64,000 nucleotides of DNA from Pricia mediterranea (GTDB lineage Bacteria > Bacteroidota > Bacteroidia > Flavobacteriales > Flavobacteriaceae): NCBI RefSeq assembly GCF_032248455.1, contig NZ_JAVTTP010000001.1, forward strand, positions 3,570,001 to 3,634,000, given 5' to 3'. Shown one piece after another: positions 1 through 64,000 of the stretch. Under the pieces are notes generated by a model. It saw nothing but the letters and a program-made list of their open reading frames with translations. It had not been told where the DNA came from and ran no database searches. The translations under genes and the position numbers were made by a program. Positions within the stretch are counted from its first letter, which is position 1. Each line of letters starts with the position of its first letter.

Positions 1-1041
1 AAAACACCGAATTTCGGAGAGCTCGACGGTCCTGAGCTCGCTCTATTGTTGAGACATAAAAATGGCTGGATTCGGGACCGTGCCCAACATTATCTGATTT
101 TCAAAGATACAAGTAGGGAAGCTTTGTCCGATGTAAAAAGGTTGGCATTGGATACAGAACATCCGGTAACCCAGATTCACGCTCTATATACGTTGAAGGG
201 ATGGGACGCCTTGACCTTTGAAACGTTAAAGACCATAGCGAAAGAGGGTTCTACCGATGTTGTTGCACATGCCATAGTGCTCATGGAAGATTTTGTGTCC
301 CAACAATATTCCGCCGCTGCCCAAGCTATTTTTCAAGATATACTTGACCAAGGCGACCGCTCTCTTGATTACTATTTAGCCTCTACGCTGGGCACTTGGG
401 CGACCGTTTCCGAAAAAAAGTTTATGCCATTGATCGATAAGCTTTACCACACATACAACGAAAATCGGATTCTAGGGGAAGCTTTATTAAGCGGAATGGG
501 CGCAACCTCAGACGCGTTGCTGACCCGATGGGAAGAGAACCCTGATTTTAAGGAAGGCGATCTGCAAAAACGAATGCTGGAAAGTCTTGAACGGAAAAAA
601 GAGGACAAGCCTAATTCGATTTTCACCGAGACTGCTATCACAATGGATACCCGAACCAAGGGAGCAAAACTATACCGTCAAATCTGTTCCGTCTGTCACG
701 GCATAAATGGGGAAGGTGCCGACGGGGTTGCTCCGCCTTTAATGAATTCAGATTGGGTGGCCAACTCTCCCGAACGATTGGGATTGATTATCCTTCACGG
801 ACTTTCAGGCCCGATCCACGTCAATGGGGAGCGCTATGAGTTTAATCAGGCAATGCCCGGCCTCAATGGCAATCCCAACCTTTCGGACAGGGATATTTCA
901 GATATAACCACCTATATTTCCAATGCATTTTCAAGAACTCCGAACTGGATAAAGCCCGAAAAGATAAAGGAATTACGCAATCAAAAACCGGAAAACGGAG
1001 GGGAGTACACCGAAAAGGAATTGCTGCGGTACTCGGAATGA
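1..1041 (+). CDS. C-terminal part of a HEAT-repeat c-type cytochrome (PVC-type CxxCH protein), truncated by the window edge
   Basis: The reading frame is open from base 1, so the N-terminus lies outside the window; 346 residues are visible. The first two thirds is helical and HEAT-like. The last third is a mono-haem cytochrome c domain with a CSVCHG haem site (about residue 230) and a later AMPG that can supply the axial Met. This layout is typical of large membrane or periplasmic dehydrogenase-associated proteins, first noted in Planctomycetes, that pass electrons from sugar oxidation to the respiratory chain. The next gene is convergent, 43 bp away, and encodes a ThuA-like protein, which fits an oxidative sugar cluster. 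The electron donor cannot be told from this fragment. Confidence 0.8.
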   Translation, partial: KTPNFGELDGPELALLLRHKNGWIRDRAQHYLIFKDTSREALSDVKRLALDTEHPVTQIHALYTLKGWDALTFETLKTIAKEGSTDVVAHAIVLMEDFVSQQYSAAAQAIFQDILDQGDRSLDYYLASTLGTWATVSEKKFMPLIDKLYHTYNENRILGEALLSGMGATSDALLTRWEENPDFKEGDLQKRMLESLERKKEDKPNSIFTETAITMDTRTKGAKLYRQICSVCHGINGEGADGVAPPLMNSDWVANSPERLGLIILHGLSGPIHVNGERYEFNQAMPGLNGNPNLSDRDISDITTYISNAFSRTPNWIKPEKIKELRNQKPENGGEYTEKELLRYSE

Positions 1042-1084
1042 TTGTTTTTTCAGCACCAAGCCGCCAGCACGCCCACCCTTTGTC

Positions 1085-2008
1085 CTATTTATTGATATTC
1101 ATCGGACTGTCGTCCACCTCTAGGTCCCCGACCACATATTGAAGCCCATCCAAAAAGAATTGAAGCAATTCCGGATGGCTCATACTCTGTGCATTGTGTG
1201 AAGGTGAACTATAGAAGACCCTCCCTTTTCCATATTTTTTGATCCAGGAGACATAGATGATATCACTTTCGGGTTCTTTCCTTACACCTTCTAGCTTATC
1301 TACTTCAATATATAACAAGGGTCTGAAATTATAATCAAAATATGCGTTCTTAAAAAAATAGGGCTCATCAACATGGGTAAAACCATTTCCGGCAAATGCT
1401 TGAACTAGTGGGTGATCAGAGTCCACTTCCTTTACGTGCATTTCCTGCTGCTTCGGATGGTAATCAAAGCTACCCCCGGTCATTTTGCTGAATTCCTCTG
1501 AGTTGTTCTGCACCGTAATGGCCCCGTGTAGGATCATTAAGCCCCCACCCTTCGCCACATAATCCATCAGGTTTTTCTCATACTGCGCGGCCCTTTGCAA
1601 TATTGCGTTGCTCGATAACGTGGTGTTCTGTTTTAAAAGGTCCGCGAACAGGTCCCGATCGGGCCCACTGGGATTGGAATTGTTAAGAATAACGGCGTCA
1701 TACTTTTTAAGGCTTTCCGGCTCGAAGTTTTCAATATCATAGCCGATATGAATCTCGAAAGCCTTCGATTTTCGCGCTAGAATCTTAAGCATGGCATTAT
1801 TATGCGGAATGATCCAATGATCGAATCCCGTAGCTTTGGAAAACACCAATAGTTTCTTTTTGTCGACATCCTTGATCCTAGGCGCTGCTGGCGCAATACG
1901 TTCTATTTTTGACAACCACTCGTCCGTAATCTCGAAGGGTTCAAGGTGCTGGGCAATGGTTGCCCCGAAGCACAGGAGCATAATGGACAATAAGGATGTT
2001 TTTAACAT
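1085..2008 (-). CDS. ThuA-like domain protein, exported
   Basis: 307 residues beginning with a cleavable signal peptide (hydrophobic stretch ending near ATIAQ, about residue 20), so the product is periplasmic or outer-membrane associated. The body matches the ThuA class-I glutamine-amidotransferase-like fold: a first strand KKKLLVFSKATGFDH, then AVILNNSNPSG and GGGLMILHGAIT. ThuA proteins take part in trehalose or other disaccharide use, and in Bacteroidota they sit with Gfo/Idh/MocA dehydrogenases. It is transcribed away from the DUF6807 gene, with a 94-bp divergent promoter region between them. The substrate is unknown. Confidence 0.85.
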   Translation of the reverse strand: MLKTSLLSIMLLCFGATIAQHLEPFEITDEWLSKIERIAPAAPRIKDVDKKKLLVFSKATGFDHWIIPHNNAMLKILARKSKAFEIHIGYDIENFEPESLKKYDAVILNNSNPSGPDRDLFADLLKQNTTLSSNAILQRAAQYEKNLMDYVAKGGGLMILHGAITVQNNSEEFSKMTGGSFDYHPKQQEMHVKEVDSDHPLVQAFAGNGFTHVDEPYFFKNAYFDYNFRPLLYIEVDKLEGVRKEPESDIIYVSWIKKYGKGRVFYSSPSHNAQSMSHPELLQFFLDGLQYVVGDLEVDDSPMNINK

Positions 2009-2102
2009 GTATGTAATTTTTGGGCTTAGTGTATCGAACAGGACGAATTCTTAAATCAGGTCTTGAAATTTTAGTTAAATTTATCAAATAACGGACAGTA
2101 TT

Positions 2103-3326
2103 ATGATACTAAGATTTCTTTTTTTGGGTTTGGGCTGTTTTTTAATGGTTATTTCTTCCTGTTCGGATAGAAATTCCCCTTTTCGATTTACACTGGAAGA
2201 AAAGGAAGGGACTCTCGTTTCCCAACCAGTATCCATCAATCTAAATAGGGTTAAGGAAGCAGGCGTAAACGTTCGGGAACCTCTCACTTTGGTCATGGAA
2301 GCCGGTGGCGAAATGGTTCCGATCGACTTTCAGGTTAGTACAAACGGCAACACTTTATCTTTCGTTCGGACTTCGGAAGAAAATAACACTGAAAGTAGGG
2401 TATACCGTATCGAAAACGGAGTGCCGCCAAGAAAAACGGACACGTATCTCTCCGAGCATAAAGAAAACGGGAGTCTGCAGTTGACTCTTGCCCAAACCCC
2501 GGTGCTCTCTTATCGGTACGAAATGAACTATCCCCCTGATGGTGTGGATTCCATTTATAAAAAATCGGGGTATATTCATCCGGTGCTTTCTCCCCAAGGG
2601 GATACCCTCTCTCGGATTCAGCCCCCCGACCATTATCACCATTACGGTATTTGGGGGCCGTGGACGCATACCCGAATCGATGGGCAGCAGGTGGATTTCT
2701 GGAACTTGGGAGACGGCAAGGGAACGGTTTTGTTCGAGGAATTCATCGGCACCGAATCCGGCGACGTATTCGCCTCTTTTAACGCCGCCCAAGAGCATAT
2801 CGATCTATTGACCCAAGACGAACCGCAAACGGCATTGAACGAAGACCTCGAAGTAATCTTATGGGACCTGAAGCGCGACGACCGCTATATGTTCGATTAT
2901 AATAGTAGTTTCAGCTCTCCCTTGGAAGAGGGCATCCTGTTTGAAGCTTATCGCTACGGAGGCGGCATCGGAATGCGCTTTACCGAACGTTGGAAGGCGG
3001 ACAACGTTTCGGTTTTAACTTCGGAGGGAAACGATAGGGCCACCGCCGATGGTACGAACGCGCGATGGTGCATCGTCAGTGGCGAATCGGCAGATGGTAC
3101 CGGGGAAAGTGGCATCCTGTTCATGAGTCATCCCCAAAATCGCGCACATCCGGAACCGATGCGGTTATGGCCCCTCGATGCCAACGGCGGGCGGGGGGAT
3201 CTATTTTTCGAATTTTGTCCCATCCGGCATAAAGAGTGGCAAATAGAACCGGACAAAGAATATGAACTAAAATACAGAATGGTCGTATTCGATGGGGAAC
3301 TGAGTGCAAATGAGGCGGAAGCCTAA
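2103..3326 (+). CDS. DUF6807 (PmoA-like) lipoprotein
   Basis: 407 residues with a lipoprotein signal (hydrophobic stretch, then ISSCSD, lipid Cys near residue 21). The core motif DHYHHYGIWGPWTH followed by DFWNLG, and the late segment RAHPEPMRLWP, are characteristic of the DUF6807 family, often annotated as PmoA-like. Members are usually encoded next to Gfo/Idh/MocA dehydrogenases in carbohydrate clusters; their reaction is not established. Its stop codon lies 62 bp before the next dehydrogenase start, so the two are probably co-transcribed. The family call is firm; the function is open. Confidence 0.8.
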   Translation: MILRFLFLGLGCFLMVISSCSDRNSPFRFTLEEKEGTLVSQPVSINLNRVKEAGVNVREPLTLVMEAGGEMVPIDFQVSTNGNTLSFVRTSEENNTESRVYRIENGVPPRKTDTYLSEHKENGSLQLTLAQTPVLSYRYEMNYPPDGVDSIYKKSGYIHPVLSPQGDTLSRIQPPDHYHHYGIWGPWTHTRIDGQQVDFWNLGDGKGTVLFEEFIGTESGDVFASFNAAQEHIDLLTQDEPQTALNEDLEVILWDLKRDDRYMFDYNSSFSSPLEEGILFEAYRYGGGIGMRFTERWKADNVSVLTSEGNDRATADGTNARWCIVSGESADGTGESGILFMSHPQNRAHPEPMRLWPLDANGGRGDLFFEFCPIRHKEWQIEPDKEYELKYRMVVFDGELSANEAEA

Positions 3327-3388
3327 TGGCAGGAGTTTGCCCATCCTCTCAAAATCGAAGCTGTCCTAAATTAAAAACCAAAACGAAT

Positions 3389-4765
3389 ATGAAACGAAGA
3401 AAATTCATCAATAGAACGACTATGGGCACGGCCGCAATGGTCGGATTTCCCAGTATAGTGCCCGCCAGCGTTTTAGGCAAGGATGCGCCGAGTAACAAAA
3501 TCAACATCGGTCAGATCGGTTGCGGCCGAATCGCACGTAGTCATGACATTTACGATACGATCCGTTTTGATGAGGCGCGCTTTGTCGCCGTGTCGGACGT
3601 CGATTCCAAACGCGCCGAGGATGCCAAGGGTTTGGTGGATGATTTCTACAAAAAAAAGACGGGCAAGGATAATTATATGGATACTAAAATCTATGATGAT
3701 TATAAGGATATGCTCACCAATAAGGATATCGATGCGGTCGTTATCAGTACCCCGGATCACTGGCATTCTCAGCCTGCCATGGAGGCTGCCCTGGCCGGGA
3801 AGGATATCTACTTGCAAAAACCGACCTCCCTAACGGTCAGGGAAGGACAACAACTGCGGGACGTAGTCCAGAATACGGGCGTCATTCTTCAGGTGGGAAC
3901 ACAGCAACGGGCCATGGCCCAGTTCCGCCGTGCGGCCGAGTTGGTCCGTAACGGTAGAATAGGGAAGGTGCATACCGTAAAAATTGGACTCCCAGGCGAC
4001 CCCGCCGGACCCGAGGCCGAACCTATGCCGGTGCCCCCGAACTTGGATTTCGACATGTGGCTGGGTTCCACGCCAGAAGTGCCCTACACCGAAATTGGGG
4101 TGCATCCCCAAGAGGGATACAGCCGACCGGGATGGCTGCGGATACGCAATTATGGAGCGGGAATGATTACCGGATGGGGCCAGCACCATTACGACTCCGC
4201 AGCTTGGGGCATGGACACGGAGCTTACGGGACCGATTTCCGTGGAGGCCTTGGCTGAATTTCCAAAATCTGGACTCTGGAACGTTCACGGCGACTTCTTT
4301 GTCAAACATCAATACGAGAACGGCATGACGGTCTACACCAGCGGGGGCTACCCGAACGGAGTCAAATACATAGGCGACGACGGATGGATCTTTGTCTCCC
4401 GCGGCGATTATCAGGCTTCCGCGACCGACCCGGTGGATAATGAAAAAAGCAGCAAAGCTTTAAATGCGTCCGATCCCAAAATCTTGGATTCCGTTATAGG
4501 CGAAAACGAGACCCACCTTTATAAAATCGATGACCAGCACGGTAACTGGCTGGAATGTATAAAAACGCGAAAGGCTCCGATATCGCCCATAGAAAAGGGA
4601 CATAAGGCCTGCGTCATCTGCCTGATCAGTGATATCGCCATGCAGTTCCCCCGTCGGTTCGAATGGGATCCCGATAAGGAAATGTTCGTTAATGATGACG
4701 AGGCGAACGCGTTGCTGCACCGAGATCAAAGAAAACCTTATGGTACCGATTACGTAAAAGTGTAG
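3389..4765 (+). CDS. Gfo/Idh/MocA family oxidoreductase with Tat signal
   Basis: 458 residues. The ATG at 3389 is chosen because it opens with a twin-arginine leader (MKRRKFINRTTMG) and a hydrophobic stretch ending near VPASVLG; the in-frame start at 3326 would bury this leader. The Rossmann domain follows (NIGQIGCGRIARSHD), then the family motif LQKPTSLTVREGQQL, where the usual EKP is QKP, and the C-terminal substrate domain. Tat export implies that the protein folds with its nicotinamide cofactor in the cytoplasm and then works in the periplasm. It sits between the DUF6807 lipoprotein and a second Gfo/Idh/MocA protein. It probably oxidises or re-reduces a sugar or glycoside; the substrate is unknown. 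Confidence 0.85.
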   Translation: MKRRKFINRTTMGTAAMVGFPSIVPASVLGKDAPSNKINIGQIGCGRIARSHDIYDTIRFDEARFVAVSDVDSKRAEDAKGLVDDFYKKKTGKDNYMDTKIYDDYKDMLTNKDIDAVVISTPDHWHSQPAMEAALAGKDIYLQKPTSLTVREGQQLRDVVQNTGVILQVGTQQRAMAQFRRAAELVRNGRIGKVHTVKIGLPGDPAGPEAEPMPVPPNLDFDMWLGSTPEVPYTEIGVHPQEGYSRPGWLRIRNYGAGMITGWGQHHYDSAAWGMDTELTGPISVEALAEFPKSGLWNVHGDFFVKHQYENGMTVYTSGGYPNGVKYIGDDGWIFVSRGDYQASATDPVDNEKSSKALNASDPKILDSVIGENETHLYKIDDQHGNWLECIKTRKAPISPIEKGHKACVICLISDIAMQFPRRFEWDPDKEMFVNDDEANALLHRDQRKPYGTDYVKV

Positions 4766-4984
4766 TATGAAAGTACGTGATTTCCGTAAATGGAATAAAC
4801 GTGTTGCGACCGAGTAAATCGGATACGGACCTGCTCGACCGAGATAAATTTTGAACAGAAAAGTCTTGACCAGGTAAAAGTATCGCACACGGAAACTTTC
4901 GAACTGGGAAGATACGGAATAGGGCTGGGCCATAACAGTAAAAACCCCGTACAGTAAAAATCTTGAATAATTTCAATTTTTTAA
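4766..4984 (+). other. Spacer with degenerate direct repeats
   Basis: This 219-bp spacer between two same-direction dehydrogenase genes has no convincing gene. It contains recurring short motifs: GACCGAGTAAA (near 4810), GACCGAGATAAA (near 4838), GACCAGGTAAA (near 4868) and ACAGTAAAAA twice (near 4936 and 4952). The first three are about 28-31 bp apart. The similarity is visible by eye but weak; it may be a decayed tandem repeat or chance. Confidence 0.3.
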
Positions 4985-6367
4985 ATGAAACATAATCTTC
5001 TCTTATTTGTCATGCTCCTCTGCCTATCGTGCGGGGACCAAAAGCAGTCGGAAAACATGACAAGTAAACCCACTTCGTCCGAAGTACAGCTGATGACACT
5101 AGATCCCGGCCATTTTCACGCCGCTTTGGTCCACAAAACCATGTATCCGCAGGTCGATTCCACCATCTATGTCTTTGCGCCCGAAGGTCCCGAGGTGAAG
5201 GATTTTTTAAACAAGATCGAACAGTACAATACGCGAGATACAGCTCCTACCGATTGGAACCTTGAAACCTATTTGGGCGAGGACTTTGCCGAAAAGATGA
5301 TTATGCAAAAACCGGGAAACGTGATGGTCGTGGCCGGGAAGAACTCCAAGAAGATCGACTACGTATTGGCGGCGGTCAAAGCGGGCTTGAACGTTTATGC
5401 GGACAAACCCTTGGTCATCAATCCCGATGGCTTTGTAAAACTAAAGGAGGCCTTTCGGATCTCCGATGAAAAAGGGGTCTTGATCTACGATATCATGACA
5501 GAGCGTTTTGAGGCTACGACAGGTTTACAGAAATTGTTTTCGACCCTGCCCGATATTTTTGGAGAGCTGGTAGAGGGCAGTGTGGAGCGTCCCGCCATCA
5601 GTAAGGAAAGCGTGCACCATTTTTTTAAATATGTCTCAGGAAATCCGTTGGTGCGTCCCCCTTGGTTTTTCGATATCAACGAAGAGGGCGAGGGCATAGT
5701 GGACGTCACTACGCACCTGGTCGATCTCATACAATGGGAAGCTTTTCCCGAGGAGGTTATCGACACGGCCAATATCGATATGCTCCGGGCCAAACGCTGG
5801 CCCACGGTACTCACTTCGGAAGAGTTCGAAAATGTGACCGGCTTTTCGGAATTTCCGGACTATCTAGAAAAGGATGTCGTCGATGGAAACCTACACGTGT
5901 ATTGCAACGGTGTGATGGACTATACCATCAACGGGCATCATGCCAAAGTATCGGTAACCTGGAATTACCGCGCCCCTGAAGGTACCGGCGATACACACTA
6001 CAGCATTATGCGGGGCACCCGTAGCGACCTGGTCATCGAACAGGGGGCGGAAGAGGATTTCAAACCGGTGCTTTATATCGAAGCCAAGGACAATGCTGAT
6101 TGGGAGGCATCCCTACAGGGGGCGCTGGAAAACCGGATATCCAAGGAGTTTCCGGGTACGACCATGGAAAAGGTGTCCGACCGGCGATATAAAATCATTA
6201 TCCCCGAAAAATTCAAGGTGGGCCACGAGGCTCATTTTGCGCAAGTCACAGAAAATTATCTCGACTATTTGGAGACCAAAGAACTTCCTTCTTGGGAGGT
6301 GCCGAACATGATCGGCAAATATTATACGACCATCGAGGCCTATAAAATGGCTAAAGATAGTTTATGA
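4985..6367 (+). CDS. Gfo/Idh/MocA-type lipoprotein with oxidoreductase C-terminal domain
   Basis: 460 residues with a lipoprotein signal (LLCLSCGDQ, lipid Cys near residue 16). The N-terminal half keeps a Rossmann-like layout (VMVVAGKNSKKIDYV, then ADKPLVINPDGF, equivalent to the EKP motif). The C-terminal half resembles the putative oxidoreductase C-terminal domain found in Bacteroidota. A lipid anchor on a nicotinamide-type oxidoreductase is unusual and matches the other exported proteins of this cluster. The classic GxGxxG loop is not obvious, so cofactor binding may be altered. The last codons (tttatga) fall inside an octamer repeat that continues downstream. Confidence 0.8.
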   Translation: MKHNLLLFVMLLCLSCGDQKQSENMTSKPTSSEVQLMTLDPGHFHAALVHKTMYPQVDSTIYVFAPEGPEVKDFLNKIEQYNTRDTAPTDWNLETYLGEDFAEKMIMQKPGNVMVVAGKNSKKIDYVLAAVKAGLNVYADKPLVINPDGFVKLKEAFRISDEKGVLIYDIMTERFEATTGLQKLFSTLPDIFGELVEGSVERPAISKESVHHFFKYVSGNPLVRPPWFFDINEEGEGIVDVTTHLVDLIQWEAFPEEVIDTANIDMLRAKRWPTVLTSEEFENVTGFSEFPDYLEKDVVDGNLHVYCNGVMDYTINGHHAKVSVTWNYRAPEGTGDTHYSIMRGTRSDLVIEQGAEEDFKPVLYIEAKDNADWEASLQGALENRISKEFPGTTMEKVSDRRYKIIIPEKFKVGHEAHFAQVTENYLDYLETKELPSWEVPNMIGKYYTTIEAYKMAKDSL

Positions 6368-6399
6368 GATTATGGGTTTATACGTTTATGAGGTTATAA
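6360..6399 (+). repeat. Degenerate octamer repeat (GTTTATGG family), five units
   Basis: Five consecutive 8-bp units can be read: gtttatga, gattatgg, gtttatac, gtttatga, ggttataa. The first unit contains the stop codon of the upstream dehydrogenase. The same octamer family recurs near 26474, 41267 (reverse strand) and 47705. Confidence 0.65.
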
Positions 6400-6464
6400 A
6401 TTTTGGGGGTACCGTTCGTTAAAGCTCATGTTTATTCGAGGGTTACGGATCAATGGAGAATTCG

Positions 6465-7136
6465 CTATAAAAGATAGGCCATTCCGATTCCTAGGATAAT
6501 CACGGCTATTTTCCCCAGATTGAATTGATGGCCTTCTGAGCTCTCAAAGAGTATAATCGTGGAAATGTGAAGAAACACTCCGATGACCAAAGCGGTAATA
6601 GGCACATAGTATATTTCTACAAAATTCGAATGTGAGGCGATATAACTTCCGAGCGGAGTCATCAAAGAGAACGCAACCACGAATAAAAGGGCTTGTCCGA
6701 ATTTTATTTTCGAATTCAACAGAAATATACTCAGGATGAGGGCAATAGGTATTTTATGGATCAGTACGGCGTAGAGAATCCTATTGTGCCTTTCTATCGG
6801 AAATCCCTCTAAAAGGGAGTGGATACATAAGCTAACGAACAAAAGAATCGGAAAATCGGTCTTTGCTTTATCGATATGTACGTGACCGTGCTCGGCCCCC
6901 TTTGAGAAGAATTCCAAAAAAACCTGCAGCAATATGCCGAGCATGACAAAGACCCCAACGGTCTTGGCATCCGCTTTTTCATAGACTTCGGGCAATAGCT
7001 CAAAAACGGTCAAAGACAGTAAAAAAGCGCCACTAAAGGCCAATAGCAGCTTGAAATGGTTCTTGTTCTTCGGTTTGACAATGAATACGAAGGCAAAACT
7101 GAGCAGAACGGCTAAAATGAGGAGTAAATAGTTCAT
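6465..7136 (-). CDS. ZIP family metal transporter
   Basis: 223 residues, almost entirely hydrophobic, with about seven to eight membrane segments. A hydrophilic His-containing loop (HGHVHIDK, about residue 105) follows TM3. The ZIP signature lies in the following segments (SLCIHSLLEGFPIERHN and LIHKIPIALILS), which supply the intramembrane His/Glu metal ligands. ZIP proteins move zinc, iron or manganese into the cytoplasm. The gene stands alone and converges with the upstream dehydrogenase gene. Which metal it carries is not visible. Confidence 0.85.
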   Translation of the reverse strand: MNYLLLILAVLLSFAFVFIVKPKNKNHFKLLLAFSGAFLLSLTVFELLPEVYEKADAKTVGVFVMLGILLQVFLEFFSKGAEHGHVHIDKAKTDFPILLFVSLCIHSLLEGFPIERHNRILYAVLIHKIPIALILSIFLLNSKIKFGQALLFVVAFSLMTPLGSYIASHSNFVEIYYVPITALVIGVFLHISTIILFESSEGHQFNLGKIAVIILGIGMAYLL

Positions 7137-7229
7137 AGGTGCGAGCAGTTTTGTCCCGTTGGTCCGATGCTTCCCTCCGGAAATTGGGATTTGTGATTCG
7201 GAATTTTCCCCAATGGGGCTAATTTACCT

Positions 7230-7237
7230 TATTTTTG
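7230..7237 (+). promoter_or_regulatory. -7 promoter element upstream of the THUMP methyltransferase
   Basis: TATTTTTG matches the Bacteroidota -7 consensus TAnnTTTG. No clean -33 TTG is seen. The start codon is 184 nt away only because a MITE-like element lies in between; without the element and one TAA copy, about 20 nt would separate TTTG from the ATG, as at other genes here. Confidence 0.5.
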
Positions 7238-7249
7238 ACAAAATCCTAA

Positions 7250-7410
7250 GAGACTGTTTTGAAATGTGTGATTAGAATTTTTATGAGCTATTTTTGATGC
7301 AGTTTTAGGCAAAATTTTTTAGCATAGCCGTAGCTATGGTCAAAAATTTTAATGAAGAAATGCGCAAAAAGGGCCCTAAAGAAATAATTGACATAATTTA
7401 AAACAGTCTC
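7250..7410. mobile_element. 161-bp MITE-like palindromic element with TAA target duplication
   Basis: Perfect 11-bp terminal inverted repeats (GAGACTGTTTT at 7250-7260 and its complement at 7400-7410) are flanked on both sides by TAA (7247-7249 and 7411-7413). The whole element is an imperfect palindrome centred at 7330, with a tight central stem (catagc-cgta-gctatg) extended by A/T tracts. It has no coding capacity. A 3-bp TNA duplication and GAG ends are features described for the IS1031 group of the IS5 family, so it may be mobilised by such a transposase; that link is an inference. Confidence 0.8.
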
Positions 7411-7421
7411 TAAAACAGCTT

Positions 7422-8579
7422 ATGAATAATAATTTTAAGATGGTCGCCAAGACGATGTTCGGCTTTGAGGAAATCTTGGCCAAGGAAATCCGAAATCTGG
7501 GCTGTGCGAACGTAACAGAGGGAATCCGAAGTGTCACTTTCGAAGGTGATACCGGATTTATGTACAAGGCCAATCTCTGTCTGCGTACCGCAATCAAGAT
7601 CATTAAGCCCATCCATTCCTTTTCGGTCCGCAACGAGGATGAACTCTATAAAAAAATATATACGATGGATTGGTCGGAATTGCTTTCCATCGATACGACG
7701 TTTGCAATCGATGCTACGGTAAACTCCGATAATTTCACCCACTCGCTTTACGTATCCCAAAAGGTCAAGGATGCCATCGTCGATAAATTTAGGGAGATGG
7801 ATGGCAGCCGCCCCGACGTGGACGTAAAATCACCGGACGTGCGGATCAACGTCCATATCAACAAGCAGCTGTGTACGGTTTCCTTGGATAGTTCGGGAAG
7901 ATCGCTACACCATCGCGGATATCGAACCGCCACCAACATTGCCCCGATCAACGAGGTACTGGCAGCGGGACTGCTATTGTTCAGCGGTTGGGACGGGCAA
8001 TGTGATTTTTTGGACCCTATGTGTGGGAGCGGAACTATTTTGACCGAAGCAGCGATGATTGCATGTAACATTCCCGCGAATATCAACCGAAAGGGGTTTG
8101 CCTTTGAGAAATGGCATGATTTCGATCAAGATCTTTACGATAAGATTGTCGAGGTCAGTCTGAACAAGGCACGGGAATTCCACCATAAAATCGTGGGATA
8201 CGATAAGGCACCTTCCGCAGTGCGCAAGGCGCAAGATAATATCGAAAATGCCAACCTGTCCGAATACATTAGCATAGAACGCAAAAACTTTTTCAATACC
8301 GAAAAGTTTACCGAGAACAAGCTGCACATGGTTTTCAATCCGCCTTACGGGGAAAGGCTCAATTTGGATATGGAGGAGTTCTACGCGGCCATCGGCGATA
8401 CGCTAAAACAAAACTACCCCGGTACGGAAGCCTGGTTTATCACTTCAAATTTGGAGGCCTTGAAGTACGTGGGACTGTGTACTTCCCGAAGAATAAAGGT
8501 CTATAATAGCCATTTGGAATCCCGGTTGGTGAAGTACGTGATGTACGAAGGTAGCAAGAAGGCCAAGCACCGGGATTGA
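7422..8579 (+). CDS. THUMP-domain class I SAM-dependent RNA methyltransferase (RlmL N-domain/YpsC type)
   Basis: 385 residues. An N-terminal ferredoxin-like/THUMP region (about 1-160) is followed by a Rossmann methyltransferase. Motif I is DPMCGSGTILTEA (about residue 198), and the catalytic N6/N2-type motif is NPPYGERL (about residue 306). The architecture equals the N-terminal half of E. coli RlmL, which makes m2G2445 in 23S rRNA, and Firmicute YpsC. The expected role is 23S rRNA guanine-N2 methylation in the cytoplasm. A MITE-like hairpin ends 11 nt before the ATG and probably lies in the mRNA leader. Confidence 0.88.
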   Translation: MNNNFKMVAKTMFGFEEILAKEIRNLGCANVTEGIRSVTFEGDTGFMYKANLCLRTAIKIIKPIHSFSVRNEDELYKKIYTMDWSELLSIDTTFAIDATVNSDNFTHSLYVSQKVKDAIVDKFREMDGSRPDVDVKSPDVRINVHINKQLCTVSLDSSGRSLHHRGYRTATNIAPINEVLAAGLLLFSGWDGQCDFLDPMCGSGTILTEAAMIACNIPANINRKGFAFEKWHDFDQDLYDKIVEVSLNKAREFHHKIVGYDKAPSAVRKAQDNIENANLSEYISIERKNFFNTEKFTENKLHMVFNPPYGERLNLDMEEFYAAIGDTLKQNYPGTEAWFITSNLEALKYVGLCTSRRIKVYNSHLESRLVKYVMYEGSKKAKHRD

Positions 8580-8762
8580 CGCTGGATTTAGGACGAAAAT
8601 TCATCTTTTGCGGTTGGACGATTTTCTCCTGTCGATAAAGTGGAGATTCGGTATTCCTTCCGTTTCAATCTAGCTTTGGTCATGGAAAAATGCTAATTGG
8701 GTCTCAATTAAAGAGGATTGATTGCTCGGGTCAAACCATTGTCAATTGGCAGGTCGCTGGCG

Positions 8763-9692
8763 CTAAAAATTATTGATCGGGTCGTTGTCGGAAGGGCCAT
8801 CAGCAGCGGGAATTTCATCTGTTGGGATATCTTCAAAGGGCATCTCATCGCCGGAATCCTCTTCGGCGGGATCTACCTCCGCGGGAATCGTTTGGGCGGG
8901 AGTTATGATTTCCCCGGTCCCTATTCTTTTTGGTACACTGGCTTTTTTGTAGAAAGGAATCAGATAGGTAATCGAATAGTTATATCCGACCCCAAAATTA
9001 CTGCCTTCGGTGACCTTATTAAAGCCTGGAATAAACTGGTTCTGAAAATTATCGGGGTCTTTGGTCAATGGCTGTACCAGATACGCCAGGCGTACGCTTC
9101 CTCCGAAATATAGGTTTTTGACTATTTCGGCCTTAAATCCCACCACAAATTCAAGCCAGGCCGCTGAAAGGCCGTTAAATTCCAGTTCTTGCTGCGAACC
9201 GAACGCAAAATCATCGGGATTCCAGTACCGGTCCGTATCGAAGATTTTATAGTCGTTGACCGTCTGGCTGAAGTTACTGTAGGCCAGGCGGCCACCAATG
9301 AATATCATGTTCTGTTCCCCGTACCAGTTGCCGTAGGTATTATAATCGATGCCGGCCTTGATATAGCTGCCCGAAGCCGTAAAGTTGTATAGTTCGCCTT
9401 CGGCGCTTTCCACCTCTTTTCCCAGCCCGACCCCTATGGTCTTCTTTTCGTTGCCGAGTTCGGCGGCAAAATAGAGTTTTTGGGTCAACCGATAATCCCC
9501 TACGATTTCCAGGCCCGTATAATCATCGTTCAACGAAGAAACCAGTATGCGGCTGACGTCAACACCCGCTCGCAATCCGTAGGATTCTTTGTACGCTGTG
9601 GTGTCACTGGGATCGAGGTCGATAGGCCGGTCTTGGGAATAGCCGGTCGCCGTGATCAGGACCAAAAAGAGACTAATGAAATATTCTGACAT
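8763..9692 (-). CDS. DUF6048 family exported protein
   Basis: 309 residues with a signal peptide (about residues 1-19, ending ATGYSQ). The body has alternating aromatic/hydrophobic strands and segments such as YSITYLIPFYKK, suggesting an outer-membrane beta-barrel. The last 40 residues are acidic and Pro-rich, with repeats of the type EDIPTDEIPAADGPSDND. In Flavobacteriia DUF6048 genes lie directly downstream of DUF6452 and rlmD, as here. Its start overlaps the end of the DUF6452 gene by 20 bp, so the pair is translationally coupled. Function unknown. Confidence 0.8.
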   Translation of the reverse strand: MSEYFISLFLVLITATGYSQDRPIDLDPSDTTAYKESYGLRAGVDVSRILVSSLNDDYTGLEIVGDYRLTQKLYFAAELGNEKKTIGVGLGKEVESAEGELYNFTASGSYIKAGIDYNTYGNWYGEQNMIFIGGRLAYSNFSQTVNDYKIFDTDRYWNPDDFAFGSQQELEFNGLSAAWLEFVVGFKAEIVKNLYFGGSVRLAYLVQPLTKDPDNFQNQFIPGFNKVTEGSNFGVGYNYSITYLIPFYKKASVPKRIGTGEIITPAQTIPAEVDPAEEDSGDEMPFEDIPTDEIPAADGPSDNDPINNF

Positions 9693-10161
9693 GGGTAGAG
9701 GCTGTATTTTCGATAAAGCTACTATCTACGGCAATCCGCTGTAGCCAAAGGCTATCGTCTTGTTGTACGGCGGCCTGTAGGGAATCGTAACGCACAACAT
9801 AGCCACAGGCCCTCGATGCGAATACTTCTTTTGGATTATAGGTAAAACTAAGGGTATCGATATTGATATCGGTGATGCTGGTCTGGCGCGAAAACGTAAA
9901 GGTCGTGCTCGACTTGCCCGGGCGCAGGGGCAGCACAATGGAGTCCAAGGTCAGGTTTGGAATTGTATCTCGAAGACCCGTCTCACCGACCCCGATCACC
10001 ACCAAGTTCTGCACGTCTTTGGATAGCGTTGTATCGAGGGCATCCATAAACCGGATGACCAACCGGGGCGTATCGGCATCGATACAGATGTCGTCTTTTT
10101 CGCAGGCGGAAAAAGATAGGATGCCGAGCAGCACGATAAGCGGTATTCTAAGCTTGCGCAT
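9673..10161 (-). CDS. DUF6452 family lipoprotein
   Basis: 162 residues with a lipoprotein signal (LLGILSFSACEKDDIC, lipid Cys about residue 20). A conserved start, CxxDDICxxxDTPRLVIRFMD, identifies the DUF6452 family, small Bacteroidota lipoproteins of unknown role. Two further Cys (IC after the lipobox and ACGYVVRYD) could form a disulphide. It overlaps rlmD by 14 bp upstream and DUF6048 by 20 bp downstream, forming a tight three-gene operon. This suggests co-expression with the methyltransferase rather than a shared reaction. Confidence 0.8.
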   Translation of the reverse strand: MRKLRIPLIVLLGILSFSACEKDDICIDADTPRLVIRFMDALDTTLSKDVQNLVVIGVGETGLRDTIPNLTLDSIVLPLRPGKSSTTFTFSRQTSITDINIDTLSFTYNPKEVFASRACGYVVRYDSLQAAVQQDDSLWLQRIAVDSSFIENTASTHVRIFH

Positions 10162-11578
10162 TTAAGGAGGTTTTTCTTTCCAAAAGTACGACATTTTCAA
10201 CATGGTGGGTCTGCGGAAACATATCTACGGGCTGCACCTTAGTGACCGAATATAACGCTTTCATTAGCTCCAGGTCACGCGCTTGGGTCGCACTATTACA
10301 GCTCATATAGACCACTTTTTTTGGGGCAATGTCCAAAATCTGCCGTACTACGTTCTTGTGCATGCCTTCGCGCGGCGGATCTGTGATGAGCACATCGGGC
10401 CTCCCGTTGGCTTGGATAAAGTCCGCATTAAAAATGTTTTTCATATCCCCGACGAAAAATTCCGCATTGGTGATACCGTTGTTCTTGGCGTTGGCTTTGG
10501 CATCGGCGATCGCTTCCGGTACCGATTCGATACCGACCACTTTTTTTGCATTTTTGGCGACGAATTGGGCTATGGTGCCGGTTCCGGTATAAAGATCATA
10601 GACGAGTTCGTCCCCGTTCAGTTCGGCAAAGTCTCGGGCCACCTTGTAGAGCGTGTAGGCTTGATCGGAGTTGGTTTGATAAAAGGATTTGGCGGTGATT
10701 TTAAACCGGAGTCCCTCCATTTCCTCAAAAATATGGTCCCGACCGCCATGGCAGACAACCTCTTGATCATAGATGGTATCATTTCCCTTTGAGTTGACCA
10801 CATATAATAAGGATGTGATTTCAGGGAATGTATCCCGTATATGATTTAGCAAGAGGTCCCGTTTCGTCGCATCATCCTCAAAAAATTGGACGAGCACCAT
10901 AATTTCTCCGGTGGATGCCGTACGGATCATCAAGGTACGCAACAGGCCGCGTTGGTGCCTGGGATTGAAAAAGGAAAGTTCGTTGTTAATGGCAAAATTC
11001 CTCGTTTCCAAGCGGATGGCATTGGATGGGTCTTCCTGCAGGTGGCACTTTTTGATATCCAATATTTTATCCCACATTCCCGGAATGTGGAAACCCAGGG
11101 CATCTTTGTCCGTAATCTCCTCGCTGGATCGTATCTCGTCCAAGGTCAGCCACCGGCTATCCGAAAAGGAGAATTCCATTTTATTGCGGTAGAAATATTG
11201 TTTTTCGGAACCGATGATGGGCGAAATTTCGGGAAGCTCCAAGTGTCCGATGCGTCTCAGGTTGTTTTCCACCTCTTTTTGCTTGTAGAACAGCTGGTGT
11301 TCATAGCCCATATCTTGCCATTTACAGCCTCCACATACCCCGAAGTGCTGGCATTCCGGTTCCACACGCTTTTGGGAAAGGGAGTGAAAATGGGTGGCGA
11401 CGCCCTCGAAATAGGCCTTCCTTTTTTTGGTCGTCTGTACGTCGACTACATCGCCCGGCACGGTGTTGGTGAGGAAAATTACACGTCCGTCCGGTGCCTT
11501 TCCTACCGTTTTTCCCTTGGCCCCCGCATCGATGACCTCTACATTCTCGAATACCTGTCGTCGCTTCTTCTTTCGCAT
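10148..11578 (-). CDS. rlmD: 23S rRNA (uracil-5-)-methyltransferase RlmD
   Basis: 476 residues. An N-terminal TRAM domain (about 1-65) is followed by the iron-sulphur cysteines CQHFGVCGGC (Cys76, 82, 85) and a fourth Cys in DIKKCHL. The methyltransferase domain has DLYTGTGT for SAM binding and a catalytic segment near the C-terminus (VVYMSCNSATQARDL). RlmD makes m5U at 23S rRNA position 1939; Bacteroidota often have one such enzyme covering related sites, so the exact uridine is not proven. The gene heads the rlmD-DUF6452-DUF6048 operon. A -7 motif lies only 4 nt before the start codon. Confidence 0.92.
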   Translation of the reverse strand: MRKKKRRQVFENVEVIDAGAKGKTVGKAPDGRVIFLTNTVPGDVVDVQTTKKRKAYFEGVATHFHSLSQKRVEPECQHFGVCGGCKWQDMGYEHQLFYKQKEVENNLRRIGHLELPEISPIIGSEKQYFYRNKMEFSFSDSRWLTLDEIRSSEEITDKDALGFHIPGMWDKILDIKKCHLQEDPSNAIRLETRNFAINNELSFFNPRHQRGLLRTLMIRTASTGEIMVLVQFFEDDATKRDLLLNHIRDTFPEITSLLYVVNSKGNDTIYDQEVVCHGGRDHIFEEMEGLRFKITAKSFYQTNSDQAYTLYKVARDFAELNGDELVYDLYTGTGTIAQFVAKNAKKVVGIESVPEAIADAKANAKNNGITNAEFFVGDMKNIFNADFIQANGRPDVLITDPPREGMHKNVVRQILDIAPKKVVYMSCNSATQARDLELMKALYSVTKVQPVDMFPQTHHVENVVLLERKTSLNAQA

Positions 11579-11582
11579 GGCG

Positions 11583-11590
11583 CAAAAGTA
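11583..11590 (-). promoter_or_regulatory. -7 promoter element of rlmD
   Basis: The minus strand reads TACTTTTG (consensus TAnnTTTG), separated by only four bases from the rlmD ATG. Transcription would begin at or within the start codon, predicting a leaderless mRNA. Confidence 0.55.
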
Positions 11591-11783
11591 AGGAAAGAAA
11601 ATTCAAGTTCAAGTCCGGATTTAGTCTCAACATGCTATCACACCCCACTTATCACCCATCGTCCGTTCTTTCTCCCATCCCTCGTCACCCATCTCCACCG
11701 CCCACCACAAGTGACGAACTATCATCCCCGCCCTTAGTACTTCCCTATTCCGTCATTCATCTTTCCATTATCATGTTTTAATC

Positions 11784-12055
11784 CGTCTTCGGTCATCGGT
11801 CAACCGTCTTTTTTTTCCTCGGTCCTTCCTTAATTCCGTCATTTATCTTTTCATCTTCATTTTTTTCCCGTCTTCGGTCATCAGTCATCGGTCACCCGTC
11901 ACCACCGCTCCCCACGAGTCACGGACCATCATCCTCTCCGTTCTTCTTCCTTCCGTCATTCATCCTTTCGTCACTTCTTCAGTCATCGATTTCCCGTCTT
12001 CCGTCAATCCCTCCGTCACCCGACTTCCGTCCTCCGTCATCGGTCTTCCGATCCT
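11784..12055 (+). repeat. Degenerate heptamer repeat tracts (CGTCATC/GGTCATC type)
   Basis: The 639-bp gap between rlmD and rocD is pyrimidine-rich and carries period-7 tracts: cgtcttc-ggtcatc-ggtcaac-cgtcttt (11784-11811), cgtcttc-ggtcatc-agtcatc-ggtcacc-cgtcacc (11869-11903) and cgtcacc-cgacttc-cgtcctc-cgtcatc-ggtcttc-cgatcct (12014-12055). The flanking sequence back to about 11640 looks like older, eroded copies. No gene or RNA is recognisable in this gap. Confidence 0.7.
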
Positions 12056-12062
12056 TTTTCCG

Positions 12063-12070
12063 TATTTTTG
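12063..12070 (+). promoter_or_regulatory. Candidate -7 promoter element of rocD
   Basis: TATTTTTG fits TAnnTTTG and lies directly after the heptamer tract. No good -33 TTG is seen. It would give a leader of about 140 nt before the rocD ATG at 12218. Confidence 0.4.
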
Positions 12071-12217
12071 TGACACTGCAAGGATGATTTCTCTCCTACG
12101 CTGAATTTTCGAAACTTCGAAAGGATAAAGGTACAGCAGGAATTACTGAAGTCGGACGGAGACCCGTTTGAAATCCATATGGTAGATTTCGAGAGGGTCT
12201 CGCAAAGTAATTTTATC

Positions 12218-13498
12218 ATGTCAATTTTAGAAAAGATCACTTCCGAGGATGCGATAGTCTTGGAAAACAAGTATGGGGCACATAATTACCATCCTCTGCC
12301 CGTGGTATTGAATCGGGGGGAGGGCGTACATGTCTGGGACGCGGAAGGTAAAAAGTACTACGATTTCCTGTCCGCCTATTCGGCGGTGAACCAGGGACAT
12401 TGTCATCCCAAAATCGTGGGTGCGATGACGGAACAGGCCCGCACCCTGACCCTGACCTCAAGGGCTTTTTATAACGATAAACTCGGACAGTTCGAGAAAT
12501 ACGCTGCCGAAACCTTCCACTTTGATAAGTTGCTACCCATGAACACGGGAGCCGAAGCGGTTGAGACCGCCTTGAAAATCTGTCGGAAATGGGCCTACGA
12601 GAAAAAGGGCATCCCCGAAAACGAGGCCCAGATCATCGTGTGCAACAATAATTTTCACGGGCGCACGACCACCATTATCTCTTTTTCCAACGACCCGGTG
12701 GCACGAAAAAACTTCGGACCCTATACCGAAGGCTTCCTTAAAATAGAATATGACAACTTAAAGGCCTTGGAGGAAGCCTTGGAGCAACACAAGAACATCG
12801 CGGGCTTCTTGGTGGAACCTATCCAGGGCGAAGCCGGGGTTTTTGTTCCCTCGGAGGGCTATCTGGAATCTGCTAAGGCGCTCTGTGAAAAGCACAACGT
12901 ACTTTTTATTGCAGATGAGGTGCAGACGGGCATAGGGCGGACCGGACGCTTGCTGGCTACCTGCGGCAATTGCGATTGTTCCGATAAACACTGTAGCGGG
13001 ACGCCCGATGTAAAACCGGACATTCTGGTCTTGGGGAAGGCCTTGTCGGGAGGTGCATTTCCTGTATCCGCCGTTTTAGCGAACGATGCTATCATGGAGG
13101 TCATCCGTCCGGGAAACCACGGCAGTACCTTCGGGGGCAATCCCGTGGCGGCCGCAGTCGGAATTGCGGCCCTAAAAGTAATCAAGGAGGAAGAGCTTGC
13201 CCAAAACGCCTTCGAGCTCGGCGAGATCTTTCGGGAAAAAATGAACGCCTTTATCCCGACCTGTGAGCTCGTGACGAAAGTACGGGGAAAAGGTTTGCTC
13301 AATGCCATTCTAATCAATGACACCGAAGACAGTACCACGGCATGGGACATCTGTATGGCATTAAAGGAAAATGGACTTCTGGCCAAGCCTACCCATGGTA
13401 ATATCATTCGTTTTGCCCCGCCCTTGACCATGGCAAAGGAACAATTGATGGACTGTATCACGATTATTACGGATACCTTGACAAACTTCAAGAAATAG
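12218..13498 (+). CDS. rocD: Ornithine-oxo-acid (delta) aminotransferase
   Basis: 426 residues from the ATG at 12218; a 13-residue longer form from 12179 is possible. This is a class III PLP aminotransferase with VWDAEGKKYYDFLSAYSAVNQGH, the cofactor site NTGAEAVETALK, Asp in ADEVQTGIGRTG, and the Schiff-base Lys in LGKALSGGAFP (about residue 273). These segments are diagnostic of ornithine delta-aminotransferase, which converts ornithine and 2-oxoglutarate to glutamate semialdehyde and glutamate in arginine/proline metabolism. Between the Asp and Lys motifs is a Cys-rich insert (Cys249, 252, 254, 259) suited to a structural metal. It ends in a hairpin terminator. Confidence 0.93.
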   Translation: MSILEKITSEDAIVLENKYGAHNYHPLPVVLNRGEGVHVWDAEGKKYYDFLSAYSAVNQGHCHPKIVGAMTEQARTLTLTSRAFYNDKLGQFEKYAAETFHFDKLLPMNTGAEAVETALKICRKWAYEKKGIPENEAQIIVCNNNFHGRTTTIISFSNDPVARKNFGPYTEGFLKIEYDNLKALEEALEQHKNIAGFLVEPIQGEAGVFVPSEGYLESAKALCEKHNVLFIADEVQTGIGRTGRLLATCGNCDCSDKHCSGTPDVKPDILVLGKALSGGAFPVSAVLANDAIMEVIRPGNHGSTFGGNPVAAAVGIAALKVIKEEELAQNAFELGEIFREKMNAFIPTCELVTKVRGKGLLNAILINDTEDSTTAWDICMALKENGLLAKPTHGNIIRFAPPLTMAKEQLMDCITIITDTLTNFKK

Positions 13499-13517
13499 GG
13501 ATGCAGCCCGCATTCAA

Positions 13518-13550
13518 AAATCCTCCGAACAGAAGTCGGGGGATTTTATT
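13518..13550 (+). terminator. Rho-independent terminator of rocD
   Basis: A 10-bp stem (aaatcctccg pairing with cgggggattt, one G-T pair) with a 9-nt loop is followed by a T-rich run, 20 bp after the rocD stop. Confidence 0.8.
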
Positions 13551-13869
13551 ATTAAATTATTGTCCGAAGGAACGCTTGATCAATCAATCTGAATTTAACA
13601 TGTCTCGTCGAATACTAGGCTGAGCTCAGCACTGGCAGATAGTCGAGGCTTAATTTGGACGGACCGAAAAGTTCTCTACTTTAGTTTAAGCGTAGATGAA
13701 AGGCTCGAACGGACATCTCGAAAATCTTCGAGTTCCTATCCTACAATCATTAAACAAAGTTAATGGTATATAATTCACTCTGGAATCGTACAAACTTCTA
13801 CGTTAGTACATTAATTGTTAAAGTTCGCAATCATGGACAAGATTATCCTCGGTTTAGCCTCTTGACTCC
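13551..13869. other. Gap without a recognisable gene
   Basis: About 320 bp between the rocD terminator and the convergent CCC-motif gene. I see no open frame with coding character, no tRNA-like fold, and no strong promoter pair. Confidence 0.4.
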
Positions 13870-14193
13870 CTAAAATCCCCCTCCCTCGGAAATCGAACTG
13901 GCAACTATCGCGGCAATAACCCCAAAATAGATGATGCCGAGGATCAGATAAATGCCCGCTACTGCCAGTCCGATGTAAGAAAGTATCTTGCCGGTCTTGG
14001 CGTTTTCGATACCCGTATATTGCCCGGTACTTTTCAAAAAGACGTTCTGCGCCGTTTTGGCGTTGGACAACCCGAGAAAGCTGAAAATCGCCCCGAAAGG
14101 GCCACAGCAGGTCAAGGTCAGGACGATCGAGAGAATACCGAAGGTCAGGGCGTTACTAGAGCCGGGCAGGGGTACTGGGTTTCTGTTTTCCAT
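13870..14193 (-). CDS. CCC-motif small membrane protein
   Basis: 107 residues with two hydrophobic regions (about 15-40 and 75-98). The first carries TLTCCGPFGAIFSFLGLSNA, the cysteine-rich motif of Bacteroidota CCC-motif membrane proteins; here there are two Cys rather than three. A short polar middle (NAKTGKILSYIGLAV) resembles DUF4190-like membrane proteins. It lies 3 bp after a paralogue and 353 bp from a DUF2752 gene start, in one minus-strand operon. Function unknown; family members commonly sit beside DUF2752 genes. Confidence 0.7.
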   Translation of the reverse strand: MENRNPVPLPGSSNALTFGILSIVLTLTCCGPFGAIFSFLGLSNAKTAQNVFLKSTGQYTGIENAKTGKILSYIGLAVAGIYLILGIIYFGVIAAIVASSISEGGGF

Positions 14194-14196
14194 AGC

Positions 14197-14529
14197 TTAT
14201 TCCTCAATGCCCCATTGTTCCATGAGCTCTTGGGATTGCTGCATATAGCCCTCCCAGCCCCCTGCTTGATAGAACCCGAATATGCTCCATGCCAAATAGA
14301 GTACCCCGAGAATAAAGGCTATCCATGCTAAGATCTTGGCCGTTTTTAACTGGTTGTAGTTCGTAAAGTTCTCCGGCTGTTGCCGATACAGCTTTTCATC
14401 CTTGGAAATTAAAAACAGGGCAATACCCCCGAAAATTATGCCCGGTAGACCGGCGATACAACAGCACACAAATCCGATAATGGAGAGTACTATCGCTATC
14501 GTAACATTGGGTAATTTTTGTTGTTCCAT
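14197..14529 (-). CDS. CCC-motif small membrane protein (paralogue)
   Basis: 110 residues. TM1 contains the full CCC motif (FVCCCIAGLPGIIFGG), a polar loop with DEKLYRQQPENFTNYNQLKTAKILAW follows, then TM2 and a short acidic tail. The layout matches the downstream gene, so the two are tandem paralogues separated by 3 bp. The Cys triplet sits at the membrane face, where it could bind metal or be lipidated; this is not shown. It follows the DUF2752 gene by 17 bp. Confidence 0.75.
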   Translation of the reverse strand: MEQQKLPNVTIAIVLSIIGFVCCCIAGLPGIIFGGIALFLISKDEKLYRQQPENFTNYNQLKTAKILAWIAFILGVLYLAWSIFGFYQAGGWEGYMQQSQELMEQWGIEE

Positions 14530-14546
14530 AATACTACTAGGTTTAG

Positions 14547-14846
14547 TTAGATAAATTTTAGGATGTAGTTGCCCAGGATCAACGCGAGGCTTGCCAGCAT
14601 TAGAAAAATGGTGATTTTATTGCTGTGTCTTAGGCTTACCAAACGGTCCGCGAGTAAAAATCCGAATAAAAGCAGAATCGCGTAAATGGCCGGGTACATC
14701 TTAAAGGCCGCCACAAAATCTCCCTGCAGCAAAAACATTACCGACCGCTGCAGGCCGCAGCCGGGGCAGTCAAAGCCCAAAAACTGCTTGGATAGGCAGG
14801 GAAGCATATAATCTTCTGCGTGGACCATTAAGTTGAACCGTTGCAT
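14547..14846 (-). CDS. DUF2752 membrane protein
   Basis: 99 residues. The signature FLGFDCPGCGLQRSVMFLL is diagnostic of DUF2752, followed by two or three membrane segments and a short polar loop (SLRHSNK). The CPGCG motif could hold a metal or form a disulphide; the family function is unknown. It is the first gene of a three-gene operon with the two CCC-motif proteins, and all three have clustered cysteines at the membrane. A shorter start at 14828 (MVHAED) is also possible. Confidence 0.8.
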   Translation of the reverse strand: MQRFNLMVHAEDYMLPCLSKQFLGFDCPGCGLQRSVMFLLQGDFVAAFKMYPAIYAILLLFGFLLADRLVSLRHSNKITIFLMLASLALILGNYILKFI

Positions 14847-14909
14847 GGAATCACTTTAAGAATTGTTTCACGAAAATTACCATTAATTTTGGGGAAATAA
14901 AACAAAAAG

Positions 14910-15458
14910 ATGACAGTTTTTCGAATCGGGGACAAGGTAGAGGCGCTTGATGATATAGTAGAGGGTGTAGTGATAGGTACATCGAAGGATGGAATCACCA
15001 TCGAGACCAAGGATGGCTTTTTGTTGCGTTTTCCACCGAAAAAACTGGTAAAAATGTTGCCTTCCAATGTTATAAAGGTCAGTAATCATGAAGTGGCGCA
15101 GGTGAAGGCGGAAATGGAAGCTCCAAAGAAACAAAAACCGACAACCCGAAAGCCCAAAGAACGCAACGCCCCGAAAATGGAGGTGGACCTGCATATCAAT
15201 CAATTGACCAAGAGCACGAAAGGCATGTCCAATTACGAAATGTTGAACCTACAGCTCGATACCGCGAAGCGCCAGTTGGAGTTCGCCATCAAAAAACGCA
15301 TTCAAAAGGTGGTATTCATCCACGGTGTGGGGGAGGGGGTTCTTAGAGAGGAACTGTACTATCTGTTCCGCCGCTACGAAAACGTGAAATATTATGATGC
15401 GGATTACCGAAAATATGGACTCGGGGCTACCGAAGTCAATATCTATCGGAATGCTTGA
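14910..15458 (+). CDS. Smr-domain protein (MutS2-like C-terminal nuclease domain), DUF2027 type
   Basis: 182 residues. The N-terminal ~70 residues form a small beta domain (FRIGDKVEALDDIVEGVV). A basic linker (KKQKPTTRKPKERN) leads to a C-terminal Smr domain with VDLHINQL (DxH motif) and VVFIHGVGEGVLRE (HGxG motif). Smr domains cut or bind nucleic acids and act in ribosome-collision rescue or recombination control. The stand-alone Bacteroidota form is shorter than MutS2. It is divergent from the DUF2752 operon, with 63 bp between. Confidence 0.85.
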   Translation: MTVFRIGDKVEALDDIVEGVVIGTSKDGITIETKDGFLLRFPPKKLVKMLPSNVIKVSNHEVAQVKAEMEAPKKQKPTTRKPKERNAPKMEVDLHINQLTKSTKGMSNYEMLNLQLDTAKRQLEFAIKKRIQKVVFIHGVGEGVLREELYYLFRRYENVKYYDADYRKYGLGATEVNIYRNA

Positions 15459-15475
15459 GCTGAAATCGGGGCGAG

Positions 15476-16489
15476 CTACTCCTGGACCGTGGTGTATGTT
15501 CCGAATTCCACGAGCGGTATCGCCGCTATGCTGACATCGTTACCATTCGCTCCCGCTCCCTTTAGGGTCAGCACCATGTTCTCTAAAGTAATGGTGTGGG
15601 TGAAGGCGATACTTCCGTTCACATCGGGGGCACTGGCCACGGTCTCTACGTTCAAGCTACCCGAGGTGGATACAAAATGCCAACTTTTGATGTCCTCGCC
15701 AAAGCTGGCGGAACAGGCTAGGGCATTGTCCATCAAAGTATTAAACACAGTATATTTGAAAATTTCCCTATTCTCCAGATCCAAGTTCCGAGGTACGCTA
15801 TCGGTTGCTGCATTGACGAATAAACTGTCCGCTGCCGCAACATCGAGGGAGATAAATTCATCGTTTATTATCTTGAAGAGGCGGGTATTGTCCGCCACAG
15901 GGGCTGCGGTACACTCCGTAATATCGAGATCGGAATAATTAGAAAAGGGAACGTCGAGCTTCGCGCTATTCTTCGGCCTTGTAATAAAATCGCCATAATC
16001 CATGGTGGACAGGTCGGTAAGTTGCTCCCCTTGGTCGTTGAGCAGTGCCAGGTTCTTGATAGAAATTGTGTGGCTATAGTTTTTGGTATCAGCTGTAAGC
16101 GTATCTACCCTGGTATCGATACTGATGTCGCCTGCGGTAGCCAGATTTTCCTTGACCACGGTCGGGGTCAAGGGCGGAACCGCGTCGCAGAAATAGGCGG
16201 AGGTGACATTTTCAGAGAAAAATCGATAGATGAGGTTAGAAGGCTCGGGTATCGTACTGGCACGCGTACCAGGGGCGGAGGTCTCGTTCTGGATCAATCC
16301 TCCCGCCAAATTCAGGAGCAACGCCTCGTCTTCCTCGATCTTGAAGAAGAAAGTGGTCTGGGTAGGATCTTCCAGACCAGGACAGGATTCAATTTGTGCT
16401 TCGTCGAAATCCACTTCCTCAATTTGCAGGTCGCCATCGTCACAGGAAAAAAATCCGACCAGAAAACCTAAAAGCAACATTTTTTTCAT
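15476..16489 (-). CDS. Hypothetical lipoprotein
   Basis: 337 residues with a lipoprotein signal (LLGFLVGFFSCDDGD, lipid Cys about residue 16), so it is membrane-anchored and exported. The mature part is rich in Asp, Thr and Ser, with Cys pairs (ESCPGLED, YFCDAVPP, DITECTAAP, ALACSASFG) that could form disulphides in a beta-rich fold. Two similar halves are suggested by repeated phrases (THTIS/THTIT followed by LEN or KN). I do not recognise a family. It is convergent with the Smr gene, 17 bp apart. A -7 motif lies 4 nt before the ATG. Confidence 0.65.
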   Translation of the reverse strand: MKKMLLLGFLVGFFSCDDGDLQIEEVDFDEAQIESCPGLEDPTQTTFFFKIEEDEALLLNLAGGLIQNETSAPGTRASTIPEPSNLIYRFFSENVTSAYFCDAVPPLTPTVVKENLATAGDISIDTRVDTLTADTKNYSHTISIKNLALLNDQGEQLTDLSTMDYGDFITRPKNSAKLDVPFSNYSDLDITECTAAPVADNTRLFKIINDEFISLDVAAADSLFVNAATDSVPRNLDLENREIFKYTVFNTLMDNALACSASFGEDIKSWHFVSTSGSLNVETVASAPDVNGSIAFTHTITLENMVLTLKGAGANGNDVSIAAIPLVEFGTYTTVQE

Positions 16490-16493
16490 CCCC

Positions 16494-16501
16494 CAAAAGT
16501 A
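16494..16501 (-). promoter_or_regulatory. -7 promoter element of the lipoprotein gene
   Basis: The minus strand reads TACTTTTG, four bases before the ATG at 16489. If used, the mRNA would start at the codon, or translation would begin at the second Met (16480). Confidence 0.5.
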
Positions 16502-16557
16502 AATGAAATAATGTAAAGTTTTAGGGCCATCGATGGATAAGTACGGTTAATTCCGGT

Positions 16558-16565
16558 AATTTTGC
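16558..16565 (+). promoter_or_regulatory. Candidate -7 promoter element of the cysteine desulfurase gene
   Basis: TAATTTTG fits TAnnTTTG, 24 nt before the ATG at 16590. No clear TTG is seen at -33. Confidence 0.45.
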
Positions 16566-16589
16566 AGGATTATAATAAAGCCATCACAC

Positions 16590-17738
16590 ATGGAAAAGGT
16601 TTATCTAGATAATGCCGCTACCACCCGGGTCAGGGCAACTGTCATCGATAAGATGCAGGAAGCGCTATCGAACCATTATGGCAATCCATCCTCGACCCAC
16701 AGTTTCGGTCGGTCGGCCAAGACTGCAATAGAAAGCGCCCGCAAGGCCATCGCCAAATATATGAACGCACATCCCTCGGAGATTATCTTTACTTCGGGCG
16801 GTACCGAGGCCGATAACATGATCCTACGTTCCGCCGTTCGTGATTTGGGAGTGCAGAGCATTATCTCCTCCAAGATCGAGCACCATGCCGTACTGCATAC
16901 CGTTGAGGACCTGGAAAAGGAATTTGGCATCGCGGTGCAATTTGTCGATTTGGACTCGCTCGGGAATCCCAGACTTTCGCACCTTGAAGAATTGCTCAAG
17001 CGCGATGACAGCCGAAAATTGGTCAGTCTTATGCACGTAAGCAATGAGATTGGTAACATGCTCGATATCGAAATGGTATGCCGGCTGTGTCAAGACCATG
17101 ATGCGCTCTTTCACTCCGATACCGTTCAATCCATCGGACATTACCCCTGGGACGTAAATAAGGTTCCGGTGGATTTTATGACCGCGGCCGCCCATAAGTT
17201 CCACGGGCCCAAGGGAGTGGGGTTTGCCTATATCCGGAAGAATACGGGACTAAAACCATTGATTTTGGGCGGTTCGCAAGAACGTGGCTTCCGGGCCGGT
17301 ACCGAATCATTTCATAATATCGTGGGGTTGGAAGCTGCCTTTCGCGCATCCTACGATAATCTTGAGGAAGAAACCGCTTATGTCGCGGATTTGAAAAAAT
17401 ACTTTATAGAAAATCTAAAGAAAGAAATCCCTGCCGCGAAGTTCAACGGAAATTCCGGGAACATGGATAAAAGCACCTACACCTTGGTCAATGTCTGTCT
17501 GCCCATTGATCCTCAAAAAGCGCTGATGCTTCTCTTTCATTTAGATATTAAGGGCATAGCCTGTTCCAAAGGCAGCGCCTGCCAGTCGGGCAGCGATTCC
17601 GGGTCTCACGTGCTCAATGAAATCTTATCTGAAGAGGACTTGAAAAAGCCTTCGCTCCGGTTTTCGTTCTCGAAGTATAATACAAAGGAAGAATTGGATT
17701 ATGTGGTCGGGGTCTTGAAGGAATTTGTGGCCGATTAA
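16590..17738 (+). CDS. Cysteine desulfurase, NifS/IscS class
   Basis: 382 residues, class V PLP fold. It opens with YLDNAATT, has the cofactor Lys in TAAAHKFHGPKG (about residue 207) and the persulphide Cys in SKGSACQSGSD (about residue 329). The enzyme removes sulphur from cysteine to give alanine and an enzyme persulphide for iron-sulphur clusters, thio-tRNA or molybdenum cofactor sulphuration. The neighbours are not isc or suf genes, so the acceptor is unknown. It is convergent with the secreted-protein gene at 17761. Confidence 0.9.
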   Translation: MEKVYLDNAATTRVRATVIDKMQEALSNHYGNPSSTHSFGRSAKTAIESARKAIAKYMNAHPSEIIFTSGGTEADNMILRSAVRDLGVQSIISSKIEHHAVLHTVEDLEKEFGIAVQFVDLDSLGNPRLSHLEELLKRDDSRKLVSLMHVSNEIGNMLDIEMVCRLCQDHDALFHSDTVQSIGHYPWDVNKVPVDFMTAAAHKFHGPKGVGFAYIRKNTGLKPLILGGSQERGFRAGTESFHNIVGLEAAFRASYDNLEEETAYVADLKKYFIENLKKEIPAAKFNGNSGNMDKSTYTLVNVCLPIDPQKALMLLFHLDIKGIACSKGSACQSGSDSGSHVLNEILSEEDLKKPSLRFSFSKYNTKEELDYVVGVLKEFVAD

Positions 17739-17760
17739 AGCCCTGATGCGTACATCCCTA

Positions 17761-18423
17761 TCACGGTAGGGAATCCTTCTTCCTGTCCCTGCGCTTGTCC
17801 CTGTCATAGGGGAATTTTCGTGCGGCCTGTTTCATCATCCGGTCGATGAGGTCATCGGTGTTCTTTCCGGACTTTTTATTGATTTCCTTTTCATATTTCC
17901 AAAGTAGTTTTCCCGTCTTCCCGTCACTGATCTTTACGCCGATGCGTCCGTAATCGGCATCTCCCAAAAAATAATCCATAAAATTGAATTTGGTATCCAC
18001 TCCGTCCGAAAGCAGTACGTTGAGGTCCAGGGTGCCGCTGATAATACCGTCCACCCCCAGAATCCTGCTCAGTTCCTTAACGGTGTGCACATCGATATCT
18101 TCATAATCGATATCATGTTGCGCCAGCAGGGCATTGGTATTCTTGACGTTTTGAAAATCCACCGAAAATTTCTTTTTTTTCTTCCGTTGCGAAAAATAGG
18201 TTTCGAGGGCATTTTGTACCGCATAACCTTCCTCCTCTTCACGGGCTTTCAACTCATCCTCGGATATTTCGTGTTCCAGGTCCAAATGAGTGAGAAAAGG
18301 AATGATCGCCAGCACCTCGTGGGGATCGGTAAGTGCGTCGAACTTACGGCTTTCGTAAATGTTCTTTTGCGAAAAGGAATAGGCAAGGTTCAGCAAGCAC
18401 AGCAAGAAAAGTAATCGTTTCAT
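17761..18423 (-). CDS. Exported protein of unknown function
   Basis: 220 residues from the ATG at 18423, chosen because it gives a compact signal peptide (MKRLLFLLCLLNLAYSFS). The mature protein contains a charged helix (EISEDELKAREEEEGYAVQ) and a C-terminal segment ILGVDGIISGTLDLN...ISDGKTGKLLWKYE. That segment resembles the nucleotide-like beta-alpha units of CsgG/TolB-N-type lipoproteins, where a DGKTG turn is common. The tail is strongly basic/acidic (RDKRRDRKKD). It follows the M23 peptidase gene by 20 bp, so the two are co-transcribed. Function not recognised. Confidence 0.65.
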   Translation of the reverse strand: MKRLLFLLCLLNLAYSFSQKNIYESRKFDALTDPHEVLAIIPFLTHLDLEHEISEDELKAREEEEGYAVQNALETYFSQRKKKKKFSVDFQNVKNTNALLAQHDIDYEDIDVHTVKELSRILGVDGIISGTLDLNVLLSDGVDTKFNFMDYFLGDADYGRIGVKISDGKTGKLLWKYEKEINKKSGKNTDDLIDRMMKQAARKFPYDRDKRRDRKKDSLP

Positions 18424-18443
18424 GGCAAATCGGCACAAATGGG

Positions 18444-20135
18444 TCATTTTCTAAAAAATGTACTGGTAAAGGTAGTTGAATTTCCAACATTGTCGGTAAC
18501 GATCAACTTTAAATTGCATTCCTTCTTGTCCAAAATGATATCATCGAAATTGTAGGTTAGGGTATTGGTTTTCGGTTCATATTCCATCAAGATCCATTCC
18601 CCGTTTATAGTGGCATAATACGAGTCGATACCGCTTAGATCGTCACTGACACATAGGCTCAGGTAGCGATAGTTGTTCAACCACTGTTTTTCCTTGAAGT
18701 TGCGCGGCGCGACTTTAGGGGCAATGCTATCCTTGGCCAAGGTATACGTGCCCAAGTTTCTGGTTCGTGCGGTAAAGGTGGTTCCTCTTTTGTAGGTAGA
18801 GACGTACCGCGGATTTAACCGATGGTTCAAGCGGGCAATGAACATCTGTTTTCTATCTTCTTCGGAATAATCCGCTACATCGAAGGCAATGGTAAAGTTG
18901 CGGTGGGCGGCTACCCGGTTGTTGTGTATCTTGACCGTATCGCCGTGGCTTTCCAAGTCAATGTAGAAACTGTCGTAGAACGTATTGGCCGGAAAATGCA
19001 CCGTGGCAGCTCCCAGTTCGTAGTTGTTGGGTCTTTTGGCGATGACGTAATTAGCTGTCTTATCCTCTTCTCTATTGATTTTTACCGGTTCGTCCCTACC
19101 TTCAATGGGTATTATGGCCTTCGTTTCATTTCCTTTGATATCCTTGATCAGCACCTCGACCTTGTAATTAAGCCCCGGGGCTATATCGATTTTGCCCTCA
19201 TTAAATAGGGTCTTGTAAATGTCCAGTCGATTGCCAGGGACTTTGAAGAGCTGTTGGATTTTTTGGCGATAACGTCCGTAGTGATCGTAATCGATCAAGG
19301 TATTGAGGTATCGGGTTTCCGCGAAAGAAAAGGTCTCAAAATCGTATTCGGTATACACCTTGCCGTTGACGGTCTGCTGTACGGAATAGACCCCGTTTCT
19401 GTTGGCGGCGAGGTCTAGTCGGTCGTATCCGATAAAGCCTAGGCCAATGGTGCCCGTGGCATACACTTTTTCGGCCAAAAATGTACCGTCCGGCTGTCTC
19501 TTGAAATCGAGATCTACCTTGTCTTGACTTTGGTTTACTTTGGCGTTTTTTGTCAAGGGATACGCATAGAGCTTGTTCAATATAGGATTGGTGGCATCCC
19601 TGACGTCGAAGCCGTAGAGCAATGGATTGGTCGGTTTTTCGGAAATACTGCTGCGAATCTCGAAGTGAAGGTGTGGGCCCGAAGAACTTCCGGTATTTCC
19701 ACCGTAGGCTATTACCTGCCCCTTTTGAACCTTTACTTCGCCGTAGTCGGGAAACACCTGTACTTCGTACGATTGCTTTTGATATTGTATTTTTTTAATG
19801 TAGGCCTCGATATCCGGGGCGAATTTTTGTAGATGTCCATAAACTGAGGTATAGCCGTTATCATGGGTAATATAGAGCACTTTACCGTAGCCCCAATGCG
19901 CAATTTTGATTCGGGTAATACTCCCATCGGCAATGGCATAAATAGGGAGTCCCTCGCGCTGCTTCGTTTTGATATCGATACCGGAGTGAAAGTGGTTCGT
20001 TCGAAGCTCCCCGAAAGTGCCGGCAAGGATAAGGGGAATATCAACGGGCGATCGAAAGGCGTCTTGGGGGTAGTTCGTCTGTGCGAAAATACTCGTTGTA
20101 ACGCATAGCAATAGCACGAAAAATCGTTTGTTCAT
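18444..20135 (-). CDS. M23 family metallopeptidase (LytM/peptidoglycan hydrolase type)
   Basis: 563 residues from the ATG at 20135 (MNKRFFVLLLCVTTSIFA signal peptide); 20150 is an alternative. The LytM domain occupies about residues 30-175, with zinc ligands NHFHSGIDI (HxxxD), VYGHL and PHLHFE (HxH). The remaining ~390 residues are beta-rich and end in Ig-like segments. Such exported M23 enzymes cut peptidoglycan cross-links during growth or division, or act as regulators if inactive; all zinc ligands are present here. The zap/rny cell-division and RNA-decay block lies upstream on the other strand. Confidence 0.88.
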   Translation of the reverse strand: MNKRFFVLLLCVTTSIFAQTNYPQDAFRSPVDIPLILAGTFGELRTNHFHSGIDIKTKQREGLPIYAIADGSITRIKIAHWGYGKVLYITHDNGYTSVYGHLQKFAPDIEAYIKKIQYQKQSYEVQVFPDYGEVKVQKGQVIAYGGNTGSSSGPHLHFEIRSSISEKPTNPLLYGFDVRDATNPILNKLYAYPLTKNAKVNQSQDKVDLDFKRQPDGTFLAEKVYATGTIGLGFIGYDRLDLAANRNGVYSVQQTVNGKVYTEYDFETFSFAETRYLNTLIDYDHYGRYRQKIQQLFKVPGNRLDIYKTLFNEGKIDIAPGLNYKVEVLIKDIKGNETKAIIPIEGRDEPVKINREEDKTANYVIAKRPNNYELGAATVHFPANTFYDSFYIDLESHGDTVKIHNNRVAAHRNFTIAFDVADYSEEDRKQMFIARLNHRLNPRYVSTYKRGTTFTARTRNLGTYTLAKDSIAPKVAPRNFKEKQWLNNYRYLSLCVSDDLSGIDSYYATINGEWILMEYEPKTNTLTYNFDDIILDKKECNLKLIVTDNVGNSTTFTSTFFRK

Positions 20136-20150
20136 GGGGGTTAGTTTCAT

Positions 20151-20541
20151 TTTATGGCATCGCAGCTAACGACCGATATATCGCAATGGACATTTTGATT
20201 GGCTTAGGTTGGATGTTCTTTTTCAGGATTTACACGGAATTTCTCAAAAGAAGATACGAAATTAGCTAATCAGTTTGAAATCCTACAAATGCAAGTAGTA
20301 AATATGTCGGCATTCTACTAGATGTCAACGTTATTTTTGATAGTAAAGTATGGAATAAGAGGATGTAATTCCAAAAATCGTCTTAAGCCTACCGACCGTA
20401 TTTTATCAGTAGTCGATTACGGGTCCGCCTAAAAAACCATGCTAGGCTTCATTTCTTCCTTGATGAACGGTCTATTACCCACAAAACATGCACTTGAAAA
20501 CGGCCGTAGGCCCGTTGGTTCAACAATAATTGAAAAAAGTA
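20151..20541. other. Gap without a recognisable gene
   Basis: About 390 bp between the divergent M23 gene and the zap promoter. No open frame with coding character or recognised RNA was found. The only notable sequence is a GC-rich hairpin-like stretch (cggccgtaggcccg, near 20501). Confidence 0.35.
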
Positions 20542-20572
20542 TTGCCAAGTAGGTTCAGGTGTGTTAACTTTG
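20542..20572 (+). promoter_or_regulatory. Promoter of the zapB-like/zapA operon
   Basis: -33 TTG (20542-20544), a 20-nt spacer and -7 TAACTTTG (20565-20572) match the Bacteroidota sigma-A consensus in both sequence and spacing. The start codon is 24 nt downstream. Confidence 0.75.
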
Positions 20573-20596
20573 TGTCATATGCATTGTGTTTGATTT

Positions 20597-20887
20597 ATGG
20601 GCGAATTGGTCGGAACAGTTGATTCTTTAGAGAACAAAATCAGCAAATTGCTGCATAAGTTGGAACTTTTACAGCAGTCTAACACAAAATTGGAACGCGA
20701 ACTCGACCAGCTAAAAAAAGATCGGGCAGAGGTTACAAACTCGATCTCGGTTTGGGAAGAGCGTTACAATTCGCTTCGATTGGCAAACACGATGCTTGGC
20801 AGTAATACGGAAAAAACTGAAGCTAAGCTTAAAATAAATTCATTGATCCGAGAGTTGGATTATTGTATCGCCCAACTTGCGGAATGA
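20597..20887 (+). CDS. Small coiled-coil protein, ZapB-like, upstream of zapA
   Basis: 96 residues, almost entirely a heptad-pattern coiled coil (SLENKISKLLHKLELLQQ onward, to a short break near VWEERYNSLRLANTMLG). There is no signal or membrane segment. Its size, fold and position directly before zapA recall ZapB, the cytoplasmic coiled-coil partner of ZapA at the division ring, although sequence identity to E. coli ZapB is not evident. It is separated from zapA by 22 bp and shares its promoter. Confidence 0.65.
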   Translation: MGELVGTVDSLENKISKLLHKLELLQQSNTKLERELDQLKKDRAEVTNSISVWEERYNSLRLANTMLGSNTEKTEAKLKINSLIRELDYCIAQLAE

Positions 20888-20909
20888 TGGCGTAAGGATT
20901 ATAACAAAG

Positions 20910-21206
20910 ATGTCGGAAAAGCTCAAGATCAAGCTTTCTATCGCCGATAGGGTATATCCCCTGACCATAGATCCCGCCCAAGAGGAGGGATTGCGGAAAG
21001 CAGCAAAGAATATCGAGCAATTGGCGAAAAAGTTCGAACAGAGCTATGCGGTTAGGGATAAGCAAGATGTGCTGGCCATGTGCGCCTTGCAGTTTGCCTC
21101 TAAAATCGAACAGCGCGGCATCGATCAATCACAAGGTTCCCAAGAAGCGGTTCAGCGGCTACAGGCCTTGGACCGATTGGTGACCGAAAAGCTTGGTACT
21201 AAATAA
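20910..21206 (+). CDS. zapA: Cell division protein ZapA
   Basis: 98 residues from the ATG at 20910. KLSIADRVYPLTIDPAQEEGLRKAAKNIEQ is the conserved N-terminal globular half of ZapA, and the second half is a coiled coil (RLQALDRLVTEKL). ZapA tetramers cross-link FtsZ filaments and position the Z ring. The longer in-frame start at 20877 would overlap the end of the upstream gene and has no support. The gene is followed at once by the 6S RNA locus, as in many bacteria where ssrS neighbours zapA. Confidence 0.88.
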   Translation: MSEKLKIKLSIADRVYPLTIDPAQEEGLRKAAKNIEQLAKKFEQSYAVRDKQDVLAMCALQFASKIEQRGIDQSQGSQEAVQRLQALDRLVTEKLGTK

Positions 21207-21218
21207 ATCGTCCTTTAA

Positions 21219-21248
21219 TTGGACTCCACGTTCTTTAAAATAGCATTG
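21219..21248 (+). promoter_or_regulatory. Promoter of 6S RNA
   Basis: -33 TTG (21219-21221), a 19-nt spacer and -7 TAGCATTG (21241-21248; one mismatch to TAnnTTTG). The expected start point, about 21254, coincides with the first base of the closing stem of the 6S-like fold. Confidence 0.6.
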
Positions 21249-21253
21249 GTTAC

Positions 21254-21421
21254 TGCCCATATTGGTATTACCTTTTGACGAACTCAACACTTATATTTTT
21301 GAAAAGGGTGAGTTTAGGCTGTAAAAGCAAGCCCTACTTGTATAGGGATCCTTGATCAGTCTGTTAGCCCTAAACCTGTTTACAGGAGTTCGATCAAAAC
21401 TGCTCCAATATGGGCTTTTTT
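21254..21421 (+). ncRNA. ssrS: 6S RNA (SsrS), regulator of RNA polymerase
   Basis: A closing stem of 11 perfect pairs (gcccatattgg at 21255-21265 with ccaatatgggc at 21405-21415) is followed by T6. Inside lies a second stem (ttttgacgaactc with gagttcgatcaaaa, one bulge), a large asymmetric internal loop, then gtttaggct paired with agccctaaac, and an apical hairpin (cccta-cttgta-taggg). This is the 6S design: an open-complex mimic flanked by helices that traps housekeeping RNA polymerase in stationary phase. The zapA-rny location fits known ssrS synteny. The T-run after the stem acts as terminator. The call is from structure and position, without a covariance search. Confidence 0.75.
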
Positions 21422-21477
21422 ATGCTTTTTCATTAATGCCCGTCCGAACACAGGAGCGGGCGGTTAAATTCTACTAT

Positions 21478-23049
21478 ATGGAGAATATTGCAATACTGAT
21501 AATAATAGGGATCATAGGTCTCGCCATTGGTTTCGCGATTGCGAAATTTATGGAGAAAGGAAAGGCGACCAAAACTACGGCCAACGCCAAAAAAGAAGCC
21601 GATTCTATCCTCAAAAACGCACAAGCGGAAGGGGAAAGCCTTAAAAAGGATAAAATTATTCAGGCCAAGGAAAAGTTCTTGGAGCTTAAGGCTGAGCACG
21701 AAAAAGTAATTCTCAATAAGGATAAAAAAATAAACGACGCCCTTAAACGTACCCGCGATAAGGAATCGCAAATAAGCAGTGAACTCGCAAAAAAAACAAA
21801 ACTGAACAAACAACTGGATTCCAAAATGCAGGATCTCTCGCATAAAGAGGAAATCCTTGAAAGAAAGCAGTCCGAGCTCGATAAGCTTCGTTCAAAACAG
21901 GTGCAGCAATTGGAGGTTATTTCAGGTCTTTCCGCCGATGAGGCCAAAAGCCAGTTGTTGGAATCCCTCAAGGAAACCGCCAAGAGCGATGCGATGGCCT
22001 ACAGGCAGACCGCTATCGAAGATGCCAAATTGACTGCGGAACAAGAGGCAAAGAAAATCATAATCAATACGATACAGCGTATCGGTACCGAAGAGGCCAT
22101 TGAAAACTGTGTTTCGGTCTTCAATCTGGAATCGGATGATGTAAAGGGAAGGATAATAGGTAGGGAAGGTAGGAATATCAGGGCGTTGGAATCTTCAACC
22201 GGGGTCGAAATTATCGTCGATGACACGCCCGACGCCATCATTCTTTCATGTTTCGATTCCGTTCGAAGGGAAATTGCACGTTTGTCGCTGCACAAACTCG
22301 TTACCGATGGTAGAATACACCCGGCTCGCATCGAAGAAGTCGTTAAAAAGACCGAGAAGCAAATTGAGCAGGAAATTGTCGAGGTCGGAAAGCGTACAAT
22401 AATCGATTTGGGTATTCACGGGCTACATCCGGAACTGGTCAGGGCGGTGGGGCGAATGAAATATCGTTCTTCTTATGGACAGAATTTACTACAGCACTCC
22501 AGCGAAGTCGCCAAGCTTTGTGGGGTTATGGCCGCGGAATTAGGACTGAACCCCAAGCTTGCCAAGCGAGCGGGACTTTTGCACGATATTGGAAAAGTAC
22601 CGAATACCGAGGCCGAAATTGAAACCCCACATGCCATTTTAGGAATGCATTGGGCCGAAAAATACGGGGAAAAACCTGATGTGTGCAATGCTATTGGCGC
22701 CCACCACGATGAAATAGAGATGAACACCTTGATTTCACCTATCGTACAGGTATGTGACGCTATCAGCGGCGCACGGCCAGGAGCCCGGAGGCAAGTGTTG
22801 GACTCGTACATTCAGCGTCTCAAAGACCTTGAAGATATCGCCATCGGTTTCGGTGGGGTTCAAAAAGCCTATGCGATCCAGGCGGGTAGGGAACTTCGGG
22901 TCATCGTCGAAAGTGAAAAGGTAAGCGATGAAAAGGCCGCTGCCCTTTCGTTCGAGATATCACAGAAAATACAGACCGATATGACCTACCCAGGACAAGT
23001 GAAGATTACGGTCATCCGGGAGACACGGGCGGTGAACGTCGCAAAATAA
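21478..23049 (+). CDS. rny: Ribonuclease Y
   Basis: 523 residues from the ATG at 21478, the standard family length. The longer in-frame start at 21352 would run through the 6S RNA and its terminator and is rejected. Order: one N-terminal membrane helix (about 4-24), a long charged coiled coil (about 35-185), a KH domain ([16 protein letters not shown], about residue 223) and an HD domain (LLHDIGK, about residue 366; later HHDEIE). RNase Y is a membrane-tethered endonuclease that starts mRNA decay. It follows the 6S gene and ends 37 bp before the convergent DUF349 gene. Confidence 0.95.
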
Positions 23050-23086
23050 ATACATATAACGCTATTGGCCAACTTTGGGAACCGTA

Positions 23087-25585
23087 TTAAGATTCCGGAG
23101 CTTCCGCCCCTTCCGATGCTTCTTGTTCTTTTTCTGCGTCAAGCTCCCGTTGCATGCTGTTCTTCATGATGTTGAGCTTTTTGAGCTTGGCCTTCCAGGT
23201 CTCCAATGCCACCTTATGGGCATCGACTTTTTTAATAACATCCTGTAGCAAGGGATTATCGTCGGAGGCGTTGGAGAAGAATTGAAGATTGGTCTCCAAT
23301 TGACGTATCTCGCCTTTCGTTTCCTCTATTTTATTTCGGATGAAGTTACGTTCCTTCTGTAGGGCATGTTCGTTATCGCTATCGGCCAATCGCTGTATTT
23401 TGTTGCCGTACTTCAAAAGTTCGGCCTCTTCGGGAGGGACACCCATTTTTTTGAAAATACCATCCAATGCGTTGTTGAACTTTTGATCTATGTTCCTTTT
23501 TTTGAACGGCACCCGTCCCAAGGTTTTCCACGAGGCTATAAAGCTTTTCACCGCCTTCAGATCTTCCTCCCGATTGCCAGAAGGCTCGAAGCCGGATAAT
23601 TTTTCCAAACTGGCGGTTTTGTTCTTAAAGTTGGCCTCTTCTTCTTCACGGCCCTTGTTTTTCAGGGCATGTAACCGATCGAAATAGTGGTTGCAGGCCG
23701 ATTTGAACTCCTTCCATATTTTGTTGGAGTATTTACGGGGCACATGGCCTATTTTTTTCCATTCCGCCTGTATCCGCTTCATTTTAGGGGTTACCGCTTC
23801 AAAATCATCACTGTCTTTTAATGAAGCGGCCAGTTCGACCAATTCCCGTTTCTTATCGAGATTGGCCTGCTCTTTCTGCTTCAGGTCCTTATAAAAGGCA
23901 TTTTTGCTGCGGTTAAAGCGCCGCACCGCCTCTTTGAAAGAAGACCAGGTCTTACGATTCTTGTTGCGAGGTACTTTGCCGGTCTCGAAGAAGTCCTTCC
24001 GGTAGGCTTCCAGTTGCTTTATCTGCGTTTGCAGGTCTTTATGGTTGTTGGCTACGTTATTTCCAAGCTCCGTAATCGAAGCGATAATGACACTCTTTTT
24101 TTCCAGGTTTTTGACGTAGATGGCCTCCAATTCCCTGTAATGCTCTTGCCGTCTTTGGTGGAGTACCTTGGTGGCCTTGCTAAAACGCTGCCATATTTCT
24201 TCGCGGTGCGCTTGCCCAACGGGACCGATATCTTCTTTCCAAATTTTATGAAGGGCCTGTAACTCACGGAATACCCGATTGAGGTCGGGTTCTTTTGCCA
24301 AGGCTTCGGCACGATGGACCAGTTTTTCCTTTTCTTCGAGATTGCGCTTAAAATCAAAATCGCGCATTTCTCGATTCAGGTGCAGAAAGTCGTAGAAAAT
24401 CTCGGTGTGGTGGCGATAGGTACGCCATACATTGTTGTAACTATTACGGGGAATCGGCCCCGCGTTGCGCCACTTTTCCTGAAGATCTTTAAAGGCTTTG
24501 TAAGTCGTGCCCATATCTTCTTCGACGCTCATCAGTCCCTTTAGTTCCTCTATGATCGCCAGCCGTTGGGACAGGTTTTCTTTAAGGTTTTTTTCCAGAT
24601 TTTTGTAGTACTGATTGCGTTTTTCGCGATACTCTTTGTAAATTTCGCTAAAGTCCCTTTTAACGGTGGAATTGTATCGGAAATCGATTTCATTGCCCCC
24701 GCTTTCGACGAATTTTTCTTTCTTCTCCTCTAAAAATGCATCGAATTTTTGGTCGAACTCATATTTGATGGCATCAACATGTTTTTTGATGGCCTGTATT
24801 TTCTCGTTGCGAATCAGTTTTTGCAGTTCCCCTACTAAATTTTCCATCGACATGGCCTCGTAATCCAAAAGGGGAATGGCATGGCGACGCTCATTGTCCA
24901 CGTCCTCGGCATCTTCGGCGTTCTCGCTGTCGAGAATCTCGTCTTCTTCCTCAAGCTGGTGTTTTTCCTTCGTCGGATTTTCTTTTTGGATGCCGTTCTC
25001 CTCGGATGGTTTATTTGGAGATGTTTTATCTTCGGAATCCTCTTTTCGGGAAGTTTTGTTTTCGGATTTCTGATGCTGCGTCGCTTTTTTAGAAACGGCC
25101 CCGGTTGCCCCGTTAGCTTCCTCCCTTTGTTCAAAGGATGTGGTGGACTCTTCCGATCCGGGTGCGTGGGTCTTTTCTTCAGAGGTGCCGCTTTGGGATG
25201 TTTCTGCGGTGGTGTCCCCGATCTTTTCAACTTCGGAATTCTTTATTATTTCCTCTGCTTTTGGGAGTCCTTCCACTTTAGGCTCTTGGGGCTTAAAGTC
25301 GGACATTTCGCTTGAGGTAACTTCCTCGGTCCGGGTTCCGTTATTTTTGTAAGAGCCGTCAGCTTCTTCCGCCGAGACAGCGGATTCCTCGTTGGTTTCG
25401 GATAGCCCCGTGCTTGCAGCGCCATCATCGTTCGATTTTTGGTCTTGTTTAGCCTTGTTCCGCTTTTTCGAGGTCTGATTTTGAATCTGTGTTTTGCCGG
25501 GTTGAGCTATTTCTTCCGCTTCCGAACGCTCGGTTTTTTCCTCGGAACGCTCTCCCTGTAGTCTCTTATCTTTATCTGTCCCCAT
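23087..25585 (-). CDS. DUF349 repeat protein with acidic disordered N-terminus
   Basis: 832 residues from the ATG at 25585 (MGTDKDKRL); the upstream in-frame start at 25723 is not coding-like. The first ~270 residues are low-complexity, rich in Glu, Ser, Thr and Lys (disordered). Then come about five DUF349 repeats of ~70 residues, each with a W-x-x-x-G-P/V-P-x-x motif (EKWRNAGPIPRNSYN, EWKKIGHVPRKYSN, SWKTLGRVPFKKRN). The end is a coiled coil. DUF349 proteins are helical and cytoplasmic with no proven function in Bacteroidota. It is convergent with rny. Confidence 0.85.
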   Translation of the reverse strand: MGTDKDKRLQGERSEEKTERSEAEEIAQPGKTQIQNQTSKKRNKAKQDQKSNDDGAASTGLSETNEESAVSAEEADGSYKNNGTRTEEVTSSEMSDFKPQEPKVEGLPKAEEIIKNSEVEKIGDTTAETSQSGTSEEKTHAPGSEESTTSFEQREEANGATGAVSKKATQHQKSENKTSRKEDSEDKTSPNKPSEENGIQKENPTKEKHQLEEEDEILDSENAEDAEDVDNERRHAIPLLDYEAMSMENLVGELQKLIRNEKIQAIKKHVDAIKYEFDQKFDAFLEEKKEKFVESGGNEIDFRYNSTVKRDFSEIYKEYREKRNQYYKNLEKNLKENLSQRLAIIEELKGLMSVEEDMGTTYKAFKDLQEKWRNAGPIPRNSYNNVWRTYRHHTEIFYDFLHLNREMRDFDFKRNLEEKEKLVHRAEALAKEPDLNRVFRELQALHKIWKEDIGPVGQAHREEIWQRFSKATKVLHQRRQEHYRELEAIYVKNLEKKSVIIASITELGNNVANNHKDLQTQIKQLEAYRKDFFETGKVPRNKNRKTWSSFKEAVRRFNRSKNAFYKDLKQKEQANLDKKRELVELAASLKDSDDFEAVTPKMKRIQAEWKKIGHVPRKYSNKIWKEFKSACNHYFDRLHALKNKGREEEEANFKNKTASLEKLSGFEPSGNREEDLKAVKSFIASWKTLGRVPFKKRNIDQKFNNALDGIFKKMGVPPEEAELLKYGNKIQRLADSDNEHALQKERNFIRNKIEETKGEIRQLETNLQFFSNASDDNPLLQDVIKKVDAHKVALETWKAKLKKLNIMKNSMQRELDAEKEQEASEGAEAPES

Positions 25586-25724
25586 GCTAAGGATTATTGA
25601 TTTTACAAACGCTAAATCGTTCAAGTTACTAACAACCGCGTTAACGGCAAAGGCAATGGCGGACTTCTTTAAACCTTTAATTTTGCCGATACGTTTCTTG
25701 AATGGAAAAGTTGGTGTGAACACC

Positions 25725-26462
25725 TTATTCCCGCCATATCTCCCAGGCCCTATCTGCCTGAAGCTGCAGCATTCGGAGTCCGTTCACGGTATCGGCACCG
25801 CGCTTTTCACCTTCTTTCAGAAATTCGGTTTTTTCCGGATTGTAGATCAGGTCGAAAAGCAGGTGTTTGTCCGTGATATGGGAATAGGGAATATTGGGTT
25901 TCTGATCGATGTTCGGATGCGTGCCGAGAGGCGTACAGTTGACCAAAACGGGATGGTTTTGCAACACCGAGCGGTTCAGGGCGGCGTAGCCCATCTGCGA
26001 TGTATCGGGATTCCTGGAGACGTATGTGACGGCAATCCCCATCTGCCCCAAAACGTAGGCGATAGCTTTCGAGGCCCCGCCCGTTCCGAGAATTAGGGCG
26101 TTGGTGTGGTGGGATTTTAAAAATGTTCCGATGGATTTTTGAAAACCGTAGGCGTCGGTATTATAGCCGATACGACGGTTCCCATCGAGCTTTATGGTAT
26201 TGACCGCGCCAATATTCTCCGCTTGGCTGTCCAATGCATCCAAATAAGACATTACTTCTTGTTTATAGGGGATGGTAACGTTCAATCCCTGTAAATCGGA
26301 ATGGGTTTCCACCAGAGCGGGAAATTCGCCGATGTGCGGCAAATCAAAATTTTCATAGGAATACCCCTCCAATCCCAAATCGGAGAACTTTTTGGTGAAA
26401 TATCCCTTGGAAAAAGAATAGGAGATGTTTTTTCCTACTAGTCCGAACCTGTGTTTTGCCAT
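25725..26462 (-). CDS. aroE: Shikimate dehydrogenase
   Basis: 245 residues. The substrate-binding start (GLVGKNISYSFSKGYF) is followed by GLNVTIPYKQEV, containing the catalytic Lys, AVNTIKLD, a NADP-binding loop (LGTGGASKAIAYVL) and NTDAYGFQKS. AroE reduces 3-dehydroshikimate to shikimate with NADPH in aromatic amino-acid synthesis. The length is slightly below the ~270 usual in Proteobacteria but normal for Bacteroidota. Downstream on the same strand is the DUF349 gene (139-bp gap); upstream is a repeat-filled spacer to a PopT gene. Confidence 0.93.
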   Translation of the reverse strand: MAKHRFGLVGKNISYSFSKGYFTKKFSDLGLEGYSYENFDLPHIGEFPALVETHSDLQGLNVTIPYKQEVMSYLDALDSQAENIGAVNTIKLDGNRRIGYNTDAYGFQKSIGTFLKSHHTNALILGTGGASKAIAYVLGQMGIAVTYVSRNPDTSQMGYAALNRSVLQNHPVLVNCTPLGTHPNIDQKPNIPYSHITDKHLLFDLIYNPEKTEFLKEGEKRGADTVNGLRMLQLQADRAWEIWRE

Positions 26463-26473
26463 TGGAAAAGTTA

Positions 26474-26497
26474 GTTTATGGGTTTATGGGTTTATGG
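26474..26497 (+). repeat. Octamer repeat GTTTATGG, three perfect units
   Basis: Three identical 8-bp units between aroE and the PopT gene. This is the cleanest example of an octamer family also seen near 6360, 41267 (reverse strand) and 47705. Confidence 0.85.
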
Positions 26498-26563
26498 GAT
26501 TTCAGAAGTTGCTTCCTACTGGTACTAAATGCTTTCGGCATCCTTATTTCAACTACCGCAAAC

Positions 26564-26598
26564 TACTAAATGCTCAATACTAACTACTTAATGCTCTT
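26564..26598 (+). repeat. Degenerate heptamer repeat (TACTAAA/TGCTCAA) covering the PopT stop codon
   Basis: Five 7-bp units in register: tactaaa, tgctcaa, tactaac, tacttaa, tgctctt. The stop codon (26584-26586, minus strand) and the last three codons of the PopT gene lie inside the array. Confidence 0.6.
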
Positions 26599-27615
26599 TA
26601 CCGACAGTTCCCTCCATTTCCCGTACCATTCCAATCCCAATAAAATGACAATTCCCGAGGCGATACAAAAAAGCGCCCACCAGTTTTCGCCCAAGGTGAA
26701 ATCGGGAAAATAGCGTTCGTAATTTACAATGATCGCCTTGCCGGAGGAATCGATAAGGGGATTGCCCGCGGCGTCCATTTTGTAGATGGTTTTTTTCCAT
26801 GGCCATACCACGCCCAGAGAGCCGGTTATAAAACCGATAATTACGGCAGTGGTAATGTGCTTATAGTGTTTAAGCACATAGCTCAATAAATGGGATAGGC
26901 TTACTAGGCCAGTAAGGGAACCCAAGGTAAAAATAGCAAGAATATTCAGGATATGCAATCGAGCCTGGTTTTGGATAAAACTAAAGTCACCGCGCAACAT
27001 TTCGGCGAAGGTTTCGTAAAGCGCATTGACCGAATCGACCAACAACAACACGTAATTTCCCAGCAAGATTAGGATAAAAGAACCTGAAAGTCCCGGTAAG
27101 GTCATGCCCGATACACTGATAATACCGCAGATAAAGATGAAGAAGAGATTGTCATTTTCCTTTGCGGGACTCAAAAAGCTGATGGAAATTCCGATGAGCA
27201 GCCCGATAATTCCGGCAACTATGGTTCTTCGGTTCCAATGTTCGAAGTCTTTACCGATATAGTAAATGGAGCCTAAGATCATTCCGAAGAAAGCGGACCA
27301 CACAAGCAGTTCTTTTTTGGCCAGAAAATAGTCCAATACCTGCGATACGCTGAAATAGCTGACCAGCATTCCGAAAATCAGTAGGGTGAGAAAGGTACCA
27401 TTGATATAGCGATAGAAGCTTTTAAACCTGCCATTGAGCAAAAGCTTAAAGGCTTTGACATTAATTTTTTGTAGCGAATAAATAAACTCTTCATAGAAGC
27501 CCCCAACGAAGGCTACGATACCGCCAGATACCCCAGGTACTTTGTTCGCCGCCCCCATGCATAGGCCTTTGATGACCAAAAAGAATTTGTCTGTGACCGA
27601 TCTCGTTTCGTACAT
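26584..27615 (-). CDS. DUF368 family polyprenyl-phosphate transporter (PopT type), paralogue 2
   Basis: 343 residues with about eight to nine membrane helices. The conserved start KGLCMGAANKVPGVSGGIVAFVGGFYEE and the internal repeat-like MTLPGLSGSFILILLGNY are DUF368 hallmarks. DUF368 (PopT) has been identified as a family that flips undecaprenyl phosphate back across the membrane for cell-wall and surface-polymer synthesis; that assignment comes from other bacteria. A loop insert near the C-terminus (YKMDAAGNPLIDSSGKAIIVNYERYFPD) distinguishes it from its neighbour. The last residues (SIK) are encoded inside a heptamer repeat. Confidence 0.85.
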   Translation of the reverse strand: MYETRSVTDKFFLVIKGLCMGAANKVPGVSGGIVAFVGGFYEEFIYSLQKINVKAFKLLLNGRFKSFYRYINGTFLTLLIFGMLVSYFSVSQVLDYFLAKKELLVWSAFFGMILGSIYYIGKDFEHWNRRTIVAGIIGLLIGISISFLSPAKENDNLFFIFICGIISVSGMTLPGLSGSFILILLGNYVLLLVDSVNALYETFAEMLRGDFSFIQNQARLHILNILAIFTLGSLTGLVSLSHLLSYVLKHYKHITTAVIIGFITGSLGVVWPWKKTIYKMDAAGNPLIDSSGKAIIVNYERYFPDFTLGENWWALFCIASGIVILLGLEWYGKWRELSVKSIK

Positions 27616-27727
27616 CTAGGGAAGCCTAATTATTATACATTCATGTACCTATGACCGCACAAGTAATTTGATGACTGTTTCTATAAAACCTGCACGATGT
27701 GGAACCGGGATATCCCCAAACTGGGGT

Positions 27728-28642
27728 TCATCTTTTTGAAGCGGTACGTTCAAGGATAAAAATAAGAGAAAAACCTATGATAGCGGCAATAAGGGCATAG
27801 ATAAGTTGGTTGTCGCCCTCAAAGGCGAACGGGGAGACGTTCTCATCGATGATAATCTCTTTATCACCGATTGTTTTGGTTTCCATTATTCGTTTCCAAG
27901 GCCATATTTTGTTGAGGGAGCCCAAAATAAATCCGGTAAGCACCGCCAAGGTTGCGTTCTTGTAGTTGTTGAACATCCATTTCAGCAGTTTGGCAAAGCT
28001 GAGCAATCCGAAGATCGCTCCCGTTCCCACGATAGCGATAAGGGTTATGTTCCTTTCGTGTACGGCATCGAGGATAGTTTTGTACGACCCGAGCAGTACC
28101 AAAATAAACGCTCCTGAGATACCGGGAAGAATCATGGCGCAGACCGCCAAGGCCCCTGATAGAAATAGAAAGAGCATACTGTCACTGTTGCCCGATGGGG
28201 GTATCGTAGTAATGTAGTAGGCGACCGCGGCTCCTATCAAGAGGGAAACAATGGCCCCGCCATTCCATCTTTGGATTTCCTTGCCTACAAAAAAGATACT
28301 GGCAGTGACCAATCCGAAAAAAAAAGACCATAAAAGTACCGGTTCGTTCTCAAGCAACCAGCTGACCAAACTGGCCAGGGAGACAAGGCTGATAAAGATT
28401 CCCAAGAAAAGCGCCACCAAAAAATTGCCGTTCAATTGCCTCCATGCCGCTTTAAGGCCTTCTTTCTTCCAAGTTTTGAACAGCAAAAGATTGACATTGT
28501 TTATCGAGGTAATCAGCTCTTCGTAGATGCCGGAGATGAAAGCAATTGTTCCTCCCGAAACCCCTGGTACTACGTCGGCCGCGCCCATGGCCATTCCCTT
28601 TAGTGTAACGAAGGTGTACTGGAGTAAATTTCTGTTTTCCAT
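27728..28642 (-). CDS. DUF368 family polyprenyl-phosphate transporter (PopT type), paralogue 1
   Basis: 304 residues with a multi-pass membrane layout. KGMAMGAADVVPGVSGGTIAFISGIYEELI and MILPGISGAFILVLLGSYK give the duplicated PGxSGxxxxF/L motifs of DUF368. It is clearly homologous to the downstream gene, in the same order and spacing of motifs, so the two arose by tandem duplication. The spacer is 112 bp. Two PopT copies may serve different carrier pools, such as peptidoglycan and O-antigen or capsule precursors, but that is inference. Confidence 0.87.
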   Translation of the reverse strand: MENRNLLQYTFVTLKGMAMGAADVVPGVSGGTIAFISGIYEELITSINNVNLLLFKTWKKEGLKAAWRQLNGNFLVALFLGIFISLVSLASLVSWLLENEPVLLWSFFFGLVTASIFFVGKEIQRWNGGAIVSLLIGAAVAYYITTIPPSGNSDSMLFLFLSGALAVCAMILPGISGAFILVLLGSYKTILDAVHERNITLIAIVGTGAIFGLLSFAKLLKWMFNNYKNATLAVLTGFILGSLNKIWPWKRIMETKTIGDKEIIIDENVSPFAFEGDNQLIYALIAAIIGFSLIFILERTASKR

Positions 28643-28661
28643 GAAATGAGTTCAAAGATCA

Positions 28662-28669
28662 CAAAAATA
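28662..28669 (-). promoter_or_regulatory. -7 promoter element of the PopT pair
   Basis: The minus strand reads TATTTTTG, 19 nt before the ATG at 28642, a spacing seen at several genes here. No clean -33 is visible. Confidence 0.45.
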
Positions 28670-28795
28670 GGATTTTATATGGCGTAAAAGGGGAATCGGG
28701 AAATAGAAAAAAATGGGAAGCGCTGACAGTTTTAGATTGGGCCTAGGAGCCAGGGTCTCATTGGAAGCGGGGTAAAAACGGATTACCGGGGGCCT

Positions 28796-30193
28796 TTACA
28801 ATTTACGTTCCACCTCTGTAACAATATTTCTTACCCAGGCCATCTCGGCGTATTGGGGAAATTCATCGTAAAACAGCTGAAGTTTTCCGAAACTCAGATG
28901 TAAGGCATCGATAAGGCTGATACGCGCATTGATAAGATCGTTGGTTTCGAGCTGAAATCCGGCTATCTTGTATTTTATTTCGGCACTCTCGGGATAAAAC
29001 TCCTCTCCCTGTGCCAAAATATGTAAGGCACCGGGCAGGTCATGATTGCACTTGGCCACGTGGGCCCAGCCAAGCCAGGTAGTTAAATCGTAGTTGCCCA
29101 GCTCAACGGACTGTTTGTAGGCGAAGTCCGCATAATCGAATTTGCCCAAGGCCTCGTTGATTTGGGCACATTTGTTCCAGTAATTGGGATTTTCCCCGTC
29201 GATGTTCAGGGCTTTATTGATGTAAGAGAGGGCTTTGTCATAGTTTTTTCTGCGAAAGTAAAAATCCGTGAAGGCCAGCCATCCTTTGTCCAACATTGGA
29301 TCTTCGTGTACCGTGTGATAGTAATGGTATTTAGCCAATTCATCGTTCCCCAGCTGCTCGTGGCATTTTCCGATACGAAGGTAGGCGTGCGAGGTAGGGT
29401 CTTCCATCTGTATCGTGGCCTCATAGTTTTCGATGGCCTCGTTATATTTCCCCATACGTTCCAAAACTTTGCCTTTCTCGAAATAGGCCCCAATAAAAGT
29501 GTCGTCGGAAATGATGGCAAAATCGAAGGAGGTCAAGGCCTCTGGGTATTTGGCCTTGGCGAAATAGAGCTTTCCCAACTGGTGCCATGCCATTTCGCAA
29601 TAGGGATTCTTGTTGAGGTAATCGTTGAGATAACGAATGGCCCCGTCATAATCCTCTAAAAGCTCAAAACAGTAGATGACATTGTAGAGCGAGGAATAAT
29701 CCTGCTGGTCGAAGGCGACGCAGTACATAAAGCTTTCCTTTGCGAGCTTAAAATCGTCCATGAAAAGGTATTCCATTCCTAATAGGGAGTGAATGTCAAA
29801 ACTGTTTTCCGAAAGGTTTAGCGCCTTTTGCAGCAGTGCTACGGCCGCCTCATGGTTGTCTTTCTTGGAATAGATGTTTGCCCGTTGGATGTAAATTTCC
29901 TCATTATTACCGTCCAGTACCTGAAGGGCATCCAAATAATGTTCGGCAAGATCTAGTTGGTTTTCGAAGACGAGCACCTCTACCTCCAGTAATTTCAGCT
30001 CTACCGAAACCGGATGTTGTCGCAGTCCGATCTTGATCGCCTTTTTTGCCAAGGCGATCCTACCGTTGTTGAGGTAGTGATGAATGATATCCTCAAAATC
30101 ATCGGCATCAAAGAAATAGACGTCGTCGGTCTTGAGCATCGATTCGAACTTGTCGATGGGTTGATTTGGCTTTTCGTTGGATTCTAAGGCCAT
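28796..30193 (-). CDS. Tetratricopeptide repeat protein
   Basis: 465 residues, nearly all TPR helices. About ten 34-residue units can be counted, with consensus positions such as AWHQLGKLYFAKAKYPEAL, AYFEKGKVLERMGKYNEAI and YWNKCAQINEALGKFDYAD. There is no signal peptide or membrane helix, so it is cytoplasmic. TPR arrays bind partner proteins; none is indicated by the neighbours (PopT genes downstream, an aminotransferase upstream beyond a dispersed element). The start at 30193 fits a short acidic leader before the first repeat. Confidence 0.85.
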   Translation of the reverse strand: MALESNEKPNQPIDKFESMLKTDDVYFFDADDFEDIIHHYLNNGRIALAKKAIKIGLRQHPVSVELKLLEVEVLVFENQLDLAEHYLDALQVLDGNNEEIYIQRANIYSKKDNHEAAVALLQKALNLSENSFDIHSLLGMEYLFMDDFKLAKESFMYCVAFDQQDYSSLYNVIYCFELLEDYDGAIRYLNDYLNKNPYCEMAWHQLGKLYFAKAKYPEALTSFDFAIISDDTFIGAYFEKGKVLERMGKYNEAIENYEATIQMEDPTSHAYLRIGKCHEQLGNDELAKYHYYHTVHEDPMLDKGWLAFTDFYFRRKNYDKALSYINKALNIDGENPNYWNKCAQINEALGKFDYADFAYKQSVELGNYDLTTWLGWAHVAKCNHDLPGALHILAQGEEFYPESAEIKYKIAGFQLETNDLINARISLIDALHLSFGKLQLFYDEFPQYAEMAWVRNIVTEVERKL

Positions 30194-30256
30194 AGAACGG
30201 TTTTGGTTACGGAATCGCCCCTTATGTACTTTAGGGAAGGTTTTTAGTATAAAATT

Positions 30257-30428
30257 AATGCTTATCCGTTTCGAGACCTAAACCGGACGTAGGACTTAGA
30301 CTTAGGACAAAGGACTAAAAAAATTTGAAAAAGCGGTCCATTTGATAGAAAAGTCATCGGTCTTATGTCTTAAATCCTCCCGTCTTGTTGACTTATTTGA
30401 CGAGTAGGAAAATAGGCGGAAAAGCATT
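30257..30428 (+). mobile_element. 172-bp dispersed element, copy A, with 12-bp terminal inverted repeats
   Basis: It begins aatgcttatccg and ends cggaaaagcatt (inverted repeats, 11 of 12 matching). A second copy of the same length class and with the same ends lies at 52165-52335 on the other strand; the first 36 bp agree at 32 positions by my count, and similarity continues through the middle and into the far end. There is no coding capacity and no clear target duplication. It fills most of the 312-bp gap between a TPR gene and an aminotransferase gene. Confidence 0.75.
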
Positions 30429-30505
30429 TGAAATTAAAAGTAGCCCTTTTGTCCGAATTTTTGTAACAGGGTACATCCTATATTATTAACAAAATAGTTA
30501 ACAGG

Positions 30506-31687
30506 TTATTGTCCGTATTCGGTTAGTGTCTCTAAAATAATACCGCAACCTTTCTCAATTTCCTCAATACTTAGAGTCAACGGGGGCGAAATCCGCACCG
30601 CTTTAGGCTCGAATAGCAACCAGAATAGAATGAGTCCCTTTTTAGCACAAGTGAGGACCAAATGGTTCGCGATATCGGAATTTTCCAGGATCAGGGCCAA
30701 CATGAGTCCTTTTCCCCTGATTTCTTTTATCAGGGGGTGGACCAACAAATTTCGGAAGTGTTCCTCCTTTTCTAGCGTCTGGGCAATTAGGTCGGTCTCG
30801 GTAATTTCTTGAAGGGTGGCCAGACAGGCGGCCGCAATCACCGGATTTCCCCCAAAGGTGGTAATATGGCCCAATTTGGGGCTATCCTGTAGGGTCGCCA
30901 TCCTTTCTCGGGAAGCCGTAAAAGCGCCGACGGGCAGGCCCGAGGCCATTCCCTTGCCCAGCACCAAAATATCCGGGAGGCAGTCGTAGTGCCCAAAAGC
31001 GAAAAGCTTACCCGTTCGGCCGAATCCCGGTTGTATTTCATCCAAGATTAATAGGGCCCCCGTTTCGTGGCAGCGGTGTCTGACCTTTTTGAGAAAGTCG
31101 TTCTCCGGTTCGATAAAACCCGCTCCCCCTTGGATGGTCTCCAAGATTACACCTGCTGTTTTTTCTGTAATCTTCACAAGATCCTCTTCGTGGTTAAAAC
31201 GGATAAACGACACATCGGGAATCAAGGGTCTAAAGGGTGCCTTTCGCTCCTCGAGGCCCATCAGGCTTAAACTGCCCATAGTATTGCCGTGATAGGCCTT
31301 TCGGGCGGAAATCAACTGGCTTCTGCCGGTGACCCTTCGAGCCAGTTTGATGGCGCCTTCGACCGCCTCGGTGCCGGAATTTACGAGATAGGTAGTTTCC
31401 AGCGGGGCAGGTAGGAGGGAAGCCAACAATTTGGTGTAGGCGACTGCCGGACGCTGTACGTATTCGCCGTAGACCATCACGTGCATGTAGGTGGCGGCCT
31501 GTTCCTGTACGGCCTTTACGACTTTCGGATGACCGTGGCCAAGGCAACAGGCGGAAACCCCGGCCACAAAGTCGAGATGGGCCTTGCCGTCGGTATCGAA
31601 AATGTAGCTGCCCTCGGCATGCGAAATCTCCAGAGCCAATGGATGGGGGGTTGTCTGCGCCTGATGTTTTAGGAAGTCGTTTTTCAC
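30506..31687 (-). CDS. Class III PLP-dependent aminotransferase (acetylornithine/4-aminobutyrate group)
   Basis: 393 residues from a GTG at 31687 (VKNDFLKHQAQTTPHPL), chosen because the family begins about here; an ATG at 31729 would add 14 residues. Motifs: FDTDGKAHLDFVAGVSACCLGHGHP, NSGTEAVEGAIKLARR, LDEIQPGFGRTG, and the Schiff-base Lys in LVLGKGMASGLPVGAF. The fold is shared by acetylornithine, succinylornithine and 4-aminobutyrate aminotransferases; substrate residues do not settle which. It lies 47 bp after the OstA-like gene and may be co-transcribed. A second class III enzyme in the window is rocD. Confidence 0.85.
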   Translation of the reverse strand: MKNDFLKHQAQTTPHPLALEISHAEGSYIFDTDGKAHLDFVAGVSACCLGHGHPKVVKAVQEQAATYMHVMVYGEYVQRPAVAYTKLLASLLPAPLETTYLVNSGTEAVEGAIKLARRVTGRSQLISARKAYHGNTMGSLSLMGLEERKAPFRPLIPDVSFIRFNHEEDLVKITEKTAGVILETIQGGAGFIEPENDFLKKVRHRCHETGALLILDEIQPGFGRTGKLFAFGHYDCLPDILVLGKGMASGLPVGAFTASRERMATLQDSPKLGHITTFGGNPVIAAACLATLQEITETDLIAQTLEKEEHFRNLLVHPLIKEIRGKGLMLALILENSDIANHLVLTCAKKGLILFWLLFEPKAVRISPPLTLSIEEIEKGCGIILETLTEYGQ

Positions 31688-31734
31688 GGGGATTTTTTTA
31701 AGAGCCAAGAGCCAATGCGTTGTGGGCATTTTTC

Positions 31735-33546
31735 CTATTCCTTCGAGTCGGTGGTCAGTTTCTTTAGCTTCGGTCGTTCCCCTGGTTTTGGCTTTTGATT
31801 GAGTAATTGATCCTCCTCTGGTTTTTCCGGGCGGTTCGCCGCTTGGCTTGGGGATGCCGGTCTTAGGATCGGAATTCTGTTCACCGGGTCCCCTGCGTTT
31901 CTTTCCCTATCCTCTTCCTCCGCATCGATATCGATGGGATTGTCGATGCCGCGAATGATAGGAAGTACCATGTTGTTGTCGTCTTCATCGAAAATATCAT
32001 CCTTGGTCAAAATCCGTTCATCGCCACGCCATACGAATCCCTCTAACTTCCTGCTTTCGGGAGGGAGCTCTTTTTCGGGAAAAATATCGCCTTCGGGATT
32101 GGTAAAAAAGGTAAGGTTCTCGATATCGTTGTCCGCCATCGTAATACTGATCTTACTGCAGGTGGTCTTGTCAATACCGATCAGTTCGTCGTCATCATTG
32201 TACATATAGTAGATCACTTCGGTATTCTGGACCAAATCGATGAGCTTTAGCTCGTTCTCGATGAATTTCCCGTATAAATTAATCCCTTTGGCCTGGTTGT
32301 AACCGGTCATACTAACACTATCCAAAGAAATGATAAACGCGTTATTAAGTACTTTAAGGGAATCGAGTTGTTCGGTTTTTTTGTTGGACAAGAGGTGGAT
32401 GCTATCTCCTGTCATTTGGTTTTCGGCGTTCCAGATCACGGGGTTGTCGATTAGCTGCGTGATTCCCGTCTTTTCTTTGGAATGAATGGAATCGCATTTT
32501 CCACTAAGGTCCGTCTTATAGAATTTGGCATTGTGGAAGGCCCGTAGAATCCGATTTTCCGGTTTACCGGTGACCATCAGGGTGTCGCCGTGCATGTATA
32601 GGGAGTCTTGCTCGACCAAGCTGATGGACACCGCCCTTTTCGTCGCAAAAACGGAATCCTTACCCTTGAACACCTCCGCGTAATGGGCTCGGATTACGCC
32701 GTCGTTCACGGTATCGGTAACCGTAATATTGTTGGTTGCCGAGGCGAACTCGGTGGCTTTGTCAAAGTATACACTATCGCCCTCAACGATTCGGTCGTTG
32801 TAATCGATTCGGGTATTTTTTATGCCGTAACCGCTTTCGACCTTGGTGTCGTAAAATCCCCTTTCGAAATAGAACGTATACGTATTTCCTGTAATGGTGG
32901 AAGGCCCGTACATATAAGCGTTCTTCGAGGTCTCATAGTAATCCAACCGCTCGGAGTCGACGGTATATTCGGGGTTGTCGATGTGTACGCTATCTAGAAA
33001 CTGCAATTTTTTCAATTCCATAAAATACCGACCTATCCGGCTGGTCAGGGTATTGACCGAATCGATGATGGTGCCGGAATCCAGATAGTACGATTCCTGT
33101 TTTTCGCGATTGAAATAAAGGGTGTCGGTACGCAGGGTGGTTTTGTTGCTTTCCAGAAGTACATCCTCATAGGCCTTGGCCAGTTTGGTCTCCCCGTCAT
33201 AATTGATTTTCCCACTGGTCATGCGTACCGAATCGCCCTGCTGCAAACGTACGTTGCCCAAGGCACGAAGCCGGTTTTCCTTTTGATAGAAAATGGCGAT
33301 GTCGCACCACAGATCCGCCCCTTGGTGCTCGAACTGTACCTGCCGTTCATCCTTGCTGAATATGGACGCGCCGGGGAACTGCGCCTCGTCCTTCGTGAAA
33401 TTGGCACCGTGCACGATGTTGATCCGTTTCCCCGCAACGGTGTCCGCTTCAATTGGTGGGGTTTGCGTATCATCGGAATCTGTGTCCTGCGCGGAACAAA
33501 TTGCGGTGACGAAAAGGAATACTAAAATGTAAGTAACGTGTCGCAA
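31735..33546 (-). CDS. OstA-like (LptA-type) exported protein
   Basis: 603 residues starting at a TTG (33546), followed by a signal peptide ending near TAICSAQ. Multiple beta-jelly-roll repeats of LptA/OstA type follow (LRALGNVRLQQGDSVRMTSGKINYDGETKLAKAYEDVLLES is the clearest). The C-terminal ~90 residues are Pro/Lys/Glu-rich. LptA-like domains bridge lipopolysaccharide across the periplasm; Bacteroidota OstA-like proteins are presumed to take part in LPS assembly. The gap upstream (33547-33742) separates it from purA. Confidence 0.8.
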   Translation of the reverse strand: MRHVTYILVFLFVTAICSAQDTDSDDTQTPPIEADTVAGKRINIVHGANFTKDEAQFPGASIFSKDERQVQFEHQGADLWCDIAIFYQKENRLRALGNVRLQQGDSVRMTSGKINYDGETKLAKAYEDVLLESNKTTLRTDTLYFNREKQESYYLDSGTIIDSVNTLTSRIGRYFMELKKLQFLDSVHIDNPEYTVDSERLDYYETSKNAYMYGPSTITGNTYTFYFERGFYDTKVESGYGIKNTRIDYNDRIVEGDSVYFDKATEFASATNNITVTDTVNDGVIRAHYAEVFKGKDSVFATKRAVSISLVEQDSLYMHGDTLMVTGKPENRILRAFHNAKFYKTDLSGKCDSIHSKEKTGITQLIDNPVIWNAENQMTGDSIHLLSNKKTEQLDSLKVLNNAFIISLDSVSMTGYNQAKGINLYGKFIENELKLIDLVQNTEVIYYMYNDDDELIGIDKTTCSKISITMADNDIENLTFFTNPEGDIFPEKELPPESRKLEGFVWRGDERILTKDDIFDEDDNNMVLPIIRGIDNPIDIDAEEEDRERNAGDPVNRIPILRPASPSQAANRPEKPEEDQLLNQKPKPGERPKLKKLTTDSKE

Positions 33547-33563
33547 TTCCTCTAAATTTTGTC

Positions 33564-33571
33564 CAAAAATA
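33564..33571 (-). promoter_or_regulatory. -7 promoter element of the OstA-like gene
   Basis: The minus strand reads TATTTTTG, 17 nt before the TTG start at 33546. It supports that start, since a longer frame is blocked. Confidence 0.45.
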
Positions 33572-33742
33572 TGTTTTTTTTAAAGGAGGGGGATATCCCT
33601 TAGGATAGAATTATGAGGGATGCCACTGCGAGGACTGCCACTTTTACGCTGAATAAACATCGTTGGTCACCATGGGATGGGCAAGGTCAATGGAAGGATT
33701 CAATTTTGGCATATACCGAGGGGTCAAAAAAGATCAATTGGG

Positions 33743-35014
33743 TCACCGATGAATGGTCTGTGTACGATCAGGGCCAACGGACACAATTTTAATCGGTGTT
33801 TCGAGTGCCTTTTCCAAAAAGTCGATGTAGGTGTTGAGGGCATCGGGCAGCTGTTCGGCCTCGGTCATCTGGGTAAGGTCCTTTTGCCAACCCTTCATCT
33901 CGGTATAGACCGGGGTTAGGTTTTCCGCCTCGATGTTATAGGGCAGGTGGTCAATTTTATCCCCTTTGTAGTTATAGGCGGTACAGACCTTTATTTTTTT
34001 AAAGCCGCTCAAGACATCGGCCTTCATCATCATCAGCTCGGTAACCCCGTTGATCTGTACGGCATACTTGAGGGCGACAAGATCCAACCACCCGCAGCGC
34101 CTGGGGCGACCGGTGGTGGCGCCGAATTCGTTGCCCACGCGGGCCATGGCTTCCCCGTCCTTATCAAAAAGCTCGGTAGGGAAGGGCCCACTGCCGACTC
34201 GGGTGGTGTAAGCCTTAAAAATACCTTTTACCTCCCCGATCTGGTTCGGGGCAACGCCCAGACCGGTACAGGCTCCCGCAGCGGTGGTATTGCTGGAGGT
34301 CACAAAAGGATAGGTGCCAAAATCGATGTCCAACAAGGATCCCTGCGCCCCTTCGGCCAAAATCTTTTTACCTTTTTTCTGGGCTTGGTACAGATACTCC
34401 TCGCTATCGATAAAGGTCAGCTGCCGTAAGGTTTCGATGGAATTGAAGAACTCCGTTTCAAGTTCGGCCAGGTTGTACTGTATATCCACATTGTAGAAAC
34501 CTATCATCGCCTCGTGTTTGTTGGCAAGGGCGCGGTATTTTTCTTTCCAGTCGTCCAGTTCAAGGTCCCCGATTCGCATCCCGTTCCGGCCGGTCTTATC
34601 CATGTACGTGGGACCTATCCCTTTCAGGGTCGATCCGATTTTTGCTTTACCCTTGGAGGTTTCGGAAGCCGCATCCAACAAGCGATGTGTGGGCAAGATC
34701 AAGTGGGCCTTTCGCGAGATGAAGAGTTTCGAAGTTACATCGAGGTCGAATTTTTCAAGCGCGTCGAGTTCCTTCTTAAAGATTACCGGATCGATGACAA
34801 CGCCATTACCGACAATATTGATTGCCTTTTTATGGAAGATGCCCGAAGGTATCGTGTGCAAGACATGCTTGATGCCATCAAATTCCAAGGTATGACCCGC
34901 ATTCGGACCGCCTTGAAAACGCGCGATAATATCATAGTTCGTAGTCAGTACGTCGACGATTTTTCCTTTTCCTTCGTCGCCCCACTGCAGGCCTAATAAT
35001 AAATCTACTGCCAT
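33743..35014 (-). CDS. purA: Adenylosuccinate synthase
   Basis: 423 residues. It opens with LLLGLQWGDEGKGKIVDVL, the GTP-binding loop of PurA, then GGPNAGHTLEFDG, IGSTLKGIGPTYMDKTGR, and the switch-like TTGRPRRCGWLDLVALKYA. It joins IMP and aspartate using GTP, the first step towards AMP. The gene starts 13 bp after the Fur-type regulator stops and is probably read from the same transcript. Length and motif order are normal for the family. Confidence 0.96.
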   Translation of the reverse strand: MAVDLLLGLQWGDEGKGKIVDVLTTNYDIIARFQGGPNAGHTLEFDGIKHVLHTIPSGIFHKKAINIVGNGVVIDPVIFKKELDALEKFDLDVTSKLFISRKAHLILPTHRLLDAASETSKGKAKIGSTLKGIGPTYMDKTGRNGMRIGDLELDDWKEKYRALANKHEAMIGFYNVDIQYNLAELETEFFNSIETLRQLTFIDSEEYLYQAQKKGKKILAEGAQGSLLDIDFGTYPFVTSSNTTAAGACTGLGVAPNQIGEVKGIFKAYTTRVGSGPFPTELFDKDGEAMARVGNEFGATTGRPRRCGWLDLVALKYAVQINGVTELMMMKADVLSGFKKIKVCTAYNYKGDKIDHLPYNIEAENLTPVYTEMKGWQKDLTQMTEAEQLPDALNTYIDFLEKALETPIKIVSVGPDRTQTIHR

Positions 35015-35027
35015 TTATAATGTATGC

Positions 35028-35510
35028 TTAGCTGTTGGTTTTTTCGTTTTTGATTTCCGGATCCCCGTCGTTTTCTTCCGGCTGGTTGCGTGTACCGTAA
35101 AAATATAAAGAGTGCGTATTGATTTTGATGTCGAACACTTCTTCGATTGTTTTTTTAATGGATTGAATGCGGGGATCGCAAAACTCGACTACCTCTCCGG
35201 TGTCGGTCAAGATGACATGATCGTGCTGGCGGTCGAAATACGACTTTTCGTACTGTGCCTGGTTCTTGCCGAACTGGTGCTTGCGTACCAATTTGCAGTC
35301 CAAAAGAAGTTCTATGGTGTTGTAGAGCGTAGCTCGGCTGACCCGATAGTTTTTGTTTTTCATGCCGATGTAGAGCGATTCGATATCGAAATGCTCGTCA
35401 CTATCGTAAATCTCTTGTAGGATGGCATAGCGTTCGGGCGTCTTCCGATGCCCGTTTTCCTCCAAAAAAGTGGTAAAAACGTTCTTGACGATTTCCTGAT
35501 TTTTGTTCAT
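35028..35510 (-). CDS. Fur family transcriptional regulator
   Basis: 160 residues from the ATG at 35510 (MNKNQEIV); 35516 is an equally possible start. The winged-helix DNA-binding half has [18 protein letters not shown] and [19 protein letters not shown]. The metal/dimer half keeps [24 protein letters not shown]. The usual CxxC structural zinc pair just after HDH is replaced by TDTG, so one zinc site is absent or differently built. Fur-type proteins sense iron, zinc or peroxide. The gene lies between rel and purA on one strand with its own -7 motif. Confidence 0.85.
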
Positions 35511-35538
35511 TGCCATAACAGGGATGCTTCTGGGCCAA

Positions 35539-35546
35539 CAAAGGTA
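35539..35546 (-). promoter_or_regulatory. -7 promoter element of the fur-type gene
   Basis: The minus strand reads TACCTTTG, 22 or 28 nt before the two candidate ATGs. It lies downstream of the longest in-frame start (35618), which makes that long form unlikely. Confidence 0.5.
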
Positions 35547-35637
35547 CAGTTCTTTTTCATACCTCGGATATAAACCCAAATACAAACTTAATATCTGGTT
35601 GAAATGGCATCCGGACACCTATTCGTCTACCGTCTTC

Positions 35638-37842
35638 TCATAGTCTACTCACCTTATCGATTCCGTGGATTTTCTTTAGGTTGGCTATCAATTTTTTTAG
35701 AATGCTCTTGTTTTTGACCACTACGGTGATCTTGCCGGTAAAAGTGCCGCCATCGGTGCTAAAATTCAGGTTTCGCATGTTGACGTGCATCTCATCGGAA
35801 ATGATGTCGGTAATCTCATTGATGAGTCCCAAATTATCGATACCCGTAAGCTGCAGCTCGGACCTGAATTCCTGTTGGGTCGAATCTATCCATTTGGCAC
35901 TGATAATACGATAAGCATAGTTCGACTGGAGCTGTATCGCATTGGGACAGTTTTTTTTGTGCACTTTTATACCCTCGTTCACACTGACAAAGCCGAAAAC
36001 GGGATCGCCGGGAATGGGGTTACAGCATTGCGATAGTTTATAATCCAACTTTTCCTCTTCTTGGCCGAAGACGAGCATGTCGTATTTTGAGGTTATCTCG
36101 TCTTTATCGATATCCTGCGGGGTCGGGGTACGCCTTATCTTGTTTTTGAAAAAACTGATGAACGCATTGTTATACGACGAGGCAAAATCTTTGATCATCT
36201 GGTTGTCGATCGATCCCGTACCGATCCGATAAAAAAGGTCTAGGCTGGTCTTTAGCTTAAAAAAGACCACCATTTTATTGACGGAGTCTTCGTTCAGCGT
36301 GATTTTTTGGGACTTCAATTTTCTGCGTAGGATTTCCTTGCCTTCCTCGGCGGTGGATTTTTTCTCTTCCCGTAAAGAGGATTTTATCTTGGACCTTGCC
36401 CTGGCAGTAGTGGCATAGTCCAGCCAGTTCTGGTTGGGCCTCGCCTGCTCCGAGGTCATGATCTCGACCTGGTCCCCGCTTTTGAGGGTAGTATTCAAGG
36501 GTACGAGTTTACCGTTCACCTTGGCCCCGCGGGTGCTCATACCCACTTCGGTATGAATATGAAAGGCAAAATCTAGGGGGGTTGCACCCTTGGGTAGGGA
36601 TTTCAGCTCGCCTTGGGGGGTGAATACGAAAATTTCTTTGGAGTACAGGTTCAGTTTGAATTCCTCGACGAAGTCTACCGCATTCGTATTCGAGTTTTCC
36701 ATGGCTTCCTGCAACCTGTTCAGCCAGACTTCGATACCCATCTCCTTTTGTTCGCCGTGCTTGTACTTAAAGTGTGCGGCATAGCCTTTTTCGGCGATCT
36801 CGTGCATCCGCTCGCTGCGGATCTGAACCTCTACCCAACGGCCCTTTGGACCCATGACCGTAATGTGCAGCGCTTCGTATCCGGTAGATTTTGGAGAGGA
36901 TATCCAATCCCTCAGCCGTACGGGGTTTGGAGTGAAGTGATCGGTAACGATGGAATAGATCTTCCAAGCCAGGAATTTCTCGTTCTGTCGGTCAGATCTG
37001 TAAATAATGCGCAAGGCAAATTTATCGTAAATCTCGTTGAACGAGACGTTCTGGGCCTTCATCTTCCGGCGGATGGAGTAGATGGATTTCATGCGCCCCT
37101 TAATGGTATAGTTAAGGCCTTCTTCTTTCAGGGATTTGTCGATAATGTCCGAAAATGCGTCGATGTAAGACTGCTGCTCCTCCTTTGAGTCCTCAATTTT
37201 GTTCTTGATGTCACGATACACACTGGGCTCGGTGTACTTGAGGCTGAGATCTTCGAGCTCGGTCTTAATATTATAGAGGCCTATCCGGTGGGCCAAGGGG
37301 GCGTAAATATAAAGGGTTTCAGACGCCATTTGAACCTGTTTATGCTCGGGCATAGCGTCCATAGTGAGCATGTTGTGGTAGCGGTCCGCAATTTTGATAA
37401 TAATAACTCGGACATCGTCGTGCAGGGTGAGCAGCATTTTCCGAAAATTCTCGGCCTGTTGCGAGGTACTCATATCCTTTTTCAGGTGGGCGATTTTCGT
37501 GAGTCCGTCAACGATCCGCGCTATAGTTTCCCCGAACATGCGCTCGATATCGTCCAAGGTGTATTCCGTGTCCTCGACCACGTCGTGAAGTAGGGCAGAG
37601 GCTATTGAGGTGGCATCGAGTCCGATTTCGGAAGCCACGATCCGGGCCACGGCAATAGGATGGAAGACGTAAGCTTCTCCCGATTTACGGCGCTGTTCCT
37701 TATGTCCATCGACCGCAACCTCAAAGGCGGCGCGTATCAGTTTTTTGTCATCATCGGACAAGTGTTGGTAGCTGATACGAAGCAATTCCTTGTATTGCTT
37801 GGCAATCTCTTTGTTTTCCAATTCTAGTGCTGCCTGTGTCAT
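35638..37842 (-). CDS. RelA/SpoT family bifunctional (p)ppGpp synthetase/hydrolase
   Basis: 734 residues in canonical Rel order: HD hydrolase (ALLHDVVEDTEYTLDDI, about residue 85), synthetase domain (YEALHITVMGPKGRWVEVQIR, about residue 335), TGS domain (IFVFTPQGELKSLPKGATPLDFAF), zinc-finger-like region with CCNPIPGD, and C-terminal ACT domain. Both catalytic halves keep their motifs, so it should make and degrade the alarmone of the stringent response. It lies upstream of a Fur-type regulator and purA, an enzyme whose GTP use ppGpp is known to curb. A G9 tract and a dyad precede it. Confidence 0.95.
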   Translation of the reverse strand: MTQAALELENKEIAKQYKELLRISYQHLSDDDKKLIRAAFEVAVDGHKEQRRKSGEAYVFHPIAVARIVASEIGLDATSIASALLHDVVEDTEYTLDDIERMFGETIARIVDGLTKIAHLKKDMSTSQQAENFRKMLLTLHDDVRVIIIKIADRYHNMLTMDAMPEHKQVQMASETLYIYAPLAHRIGLYNIKTELEDLSLKYTEPSVYRDIKNKIEDSKEEQQSYIDAFSDIIDKSLKEEGLNYTIKGRMKSIYSIRRKMKAQNVSFNEIYDKFALRIIYRSDRQNEKFLAWKIYSIVTDHFTPNPVRLRDWISSPKSTGYEALHITVMGPKGRWVEVQIRSERMHEIAEKGYAAHFKYKHGEQKEMGIEVWLNRLQEAMENSNTNAVDFVEEFKLNLYSKEIFVFTPQGELKSLPKGATPLDFAFHIHTEVGMSTRGAKVNGKLVPLNTTLKSGDQVEIMTSEQARPNQNWLDYATTARARSKIKSSLREEKKSTAEEGKEILRRKLKSQKITLNEDSVNKMVVFFKLKTSLDLFYRIGTGSIDNQMIKDFASSYNNAFISFFKNKIRRTPTPQDIDKDEITSKYDMLVFGQEEEKLDYKLSQCCNPIPGDPVFGFVSVNEGIKVHKKNCPNAIQLQSNYAYRIISAKWIDSTQQEFRSELQLTGIDNLGLINEITDIISDEMHVNMRNLNFSTDGGTFTGKITVVVKNKSILKKLIANLKKIHGIDKVSRL

Positions 37843-37864
37843 TTGCGCAAGTTCTACCTCTAAA

Positions 37865-37916
37865 GTACCATAATCTTAATTGGTACACAACAAAAAGTAT
37901 GCCCGGTGGGGGGGGG
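37865..37916 (-). promoter_or_regulatory. Upstream region of rel: dyad, -7-like motif and G9 homopolymer tract
   Basis: Reading towards rel on the minus strand: TTTA, a run of nine C (G9 on plus, 37908-37916), then TACTTTTTG (37891-37899; one base longer than TAnnTTTG), then the inverted repeat gtacca-N10-tggtac (37865-37886), 22 nt before the ATG. If TTTA and TACTTTTTG are the -33 and -7 boxes, the G tract lies in the spacer. The promoter assignment is tentative. Confidence 0.35.
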
Positions 37917-38097
37917 TAAACTTTTTAGCTAAAAGAAAGATACTACCATTATTTCTTTGAAACAGAACTATCGCCATTGAACCTGATCAAAAGACGAAAG
38001 GAAGAAGGAACCATGATAGCGCTATGCTCAAGGGTGTTTTTTGGCATTGGATCGAATTTTGGATGTTCCCGAAAGTGTATGCGTCTTTCTTCCTTCC

Positions 38098-39327
38098 TCA
38101 TTCCGTTTTGAGGTTCCTGATCCTGGCAATGAGGGGCGGATGGGAATAGTGCACGAACACATAGGCGGGATGCGGGGTAAGATTGCTCAAACTATTTTTC
38201 GAAAGTTTTTTTAAGGATGTGATCAAAGGGGATGCCGCGTACGTATTTTTGGCATAATCATCGGCCTGGTACTCGAATTTACGGGAAAGGTGGTTCATGA
38301 GCAGTCCCGTTACCTCTGAAATGGGACTGTATAGGATGCCAAACCCGATCAATGCGGCATGAAAACTGGGCCGGGAGACGCCAATAGCATGCGATACTTC
38401 GGGATGGTTGATAAAAAGGGATAAAATAAAAAATGTGACGCCCGTCAGTAAAATGGATGCAATGAGGTTAAAGACGATATGGTTTCTTTTGTAATGGCCC
38501 ACTTCATGGGCGAGTACCGCTACGATTTCTTCTTCTTCCAAATCGTCTATAAGGGTGTCGTAGAGCGTAATCTTTTTCTCCTTGGCAAACCCCGAAAAAT
38601 AGGCATTGGCCTTCGTCGATCTCTTTGAGCCATCGATGACGAAGATACTTTGGAGCTCGAAACCGACGTTTTGCGCGTAGTTCTCTATTTTAGTCCTTAG
38701 ACTGCCCATGTCCAATGGGGTGAGGGTGTTGAACAGGGGCACGATCAACCTGCTATAGAAAAGGTTCATAAATACGGTAAACACCGCCACCAGTATCCAG
38801 GCGTATATCCAGAAATTGCTGCCCGCCCATTCGAAAAACCAGATGATCAGGGCCAATAGCCCCCCGCCGATCACCGCCATCATGAGCCATCCCTTTACTT
38901 TATCCATAAAAAAAGTGCCCTTGGTCGTTTTATTAAAGCCAAACTTTTCCTCGATGACGAAGGTGGAGTAATAGGAGAACGGTAAGGTCACGATATCGCT
39001 GCCGATCAGAATGATGCCAAAAAACGCCAAGGCCATAAGTATAGGATTGTCGGTGACATCCCGAGCAATTTGATCTACCCATTCGAAGCCGCCGAAAATT
39101 AAGAACCCCAGGGTCAGAAGCAGCGAAAAGGTCGAGGTAAGTAGCCCAAAGCGATAGTTGGCTTTCTTATAGGCCTGGGATTTTTCATATTCCTCCGAAT
39201 TGAAAACGTCGTCCAATTCTTCCGGCACCGGATCTCCGTAACGTTTTGCGTTGAGGTAATCCAATCCGGTTTCCACGAGGTACTGCAAAATCAGAATAAG
39301 GATGATGATGTAGAAAAGGGTGTTCAA
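38098..39327 (-). CDS. M48 family metallopeptidase (CAAX protease Ste24 type)
   Basis: 409 residues from a TTG start at 39327; no ATG lies near the N-terminus. Membrane helices occur at the start and in three further hydrophobic regions. The zinc motif VLAHEVGHYKRNH is at about residue 278, with the third ligand Glu in SRKFEYQADDYAK. The N-terminal peptidase_M48_N region (TLPFSYYSTFVIEEKFGFNKTT) is typical of Ste24 proteins. In bacteria these are inner-membrane proteases with presumed protein-quality-control roles. The gene follows the TrmH-type gene across a heptamer repeat array. Confidence 0.9.
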   Translation of the reverse strand: MNTLFYIIILILILQYLVETGLDYLNAKRYGDPVPEELDDVFNSEEYEKSQAYKKANYRFGLLTSTFSLLLTLGFLIFGGFEWVDQIARDVTDNPILMALAFFGIILIGSDIVTLPFSYYSTFVIEEKFGFNKTTKGTFFMDKVKGWLMMAVIGGGLLALIIWFFEWAGSNFWIYAWILVAVFTVFMNLFYSRLIVPLFNTLTPLDMGSLRTKIENYAQNVGFELQSIFVIDGSKRSTKANAYFSGFAKEKKITLYDTLIDDLEEEEIVAVLAHEVGHYKRNHIVFNLIASILLTGVTFFILSLFINHPEVSHAIGVSRPSFHAALIGFGILYSPISEVTGLLMNHLSRKFEYQADDYAKNTYAASPLITSLKKLSKNSLSNLTPHPAYVFVHYSHPPLIARIRNLKTE

Positions 39328-39382
39328 ATTTTTAGTTTAAGTGTTCATAGGATTTTGGTTCTGCATTTTTTTTGCTTTTTTC

Positions 39383-39494
39383 GTCTAATGTCTAATGTCT
39401 AATGTCTAATGTCTAATGTCTAATGTCTAATGTCTAATGTCTAATGTCTAATGTCTAATGTCTAACGTCTAACGTCTAACGTCTAACGTCTAAC
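39383..39494 (+). repeat. Perfect 7-bp tandem repeat, 16 units, overlapping the 3' end of a gene
   Basis: Eleven units of gtctaat (39383-39459) are followed by five of gtctaac (39460-39494), with no interruption. On the minus strand, units at the right end encode the last residues and stop codon (tag) of the TrmH-type methyltransferase. The unit is far too short for CRISPR, and the array has no spacers. Confidence 0.95.
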
Positions 39495-40307
39495 ACGTAA
39501 CTCCCCCCGCTGCCGTTTGGCCTCAAAGATAAGGATCGCGGCGGAGACCGATACGTTCATGGAGTCGATTTCCCCGGCCATGGGGATAATAATATTTTGA
39601 TCGGAATTATCGAGCCATTCCCGGGAGAGTCCCGTTGCCTCCGTACCGACTACAATGGCGGAAGCTGCATTAAAATCTACTTCCGTGTAGGTTGTCGAGG
39701 CCGCTAAGTCGGCGCAATAACATGTAATGTCGGCGCGCTTTAAAAAGGATATGATTTCGGATGTGCTTCCCACTGCGATGTTGTTCGTGAAAATACAGCC
39801 GACACTAGAGCGGATGGTATTGGGGTTGTAGAGGTCGGTCTTCGGATTGGCGATTAGGATCGCATCAAGGCCGGCGGCATCCGCGGTACGGAGCAGGGCC
39901 CCGATATTTCCCGGCTTTTCGGGCGCCTCCGCAATCAGGATCAATGGATTTCGGGTTGCTAAGGAAAGCGTTTCAAGGGAATGGGATTTGTCGTGGACCA
40001 AGGCCAGTACCCCTTCCGTTGTCTTTCGATAAGCAAGCTTCCCATAGACCTCCTTGCTGAGTCTCACGATTTGTGGAGGGGTCTCAAAGGCTTCCGTCAG
40101 CTTGCGGATTTTATCTTCGGAAACCATCCCATCCTGAAATAAAATGGTATCCAAGAAGTAGTTGCCTTTGACCGCCAACTGCAGCTCCCGCAATCCCTCC
40201 AGTACAAAAAGTCCCGTTTTTTTCCGTTCCCTCGACTTGTTCTGCAAGACCCCTATTTTTTTGACCAACGGGTTCTGTAGACTCTGGATCTCTTTCATTT
40301 CAAACAT
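39483..40307 (-). CDS. TrmH/SpoU family RNA 2'-O-methyltransferase
   Basis: 274 residues. The N-terminal substrate-binding region (SLQNPLVKKIGVLQNKSRERKKTGLFVLEG) is followed by a SPOUT knot domain with PEKPGNIGALLRTADAAG, the SAM-binding loop IVVGTEATGLSREW and IPMAGEIDSMNVSVSAAI. The family methylates a ribose in tRNA or 23S rRNA. The final Arg-Arg and stop codon derive from a heptamer array, so the original C-terminus has been replaced or trimmed. A start at 40298 is also possible, because the -7 motif is only 4 nt before 40307. Confidence 0.9.
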   Translation of the reverse strand: MFEMKEIQSLQNPLVKKIGVLQNKSRERKKTGLFVLEGLRELQLAVKGNYFLDTILFQDGMVSEDKIRKLTEAFETPPQIVRLSKEVYGKLAYRKTTEGVLALVHDKSHSLETLSLATRNPLILIAEAPEKPGNIGALLRTADAAGLDAILIANPKTDLYNPNTIRSSVGCIFTNNIAVGSTSEIISFLKRADITCYCADLAASTTYTEVDFNAASAIVVGTEATGLSREWLDNSDQNIIIPMAGEIDSMNVSVSAAILIFEAKRQRGELRVRR

Positions 40308-40311
40308 CCTA

Positions 40312-40319
40312 CAAATGTA
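40312..40319 (-). promoter_or_regulatory. -7 promoter element of the TrmH-type gene
   Basis: The minus strand reads TACATTTG, four bases before the ATG at 40307. This implies a leaderless message, or use of the second ATG nine bases later. Confidence 0.5.
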
Positions 40320-40458
40320 AGTAAAACGGTGAAAGCCTGATCGGGGGAGGTGTTTTTCAATATAACGTCTTTTAATTTACGGCAGATGCGGGCAAACGCC
40401 CTAATCAACGAATGGAATTGTATTGTATATGGCGTATCGTTTTATTTTAAGTAACTTG

Positions 40459-40466
40459 TATCTTTG
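40459..40466 (+). promoter_or_regulatory. -7 promoter element of the molybdenum cofactor operon
   Basis: TATCTTTG, 22 nt before the moaD ATG at 40489. It lies inside the longer frame starting at 40423, which supports the shorter MoaD of standard length. Confidence 0.55.
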
Positions 40467-40488
40467 TAAATCTAATCGCGCAGGGATT

Positions 40489-40731
40489 ATGGAATTATTG
40501 ATGTTTGGAGTCGCCAAGGACATCGTAGGGCAAAGTTCTTTTCGTTTTGACGAAGGGGACATTATCCCTAAATCGGTATCGGAATTGAAGGATAAATTAA
40601 AGGCAACGTTCCCCGAATTTAAGAAGCTCTCTTCTTTGGCCGTAGCGGTAAACAACGAGTACGCCGAAGAAAATGAGGTGTTGAAGGAAGGGGATGAAAT
40701 TGCGATAATTCCACCCGTAAGCGGCGGTTAA
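40489..40731 (+). CDS. moaD: Molybdopterin synthase sulfur carrier subunit MoaD
   Basis: 80 residues from the ATG at 40489, the family length; the frame upstream to 40423 is non-conserved and contains the -7 motif. It is a ubiquitin-like fold ending in IIPPVSGG, whose C-terminal Gly-Gly is adenylated and then thiocarboxylated to donate sulphur to the pterin. It is the first gene of a seven-gene plus-strand run. moaE starts 15 bp later, and the activating E1-like enzyme is four genes downstream of moaE. Confidence 0.9.
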   Translation: MELLMFGVAKDIVGQSSFRFDEGDIIPKSVSELKDKLKATFPEFKKLSSLAVAVNNEYAEENEVLKEGDEIAIIPPVSGG

Positions 40732-40746
40732 CAGAGCGATGAATAT

Positions 40747-41187
40747 ATGGCCGTGAAGAAGAACCTAAAAGGAAATACAGTTGTAGAGATTGTCGATGTA
40801 CTCAATACCTCCGACGTTTTTAAGGAGCTTTCGCATCCCCATAGCGGTGGTAGCTGTGTTTTCGTGGGAACGGTTCGGGGATTTACCAAAAACGAACAGG
40901 TGCTGTCGCTGGAATTCGAGGCGTATAAGGCCATGGCCATTATCGAAATGGAAAAGATTGCCCGTGAGGCTTCCGAAAAATGGGCATTGAACCAGGTCAT
41001 TGTCCGCCATGCGGTCGGAACGAAGCAAATCGAGGATCCTGTGGTCGTGGTGGGGGCTTCCTCCGCGCATCGGGATGACTGTTTTGAGGCCTGTCGCTAT
41101 TTGATCGATATCCTTAAAGAACGTGTGCCCATTTGGAAAAAGGAACGGTTTAAGAATAAATCCGTCTGGGTTTCGGCGCATCCTTGA
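40747..41187 (+). CDS. moaE: Molybdopterin synthase catalytic subunit MoaE
   Basis: 146 residues. GGSCVFVGTVRGFTKNEQVLSLEFEAYKAMA and VGASSAHRDDCFEACRYLID, ending with VPIWKKERFKNKSVWV (catalytic Lys region), match MoaE throughout. Together with MoaD it converts cyclic pyranopterin monophosphate to molybdopterin. The gene ends just before a heptamer repeat that begins 3 bp after its stop. Length and motifs are normal. Confidence 0.93.
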   Translation: MAVKKNLKGNTVVEIVDVLNTSDVFKELSHPHSGGSCVFVGTVRGFTKNEQVLSLEFEAYKAMAIIEMEKIAREASEKWALNQVIVRHAVGTKQIEDPVVVVGASSAHRDDCFEACRYLIDILKERVPIWKKERFKNKSVWVSAHP

Positions 41188-41190
41188 TAG

Positions 41191-41239
41191 TACTAAGTAC
41201 TAAGTATTAAGTATTGAGTACAAAGAGCCAAGAGTCATG
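41191..41239 (+). repeat. Degenerate heptamer repeat (TACTAAG), seven units, between moaE and moaA
   Basis: Units in register: tactaag, tactaag, tattaag, tattgag, tacaaag, agccaag, agtcatg. They start 3 bp after the moaE stop and become less alike with distance. Confidence 0.7.
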
Positions 41240-41266
41240 ACAAAAACTGGAGCCGGTTGCTGAAAA

Positions 41267-41298
41267 CCGTAAACTAATAAATCCATAAACTAATAAAC
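41267..41298 (-). repeat. Octamer repeat (GTTTATTA/GTTTATGG), four units, before moaA
   Basis: On the minus strand: gtttatta, gtttatgg, atttatta, gtttacgg. This belongs to the same octamer family as 26474-26497 but is inverted. It ends 6 bp before the GTG start of moaA. Confidence 0.65.
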
Positions 41299-41304
41299 TC
41301 AAAA

Positions 41305-42288
41305 GTGCTGATAGATAATCACAACAGAAGAATTAACTACCTGCGATTGGCGGTTACCGACCGATGTAATCTGCGGTGCAATTACTGTATGCCCGCCGAG
41401 GGGATAGATTTCGCGAGTAACGATCGGCTTTTTACCATTGACGAGCTCGCGCGGTTAAGTGAGATTCTCGTATCCCAGGGCATCGATAAAATCCGGATTA
41501 CCGGGGGCGAGCCCTTCGTGCGCAAAGACCTGATGGTCTTGCTGCGCCGACTCTCTAAAATGGAGGGACTGAACGACATTTCAGTGACTACCAATGCCAC
41601 GATTATCGGAAAGTATATCGATGAGCTCAAGGAACTCGGCATCCTGAACATCAATGTCAGTATGGATGCCATTAACCGTGGGACTTTTGAAAAGATTACC
41701 CGACGGGACCAATACGATACGGTACACAACAATATCATCCGATTGATTACGGAAGGGTTTAACGTGCGTATCAATTTTATCGCCTTGCAGGGCCAGAATA
41801 CCGAAGATATTTTACCGATGTTGGAGCTGATCGAGCACTACGACGTCTCGGTCCGTTTTTTGGAGGAAATGCCCTTTAACGGAGGCAGTAAAAAATTTGA
41901 TAGTATTGCGTGGGATTATAAAAGGATATTGGCCCATATTAAGGAGGCCCATCCAGATTACTATAAGTTGGAATCTCCCAAAACATCGACCTCGATCAAT
42001 TATAGGATTCCCGGTTTCAAAGGAAGTTTTGGCGTGATTCCCTCGTTCAGCCGTACTTTTTGCGGCAGCTGTAACCGGCTGCGTATTTCTGCGACGGGTG
42101 ATGTAATTACCTGCCTCTATGCCCAACCAAGTATGAACATACGGGAAATCATGCGAAGTGAAAACTCCGAAGAAAAGGTAAAGGAGCAGATTTTAAAGGC
42201 TATCGGTAGCCGGGCCAAAACCGGTTTTGAGGCGCAGGAGAAATATAAAGGGGTCTTTGATAATTCGATGACCTCGATCGGGGGATAG
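41305..42288 (+). CDS. moaA: GTP 3',8-cyclase MoaA
   Basis: 327 residues from a GTG start (no ATG nearby). The radical-SAM cluster is CNLRCNYC (CxxxCxxC, about residue 22), followed by the SAM-binding ITGGEPFVRKDL. The second 4Fe-4S site is FCGSCNRLRISATGDVITC (CxxC-x13-C). The C-terminus ends in SIGG, the double-Gly tail needed for catalysis in MoaA. It rearranges GTP to 3',8-cyclo-GTP, the first step of molybdenum cofactor synthesis. Repeat-filled spacers flank it on both sides within the operon. Confidence 0.95.
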   Translation: MLIDNHNRRINYLRLAVTDRCNLRCNYCMPAEGIDFASNDRLFTIDELARLSEILVSQGIDKIRITGGEPFVRKDLMVLLRRLSKMEGLNDISVTTNATIIGKYIDELKELGILNINVSMDAINRGTFEKITRRDQYDTVHNNIIRLITEGFNVRINFIALQGQNTEDILPMLELIEHYDVSVRFLEEMPFNGGSKKFDSIAWDYKRILAHIKEAHPDYYKLESPKTSTSINYRIPGFKGSFGVIPSFSRTFCGSCNRLRISATGDVITCLYAQPSMNIREIMRSENSEEKVKEQILKAIGSRAKTGFEAQEKYKGVFDNSMTSIGG

Positions 42289-42293
42289 GGATA

Positions 42294-42376
42294 GACTTGG
42301 GACTTGGGACTTGGGTGGCGAGATGAGCGTTGAGACGTGAGATGAACGTTGAGACGTGAGATGAGCGTTGAAATGA
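42294..42376 (+). repeat. Tandem repeats between moaA and moaC (7-bp and 19-bp units)
   Basis: Three perfect units of gacttgg (42294-42314) begin 5 bp after the moaA stop. Then gatgagcgttgagacgtga occurs at 42322-42340, again with one change at 42341-42359, and partially at 42360-42376. Further eroded copies (aaatgagaagtg, twice) fill the spacer to about 42420. Confidence 0.8.
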
Positions 42377-42460
42377 GAAGTGCGGAATGCAAAATGAGAA
42401 GTGGGCAATGAGAAGCGCTAAGTGCAATTTTGGAGAGGGAAATTTAAAATAGGAGACTGA

Positions 42461-42940
42461 ATGTCGGATAAAAAAAAACTTTCACACCTCGATGCTTCCG
42501 GAAACCCCGTCATGGTCGATGTCTCCGATAAAAAGGTGACCGCGCGAACCGCAATTGCGAGCGGACGGGTGGAGTTTCCATCGGAGGTGTTCGGTACCTT
42601 GTCGGAGCAGGATTTTTTGGGAAAGAAGGGAAGCATCATCCAAACTGCGGTGATTGCCGGGATACAAGCGGTCAAAAAGACCTCGGAGTTGATTCCCCTT
42701 TGCCATCAGATCAACCTGTCAAAGGTGCATATCGATATCCATCCGAAAGAAAACAGATTGGATATCCGTTGTACCGTAAAATGTAGCGAACGGACCGGGG
42801 TCGAAATGGAGGCCCTGACCGGGGTTTCGGTCAGTGCCCTTACGATTTACGACATGTGCAAGGCTTTGTCTCACGATATAAAAATTTCCGATATCCGATT
42901 GGAACGAAAAACAGGAGGAAAACATGATTATAGGGCCTAA
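42461..42940 (+). CDS. moaC: Cyclic pyranopterin monophosphate synthase MoaC
   Basis: 159 residues. SHLDASGNPVMVDVSDK at the start, then KKTSELIPLCHQINLSKV, GVEMEALTGVSVSALTIYDMCKA and ERKTGGKHD are the full MoaC signature, including the active-site Lys near the C-terminus. It converts 3',8-cyclo-GTP to cyclic pyranopterin monophosphate directly after MoaA. The end overlaps mobA by 17 bp, so translation is coupled. Confidence 0.95.
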   Translation: MSDKKKLSHLDASGNPVMVDVSDKKVTARTAIASGRVEFPSEVFGTLSEQDFLGKKGSIIQTAVIAGIQAVKKTSELIPLCHQINLSKVHIDIHPKENRLDIRCTVKCSERTGVEMEALTGVSVSALTIYDMCKALSHDIKISDIRLERKTGGKHDYRA

Positions 42941-43523
42941 AATTTACGGGTTGGTACTCGCCGGAGGGAAAAGTACCCGCATGGGAAAAGATAAGGGTAT
43001 GATTCCCTATCACGGCATGCCGCAACGGGAATACCTGTACCATCTATTGAGCCGGGTATGTGAGCAAACGTTTGTAAGTATCCGCCCGGACCAAAAGAAG
43101 AATTTTCCCAAAGATATGGAATCCATCGTCGACAATGATTCGTACAAAGGACCTTACAACGGACTCCTCTCCGCCCACGAAAAATTGCCAGAGGCGGCCT
43201 GGCTGGTACTGGCCTGCGACCTGCCCCTGATCGACCTGGCGTCGCTGCAGGAACTCATTGCGGCCCGGGACCCGAACGCGATGGCGAGCGCTTTTGCGCA
43301 CAAAGAAAATCCACTGCCCGAACCCCTTTGCGCCATCTGGGAGCCTCGGTCATTTGAAGCTTCAAAGGCGTATTTGGAAAGCGGGAACGGCACCTGCCCC
43401 CGGAAATTCTTGATCAACAACGAAACGAAACTCGTATTTCCCAGAGATCCGAACGTCTTGATGAACGCCAATTCGGAGGAAGAGTACAAAGAGGCCATCG
43501 TCAGATTACGAACGGAACGATGA
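42924..43523 (+). CDS. mobA: Molybdenum cofactor guanylyltransferase MobA-like
   Basis: 199 residues. The nucleotidyltransferase loop LVLAGGKSTRMGKDKGMIPY, the metal-binding segment WLVLACDLPLIDLASLQEL and the short length match MobA, which adds GMP to molybdopterin to form the guanine-dinucleotide cofactor. A MobA-like cytidylyl enzyme (MocA) is possible but less likely from the context. It overlaps moaC upstream (17 bp) and the moeB-like gene downstream (4 bp, ATGA). Confidence 0.82.
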   Translation: MIIGPKIYGLVLAGGKSTRMGKDKGMIPYHGMPQREYLYHLLSRVCEQTFVSIRPDQKKNFPKDMESIVDNDSYKGPYNGLLSAHEKLPEAAWLVLACDLPLIDLASLQELIAARDPNAMASAFAHKENPLPEPLCAIWEPRSFEASKAYLESGNGTCPRKFLINNETKLVFPRDPNVLMNANSEEEYKEAIVRLRTER

Positions 43524-44593
43524 ACTTAGAACGATATCAACGACAGACCGCGCTGGCCGGTTTTGGCCTCGCGGCACAACAAAAGCTGCATCAGGCCAAA
43601 GTACTGGTGGTCGGTGCGGGAGGGCTGGGCGTTCCTGTGCTTACCTACTTAAATGCGATGGGGGTCGGAACCTTGGGAATCGTCGAAAGGGATACGGTCT
43701 CGCTCTCGAATTTACAACGACAGGTGCTGTATTCCGAAGCCGATGTAAACCGACCTAAGTTGGCGAGCGCGCTAAAAAAGTTGCGGGCACAGAATTCCGA
43801 AACCGTTTTCAAGACCTACGAAACCTTTTTGAGCCGGGAAAATGCCATGCGAATTCTCGCCGATTACGACGTGGTGGTCGATGCTACCGATAATTTCCCG
43901 ACCCGATATCTGATCAATGACGCCTGTGTTATCTTAAGAAAGCCTATGGTGTACGGCGCCTTACACGGATTTGAAGGCCAAGTCAGCGTTCTCAATTTTG
44001 AAGGGGGACCGACCTATCGCTGTCTTTTCCCGAACATGCCTAAATTCGATGAGGTCCCCGATTGCAACGAAAACGGCGTGTTGGGAATACTTCCCGGCAT
44101 TATCGGAAACCTTCAGGCCCTTGAAACGGTCAAGCTGCTCACGGGTGTGGGGGAGGTACTTTCGGGCAAGCTGCTCTTGTTCGACGCGCTCTCGAATACT
44201 TTTCAGAATATACGCTTTGCAGCCAAGCCAGAAAATTTGAAAATCGATGCTTTGCGGCCCAGCTATGATTTCGATTGCGGCTCCGGATTTAAGTCCATGG
44301 ATGCCGAAACCTTTCTGAATCTCAAGGCGCTCGAAAGCCGACAACTTATTGATGTGCGTACGCCTAAGGAGTTTGAACGCAATCATTTACAGATTGCCAA
44401 AAATATTCCTAGCTCCGAGTTGGAAAACCGACAGCAACAAATCGATTTTGAGGAAGAAATATATGTCGTTTGCCAATCGGGTATACGAAGCAAAAAGGCT
44501 ATCGAACGGCTTCTCGACTTGCATCCTGATGCCGATTGCACCAACATTACCGGGGGGATGAACCAGATCAGGAAGCATGCTATTACCCATTGA
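43520..44593 (+). CDS. moeB: MoeB/ThiF-type E1-like adenylyltransferase fused to a rhodanese domain
   Basis: 357 residues. The adenylation domain has VVGAGGLGVPVLTYL (about residue 30), NLQRQVLYSEADVNRPK, ATDNFPTRYLIND and a conserved Cys in EVPDCNENGVLG (about 182). The zinc CxxC pairs of E. coli MoeB are not evident. The C-terminal ~90 residues are a rhodanese with VVCQSGIRSKKA (active Cys about 318). The fusion resembles human MOCS3, which both adenylates the sulphur carrier and donates sulphur. Here it should activate MoaD. It overlaps mobA and the exporter gene at its two ends. Confidence 0.87.
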   Translation: MNLERYQRQTALAGFGLAAQQKLHQAKVLVVGAGGLGVPVLTYLNAMGVGTLGIVERDTVSLSNLQRQVLYSEADVNRPKLASALKKLRAQNSETVFKTYETFLSRENAMRILADYDVVVDATDNFPTRYLINDACVILRKPMVYGALHGFEGQVSVLNFEGGPTYRCLFPNMPKFDEVPDCNENGVLGILPGIIGNLQALETVKLLTGVGEVLSGKLLLFDALSNTFQNIRFAAKPENLKIDALRPSYDFDCGSGFKSMDAETFLNLKALESRQLIDVRTPKEFERNHLQIAKNIPSSELENRQQQIDFEEEIYVVCQSGIRSKKAIERLLDLHPDADCTNITGGMNQIRKHAITH

Positions 44594-45353
44594 AAGTCTC
44601 ATAATCCTTTGTTTGGGATTCTTTGTGGTGGCGACGCTTTACTCCTCCGTCGGTTTTGGCGGTGGATCGAGCTATCTGGCCTTGTTGGCCCTGTTTTTGG
44701 GGAGCTTCTTTGCCATCCGTTCTATCGCCCTGATCTGTAACTTGATCGTGGTTTCCGGCAGTTCTTATCTCTATTTTAAAAACGGACACGCCCAACTACG
44801 GGATTTTCTCCCCTTCGTCCTTACTAGCATTCCCATGGCCTTTATCGGGGCATCCTTCCGATTGGAGGAGCATGTGTTTTTTATTTTATTGGGACTTTCC
44901 CTGGTCACCTCGTCCCTGTTTTTGGCTTGGCAGACGTTTTCCAAGAAAAACCTGGCCGAACGGGCTAAAGGATATCCCAAGTACCTCACCTATGTCCTCG
45001 GTGGGGGTATCGGGCTCTTATCGGGACTCGTAGGTATCGGGGGCGGTATATTTCTGGCCCCGATACTCAATCACCTGAGGTGGGATAAATCCATCAAGAT
45101 CGCCGCCTTGGCCAGCTTTTTTATCTTGGTCAATTCCATATCGGGAATTGCAGGCCTGGTTTGGGGCGATATGTTGAGATTACCCTGGAAAGAGACCTTG
45201 GCATTTGGCGCCGCAGTGCTGATCGGTGGACAGTTGGGCATCCGGATAAGTTTGAAGCGATTGACCCCGAACGGAATAAAAAGAGTGACCGCATTGTTGG
45301 TATTTGTCGTCGGAATCCGAATTTTGATGAAATTTTTGCCCCAGATATTTTAA
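44577..45353 (+). CDS. TSUP (TauE/SafE) family membrane exporter
   Basis: 258 residues with about eight membrane helices in two halves. TLYSSVGFGGGSSYLALLALF opens the first half and GGGIGLLSGLVGIGGGIFLAPIL the second, the repeated G-rich motif of TauE/SafE. The family moves sulphur-containing anions such as sulphite or sulphoacetate. Overlap by 17 bp with the moeB-like gene places it in the cofactor operon. A sulphite link to a molybdenum sulphite oxidase is plausible but not shown here. Confidence 0.85.
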   Translation: MLLPIESLIILCLGFFVVATLYSSVGFGGGSSYLALLALFLGSFFAIRSIALICNLIVVSGSSYLYFKNGHAQLRDFLPFVLTSIPMAFIGASFRLEEHVFFILLGLSLVTSSLFLAWQTFSKKNLAERAKGYPKYLTYVLGGGIGLLSGLVGIGGGIFLAPILNHLRWDKSIKIAALASFFILVNSISGIAGLVWGDMLRLPWKETLAFGAAVLIGGQLGIRISLKRLTPNGIKRVTALLVFVVGIRILMKFLPQIF

Positions 45354-45410
45354 AGCTTGCCATTGACAATCGGCGTGATCGTGCAAAAATTTTAGGTTTA
45401 AGCGCTACTT

Positions 45411-45530
45411 CGTAGCTGTTCAAGGTTCAAGTGCCAACTACGTAGCTGTTCAAGGTTTAAGGATGTTTTTTAGACTATGAGCTTAAAACTTAAAACTTAA
45501 AACTTGAACCTTGTGCCTTGATCCTTGAAC
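45411..45530 (+). repeat. Direct repeats and heptamer array after the molybdenum operon
   Basis: cgtagctgttcaaggtt(c/t)aag occurs at 45411-45431 and 45441-45461. Seven perfect-register heptamers follow at 45482-45530: cttaaaa three times, cttgaac, cttgtgc, cttgatc, cttgaac. The segment caaggttcaag (45421-45431) is the exact reverse complement of cttgaaccttg (45503-45513), so the region can form a hairpin. Confidence 0.8.
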
Positions 45531-45606
45531 GATCCCTTCAGGCATAATTGAACTATAAATCTTTCAAACTACTACATTTGTCCAATAACCTATAAATCTT
45601 TTTTGC

Positions 45607-46239
45607 TTGAAAACGCTGCTACACCCCACCTATTTTCCCGATATCGCCGCCTTTGCCACCATGGTCCAGAACGACATTCAATGGGAGGTGGAAGACAATT
45701 ACCAGAAACAGACCTACCGCAACCGCTGTTACGTCTGTACCGATCAGGGACGGCACATGCTCAGCATCCCCATTCAACACGTGGGCGGGGAGCAGGGGCG
45801 TCAAAAGTACAAGGAGGTCTTGCTGGACAATTCCTATCCGTGGCAGCGGCAACATTGGCGTACCTTGCAAACGGCCTACAGAACCTCGCCTTTCTTCGAG
45901 TTTTACGAAGACGATATCGCTCCCTTGTACGAAGGGTCTTTTGAGAGGCTGTTGGACTTTAATCTATCGACCATACAAGCCATCTGTGATTGCCTACAAG
46001 TCGAAATGCCGGAGGCAAAAACCGAAACTTATCGAACGGAGCCCGACGGGGTCAACGATTTACGAATCTTGGTCGATGCCAAAAAAAAGCTTGATATGCG
46101 GCAAGAAGAATACGTACAGGTGTTCGGTGACCGACATGGCTTTGTACAAAATGTCAGCGTGCTGGATCTCTTGTTCAACGAGGGAACGAACGCATTGAAA
46201 TACTTGCAAAATCAAGATACAAACTTCGGAAATGTTTAG
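45607..46239 (+). CDS. WbqC-like family protein
   Basis: 210 residues from a TTG start (KTLLHPTYFPDIAAFATMVQ). The conserved WbqC-like pattern is present: P-x-YFP near the N-terminus, an NRCYV segment, WQRQHWRTLQTAYRTSPFFEFY in the middle, and SVLDLLFNEG near the end. WbqC-like proteins are associated with surface polysaccharide loci, but their reaction is not established. The end overlaps the DUF6122 gene by 8 bp, so the two are translated together. Confidence 0.8.
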   Translation: MKTLLHPTYFPDIAAFATMVQNDIQWEVEDNYQKQTYRNRCYVCTDQGRHMLSIPIQHVGGEQGRQKYKEVLLDNSYPWQRQHWRTLQTAYRTSPFFEFYEDDIAPLYEGSFERLLDFNLSTIQAICDCLQVEMPEAKTETYRTEPDGVNDLRILVDAKKKLDMRQEEYVQVFGDRHGFVQNVSVLDLLFNEGTNALKYLQNQDTNFGNV

Positions 46240-46540
46240 GTTTCTCATCCATTATGGCATTCATTTTTTGCTTCCGGTAGCCATTGGATTGCTCTTTTTT
46301 AAACGGCATCGATTTCGGGTAATCCTAATCTTACTGGCGGGCATCGCCATCGATATCGACCACGTAGTGGCGGACCCCATCTTTGACCCCGAGCGATGCA
46401 GTGTCGGATTTCATCCCTTGCATAGCTATTGGGCGATTGCAGGGTATTTCGGATTGCTCTTTTTCAAGAAGACTTGGATTTTCGGTCTCGCCCTGGTCAT
46501 CCATATTTTCGCGGATGTCATGGATTGCTATCTGATGTGA
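46232..46540 (+). CDS. DUF6122 family small membrane protein
   Basis: 102 residues with three membrane helices. IDIDHVVADPIFDPERCSVGFHPLHSYW is the diagnostic segment: clustered His and Asp residues (DIDH, FHPLHS) resemble the metal-binding motif of membrane metal-dependent hydrolases (YdjM/LexA-binding type). In the Bacteroidota the family is short, as here. It overlaps the WbqC-like gene. Function unknown; the His/Asp pattern suggests a bound metal. Confidence 0.75.
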   Translation: MFRFLIHYGIHFLLPVAIGLLFFKRHRFRVILILLAGIAIDIDHVVADPIFDPERCSVGFHPLHSYWAIAGYFGLLFFKKTWIFGLALVIHIFADVMDCYLM

Positions 46541-46672
46541 TGGCCTTTTAGTTGTTGAAACCTTAAATTTCTTGTCTCGATGAACTTCTATCATCTAAAA
46601 TCCCATGCAATCAATTGATTATTTGATAACTGTTTAGCAACGATGGGCCAACGACCGGGGCAATAGTTCTGA

Positions 46673-47698
46673 CTATTCCTTCAAGCGAAACGATGCCATA
46701 ATAGGATAATGGTCCGAATACCGATAATCGTAGTGCTTGTGCGATCGGACCTCGAACGCACTATCCGCCATGATAAAATCTATGCGCAATGGAACGTTAA
46801 AAAATTCAAAGGTACGTCCATAGCCCGATCCCGCTTCGATAAAACTATCCTGCATGTTACCCTTCAGTAAGTGATAGGCTTTGGAGAACTGGGTATTGTT
46901 GAAATCCCCGCAGAGCATGGTTTTATAGGGGCTGTCATCAATAAGCCGTCTAATCATTTCCGCCTGTTCTTCCTGTTTTTTGAAAGCTCTTACGACTCTT
47001 TTGTACAAGCGTTTGGAAGAGTGGGAACCCAGCACTCCCGTGCCCGGGGTAATGCCCAAAGACTGCATGTGTACGTTGAAAACCCGGAGGGTATCCTTAT
47101 GGTACGCGATATCTACATACGAGCCGTTGTTGATACTGTTGGGGAAAGTCACAGTTTTGGCGGCCACAATCGGATATTTTGAAAAGACACCTAGATGTAC
47201 CTTTTCCCCGCCCGATATTTTCTTTAGGTAATGGTACGGGTAGTCCAGGAATTCTTTTTTCATGCCGATGCTTACTTCCTGAAAACAAACGATATCGGGC
47301 TGTTCCGCCTGTACGAAATCCCTAACGGCGTTGAATATATTTTTACGTTCCTTCCACCCCTGTTCGTTAAAGCTCTCCACATTATAGCTCATTATTTTTA
47401 AATCGTCGGTTTGGAATTGGTCGTTGGAGGAATTCATCTTCACGAATGTTCCCAGCACAAAATAGCCGAGTACGAGCACAAAAAGAGAGGGGAGCGATTG
47501 TCGCTTTACCCGAAGGGCCCAATAGATAAAAAAGAGGACGTTGACCCCTACAAGAACCGGTACGCCCAAACTTAAAAAGGATAGAACCGGAAGGAACTTA
47601 ACGCTCAGATACGGAACTGTACATGCAATCAATAAGAGGATGACAAAGACGAGGTTGAGCGCATATACCAGTTTGTTGAAAGCGGATAGTCCCTTCAC
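46673..47698 (-). CDS. Endonuclease/exonuclease/phosphatase family membrane protein
   Basis: 341 residues. Three N-terminal membrane helices (about 10-95) precede an EEP catalytic domain: MSYNVESFNEQG, IVCFQEVS (metal-binding Glu), MLCGDFNNTQFS (Asp/Asn pair) and YSDHYPIMASF (catalytic Asp-His). All catalytic residues are present. Substrates of this fold range from DNA to phospholipids and phosphoinositides; the helices place the active site at the membrane. Upstream spacer DNA holds both octamer and heptamer repeats. Confidence 0.88.
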   Translation of the reverse strand: MKGLSAFNKLVYALNLVFVILLLIACTVPYLSVKFLPVLSFLSLGVPVLVGVNVLFFIYWALRVKRQSLPSLFVLVLGYFVLGTFVKMNSSNDQFQTDDLKIMSYNVESFNEQGWKERKNIFNAVRDFVQAEQPDIVCFQEVSIGMKKEFLDYPYHYLKKISGGEKVHLGVFSKYPIVAAKTVTFPNSINNGSYVDIAYHKDTLRVFNVHMQSLGITPGTGVLGSHSSKRLYKRVVRAFKKQEEQAEMIRRLIDDSPYKTMLCGDFNNTQFSKAYHLLKGNMQDSFIEAGSGYGRTFEFFNVPLRIDFIMADSAFEVRSHKHYDYRYSDHYPIMASFRLKE

Positions 47699-47704
47699 AG
47701 TTAA

Positions 47705-47736
47705 GTTTATGGGTTTAGGAGTTTACGGGTTTATGA
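47705..47736 (+). repeat. Octamer repeat (GTTTATGG family), four units
   Basis: Units: gtttatgg, gtttagga, gtttacgg, gtttatga, immediately upstream of the EEP gene start (minus strand, 47698). Confidence 0.7.
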
Positions 47737-47757
47737 GGCTTCCTATATTAACTCCTT

Positions 47758-47792
47758 GATTTGGAATTTGGTATTTGTTTTTTGCAATTTGC
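47758..47792 (+). repeat. Heptamer repeat (AATTTGG), five units
   Basis: Units: gatttgg, aatttgg, tatttgt, tttttgc, aatttgc. They end 11 bp before the rhomboid stop codon (47804). The related unit atttgga recurs at 57140. Confidence 0.55.
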
Positions 47793-47803
47793 TTTCCAGC
47801 GGC

Positions 47804-48691
47804 CTAGTCTTCCTTCCCTGCCTTGAACAGATAGTCCTTTTCCGCTTTGGAGAGACTTTCGTAGCCCGATTTGCTTATTTTATCTAGGATGGCATCGATT
47901 TTTTGCTGATGGTCGTCCTTGTTGCCCGTTGATCTTGCGCGGGACGCCGTTTTTTGCTTTCGATAAACTGTTTTCATGGGGGCTTTCTTTCTCTGTTCGC
48001 CACCACTGACTGTACTTTTTTTGAACAGGTCCGCAAAACTGTCCGTGAATTTGGAAAATCCTTCCCCGATGTCTATACCCTTAAAAAGTTGTCTTGCGTA
48101 AACATATCCCAAAAAGGCACCTCCCAAATGCGCGAGGTGTCCCCCGACGTTTCCTCCCAGGGGAATCTGTATGAGGTCCATCAAGACCACGAAGAGTCCC
48201 ACCTGCCAAAGTTTGACATTGAAAAAAATGATGCGTACCTCTTGATTGGGAATGTAGGTACAGATAAAAATAAGCACCGCCATCACGCCTGCGGATGCGC
48301 CGACCAAGGCGGTTCTTTGACCGATCAGGGCGGGAAAGATATTGTAGCTGAGCAAGAAAAGCAGTCCCCCTAAAATTACCCCTAAAAAGTAGATGTTCAA
48401 AAAGCGTTTGCCATCGAACAGGTTGAGCAAGATACGTCCCGCAATGTATAGAATGTACATGTTCCAGAGGATGTGGAAAAATCCAGCATGCAAAAAGGAA
48501 TAGGTTACTAGGGACCATGGCTGTACCAGGAATTCAAAAAAGTCTTGGGGCAGCGCGAACCAGTTCTCGATATTGGGGCCTATCAAAGCGGAAACCAACC
48601 CCATAACGATAAATACGACCACGTTAATGGCGATCAGCTTTTCGGAAACGCTCAGCCTTGCATATTGATATCTTAATCCTCCTCCGTTCAT
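47804..48691 (-). CDS. Rhomboid family intramembrane serine protease
   Basis: 295 residues. Six membrane helices are followed by a basic cytoplasmic tail. The catalytic Ser is in ALVGASAGVMAVL (GxSxG) and the His in GGHLAHLGGAFLGYVYA. The conserved HILWNMYILYIAG loop lies in the second helix region. The C-terminal ~35 residues (KIDAILDKISKSGYESLSKAEKDYLFKAG) match the DUF6576 tail of Bacteroidota rhomboids. It cleaves membrane proteins within the bilayer; substrates are unknown. A second rhomboid gene is directly upstream. Confidence 0.9.
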   Translation of the reverse strand: MNGGGLRYQYARLSVSEKLIAINVVVFIVMGLVSALIGPNIENWFALPQDFFEFLVQPWSLVTYSFLHAGFFHILWNMYILYIAGRILLNLFDGKRFLNIYFLGVILGGLLFLLSYNIFPALIGQRTALVGASAGVMAVLIFICTYIPNQEVRIIFFNVKLWQVGLFVVLMDLIQIPLGGNVGGHLAHLGGAFLGYVYARQLFKGIDIGEGFSKFTDSFADLFKKSTVSGGEQRKKAPMKTVYRKQKTASRARSTGNKDDHQQKIDAILDKISKSGYESLSKAEKDYLFKAGKED

Positions 48692-48728
48692 CTCAAATAT
48701 CTAAAAATCCCTTAACCCAAAAATACGT

Positions 48729-49463
48729 TTAATTCCACCTATTTTTGTTAAACTGATTCTTTTTCCAGTACCACATCATAATAAATCCTGCAATCGCGCC
48801 GCCAATATGTGCAAAATGCGCTATACCTGTTGCGGTGCCGGTAAAACCAAAAATTAGATCACCCGCAATCAACAGCGGCACGAAGTACTTGGCCTTGATC
48901 GGAATCGGTAGAAAGATAAGCATAAGTTCCGCCTCGGAAAAGGCGAATGCAAAGGCTACCAAAATTCCATAAATCGCCCCGGAAGCACCCACCGCCGGCG
49001 TATTATAAGCACTTAAGAAACTATCGACCTTATCTGTTCCGATCATATCGTTCCAAGCGGTACTATATTGTCCCCCGGCAATAATTTCCATGATCTGGTT
49101 CTTATCGACCCCTTGGTCCACCAAGGCCTGTAAGCCATCCTGAAAAACGAAATAGTTCACCCCGGTATGCAGCAGGGCGGCTCCCAGGCCTGCCGAGAAA
49201 TAGAAGAACAGGAACTTGTTGCGGCCCCACATCTGTTCCAATGGCGTACCGAAAGCCCAAAGGGCGTACATGTTGAAAATAATGTGGAACAGCCCGCCGT
49301 GCATAAACATATGGGTGACGACCTGCCACCATTCGAAATTCGGGTTCTCGGGATACCAAAGCGAGAACCAGGTCAGCATTTGCTCTTGATAGAGCTGCGT
49401 GGCGATGAAAATCAGTACGTTGATAATCAGGAGATGCTTAACCGCATCGGTCATTCTTCCCAT
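48729..49463 (-). CDS. Rhomboid family intramembrane serine protease
   Basis: 244 residues with six membrane helices. The catalytic Ser is in PAVGASGAIYGIL and the His in GIAHFAHIGGAIAGFIM; an early HMFMHGGLFHIIFNMYALWAFG loop is typical. It lacks the extended tail of the neighbouring rhomboid, so the two are diverged paralogues rather than a recent duplication. It starts one base before the mutL stop, so the mutL-rhomboid-rhomboid genes form one minus-strand unit. Substrate unknown. Confidence 0.9.
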   Translation of the reverse strand: MGRMTDAVKHLLIINVLIFIATQLYQEQMLTWFSLWYPENPNFEWWQVVTHMFMHGGLFHIIFNMYALWAFGTPLEQMWGRNKFLFFYFSAGLGAALLHTGVNYFVFQDGLQALVDQGVDKNQIMEIIAGGQYSTAWNDMIGTDKVDSFLSAYNTPAVGASGAIYGILVAFAFAFSEAELMLIFLPIPIKAKYFVPLLIAGDLIFGFTGTATGIAHFAHIGGAIAGFIMMWYWKKNQFNKNRWN

Positions 49464-51296
49464 TTAAATAAATTTTTTATCGATATCGTTTTCCGTAATG
49501 GTAATATATACGGGTTTGTTAAATGGGCTGGTCATCGACTCCTTGCAGGCGAATAGGTCATTGACCAAAGCCAATTGCGATTGTTGGTCCAGCATCTCCC
49601 CGGTCTTGACCGAAAGGGTCTTCGCCAAAGTTTTTGAAAGCATGTCGGTGTGCGAAAAACTATCACCCGTTAGTTCTTGCTGGTAATCGGATATCAACTG
49701 ATCCAACACCATGCCTACCTCGCTCTCGGCCACCAGTAGGGGAACGCCGCTAACCGTAATGGATTCCCCGACGATTTTTTCAAAGATAAAGCCAACAGAA
49801 ACCAGAATATCTTCGATCTCTTGTAAAACCTTAATTTCCGAAATGGAAAAGGAAAGCGTCAGCGGAAAGAGCAATTGTTGGCTTACCGCTTGTTTAATGG
49901 TACTGTTCTTTAAAAATCGCTCGTAGAGCACCCGTTGGTGCGCGCGGCTTTGGTCGATGACCACCATGCCCGACTTTATGGTCGCCACCACATATTTTCT
50001 GCGGATCTGAAAGGTGGTCGCCACGGTTTCGGGCGTTTCCTTTTCTCCATCAAAAATAGAACCGGTAATGATATCGGATTCATAGCTGATACTGGGGCCG
50101 GTTTGATCATCGTCCGACTCTGTTTTGGTGGCAATATAAAGGCTTTCCCAATCGGCATCTTGTTTTCTATAGGATGGTGTACGTTTTTCCTGGAAGGGAT
50201 TGAACCCGGCGTCTACGCTGACCTTTGGTAGAACGGCGGATTTGTTTTGAAAGCCGTAAGGGGTCTCGAGGTTCGGATCGCGATCGAAATCGAGCGCAGG
50301 TGCCACGTTGAACTGGCCCAGGCTATGTTTTACGGTCGAACGCAAAATGGCATATAGACTGTGCTCGTCGTCAAATTTAACCTCTGTTTTCGTAGGATGT
50401 ATGTTGATATCCAAGGATGATGGGTCCACTTCGAGATATAGAAAGTAGCCCGGATAGGTGTCCGATTTGATGAGGCCTTCGAACGCGGCCACTATGGCAT
50501 GGTGGAGATAAGGACTCTTGATAAACCGATGGTTGACGAAGAAAAACTGCTCCCCCCGGCTTTTCTTGGCAAATTCAGGCTTGGTGATAAAACCCTTGAT
50601 GGTAACAATGGGCGTTTCTTCTTCTACAGGAACCAATTTCGGATTCATTCGGTTTCCAAAGATGTTTACGATCCGTTTTCGACGGTTGTCCACCGGAAGA
50701 TTGAACAATTCGCTGCCGTTGTGGTAGAAATGGAACGCCACGTTCGGGTGTGCCAAGGCCACCCGATGGAACTCGTCGGTGATATGACGCAGCTCGACCT
50801 GATTCGATTTGAGAAAATTCCGTCTTGCGGGGATGTTGAAGAATAGGTTTTTTACCGCGATCGAGGTGCCCTTTGGAGTCACAGTTGCTTCTTGGAAGAC
50901 CACCTCACTACCCTCTATCCGTAGGTGTGTGCCCACCTCTTCGTTATCGGGCTTGGTCTGCATTTCGACATGGGCGATTGCCGCGATAGAGGCCAAAGCT
51001 TCCCCCCGAAACCCCTTGGTATCGAGGTTGAAGAGGTCTTCCGCTTTTTGAATTTTGGAGGTGGCGTGTCGAGAAAAGCTCAACCGTGCGTCGGTGGCAC
51101 TCATGCCGGCCCCATCGTCGACCACTTGAATCAAGACCTTACCCCCGTCCTTTACGATGAGTTTTACCGTTTGCGCACCGGCATCGAGGGCGTTTTCAAG
51201 AAGCTCCTTGACTACCGACGCGGGCCGTTGTACCACTTCGCCCGCCGCTATCTGGTTCGCAACGTGCTCTGGCAAAAGTTTGATGATATCCGCCAT
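49464..51296 (-). CDS. mutL: DNA mismatch repair protein MutL
   Basis: 610 residues. The GHKL ATPase N-terminus has ELLENALDAGA, QVVDDGAGM and DTKGFRGEALASIAAIAH. A variable linker leads to the C-terminal dimerisation domain (DQSRAHQRVLYERFLKN). The canonical endonuclease motif DQHA(x)2E(x)4E is altered at this position, so nicking activity is uncertain, although the altered form may be usual in Flavobacteriia. MutL couples mismatch recognition by MutS to strand removal. The ATG overlaps the preceding small gene by one base. Confidence 0.95.
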   Translation of the reverse strand: MADIIKLLPEHVANQIAAGEVVQRPASVVKELLENALDAGAQTVKLIVKDGGKVLIQVVDDGAGMSATDARLSFSRHATSKIQKAEDLFNLDTKGFRGEALASIAAIAHVEMQTKPDNEEVGTHLRIEGSEVVFQEATVTPKGTSIAVKNLFFNIPARRNFLKSNQVELRHITDEFHRVALAHPNVAFHFYHNGSELFNLPVDNRRKRIVNIFGNRMNPKLVPVEEETPIVTIKGFITKPEFAKKSRGEQFFFVNHRFIKSPYLHHAIVAAFEGLIKSDTYPGYFLYLEVDPSSLDINIHPTKTEVKFDDEHSLYAILRSTVKHSLGQFNVAPALDFDRDPNLETPYGFQNKSAVLPKVSVDAGFNPFQEKRTPSYRKQDADWESLYIATKTESDDDQTGPSISYESDIITGSIFDGEKETPETVATTFQIRRKYVVATIKSGMVVIDQSRAHQRVLYERFLKNSTIKQAVSQQLLFPLTLSFSISEIKVLQEIEDILVSVGFIFEKIVGESITVSGVPLLVAESEVGMVLDQLISDYQQELTGDSFSHTDMLSKTLAKTLSVKTGEMLDQQSQLALVNDLFACKESMTSPFNKPVYITITENDIDKKFI

Positions 51297-51595
51297 TATT
51301 GAGGAAAGAATATGGAGAGGTCGAAATCGAAGATGTAAAGCACGATAAGCACCAGTACCGCGATGATGATGGCCATACGTTTTTTGAGATTTCGGTCGCC
51401 CTTTTGCCTCATGTCCGACATGGCATTGCCGAACTTTCCTTTGAGTCCCCTAGGGGCATTGACGGTACTTCTATATTTGTCGAACTTAGGTTCCATCTTA
51501 TACGGATTGCCTTTACCTTTGTCGTCAAAGTACCGCGGCTGATATTCGAATTTTTTGCTGCGCTTCAAGCGCGTGAATTTGCTTAACATACCCAT
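51296..51595 (-). CDS. Small C-terminally anchored membrane protein
   Basis: 99 residues from the ATG at 51595. A longer TTG start at 51604 would lie inside the -7 promoter motif and is rejected. A basic, hydrophilic N-terminal ~75 residues (KKFEYQPRYFDDKGKGNPYK) precedes a single C-terminal helix (MAIIIAVLVLIVLYIFDFDL), so it is a tail-anchored or inside-out protein. Relatives lie upstream of mutL in Flavobacteriia and have sometimes been labelled riboflavin synthase beta chain, which the sequence does not support. Function unknown. Confidence 0.7.
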   Translation of the reverse strand: MGMLSKFTRLKRSKKFEYQPRYFDDKGKGNPYKMEPKFDKYRSTVNAPRGLKGKFGNAMSDMRQKGDRNLKKRMAIIIAVLVLIVLYIFDFDLSIFFPQ

Positions 51596-51601
51596 GATAT
51601 T

Positions 51602-51609
51602 CAAAGTTA
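51602..51609 (-). promoter_or_regulatory. -7 promoter element of the mutL operon
   Basis: The minus strand reads TAACTTTG, six bases before the ATG at 51595, predicting a very short leader. No clear TTG is seen at -33. Confidence 0.5.
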
Positions 51610-51661
51610 CTCAAAATCAAAAAATATGCCGTAGCCTCAGTGCCAAAATTTGTTAAGCTTT

Positions 51662-52144
51662 TTAATCCCCAAGGGTTGCCATCTTAATTGCAGCTATCGC
51701 AGCTTCGGTACCCTTGTTGCCGTGTTTTCCACCGCTGCGCTCCTGGGCCTGTTGTAGATTATTATCGGTAAGCACACAGAAAATGACCGGTACTTCGCCG
51801 TGAACGTTCAAATCCATGATGCCTTGAGCGGTCGCACCGCACACAAAATCGAAATGTTTGGTCTCTCCTTGGATGACACTGCCGATGGCGATTACGGCAT
51901 CCACCTTTTCGGAGCCGATCATTTTTTTACAGCCGAAGGTCAGCTCGAAACTGCCGGGCACGTTCCATCGTAGGATGTTCTTTTCCAACGCCCCGCAATC
52001 CAGCAAAGCTTCCCGGGCCCCGGAATGGAGTCCCTCCGTAATTTCCGAATTCCAATCGGAGACCACGATTCCAAAACGAAGGTCTTGGGCATTCGGGATG
52101 GTAGATTTATCGTACACGGAGAGATTTTTATTGGCCGTTGCCAT
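51662..52144 (-). CDS. ribH: 6,7-dimethyl-8-ribityllumazine synthase
   Basis: 160 residues. FGIVVSDWNSEITEGLHSGA, RWNVPGSFELTFGCKKMI, DAVIAIGSVIQGETKHFDFVCGATAQGIM and VPVIFCVLTDNNLQQAQERSGGKHGNKG cover the entire family pattern, with the catalytic His in the GETKHFD segment. It condenses 5-amino-6-ribitylamino-uracil with dihydroxybutanone phosphate in riboflavin synthesis. It stands between the small membrane-protein gene (66-bp gap) and copy B of the dispersed element. Confidence 0.95.
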   Translation of the reverse strand: MATANKNLSVYDKSTIPNAQDLRFGIVVSDWNSEITEGLHSGAREALLDCGALEKNILRWNVPGSFELTFGCKKMIGSEKVDAVIAIGSVIQGETKHFDFVCGATAQGIMDLNVHGEVPVIFCVLTDNNLQQAQERSGGKHGNKGTEAAIAAIKMATLGD

Positions 52145-52164
52145 AAGGTGTTTTTTTAATGTTT

Positions 52165-52335
52165 AATGCTTTTCCGCATAACTACCTAGACGTCAAAAAA
52201 GTACATAAAGATTTAGTACCCAGGCCGTAAGACTGTTGTTTTTTTCAAAACAAGCCGTTTTTCAAGATTTTTTGGTCCTTTGTCCCAAGTCTTGCCGCCC
52301 TATGTCGGGTGTAGGTTTCGAAACGGATAAGCATT
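52165..52335 (-). mobile_element. 171-bp dispersed element, copy B
   Basis: Same element as 30257-30428 but on the minus strand, with identical left end (aatgcttatccg) and right end (cggaaaagcatt). It fills most of the 300-bp gap between ribH and the TPR gene. There is no open frame and no clear target duplication. The two copies differ at scattered positions, so they did not arise recently. Confidence 0.75.
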
Positions 52336-52444
52336 GAAGTGTTTGACCTACGGCATCCTCAAACGGTCTATGCCTAAAAATCCTAATTGAGAGGATGACG
52401 GATTTGAAATTCGGTTCCCCAGTTTGAGGTCGGTTTTGGAACTA

Positions 52445-53212
52445 TCAGGCCCCTTCTTCCGCCATGCCGATAAAAGCGTCAATGTTCCGGGCTTGATCGG
52501 AGTCGGGATACTCTTCCTTGATCCGTCGGAAGTATTCAAGTGCCTTACTGTTTTCTTCGAGTTCCAGGGCGGTAATACCGGCCTTGTACAAGTATTTTGG
52601 TGCGGTGTAGTTATTGTCGCTGTGGGCAATGGCCATGTCATAATAGCTCAACGCATCGTCCGGTTGGCCGAGCTGCATAAAGGCATCCCCGATACCCCCT
52701 TTGGCCATGGCGCCCAACATAGCATCATCGGAACTGAATTTTTCCAGATGGGATATGGCCTCTTGATACTGTTGTAGGTTCAGGTACGACATTCCCGCAG
52801 TGTAATTCGCCAAATTGGCCGCCGGGGTACCACCGTATTCGTCTATGATATCCAAAAAGCCGTATTTGCCCTCCCCTCCGTTCAGGGCAAGGTTAAAGAG
52901 GGAGTCCTGGGCGCTGGTGTTGGACAAGGCTTCCTCGAAATACTGTTGTGGATAATACATTTCGTTCGCAGCTGTCGTTTCCCTAGGGTTTTGAACGAAC
53001 TGGACGTAGGCCAGATAGCCCAGCACCCCGACTGCGATTATACCGATAAACCCTAAAATATAGTTTTGGTTTTTGGACACCCAGGCTTCCGTTCTCGATG
53101 CACCTTCATCGAGCGAACTGAAAACCTCGGCGGTGGTGCTTTCCTGCTCCAAACGCTGCTGTTCCTCTTCCTTGTTCTTAGGTTTGAACCCCCTTTTTTT
53201 ATATGTGGCCAT
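52445..53212 (-). CDS. Membrane-anchored tetratricopeptide protein (YfgM-like)
   Basis: 255 residues from the ATG at 53212. The frame is open to 53236, but a -7 motif at 53234-53241 makes the longer start unlikely. A Lys/Glu-rich start (YKKRGFKPKNKEEEQQ) precedes one membrane helix (YILGFIGIIAVGVLGYLAYV, about 50-70) and then TPR units (ANYTAGMSYLNLQQYQEAI, GIGDAFMQLGQPDDALSYY, YKAGITALELEENSKALEYF). The layout resembles YfgM, an inner-membrane TPR protein of the secretion/chaperone network. It is divergent from recF. Confidence 0.8.
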   Translation of the reverse strand: MATYKKRGFKPKNKEEEQQRLEQESTTAEVFSSLDEGASRTEAWVSKNQNYILGFIGIIAVGVLGYLAYVQFVQNPRETTAANEMYYPQQYFEEALSNTSAQDSLFNLALNGGEGKYGFLDIIDEYGGTPAANLANYTAGMSYLNLQQYQEAISHLEKFSSDDAMLGAMAKGGIGDAFMQLGQPDDALSYYDMAIAHSDNNYTAPKYLYKAGITALELEENSKALEYFRRIKEEYPDSDQARNIDAFIGMAEEGA

Positions 53213-53233
53213 GGTCGTTTCGTTAAGGTCGCG

Positions 53234-53241
53234 CAAAAATA
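53234..53241 (-). promoter_or_regulatory. -7 promoter element of the TPR gene
   Basis: The minus strand reads TATTTTTG, 21 nt before the ATG at 53212. It settles the start codon choice for that gene. Confidence 0.5.
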
Positions 53242-53385
53242 GGACTTTTATCCAAAATCAAAAGGGTAAAAGGGTATTTATTCGTTATTTTTGGGGATTT
53301 GCGTATGCCGTGAAAATTATCCTTCTTTGGTTAATCCACAAATTACCGTCCTTACGGACTGCAACGAATTCCATAGCAAATCCCG

Positions 53386-54474
53386 ATGTTTTTAAAGCGA
53401 TTATCCCTTCTAAATTACAAGAATTTTGAATCCAAGGACTTCGCGTTCGATAGCAAGATAAATTGTATCGTCGGGCCCAACGGGATCGGTAAGACCAATG
53501 TGCTCGATTCTATTTATCACCTGTGCTTTGGCAAAGGCTATTTCAATCCTATTTCGAAGCAGAATATCAAACACGATGCTGATTTTTTTGTCGTCGATGG
53601 AGAATTCGAAAAGAAAGGTCGGGAAGAAAAGATCGTCTGCAGCCTAAAGCACGGCGCAAAAAAAATTATCAAACGGAACGGAAAAATCTATGATCGGCTT
53701 TCCGACCATATCGGTTTGCTGCCGCTGGTCATCATCTCGCCGGCAGATCGTGACCTGATTATCGAAGGCAGTGAAACACGGCGCAAGTTCATGGACGGGG
53801 TCATTGCGCAATCCGACCAAAACTATTTGCAAGACTTGATCAATTACAACAAGGTACTGGCCCAGCGGAATTCCCTTTTAAAATATTTTGCCGCCAACCA
53901 TACCTTCGATAAGGAAACGATTGCGGTATATAATGGCCAATTAAATGATTACGGCACCAAAATTTTTAACGAACGGGTGGACTTCCTTGAGACTTTTATC
54001 CCTATTTTTAAAGAGCAGTATATTGCGATTTCGGGAGGTAATGAAAAGGTTTCACTGCGGTATGACAGTAAATTGTTGAACGGGCAACTCCTCAATCTTT
54101 TGGAAGGCAATATCGAAAAGGACAGGGCGCTGCAATACACCTCGGTCGGCACACATAAAGACGATCTCGGATTTGAAATTGAGGGACACCCCATTAAAAA
54201 GTTCGGAAGCCAGGGCCAACAAAAGTCCTTTTTGATCGCTCTAAAGTTCGCGCAGTTCCAATTTATAAAAGCGCAGTCCAAGACTACGCCCATCTTGCTT
54301 CTGGACGATATATTCGATAAGTTGGACGAGCAGCGGGTGTCGCATATCGTTTCTCTGGTCAACAACGAGAATTTCGGACAGATCTTTATCAGTGACACCC
54401 ATGCCGAACGCACGGAAAACGTAGTGAAACAGATTCACCAGAGCTATAAGATCTTTAGATTGGGAGGGGAGTAA
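53386..54474 (+). CDS. recF: DNA replication and repair protein RecF
   Basis: 362 residues. Walker A is [20 protein letters not shown], the SMC-like signature is [19 protein letters not shown], and Walker B is [16 protein letters not shown]. This set and length are diagnostic of RecF, which helps RecO/RecR load RecA at gaps. The gene is divergent from the TPR gene. The DUF721 (DciA-like) gene two genes downstream is a frequent recF neighbour, and this links the locus to replication. Confidence 0.94.
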
Positions 54475-54483
54475 GGTGCTGCG

Positions 54484-54547
54484 GACCGGTCCGCCAAAAC
54501 CAGCCTATCAGACCGGTCCGTCAAAACCAGCTTACCGGGCCGGTTGG
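54484..54547 (+). repeat. 27-bp direct repeat with palindromic GACCGGTC cores
   Basis: gaccggtccg(c/t)caaaacc begins units at 54484-54510 and 54511-54537; a third partial unit (ggccggttgg) follows. Each unit starts with the 8-bp palindrome gaccggtc. The block begins 10 bp after the recF stop. Confidence 0.75.
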
Positions 54548-54675
54548 GGCCATATATGGTGTCCGCTTTGGTTATTCCTTGAATTTAGCGACGATTTTAG
54601 CTTGGGTTGCTTTTTCTGGTCTCTATGACAACTGACATGGAAGTAACCTCCCTGATTTAAGAAGAAAAAATTAAA

Positions 54676-55095
54676 ATGAAAAAGACGATTTTAGTAGTAT
54701 TTCTCTTTGCTTTCCTTGGATGTTCTGAAGAGGTGCCCAAGAAGGACCTGCCGAATCTCAACGGATATTGGGAAATCGAACAGGTGATTTTTCCCGATGG
54801 TACCACCAAGGAATATACGGTGAGCACCACTGTTGACTATATCGAATTGAATGAAACCGAAGGTTTCCGCAAAAAAGTGCGTCCTCAATTTAACGGCACC
54901 TATGAGACCTCCCATGATGCCGAAACTTTTAGTATATCGAAAAAAGACGATACATTTATCATGCATTATAAAACCGGACTCAGCGAGTGGTCCGAAAACT
55001 TGGTGGCATTGAACGGCAATACCTTTTCCGTAGTCAATGAAGAGGGTTTGCGGTACGATTATAGACGCTTTGAGCCGATTGTGGTCCAAAAATAA
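54676..55095 (+). CDS. Hypothetical lipoprotein with lipocalin-like body
   Basis: 139 residues with a lipoprotein signal (FLFAFLGCSEE, lipid Cys about residue 16). The mature part begins with LNGYWEIEQVIFPDG and continues in alternating beta strands to NLVALNGNTFSVVNEEGLRYDYRRFEP, a pattern seen in lipocalin-like or beta-barrel lipoproteins of Bacteroidota. I do not recognise a named family. It is followed after 4 bp by the DUF721 gene and preceded by a repeat-bearing 200-bp gap after recF. Confidence 0.7.
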   Translation: MKKTILVVFLFAFLGCSEEVPKKDLPNLNGYWEIEQVIFPDGTTKEYTVSTTVDYIELNETEGFRKKVRPQFNGTYETSHDAETFSISKKDDTFIMHYKTGLSEWSENLVALNGNTFSVVNEEGLRYDYRRFEPIVVQK

Positions 55096-55099
55096 GTAG

Positions 55100-55396
55100 A
55101 TGGCAAAACGACAAAACGACAATTTGAACCTGGGTGAGGCCCTGAAGGAATTCATCAAGGAAAACCGGCTTCAAAAAGGAATGGACAAAGTCGATGTCCG
55201 TGAGGCCTGGGCAAATCTCATGGGAAATGGGGTAAGCAATTATACCACAGCGGTCGAGCTCCGCAACGATACTCTTTATGTATCCCTATCCTCTTCTGTG
55301 CTCCGCGAGGAACTGAGTTTGGGTAAATCCAAGATTATTACCATGCTCAATGAAGAATTGGGCAGGGATTTGGTAAACAAGTTGGTGTTGCGCTAA
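55100..55396 (+). CDS. DUF721 (DciA-like) protein
   Basis: 98 residues. GEALKEFIKENRLQKGMDKVDVREAWANLMG followed by LYVSLSSSVLREELSLGKSKIITMLNEELG fits DUF721. Members in many bacteria (DciA) load the replicative helicase DnaB where no DnaC exists; this short form has only the KH-like core. The position near recF is common for DUF721. Four bases separate it from the lipoprotein gene upstream, so both are on one transcript. It is convergent with ndk. Confidence 0.85.
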   Translation: MAKRQNDNLNLGEALKEFIKENRLQKGMDKVDVREAWANLMGNGVSNYTTAVELRNDTLYVSLSSSVLREELSLGKSKIITMLNEELGRDLVNKLVLR

Positions 55397-55480
55397 ATAG
55401 GTTCCCCTTTATGGCTTGTCTCCCGCCATTTAAATACATAGCACGTCCCTGTCCAATTGGAGCATCTATGAGCGTTTGGC

Positions 55481-55900
55481 TCAATAAATTTCCCGACCTG
55501 AAAAATGGAAAGCGCTTTCGATGGCCGCGTTCTCATCGCTATCGGAACCATGAACCGCGTTTTCTGCGATGTCGGTCGCATATAATTTTCTGATGGTACC
55601 CTCGGCCGCTTCCTCGGGATTGGTCGCTCCGATCAGAGCTCGAAAATCATCCACTGCGTTCTCCTTTTCCAAAATGGCGGAAACGATGGGGCCACGGGTC
55701 ATAAATTCCACCAATTCCCCGAAAAAGGGACGGTCTTTATGGATAGCGTAGAACTCCCTCGCATCCCTCTTGCTCAGCTGGGTGAATTTCATAGCTACGA
55801 TTTTAAAGTCAGCGGAGGTTATCTTCTCCAAAATACTGCCGATATGACCATTTTCGACCGCATCGGGTTTGATCATCGTAAAAGTTCTATTTGTTGTCAT
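55481..55900 (-). CDS. ndk: Nucleoside-diphosphate kinase
   Basis: 139 residues. [20 protein letters not shown] (start of fold and nucleotide site), [23 protein letters not shown], and [12 protein letters not shown] with the catalytic His (about residue 115) identify NDK. It equilibrates nucleoside di- and triphosphates. The length is normal. It is divergent from nrnA, sharing a 76-bp region that holds a -7 motif for each direction. Confidence 0.96.
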
Positions 55901-55915
55901 GAGTCAAAATTTTGG

Positions 55916-55923
55916 CAAAAGTA
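55916..55923 (-). promoter_or_regulatory. -7 promoter element of ndk
   Basis: The minus strand reads TACTTTTG, 15 nt before the ndk ATG at 55900. Confidence 0.5.
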
Positions 55924-55963
55924 CGTTTTCTTTGGCGACTACCAGCTACCAGAATTAAATTCC

Positions 55964-55971
55964 TATCTTTG
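55964..55971 (+). promoter_or_regulatory. -7 promoter element of nrnA
   Basis: TATCTTTG ends five bases before the nrnA ATG (55977), predicting transcription start at or next to the codon. Confidence 0.55.
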
Positions 55972-55976
55972 CCCGC

Positions 55977-56990
55977 ATGAATTTTGACGACATCCAGGCG
56001 GTAAAAAAGCTGCTTTCCGAACCGCAGAAAATCCTAATCGTACCGCATAAGAATCCCGATGGCGATGCCATTGGCTCGACCCTGGCCCTTTGGCACTATT
56101 TAAGGAACAGGGGGCAGGAGGCGACCGTTATCGTGCCGAACGATTACCCCAAGTTTTTAAAATGGATGTCCGGAAACGAATACATCCTGAATTTTGAGAG
56201 GGAAAACACTCAGGCCAAGTCCAAGATCGACGCGGCAACCCTGATCTTTACGCTAGATTTCAACCATCTAGGAAGGGTGGCGCAAATGGAGGAGCCGCTT
56301 AGAAAATCGACGGTCCCCTTTGTTATGATCGACCACCATCAGGAGCCCTCCGATTACGCAACGGTGATGTACTCCGATCCTTCGATGAGCTCCACCTGTG
56401 AGATGGTCTATAATTTTATCGAGTATTTAGGGGATACCCAAGCGATTACCCCCGAAATGGCCAGCTGCCTGTACACGGGAATCATGACCGATACCGGCTC
56501 CTTTAAATACGCCTCCACCACGGCCCAGACCCACCGTGTCGCCGCCCAATTGATCGAAAAAGGGGCGGAAAGTTCCGAGATTCACCATCGTGTTTTTGAT
56601 ACCAATACTCCCGGACGTTTGCATCTTTTGGGTACGGCGCTCAACAATATGGTCATTCTGGAGGATTATAAAACAGCATACATCACCCTAAGCCAGGAAG
56701 AGCTCGATGCCCACACCTATCAAAAAGGGGATACCGAAGGTTTTGTGAATTATGGACTTACGTTGGAAGGTATTATATTTGCCGCAATTTTTATCGAAAA
56801 TAGGGACGAGGGGATTATTAAAATATCTTTCCGTTCTGTGGGAGATTTCTCGGTCAACGAGTTTGCCCGGAACCATTTCGGGGGCGGGGGACATAATAAT
56901 GCCGCCGGCGGAAAAAGCGATCGCTCGCTGCAAGAAACGGCTGCGTATTTTAAGTCGCTCTTGGCTGATTATTCGGAAAAACTTATTTAG
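55977..56990 (+). CDS. DHH/DHHA1 family oligoribonuclease/pAp phosphatase NrnA-like
   Basis: 337 residues. The N-terminal DHH domain has VPHKNPDGDAIGSTLALWHYL, LDFNHLGRV and VMIDHHQEPSDYA; the C-terminal DHHA1 domain has FGGGGHNNAAGG (substrate clamp). All metal ligands (DxD, DHH) are seen. NrnA degrades short RNAs to mononucleotides and may hydrolyse pAp or cyclic dinucleotides; which one dominates cannot be told. The start codon has a -7 motif immediately before it. Confidence 0.9.
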   Translation: MNFDDIQAVKKLLSEPQKILIVPHKNPDGDAIGSTLALWHYLRNRGQEATVIVPNDYPKFLKWMSGNEYILNFERENTQAKSKIDAATLIFTLDFNHLGRVAQMEEPLRKSTVPFVMIDHHQEPSDYATVMYSDPSMSSTCEMVYNFIEYLGDTQAITPEMASCLYTGIMTDTGSFKYASTTAQTHRVAAQLIEKGAESSEIHHRVFDTNTPGRLHLLGTALNNMVILEDYKTAYITLSQEELDAHTYQKGDTEGFVNYGLTLEGIIFAAIFIENRDEGIIKISFRSVGDFSVNEFARNHFGGGGHNNAAGGKSDRSLQETAAYFKSLLADYSEKLI

Positions 56991-57139
56991 AATAACGTCG
57001 AAGAAGCTTAAAACCGGGTTTAGACCGCTCTTGATCGCATGTCGGCCGGGGACAATACGAACCTCGGAATAGCTGATTTTAGTCACGGGAGGTTCACAGC
57101 TCCAATCCCAAAATTTAGGGCTGAATTAAAGGACGGAAA

Positions 57140-57160
57140 ATTTGGAATTTGGAATTTGGA
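57140..57160 (+). repeat. Heptamer repeat ATTTGGA, three perfect units, upstream of gldI
   Basis: Three identical units followed by a half-unit running into a T-tract; they end 15 bp before the gldI ATG. The same unit type is seen at 47758. Confidence 0.75.
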
Positions 57161-57175
57161 ATTTTTTTGCAGGAT

Positions 57176-57748
57176 ATGACTTTTCAAAAGTATAACGTAG
57201 CAATTTACTCGATATGGTCCGCCATACTGCTGATCGTTATAGGCTGTGGCGGTCCCGAGCCGCGGAAGCCGATCGAGGTGAGGTCCGGAACTTTTTTTAA
57301 GGCCTCCGTCGAGCGCAGCAAAGCGCTGTTGGCGAAAGAGGAAAAAAAAATTCAGGAAATCATCGAAAAGGATACGGCCCACGAATATGTACATAGTGCC
57401 TCGGGCTCGTGGTATCGGCTCGACGTGGCGAACCCCGCAACGGAGTACACCCCACGGCCGGACGATTTGGTGATTATGACCTACAACATAATCGGTCTGG
57501 ACAACGATACGATATACTCAAAGGACGATATCGGCGTTCTTACCTATAAAGTGGACAAGCAGGAACTGTTTCCCGGCCTTCGGAATAGCGTAAAACTATT
57601 AAAGGAAGGAGAAACCGGAACTTTTCTGTTTCCGTCCTCTTTGGCTTATGGCTATCACGGGGACGAAAAAAGAATCGGGGTGAACACGCCGATCAAAACC
57701 ACCTTGTCCATCTTAAAAATCGAGAAGAACAATGATAGTATTCCGTAG
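57176..57748 (+). CDS. gldI: Gliding motility-associated peptidyl-prolyl isomerase lipoprotein GldI
   Basis: 190 residues from the ATG at 57176; the in-frame start at 57149 lies inside the heptamer repeat. A lipoprotein signal (LLIVIGCGGPEP, lipid Cys about residue 24) is followed by a helical linker and an FKBP domain (TYNIIGLDNDTIYSKDDIG, ELFPGLRNSVKLLKEGETGTFLFPSSLAYGYHG). GldI is a lipoprotein FKBP required for gliding in Flavobacterium johnsoniae, probably folding Gld/Spr components. The next gene encodes a second exported isomerase. Confidence 0.85.
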   Translation: MTFQKYNVAIYSIWSAILLIVIGCGGPEPRKPIEVRSGTFFKASVERSKALLAKEEKKIQEIIEKDTAHEYVHSASGSWYRLDVANPATEYTPRPDDLVIMTYNIIGLDNDTIYSKDDIGVLTYKVDKQELFPGLRNSVKLLKEGETGTFLFPSSLAYGYHGDEKRIGVNTPIKTTLSILKIEKNNDSIP

Positions 57749-57907
57749 GTAATTAGGAGATTTGGAAATGAACCGATCTCCAATCCCCCGAAAAATCAGC
57801 CTGGAATTTTAAAACGACCGAACCCGAAACCTTTAAATCACTGACACCAGACCACAGCATCCAATTTTTAAAATTTTAAAACCCACAAATTTTCAAATTA
57901 ACATAGC

Positions 57908-59020
57908 ATGAAAAAAGCATATTTTATACTGGTTCTTGCCATTGCCCTGAGCGCCTGTAAAAGTCAATATTCCGAATTGGGCGACGGCTTGTTTGCCGAT
58001 ATCCAGACTACGAACGGCGACATCATCGTAAAATTGGAGTATGAAAAAACGCCAGTGACCGTGGCCAATTTTGTGAGCCTGGCCGAAGGAACGAGTCCTT
58101 TTGTATCGGATAGTCTAAAGGGAAAGCCTTACTACGACGGCATCGTCTTTCACCGGGTCATCAAGGATTTTATGATCCAGACCGGGGATCCCACCGGAAC
58201 TGGCAAGGGCAACCCCGGCTACAGGTTCAAGGATGAATTCAACGATTCGTTGAAACACGATGAGAAGGGCATTCTTTCGATGGCCAATTCAGGCGTTGCC
58301 ACCAACGGAAGTCAATTCTTTATTACCCATAAACCGACCCCGTTCTTGGATGGAAGACATACCGTGTTCGGTCATGTGGTCGAAGGGATTGAAGTAGTCG
58401 ATTCCATAGCCAATGTAAAGACCTCTGAAGATCCGATGACCAAGGATAGACCGGTAAACGAGGTCAAGATGAACAAAGTGGAAATCGTACGGAACGGAAA
58501 AGCGGCCAATGATTTTGACGCCGTGCAGGTGATGTCCGACTACTTTAAGGAGGAGGAGGAACAAATTGCAGCCTTCGAAAAAATGAAAAGCGATTTTATA
58601 GCTACCACCGCCGAGCAAAAGGAAGCGGCCGAGGAACTTCCTTCGGGCCTTAAGGTCTACACCTTGGAAGAAGGTGACGGAGAAAAGCCGAAACTGGGCC
58701 AAAAAGTAAAGGTGTACTACGCGGGTTACCTCGAAGATGGCATCCTCTTCGATACCAACTACGAAGAGGTGGCGAAAAAATACAATATGTACGACGACCG
58801 TCGAAAGCAGGGTGGAGGTTATGAGCCCATCCCTATGGTATACAGTCCCGATGCCCAGCTTATCGCAGGCTTTAAGGAAGGCTTGCAGCAGATGAAGGTC
58901 GGAGATAAGGTACGTTTGTTCATTCCGTCGCACTTGGGGTATGGCCCCCAAGGCACAGGCCCGATTCCCCCGAACGCCGACCTGATATTCGACCTGGAGA
59001 TTTCGGGTCTCGCAGAATAA
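57908..59020 (+). CDS. Lipoprotein with fused cyclophilin and FKBP-type peptidyl-prolyl isomerase domains
   Basis: 370 residues with a lipoprotein signal (AIALSACKSQ, lipid Cys about residue 17). The cyclophilin domain (about 30-195) has FHRVIKDFMIQTGDPTGTGKGNPGYRF and TNGSQFFITHKPTPFLDGRHTVFG. A charged helical linker (YFKEEEEQIAAFEKM) follows, then an FKBP domain (about 255-370; VKVYYAGYLEDGILFDTNYEE, FIPSHLGYGPQGTGPIPPNADLIFDLEI). Two isomerase classes on one lipid-anchored chain suggest a periplasmic folding hub. It follows gldI by 159 bp on the same strand. Confidence 0.92.
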   Translation: MKKAYFILVLAIALSACKSQYSELGDGLFADIQTTNGDIIVKLEYEKTPVTVANFVSLAEGTSPFVSDSLKGKPYYDGIVFHRVIKDFMIQTGDPTGTGKGNPGYRFKDEFNDSLKHDEKGILSMANSGVATNGSQFFITHKPTPFLDGRHTVFGHVVEGIEVVDSIANVKTSEDPMTKDRPVNEVKMNKVEIVRNGKAANDFDAVQVMSDYFKEEEEQIAAFEKMKSDFIATTAEQKEAAEELPSGLKVYTLEEGDGEKPKLGQKVKVYYAGYLEDGILFDTNYEEVAKKYNMYDDRRKQGGGYEPIPMVYSPDAQLIAGFKEGLQQMKVGDKVRLFIPSHLGYGPQGTGPIPPNADLIFDLEISGLAE

Positions 59021-59100
59021 TCTCAGCTTGGCTTAAAATCTATCTTTTTTTTGGAAGGTAGATAGCTCAATTTGAGCAAAATTTGGCAATAGTTGATACC

Positions 59101-59140
59101 GGAAGCAGCGCCCCTCGGATTTCCCGAGGACGCCGCTTCC
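59101..59140. terminator. Strong GC-rich hairpin between convergent genes
   Basis: ggaagc-a-gcg...cctcgg, a loop of atttc, then ccgagg...cgc-c-gcttcc forms a long stem with small bulges. It lies between the isomerase gene and the convergent CBS gene and could end transcription from either side, but there is no T-run. Confidence 0.55.
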
Positions 59141-59167
59141 CTGAAGCTCGTTATGGCTGGGCGAAGC

Positions 59168-59635
59168 TTACTTCCACCAGCGTTGGGACTTCATCTTGAT
59201 GGTAGCCTTTAAGATGTCCTTTTGTGAAATCTGTCCGACCAGCTTGCCATTCTCTAAAATGGGAAACCGGCGACGCTTGTCGGACAGAAACTTATTGGCG
59301 GCATCGAAGATGTTCATTGTGCCTTCGATGGTCTCTACGTTTTTGACCATATGCTGCTCGATCGAACCGTTTTCCATAGGAAGGTTATGGTATCTGCTTT
59401 CGCTGATGTGCTTGATGCAGTCCCCCTCCGAGATGATTCCCACCAGTTCGTTTTTGTCGTTCACCACCGGTCCCCCTGAAATTTTGTAGCGGATAAGTGC
59501 CTGTATGACCTCCTCGACGGATTGATCGGGACGGAACGTGATCAACTTTCGGGTCATATAATCGTTTACGGTCATCGGGGTGTCGTCGGTGTCCTGTACT
59601 TTCTTTCGCTGTCCCTGAAAACTTTTGATAGCCAT
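59168..59635 (-). CDS. CBS-domain protein
   Basis: 155 residues with two CBS domains back to back (about 22-78 and 92-148): ITFRPDQSVEEVIQALIRYKISGGPVVNDKNELVGIISEGDCI and later FDAANKFLSDKRRRFPILENGKLVGQISQKDILKA. There is no signal or additional domain. Paired CBS domains bind adenine nucleotides and usually regulate a partner; stand-alone forms act through protein contacts. No partner is encoded beside it. Confidence 0.9.
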   Translation of the reverse strand: MAIKSFQGQRKKVQDTDDTPMTVNDYMTRKLITFRPDQSVEEVIQALIRYKISGGPVVNDKNELVGIISEGDCIKHISESRYHNLPMENGSIEQHMVKNVETIEGTMNIFDAANKFLSDKRRRFPILENGKLVGQISQKDILKATIKMKSQRWWK

Positions 59636-59792
59636 GATCTTAGATTTAGAGGTTATGAACTTAAGACAAGTCCTATCTAAAGATACTGAATATTAGGGAA
59701 TTAAAAAAGAAGTGGTTTAGCACCCCGAAGAATGCGGGAAATTGCGTTCACAACAGCGGAACTCGCCCTTGTTGGAATTCCGGGACATGGAT

Positions 59793-61253
59793 CTATTTCT
59801 TCGGGGCATCCGCCAACACCGCCAGTAAAAATTTCCAAAACTTTTGAACCGAATCAATATTGACCCGCTCGTCGGGGGAATGCGCCCCTCTGATTGTCGG
59901 TCCGAAACTGATCATATCCATGCTGGGGTAATTCTGTCCTAAAATTCCGCATTCAAGTCCCGCGTGGCAGGCTATGACCCTGGGTTCGTCTTTGAAGAGG
60001 GATTTATATTTCTTCTTGAGCACTTTCAGAATCTCGGATTTCGGATCGGGGGTCCACCCTGGATATTCCCCGCCGAACCTGACATCACAGCGCGCCAATT
60101 CGAAGGTGGACTTCAAGGCATTCGCCAGGTCCATTTTGACCGAATCGACCGAAGACCGGGTCAGGCAGTTGATAAGAATGGCCCCATCGCTGACTTCCAC
60201 GCGAGCGATGTTGTTCGAGGTCTCGACCAGATCGGGGATGGTGCCACTCATGCGATAAACACCGTTATGGGCCGCATAAATCCCCTTCAGTAATCGCTCT
60301 TGGGCACCCAGGCCCATAATCATATGCGGAGCTGAGGTTTGTTCCAAAGTTATGACCAAGTCTGGTTCCGTGGCTTGTAGTTCTTTTTTTATGGTGCCGG
60401 CCAATTTCATCATTGCGGCCTCGAAATCCTCGATCTGTGATTTTAACACGACCAGCTTGGCAACACTTTCCCGGGGGATGGCGTTGCGAAGTCCCCCACC
60501 ATCAATTTCCGCCAGGCGCATCATAAAATTGTTGGATGCGTGGTAGAGCAAACGGTTCATGATCTTGTTCGCGTTGCCCAGTCCTCGGTGGATGTCCATT
60601 CCGCTATGTCCTCCCTGCAATCCCTTGACCGTAACCTTATAGGGGGTTACGGCCCTTGGCACCGGTTTTCCATTATACCTTCTTGTGGCGGTTACATCGA
60701 CACCTCCCGCGCAGCCGATATCGAGCTCGTCATCCTCCTCGGTATCCAGGTTCAAAAGGATTTCCCCTTGGAGAACCCCACCTTCAAGGCCTTTGGCCCC
60801 GGTCATTCCCGTTTCTTCGTCGATGGTAAAAAGTGCTTCCAAAGAAGGATGCTTGATATCCGTACTTTCCAAAAGCGCCATGATAGCGGCAACGCCCATT
60901 CCGTTGTCCGCCCCGAGCGTAGTGCCATCGGCCTTGACCCAGTCCCCGTCCACCTTCATCCGAATGCCCTCAGTCTCAAAATCGAAGTCCGTATCCGCGT
61001 TCTTTTGATGTACCATATCGAGGTGGGACTGTAGGGTGATCGTCTTCCGGTCATCCATGCCCTTGCTGGCCGGTTTACGGATGATGACATTGCCCACGGC
61101 ATCCTTTATGGTCTCCAAATTGAGGGATTCCCCGAAATCCATCATAAATTGAATGACCTTTTCCTCTTTTTTAGAGGGTCTGGGTACCGCGTTCAGATCG
61201 GCAAATTTGTTCCAGATTGCCTGGGGCTCTAGTTTTCGTATCGCTTCGCTCAT
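59793..61253 (-). CDS. pepD: Aminoacyl-histidine dipeptidase (PepD, M20C)
   Basis: 486 residues, the usual PepD length. ITLQSHLDMVHQK and GTTLGADNGMGVAAIMALL give the first metal ligands (His, Asp), TIDEETGMTGAKGLEGG the Glu pair, DIGCAGGVD the next Asp, and IACHAGLECGILGQ with TIRGAHSPDERV the distal His residues. The lid/dimer domain sits in the middle (GLQGGHSGMDIHRGLGNANKIMNRLL). It cleaves Xaa-His dipeptides such as carnosine in the cytoplasm. The ATG is preceded by a -7 motif at 61271-61278. Confidence 0.94.
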   Translation of the reverse strand: MSEAIRKLEPQAIWNKFADLNAVPRPSKKEEKVIQFMMDFGESLNLETIKDAVGNVIIRKPASKGMDDRKTITLQSHLDMVHQKNADTDFDFETEGIRMKVDGDWVKADGTTLGADNGMGVAAIMALLESTDIKHPSLEALFTIDEETGMTGAKGLEGGVLQGEILLNLDTEEDDELDIGCAGGVDVTATRRYNGKPVPRAVTPYKVTVKGLQGGHSGMDIHRGLGNANKIMNRLLYHASNNFMMRLAEIDGGGLRNAIPRESVAKLVVLKSQIEDFEAAMMKLAGTIKKELQATEPDLVITLEQTSAPHMIMGLGAQERLLKGIYAAHNGVYRMSGTIPDLVETSNNIARVEVSDGAILINCLTRSSVDSVKMDLANALKSTFELARCDVRFGGEYPGWTPDPKSEILKVLKKKYKSLFKDEPRVIACHAGLECGILGQNYPSMDMISFGPTIRGAHSPDERVNIDSVQKFWKFLLAVLADAPKK

Positions 61254-61270
61254 AGGGATTGTGTTTTCGC

Positions 61271-61278
61271 CAAAAGTA
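61271..61278 (-). promoter_or_regulatory. -7 promoter element of pepD
   Basis: The minus strand reads TACTTTTG, 17 nt before the pepD ATG. The -33 region is weak. Confidence 0.5.
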
Positions 61279-61290
61279 CGGAGTCAAAAA

Positions 61291-61319
61291 TTGATTCGGA
61301 ACATAATTGTTTAAATTTG
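61291..61319 (+). promoter_or_regulatory. Candidate promoter for the DUF3810 gene
   Basis: -33 TTG (61291-61293), an 18-nt spacer and -7 TAAATTTG (61312-61319). The motif touches the ATG at 61320, so either the transcript starts within the gene and a downstream TTG (61356) is used, or the match is coincidental. Confidence 0.4.
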
Positions 61320-62453
61320 ATGATTCAATCCGCCAAAAATGTAAGTCTTATCGCATTGAACGACAGATTAAGGAACGGTATCGCCTTGGGCCTGCTACCG
61401 CAATTGCTTTTTGTTTTTTGGCTCAGCGGCCGGCCCGATCTGGTTGAAACCTACTACAGCAATGGGGTGTATCCTGTAGTCAGTAGGTTTTTCAGGATAC
61501 TGTTCGGATGGATTCCCTTTTCGGTCGGTGAAATCCTCTACACCCTATTGATCGCATTGGCCCTCGGTTACCTGTTCGGAAACCGTACAAGAATCAAAAA
61601 TCGCCCATTGTCTTTCCTTCGCAATCTGGTGCTCGTGTTTTCCGTGTTCTACTTTACCTTCCATCTGGGATGGGCACTGAATTACCATCGGATGCCGCTA
61701 GCTGATCGGTTGGGTATCCGCGACAGCGTGACCCCTGACGAGGTAATCGACCTGACCCAGCGGCTCATTACAAAAACCAATCGTCTGCAATTTGAAATTA
61801 CGGGAGATAGTGCCCAAAGGGTGGATATGCCGTTCGACCGAGATGCTATTTTAGACCAGACCGTAGCAGGCTACGGCCGGGTTCAAGGTGAGCTGCCTTT
61901 TCTGGCCTACCCGAACCCGAGCCTAAAAAAAGCGACCCTTGGCGCCTTGGCCAGCTATATGGGCATCGGTGGGTACTTCAACCCCTTCACCAACGAGGCC
62001 CAGGTCAACGGGCGGACCCCCCTTTTCCGGCTTCCGGTAGTGACCGCCCATGAAATTGGACATCAAGTGGGCTACGCCAAGGAAAACGAAACGAATTTCA
62101 TAGGCTATCTGGTCACCATGAAGAATGAGGATGTCCATTTTCAATATTCTGCCTCGGCCTATGCCCTGAGCCATTGTCTGAGTGCCGTACGCCGTACCGA
62201 TGCCCAGAAATTCGAAAAGCTGTTCGCCAAAGTGAACGTGGGCGTACAGGAAAATTATAAAGAACTGTACGAGTTCAACCTGAAATACGCCAATCCCTTT
62301 GAGCCCGTCTTTAAATCCGTTTTCAGCACCTTTTTAAAGGCCAACCGCCAAAAAGACGGTATCAAGAGCTACAGCAAGATTGTCGAACTGATGGTCGGGT
62401 ATCATGAAAAATTTCCTATTTTTATCCTCGACGAAAACGACAGCTACAAATGA
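61320..62453 (+). CDS. DUF3810 family membrane metalloprotease-like protein
   Basis: 377 residues from the ATG at 61320; a TTG at 61356 is possible. Two or three membrane helices lie in the first ~120 residues. The soluble part has the zinc motif VVTAHEIGHQVGYAKENETNFIGYL (HEIGH plus downstream Glu), as in gluzincin-type peptidases, and ALNYHRMPLADRLG typical of DUF3810. Proteolysis has not been shown for the family. It overlaps the amidohydrolase-like gene by four bases (ATGA). Confidence 0.85.
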   Translation: MIQSAKNVSLIALNDRLRNGIALGLLPQLLFVFWLSGRPDLVETYYSNGVYPVVSRFFRILFGWIPFSVGEILYTLLIALALGYLFGNRTRIKNRPLSFLRNLVLVFSVFYFTFHLGWALNYHRMPLADRLGIRDSVTPDEVIDLTQRLITKTNRLQFEITGDSAQRVDMPFDRDAILDQTVAGYGRVQGELPFLAYPNPSLKKATLGALASYMGIGGYFNPFTNEAQVNGRTPLFRLPVVTAHEIGHQVGYAKENETNFIGYLVTMKNEDVHFQYSASAYALSHCLSAVRRTDAQKFEKLFAKVNVGVQENYKELYEFNLKYANPFEPVFKSVFSTFLKANRQKDGIKSYSKIVELMVGYHEKFPIFILDENDSYK

Positions 62454-64000
62454 TCAAACTACGATTGCTGGTACTCGCGCTTTTGGGGTGCGTTACCTTT
62501 TCTTCAGCGCAGGAATATTTTCCGAAAAACGATGCCGTCAAGGCCGAGAACAATAACTACACCGCCCTTACCAACGCTAAAATTTACGTGACGCCCACCG
62601 AGGTGGTCGATGGCGGCACGCTCCTGTTTCGCAAGGGCAGGGTGGTCGCAATCGGCAAATCGGTCGATCTGCCCGAAAATACGGTGGTCGTCGATGCTAG
62701 CGGAAAAACCGTTTATCCTTCCTTTATCGATGTCTATTCCGGTTTTGGGGTGGACAAGCCGGAAAAGGCCAAATCGAGCGGACGTTCGGCAGAGTTCGAC
62801 GCCTCGCGGGAAGGATTCTACTGGAACGACCATATCATGCCCGAGAACGATGCCGTGGCCAAATTCGAATACGACGACCTGGTGGCCAAAACCCTTAGGG
62901 AAGCCGGTTTCGGAACTGTCAATTCCCATATTAAGGACGGTATCGCACGGGGCACCGGGGTGCTGGTTTCCCTGAACGGCGATGGAAACGATGGCGACCG
63001 CATTATCGACGACCGCTCCGCCCAGTATTTTTCCTTTGAAAAAAGTATCGCCAAAAAGCAATCCTATCCCACCTCCTTGATGGGGGCCATGGCCCTGTTG
63101 CGCCAAATGTATTATGACGCCGATTGGTACGCTGGGGGGCACATTGATTCCAAAGATCTCTCGCTTGAAGCCTTGAACACGAACAAAGACCTCGTTCAAA
63201 TTTTCAAAGGCGGCGAGAAGGGCAATGTGATCCGGGCGGACGGGATCGGAGACCTTTTCGGAATACAATACGCCATCGTCGGTGGGGGCGATGAATATGA
63301 GCGGATCGACCAGGTCAAGGCGACCAACGCCAAACTGATCTTGCCCTTGAATTTTCCCGATGCCTACGATGTTTCCGACCCCTATGCCTCCGGATATGTC
63401 AATTTGGAGGATATGCGGCACTGGAACCAAGCCCCGGCCAATCCCAAAATAGTGGCGGACAACGGAATTTCTTTTTCGTTTACCCTACACGACTTGGATT
63501 CCCCAGCTGATTTTAAGGACAGGCTGATGAAAGCCATTGCATACGGACTCCCCGAAACCAAAGCCTTGGAGGCACTGACCACGGTACCCGCACAGATCCT
63601 TGGGAGAACGGAAGATATCGGATCCCTGAAAAAGGGCAGCTACGCCAACTTTTTGGTCACTTCAGGCCCTATTTTCGACAAGGAAACCATACTCTATGAA
63701 AACTGGGTGCAAGGTGCCAAGAACGTAATCAACGATATGACCTTAAAGGATATCCGAGGGGAATATGACCTGTCCCTTTCCGGCCAAAGCTTCAAACTTT
63801 CTATTAAGGGAGAAGCTGGTAGCCCCAAAGCGGAAGTCAAGCAGGATACCGCAAAATTGGAGTCCAAATTCAACTATACCGACAACTGGATGTCGCTATC
63901 CTTCACTACCATAGACGGGGATAAAAGTTACCGTTTAACGGGACTCGTCGATCCATCTTCCGATAATCTGAGCGGCAAGGCCGTGCTTCCCGATGGCGGC
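62450..64000 (+). CDS. Amidohydrolase-superfamily exported protein, incomplete at the window end
   Basis: 517 codons are visible from the ATG at 62450, without a stop, so the gene runs out of the window. A signal peptide (LLVLALLGCVTFSSAQ, about 1-21) precedes a composite-domain start (LTNAKIYVTPTEVVDGGTLLFRKGRVVAIG) and TVYPSFIDVYSGFG. The metal-binding HxH expected right after the FID strand is missing (DVYSG). A later segment, ALTTVPAQILGRTEDIGSLKKGSYANFLVTSG, is typical of the superfamily. Bacteroidota homologues are often about 1000 residues with two such domains, so this first half may be structural. Translation is coupled to the DUF3810 gene. Confidence 0.85.
   Translation, partial: MIKLRLLVLALLGCVTFSSAQEYFPKNDAVKAENNNYTALTNAKIYVTPTEVVDGGTLLFRKGRVVAIGKSVDLPENTVVVDASGKTVYPSFIDVYSGFGVDKPEKAKSSGRSAEFDASREGFYWNDHIMPENDAVAKFEYDDLVAKTLREAGFGTVNSHIKDGIARGTGVLVSLNGDGNDGDRIIDDRSAQYFSFEKSIAKKQSYPTSLMGAMALLRQMYYDADWYAGGHIDSKDLSLEALNTNKDLVQIFKGGEKGNVIRADGIGDLFGIQYAIVGGGDEYERIDQVKATNAKLILPLNFPDAYDVSDPYASGYVNLEDMRHWNQAPANPKIVADNGISFSFTLHDLDSPADFKDRLMKAIAYGLPETKALEALTTVPAQILGRTEDIGSLKKGSYANFLVTSGPIFDKETILYENWVQGAKNVINDMTLKDIRGEYDLSLSGQSFKLSIKGEAGSPKAEVKQDTAKLESKFNYTDNWMSLSFTTIDGDKSYRLTGLVDPSSDNLSGKAVLPDGG

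Follow-up and report, generated by a model that had tools for sequence, protein, structure and literature searches.

The gaps between genes of Pricia mediterranea harbor short tandem arrays of period 7 and period 8, which are real and occur at an abundance far over chance, and they add a strong new case to a class of bacterial repeats already described but still unexplained. A 2.42-Mb sample, representing 53% of the Pricia genome, contained 73 period-7 and 24 period-8 gap arrays, a density of about 40 per Mb in two steps, and these were spread genome-wide, beyond the part of the 64,000-nucleotide window (the whole stretch of DNA analysed) in which the earlier note had located them. On balance, we favor the view that these are heptanucleotide-class microsatellites that arose by slippage from words at gene edges, are restricted to gaps and have passed through selection acting on mRNA leaders; the Pricia set is best read as hepta- and octanucleotide microsatellites that belong to the known LSSR/STRR kind and were amplified in this lineage.

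With a tolerant detector (18 of 24 bases agreeing at the lag) applied to the first 1.62 Mb, 52 period-7 arrays were recorded in gaps, 2 in coding DNA and 0.6 in shuffled gaps, and the corresponding numbers for period 8 were 12, 0 and 0.2. Multiples of these periods were also raised in gaps (28 for period 14, 19 for period 21, 11 for period 28 and 10 for period 16), and each other period from 3 to 32 reached at most 6 in the gaps of the same 1.62 Mb. When runs of 11 or more exact matches at the lag were counted across 824 kb, gaps had 14 for period 7 and 4 for period 8; genes had 1 for each period, and dinucleotide shuffles 0.05 for each. The proposal of one genome-wide phenomenon with a sharp spectrum at 7 and 8, like the heptanucleotide repeats of cyanobacteria, is thus supported, the excess being clear in the period spectrum, over genes and over shuffled gap DNA. 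Arrays were scarce between divergent genes, as such gaps hold 25.5% of the gap bases and only 8 of 96 arrays (p=3e-5).

Within the window, tandem repeats had been claimed for 12 loci, and Tandem Repeats Finder (TRF) listed 11 of them with a period of 7 or 8 (or 14/21) (Table 1). The twelfth, near 26564, is not in the TRF list; nevertheless, the tract at 26560-26596 is a member of a recurring tract, because three other sites in the same genome resemble it at 86-91% identity.

Table 1. Repeat loci in the window, with their units, strand and gene context
Positions	Strand	Repeat	Detection	Context
6359-6397	+	octads GTTTATGR/GTTATA-like	TRF period 8	overlap stop codon 6365-6367 of ORF 4985-6367; G-rich strand is +, heading away from this stop
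11781-12055	-	several heptad tracts, CGTCATC/CGGTCA type	TRF periods 7, 14, 21, one row of 15	divergent gap 11579-12178
26474-26498	+	GTTTATGG x3.1 (mRNA reading CCATAAAC)	TRF period 8	immediately precedes start of ORF 25725-26462 (-)
26560-26596	.	degenerate tract, ACTAAAT/ACTTAAT-like words	similarity match in genome	
39383-39493	-	GTCTAAT/GTCTAAC x15.9	TRF period 7	extends to stop of ORF 39483-40307 (-); longest array of the window; skew -0.09, hence excluded from polarity counts
41189-41225	+	TACTAAG heptads	TRF period 7	begin at stop of MoaE-like ORF 40747-41187
41270-41299	-	TAAACTAA/TAAATCCA octads	TRF period 8	end shortly before likely GTG start (41305) of MoaA-like ORF
42294-42410	+	GACTTGG x3.1, then degenerate tracts of period 19, 12, 21	TRF period 7 at 42294-42315	
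45482-45530	-	CTTAAAA, then CTTGAAC heptads	TRF period 7	inverted GTTCAAGG words upstream in the gap
47704-47737	+	GTTTATGG-type octads	TRF period 8	shortly before GTG start (47698) of ORF 46673-47698 (-)
47759-47777	+	ATTTGGA heptads	TRF period 7	3' of rhomboid ORF 47804-48691 (-); exception to the polarity rule (opposite direction)
57139-57164	+	AATTTGG x3.7	TRF period 7	before FKBP-like ORF (57149 per caller)

The units had been described as locus-specific, which is wrong, and as having only the period constant and the sequence differing freely, which is not supported. Identical units occur at distant, unlinked loci in 26 pairs for period 7 and 18 pairs for period 8, where random gap words would give 2.6 and 0.16, respectively. 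Period 8 is dominated by one octad family, GTTTATGG, whose opposite strand reads TAAAC every 8 bases; its dimer, allowing at most 3 mismatches, matches 181 sites in the genome as compared with 66 for the reversed pattern. Moreover, the step is tied to the word in this genome, since a spacing of 8 was counted for 54 TAAAC pairs in its gaps and a spacing of 7 for two, and the spacing of CCAAA, CTTGA, TTGGA and CAAAT pairs peaks at 7. Arrays of TAAAC with a 7-base step do exist in other genomes of the family. These observations bear on the suggestion of a polymerase or repair process with a 7-8-nt step, in which the machinery of the lineage would slip by an inherent step and the words would be incidental. 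The sharp peaks at 7, 8 and their multiples, with nothing comparable elsewhere, agree with it, as does the report that many bacteria have more heptamers than any other class of 5-11-nt repeats (PMC4679880); an enzyme step alone is nonetheless insufficient where the step follows the word, units recur far beyond chance and no directionality is predicted, and we consider it quite unlikely as the explanation. Two further ideas about the words were set aside. An inverted partner in the own gap was detected for 14 of 62 arrays at p<0.05 (about 3 expected), but direct partners were more numerous (19 of 62), so related words cluster and a general hairpin design is not indicated; a CAAAGTT-like stretch following the octads, seen by eye, occurs at four loci, too few to suggest a longer element around them.

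The arrays are also polar with respect to gene edges. Counting arrays with two neighbours and a G-C skew of at least 0.2 (56 of 64 in discovery; 31 of 33 own and 16 of 19 from genome G001 in held-out DNA), the 5' end of the G-rich strand was nearer a gene edge, whether a start or a stop, in 47 against 9 discovery arrays and in 34 against 13 held-out arrays (own 23 to 8, G001 11 to 5). The same direction was observed for non-octad own arrays (57 to 16), within 10 bases of stops (21 to 4) and in convergent gaps, which are leader-free (13 to 4, p=0.049). With respect to replication, the G-rich strand was lagging in 37 and leading in 19 of 56 arrays, the origin near 2.2 Mb being a guess from GC skew.

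Such polarity, alike at starts and stops and in gaps without leaders, could be produced if a gap were remade, for example after a double-strand break, and the 3' tail leaving each gene edge were extended in an iterative 7-8-base step with a G-rich product, leaving inward-facing G-strands. Ku, present in Pricia, G001, G010 and G045 and in only 12 of 149 genomes of the family, is consistent with this. However, the array-rich genomes G092, G060, G087 and G055 lack Ku, and the recurrent words are left unexplained. As a cause, Ku/NHEJ was not supported: Ku occurs in 4 of 17 array-rich genomes (at least 3 matches to the CAAATNNCAAATNNCAAAT control, a hand-compiled list with a cut-off set post hoc) and in 8 of 132 others, giving p=0.03, or 0.10 when the two Pricia are merged. 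Growth from the edge also predicts older units on the gene-edge side. In discovery, 12 of 14 arrays with long pure cores had their degenerate units on that side; with the prediction fixed beforehand, unseen DNA gave 5 to 7 in the own genome, 5 to 1 in G001 and 10 to 8 pooled, so the gradient is rejected. We regard such polar growth as very improbable. The broader claim, that arrays in several phyla are tracks of this directional remaking of gaps, with the polarity in Pricia, G045 and the published Xanthomonas, Nostoc and Beggiatoaceae data being the signature of one enzyme activity, appears hardly more likely.

The octads show a particular relation to starts. The own sample has 38 distinct TAAAC-N3-TAAAC arrays, of which 19 run in sense into a start, none lies antisense beside a start and 11 run antisense into a stop. 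The family is also present in another genus (G045), where 9 of 12 fetched loci run in sense into a start and 3 antisense into a stop; in G001, 5 of 11 run into a start and 3 are nearer the stop behind them. TAAAC is itself about twofold enriched in the 20 bases before starts (86 and 87 per 10-base bin, arrays taken in, against 30-51 per bin at 20-90). Tandem octads without G immediately ahead of start codons (mRNA reading CATAAACY) might be where ribosomal protein S1, or some other RNA-binding protein, attaches and tunes translation, with octad copy number as the adjusting knob, as proposed for TAACTGA repeats. The orientation into starts speaks for this in both genera, as does the persistence of octads in 4 of 6 orthologous gaps. 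On the other hand, the arrays antisense into stops are senseless for a leader element, some orthologous leaders are without octads, and heptads show no conservation: for 10 own gaps with heptad arrays a comparable gap exists at the ortholog, and the same detector reported period-7 arrays in none of these. We consider this function unlikely; if octads do tune translation, they would constitute an adjustable leader element in a phylum, Bacteroidota, whose translation does not depend on Shine-Dalgarno pairing.

The same orthologous gaps reveal how arrays change, in a comparison of one genome per species, with congeners about 70-80% identical. In LH_M77, the counterpart of the gap at 39383-39493 has GTTTATGA/GTTTAGAA octads in place of heptads. 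The leader at 47704-47737 has octads in LH_M77, a lone CTAAACC in HyVt-345 and CTAAATCC in P. antarctica; where the own genome and LH_M77 have four octads, the single CTAAACC of HyVt-345 is plausibly a seed. Under the slippage reading, a short word near a gene edge, in a translation leader or in post-stop DNA, would be duplicated at a 7- or 8-base step. The array, whose birth by slippage we infer, would then change in length, up or down, by slippage, and be eroded by point mutation and replaced. Selection on leaders would presumably retain arrays with a G-free mRNA-sense strand before starts. Array-free Pricia leaders are indeed G-poor in sense, as the G-C skew of their template strand is 0.20 next to starts, compared with 0.04 next to stops; against this, the baseline in the Zobellia clade is weak (0.02, 44 gaps). 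It is important to note that slippage leaves the step size of 7-8, the return of the same words and the stop-side polarity without explanation: private slippage does not predict one word and one step at many unlinked loci, and the process is directionless, yet arrays near stops are polar.

To our knowledge, that bacterial gaps are rich in heptamers is an old observation for which no mechanism has been given. Pricia, with three congeners, provides a dense case where step, word and orientation can be told apart. The polarity seen at stop codons, a place that leader selection should not reach, makes the old puzzle testable, since slippage alone is directionless.

Heptamer direct repeats in Bacteroidetes are already known and not new, being reported, TAACTGA among them, from Gramella forsetii, Aequorivita sublithincola, Elizabethkingia anophelis and others (PMC4679880). 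As described there, TAACTGA repeats occur in Beggiatoaceae, some cyanobacteria and five Bacteroidetes (MacGregor 2015), and the BOGUAY genome has 170 sets, of which 147 face a start codon and 12 a stop. The Pricia arrays resemble them as short intergenic tandem repeats at many loci, and the octads alone share the orientation to start codons; however, the word is another one, the start-oriented family has an 8-base step, many words coexist, and TAACTGA is absent among the units listed for 60 period-7 neighbourhoods in Pricia. In the G-quadruplex heptads of GGGNATC type that Rehm et al. 2015 (PMC4692102) describe from Xanthomonas and Nostoc, the G-rich strand is antisense in those immediately before starts and sense in those immediately after stops. 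Pricia arrays are likewise intergenic, few between divergent ORFs and of the same G-strand polarity, with the G-rich 5' end near an ORF edge, whereas most listed units, such as GTCTAAT, CTTAAAA and TACTAAG, have no G-tract of at least 3, GTTTATGG being a fit; the published heptads of Xanthomonas, Nostoc and Beggiatoaceae thus behave similarly in polarity. As both papers describe Mrazek et al. 2007, a polymerase contact of about 7 nt is hypothesized to set the step, and heptamers are the main 5-11-nt class of extragenic LSSRs. The Pricia arrays share the features of these LSSRs and of the cyanobacterial STRRs, with tandem units of 5-11 nt longer or commoner than chance and a dominant, extragenic period 7, and differ from them in a strong octad class beside the heptads and in having recurrence and polarity measured jointly.

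With reference to the Pricia mediterranea genome, which comprises 4.57 Mb in three contigs with the window at bases 3,570,001-3,634,000 of the main one, we sampled the window and 118 stretches of 20 kb (2.42 Mb, 53% of the genome) and called genes with our own simple codon-usage caller, whose stops are exact and starts approximate. In the first 1.62 Mb, which contains 216 kb of gaps, period-7 tandem arrays numbered 52 in gaps, 2 in genes and 0.6 in gaps shuffled five times, and period-8 arrays 12, 0 and 0.2, respectively. Multiples of 7 and period 16 were also raised, and every remaining period from 3 to 32 gave at most six gap arrays. This excess over shuffled gaps, with genic frequency far below that of gaps, bears out the 7- and 8-bp intergenic system proposed in the earlier note; of the 12 positions named there, 11 carry TRF entries of period 7 or 8, and the twelfth resembles three other places in the genome. 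Across the 2.42 Mb, 73 period-7 and 24 period-8 arrays were found (one tract may count at both periods, e.g., at sampled locus L022), and among the 1,280 gaps that were 60 bases or longer, 78 carried arrays.

The 18 proteins flanking window arrays (4985-59020) include the housekeeping families MoaA, MoaC, MoaE, SpoU methylase, Shikimate_dh_N, aminotransferase III, DHH, TauE and rhomboid, with no surface-antigen cluster among them. A 27-bp tandem repeat of 2.3 copies, rich in palindromic CGGACCGGTCCG, lies at 54482-54544 in the gap that follows ORF 53386-54474.

The same note took the units to be locus-specific and their sequence to vary freely under a constant period, and neither claim is upheld. 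Each array was represented by its purest unit, with a single unit kept for every 400-bp neighbourhood, and all pairs were compared in any rotation and on either strand: 26 identical pairs occurred among 60 period-7 units and 18 among 24 period-8 units, against 200 draws of random gap words giving means of 2.6 (maximum 11) and 0.16 (maximum 2), respectively. With one mismatch allowed, 43 of the 60 heptads chain together, a linkage that should be read with caution. Fourteen of the 24 period-8 units are GTTTATGG-like and seven GGATGGAA/GGACGAAA-like. The step goes with the word, as TAAAC pairs lie 8 bases apart in 54 cases, 7 in two and 9 in four, and CCAAA, CTTGA, TTGGA and CAAAT pairs peak at 7. 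In gaps at 45400-45460 and L160, TGTTCAAGG follows the palindromic word GCTACTTCGTAGC, with a looser form in the L165 array gap.

Arrays are scarce in divergent gaps (8 of 96 vs 25.5% of gap bases, p=3e-5), and enrichment in convergent gaps is not clear (19 of 96, p=0.10). Since the tests were set up after a first look, a written prediction and unseen DNA served as guard. When arrays were oriented by their G-rich strand, 47 of 56 discovery arrays had the 5' edge of that strand closer to the flanking ORF; nine were exceptions, among which 47759 is genuine and 47702 was counted only because the caller missed a start at 47698. The same polarity held by 23 to 8 in held-out P. mediterranea DNA (p=0.011), 11 to 5 in another Pricia genome, G001 (p=0.21), and 34 to 13 pooled (p=0.003); removing the TAAAC octad family from the P. 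mediterranea sample left 57 to 16, and convergent gaps gave 13 to 4 (p=0.049). When G-strand ends no more than 10 bases from a gene edge were counted, stops had the 5' end in 21 cases and the 3' end in 4, and starts had the 5' end in 13 and the 3' end in none. Baseline skew in array-free Pricia gaps is 0.20 on the start side and 0.04 on the stop side (just 0.02 on the start side in the Zobellia clade), so start-side polarity is partly expected because array-free Pricia leaders are G-poor.

The octad family is likewise oriented. Among 38 distinct TAAAC-N3-TAAAC arrays in P. mediterranea, 19 run sense into a start, 11 antisense into a stop and none antisense beside a start; four are nearer the stop behind (two, at 47698 and L040, by eye about 10 bases before a start), three are genic and one is at an edge. 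The 11 arrays of G001 gave five into a start in sense, two into a stop in antisense, three nearer the stop behind, one at an edge, and none genic or antisense beside a start. In G045, an array-carrying genome of another genus, the TAAAC strand ran into the nearer edge at all 11 two-neighbour loci of 12 fetched (eight starts, three stops), and L271 has a single called neighbour, a start ahead.

Elsewhere, this detector's counts of period-7 and period-8 arrays were 0 and 0 in the Zobellia clade (eight loci, L058-L065, 167 kb), 4 and 2 in 20 loci of Aquimarina and others (406 kb), and 1 and 2 in other Pricia (three loci, 63 kb), distant gaps being overestimated because Pricia codon statistics were used. 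Three of 40 genomes contain the exact GTTTATGG dimer; all three are Pricia, and Pricia G002 is without it. Matching coordinates and identities of alignments suggest that the congener genomes G001, G002 and G003 correspond to P. antarctica DSM 23421, HyVt-345 and LH_M77, respectively. TAAACN3TAAACN3TAAAC matched 36 of 149 family genomes (39 matches in P. mediterranea, 56 in G001, 20 in G045), many of these 36 carrying other spacers, and its backward control matched up to 11 times in some genomes; CCAAATTCCAAATTCCAAAT matched 12 of 149, its control giving 12 matches, 11 of them in genome G137. Seven-step TAAAC occurred in 35 of 149, P. mediterranea not among them. Heptad arrays of other words were observed in Aquimarina and outer Bacteroidota loci (L095:1361-1638, L099:2806-2875, L123:7885-7966), those of L099 and L123 being head-to-head inverted neighbours. 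A Ku-family gene (G000:C1:651501-652037), uncommon among the sampled family genomes (12 of 149), is present in both scanned Pricia genomes and also in G010 and G045, which likewise carry many arrays.

The comparison covers one genome per species, with roughly 70-80% identity between congeners over the compared region. An orthologous gap was available in the partner sample for 12 of 78 array gaps in P. mediterranea and for 10 of 19 in the congeners. Of 10 heptad-array gaps in P. mediterranea, none was matched by a period-7 array in its partner, and by our reading four of six gaps where an octad array was called in at least one partner had octads in both. The moaA leader octads (41270-41299) are absent in LH_M77 and HyVt-345, and the leader of ORF 46673-47698 has four octads in P. 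mediterranea and LH_M77 and a single CTAAACC in HyVt-345.

Octad-array gaps compared between Pricia genomes
Locus	Partner	State
47698	LH_M77	Octads on both sides
L029 8641	L261	Octads on both sides
L244	L043	Octads on both sides
L246	L211 (there at a stop)	Octads on both sides
Window 39383		GTCTAAT heptads in place of octads
L029 10899		Nothing similar

The arrays probably reflect slippage-like duplication, coding constraint and leader filtering. Words common at gene edges would be duplicated in a slippage-like manner, coding constraint would exclude arrays from genes, and those before starts would be filtered because a leader must be unstructured and poor in G. Such filtering is consistent with Flavobacterium johnsoniae, where mRNAs are without Shine-Dalgarno sequences and initiation relies on upstream adenines and weak structure (PMC6847099). 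What speaks most against simple slippage is that unlinked loci share the same word with the same step; this may reflect convergence on favoured words, inter-locus copying or a role as an element. The proposed mechanism does not account for polarity on the stop side.

Literature on the words themselves and on heptanucleotide, heptameric or 7-8-bp repeats in Flavobacteria, Bacteroidetes and Flavobacteriaceae, with most subscription journals outside coverage, yielded no account of the octad family. The arrays resemble the Xanthomonas and Nostoc G-rich heptads (PMC4692102) in gap confinement, divergent-gene scarcity and edge polarity, and the TAACTGA repeats (PMC4679880) in orientation toward starts. 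The likeness to heptanucleotide STRRs suggested earlier is retained at class level: by the tested features the Pricia arrays belong to the broad LSSR/STRR class, and to neither narrower family.
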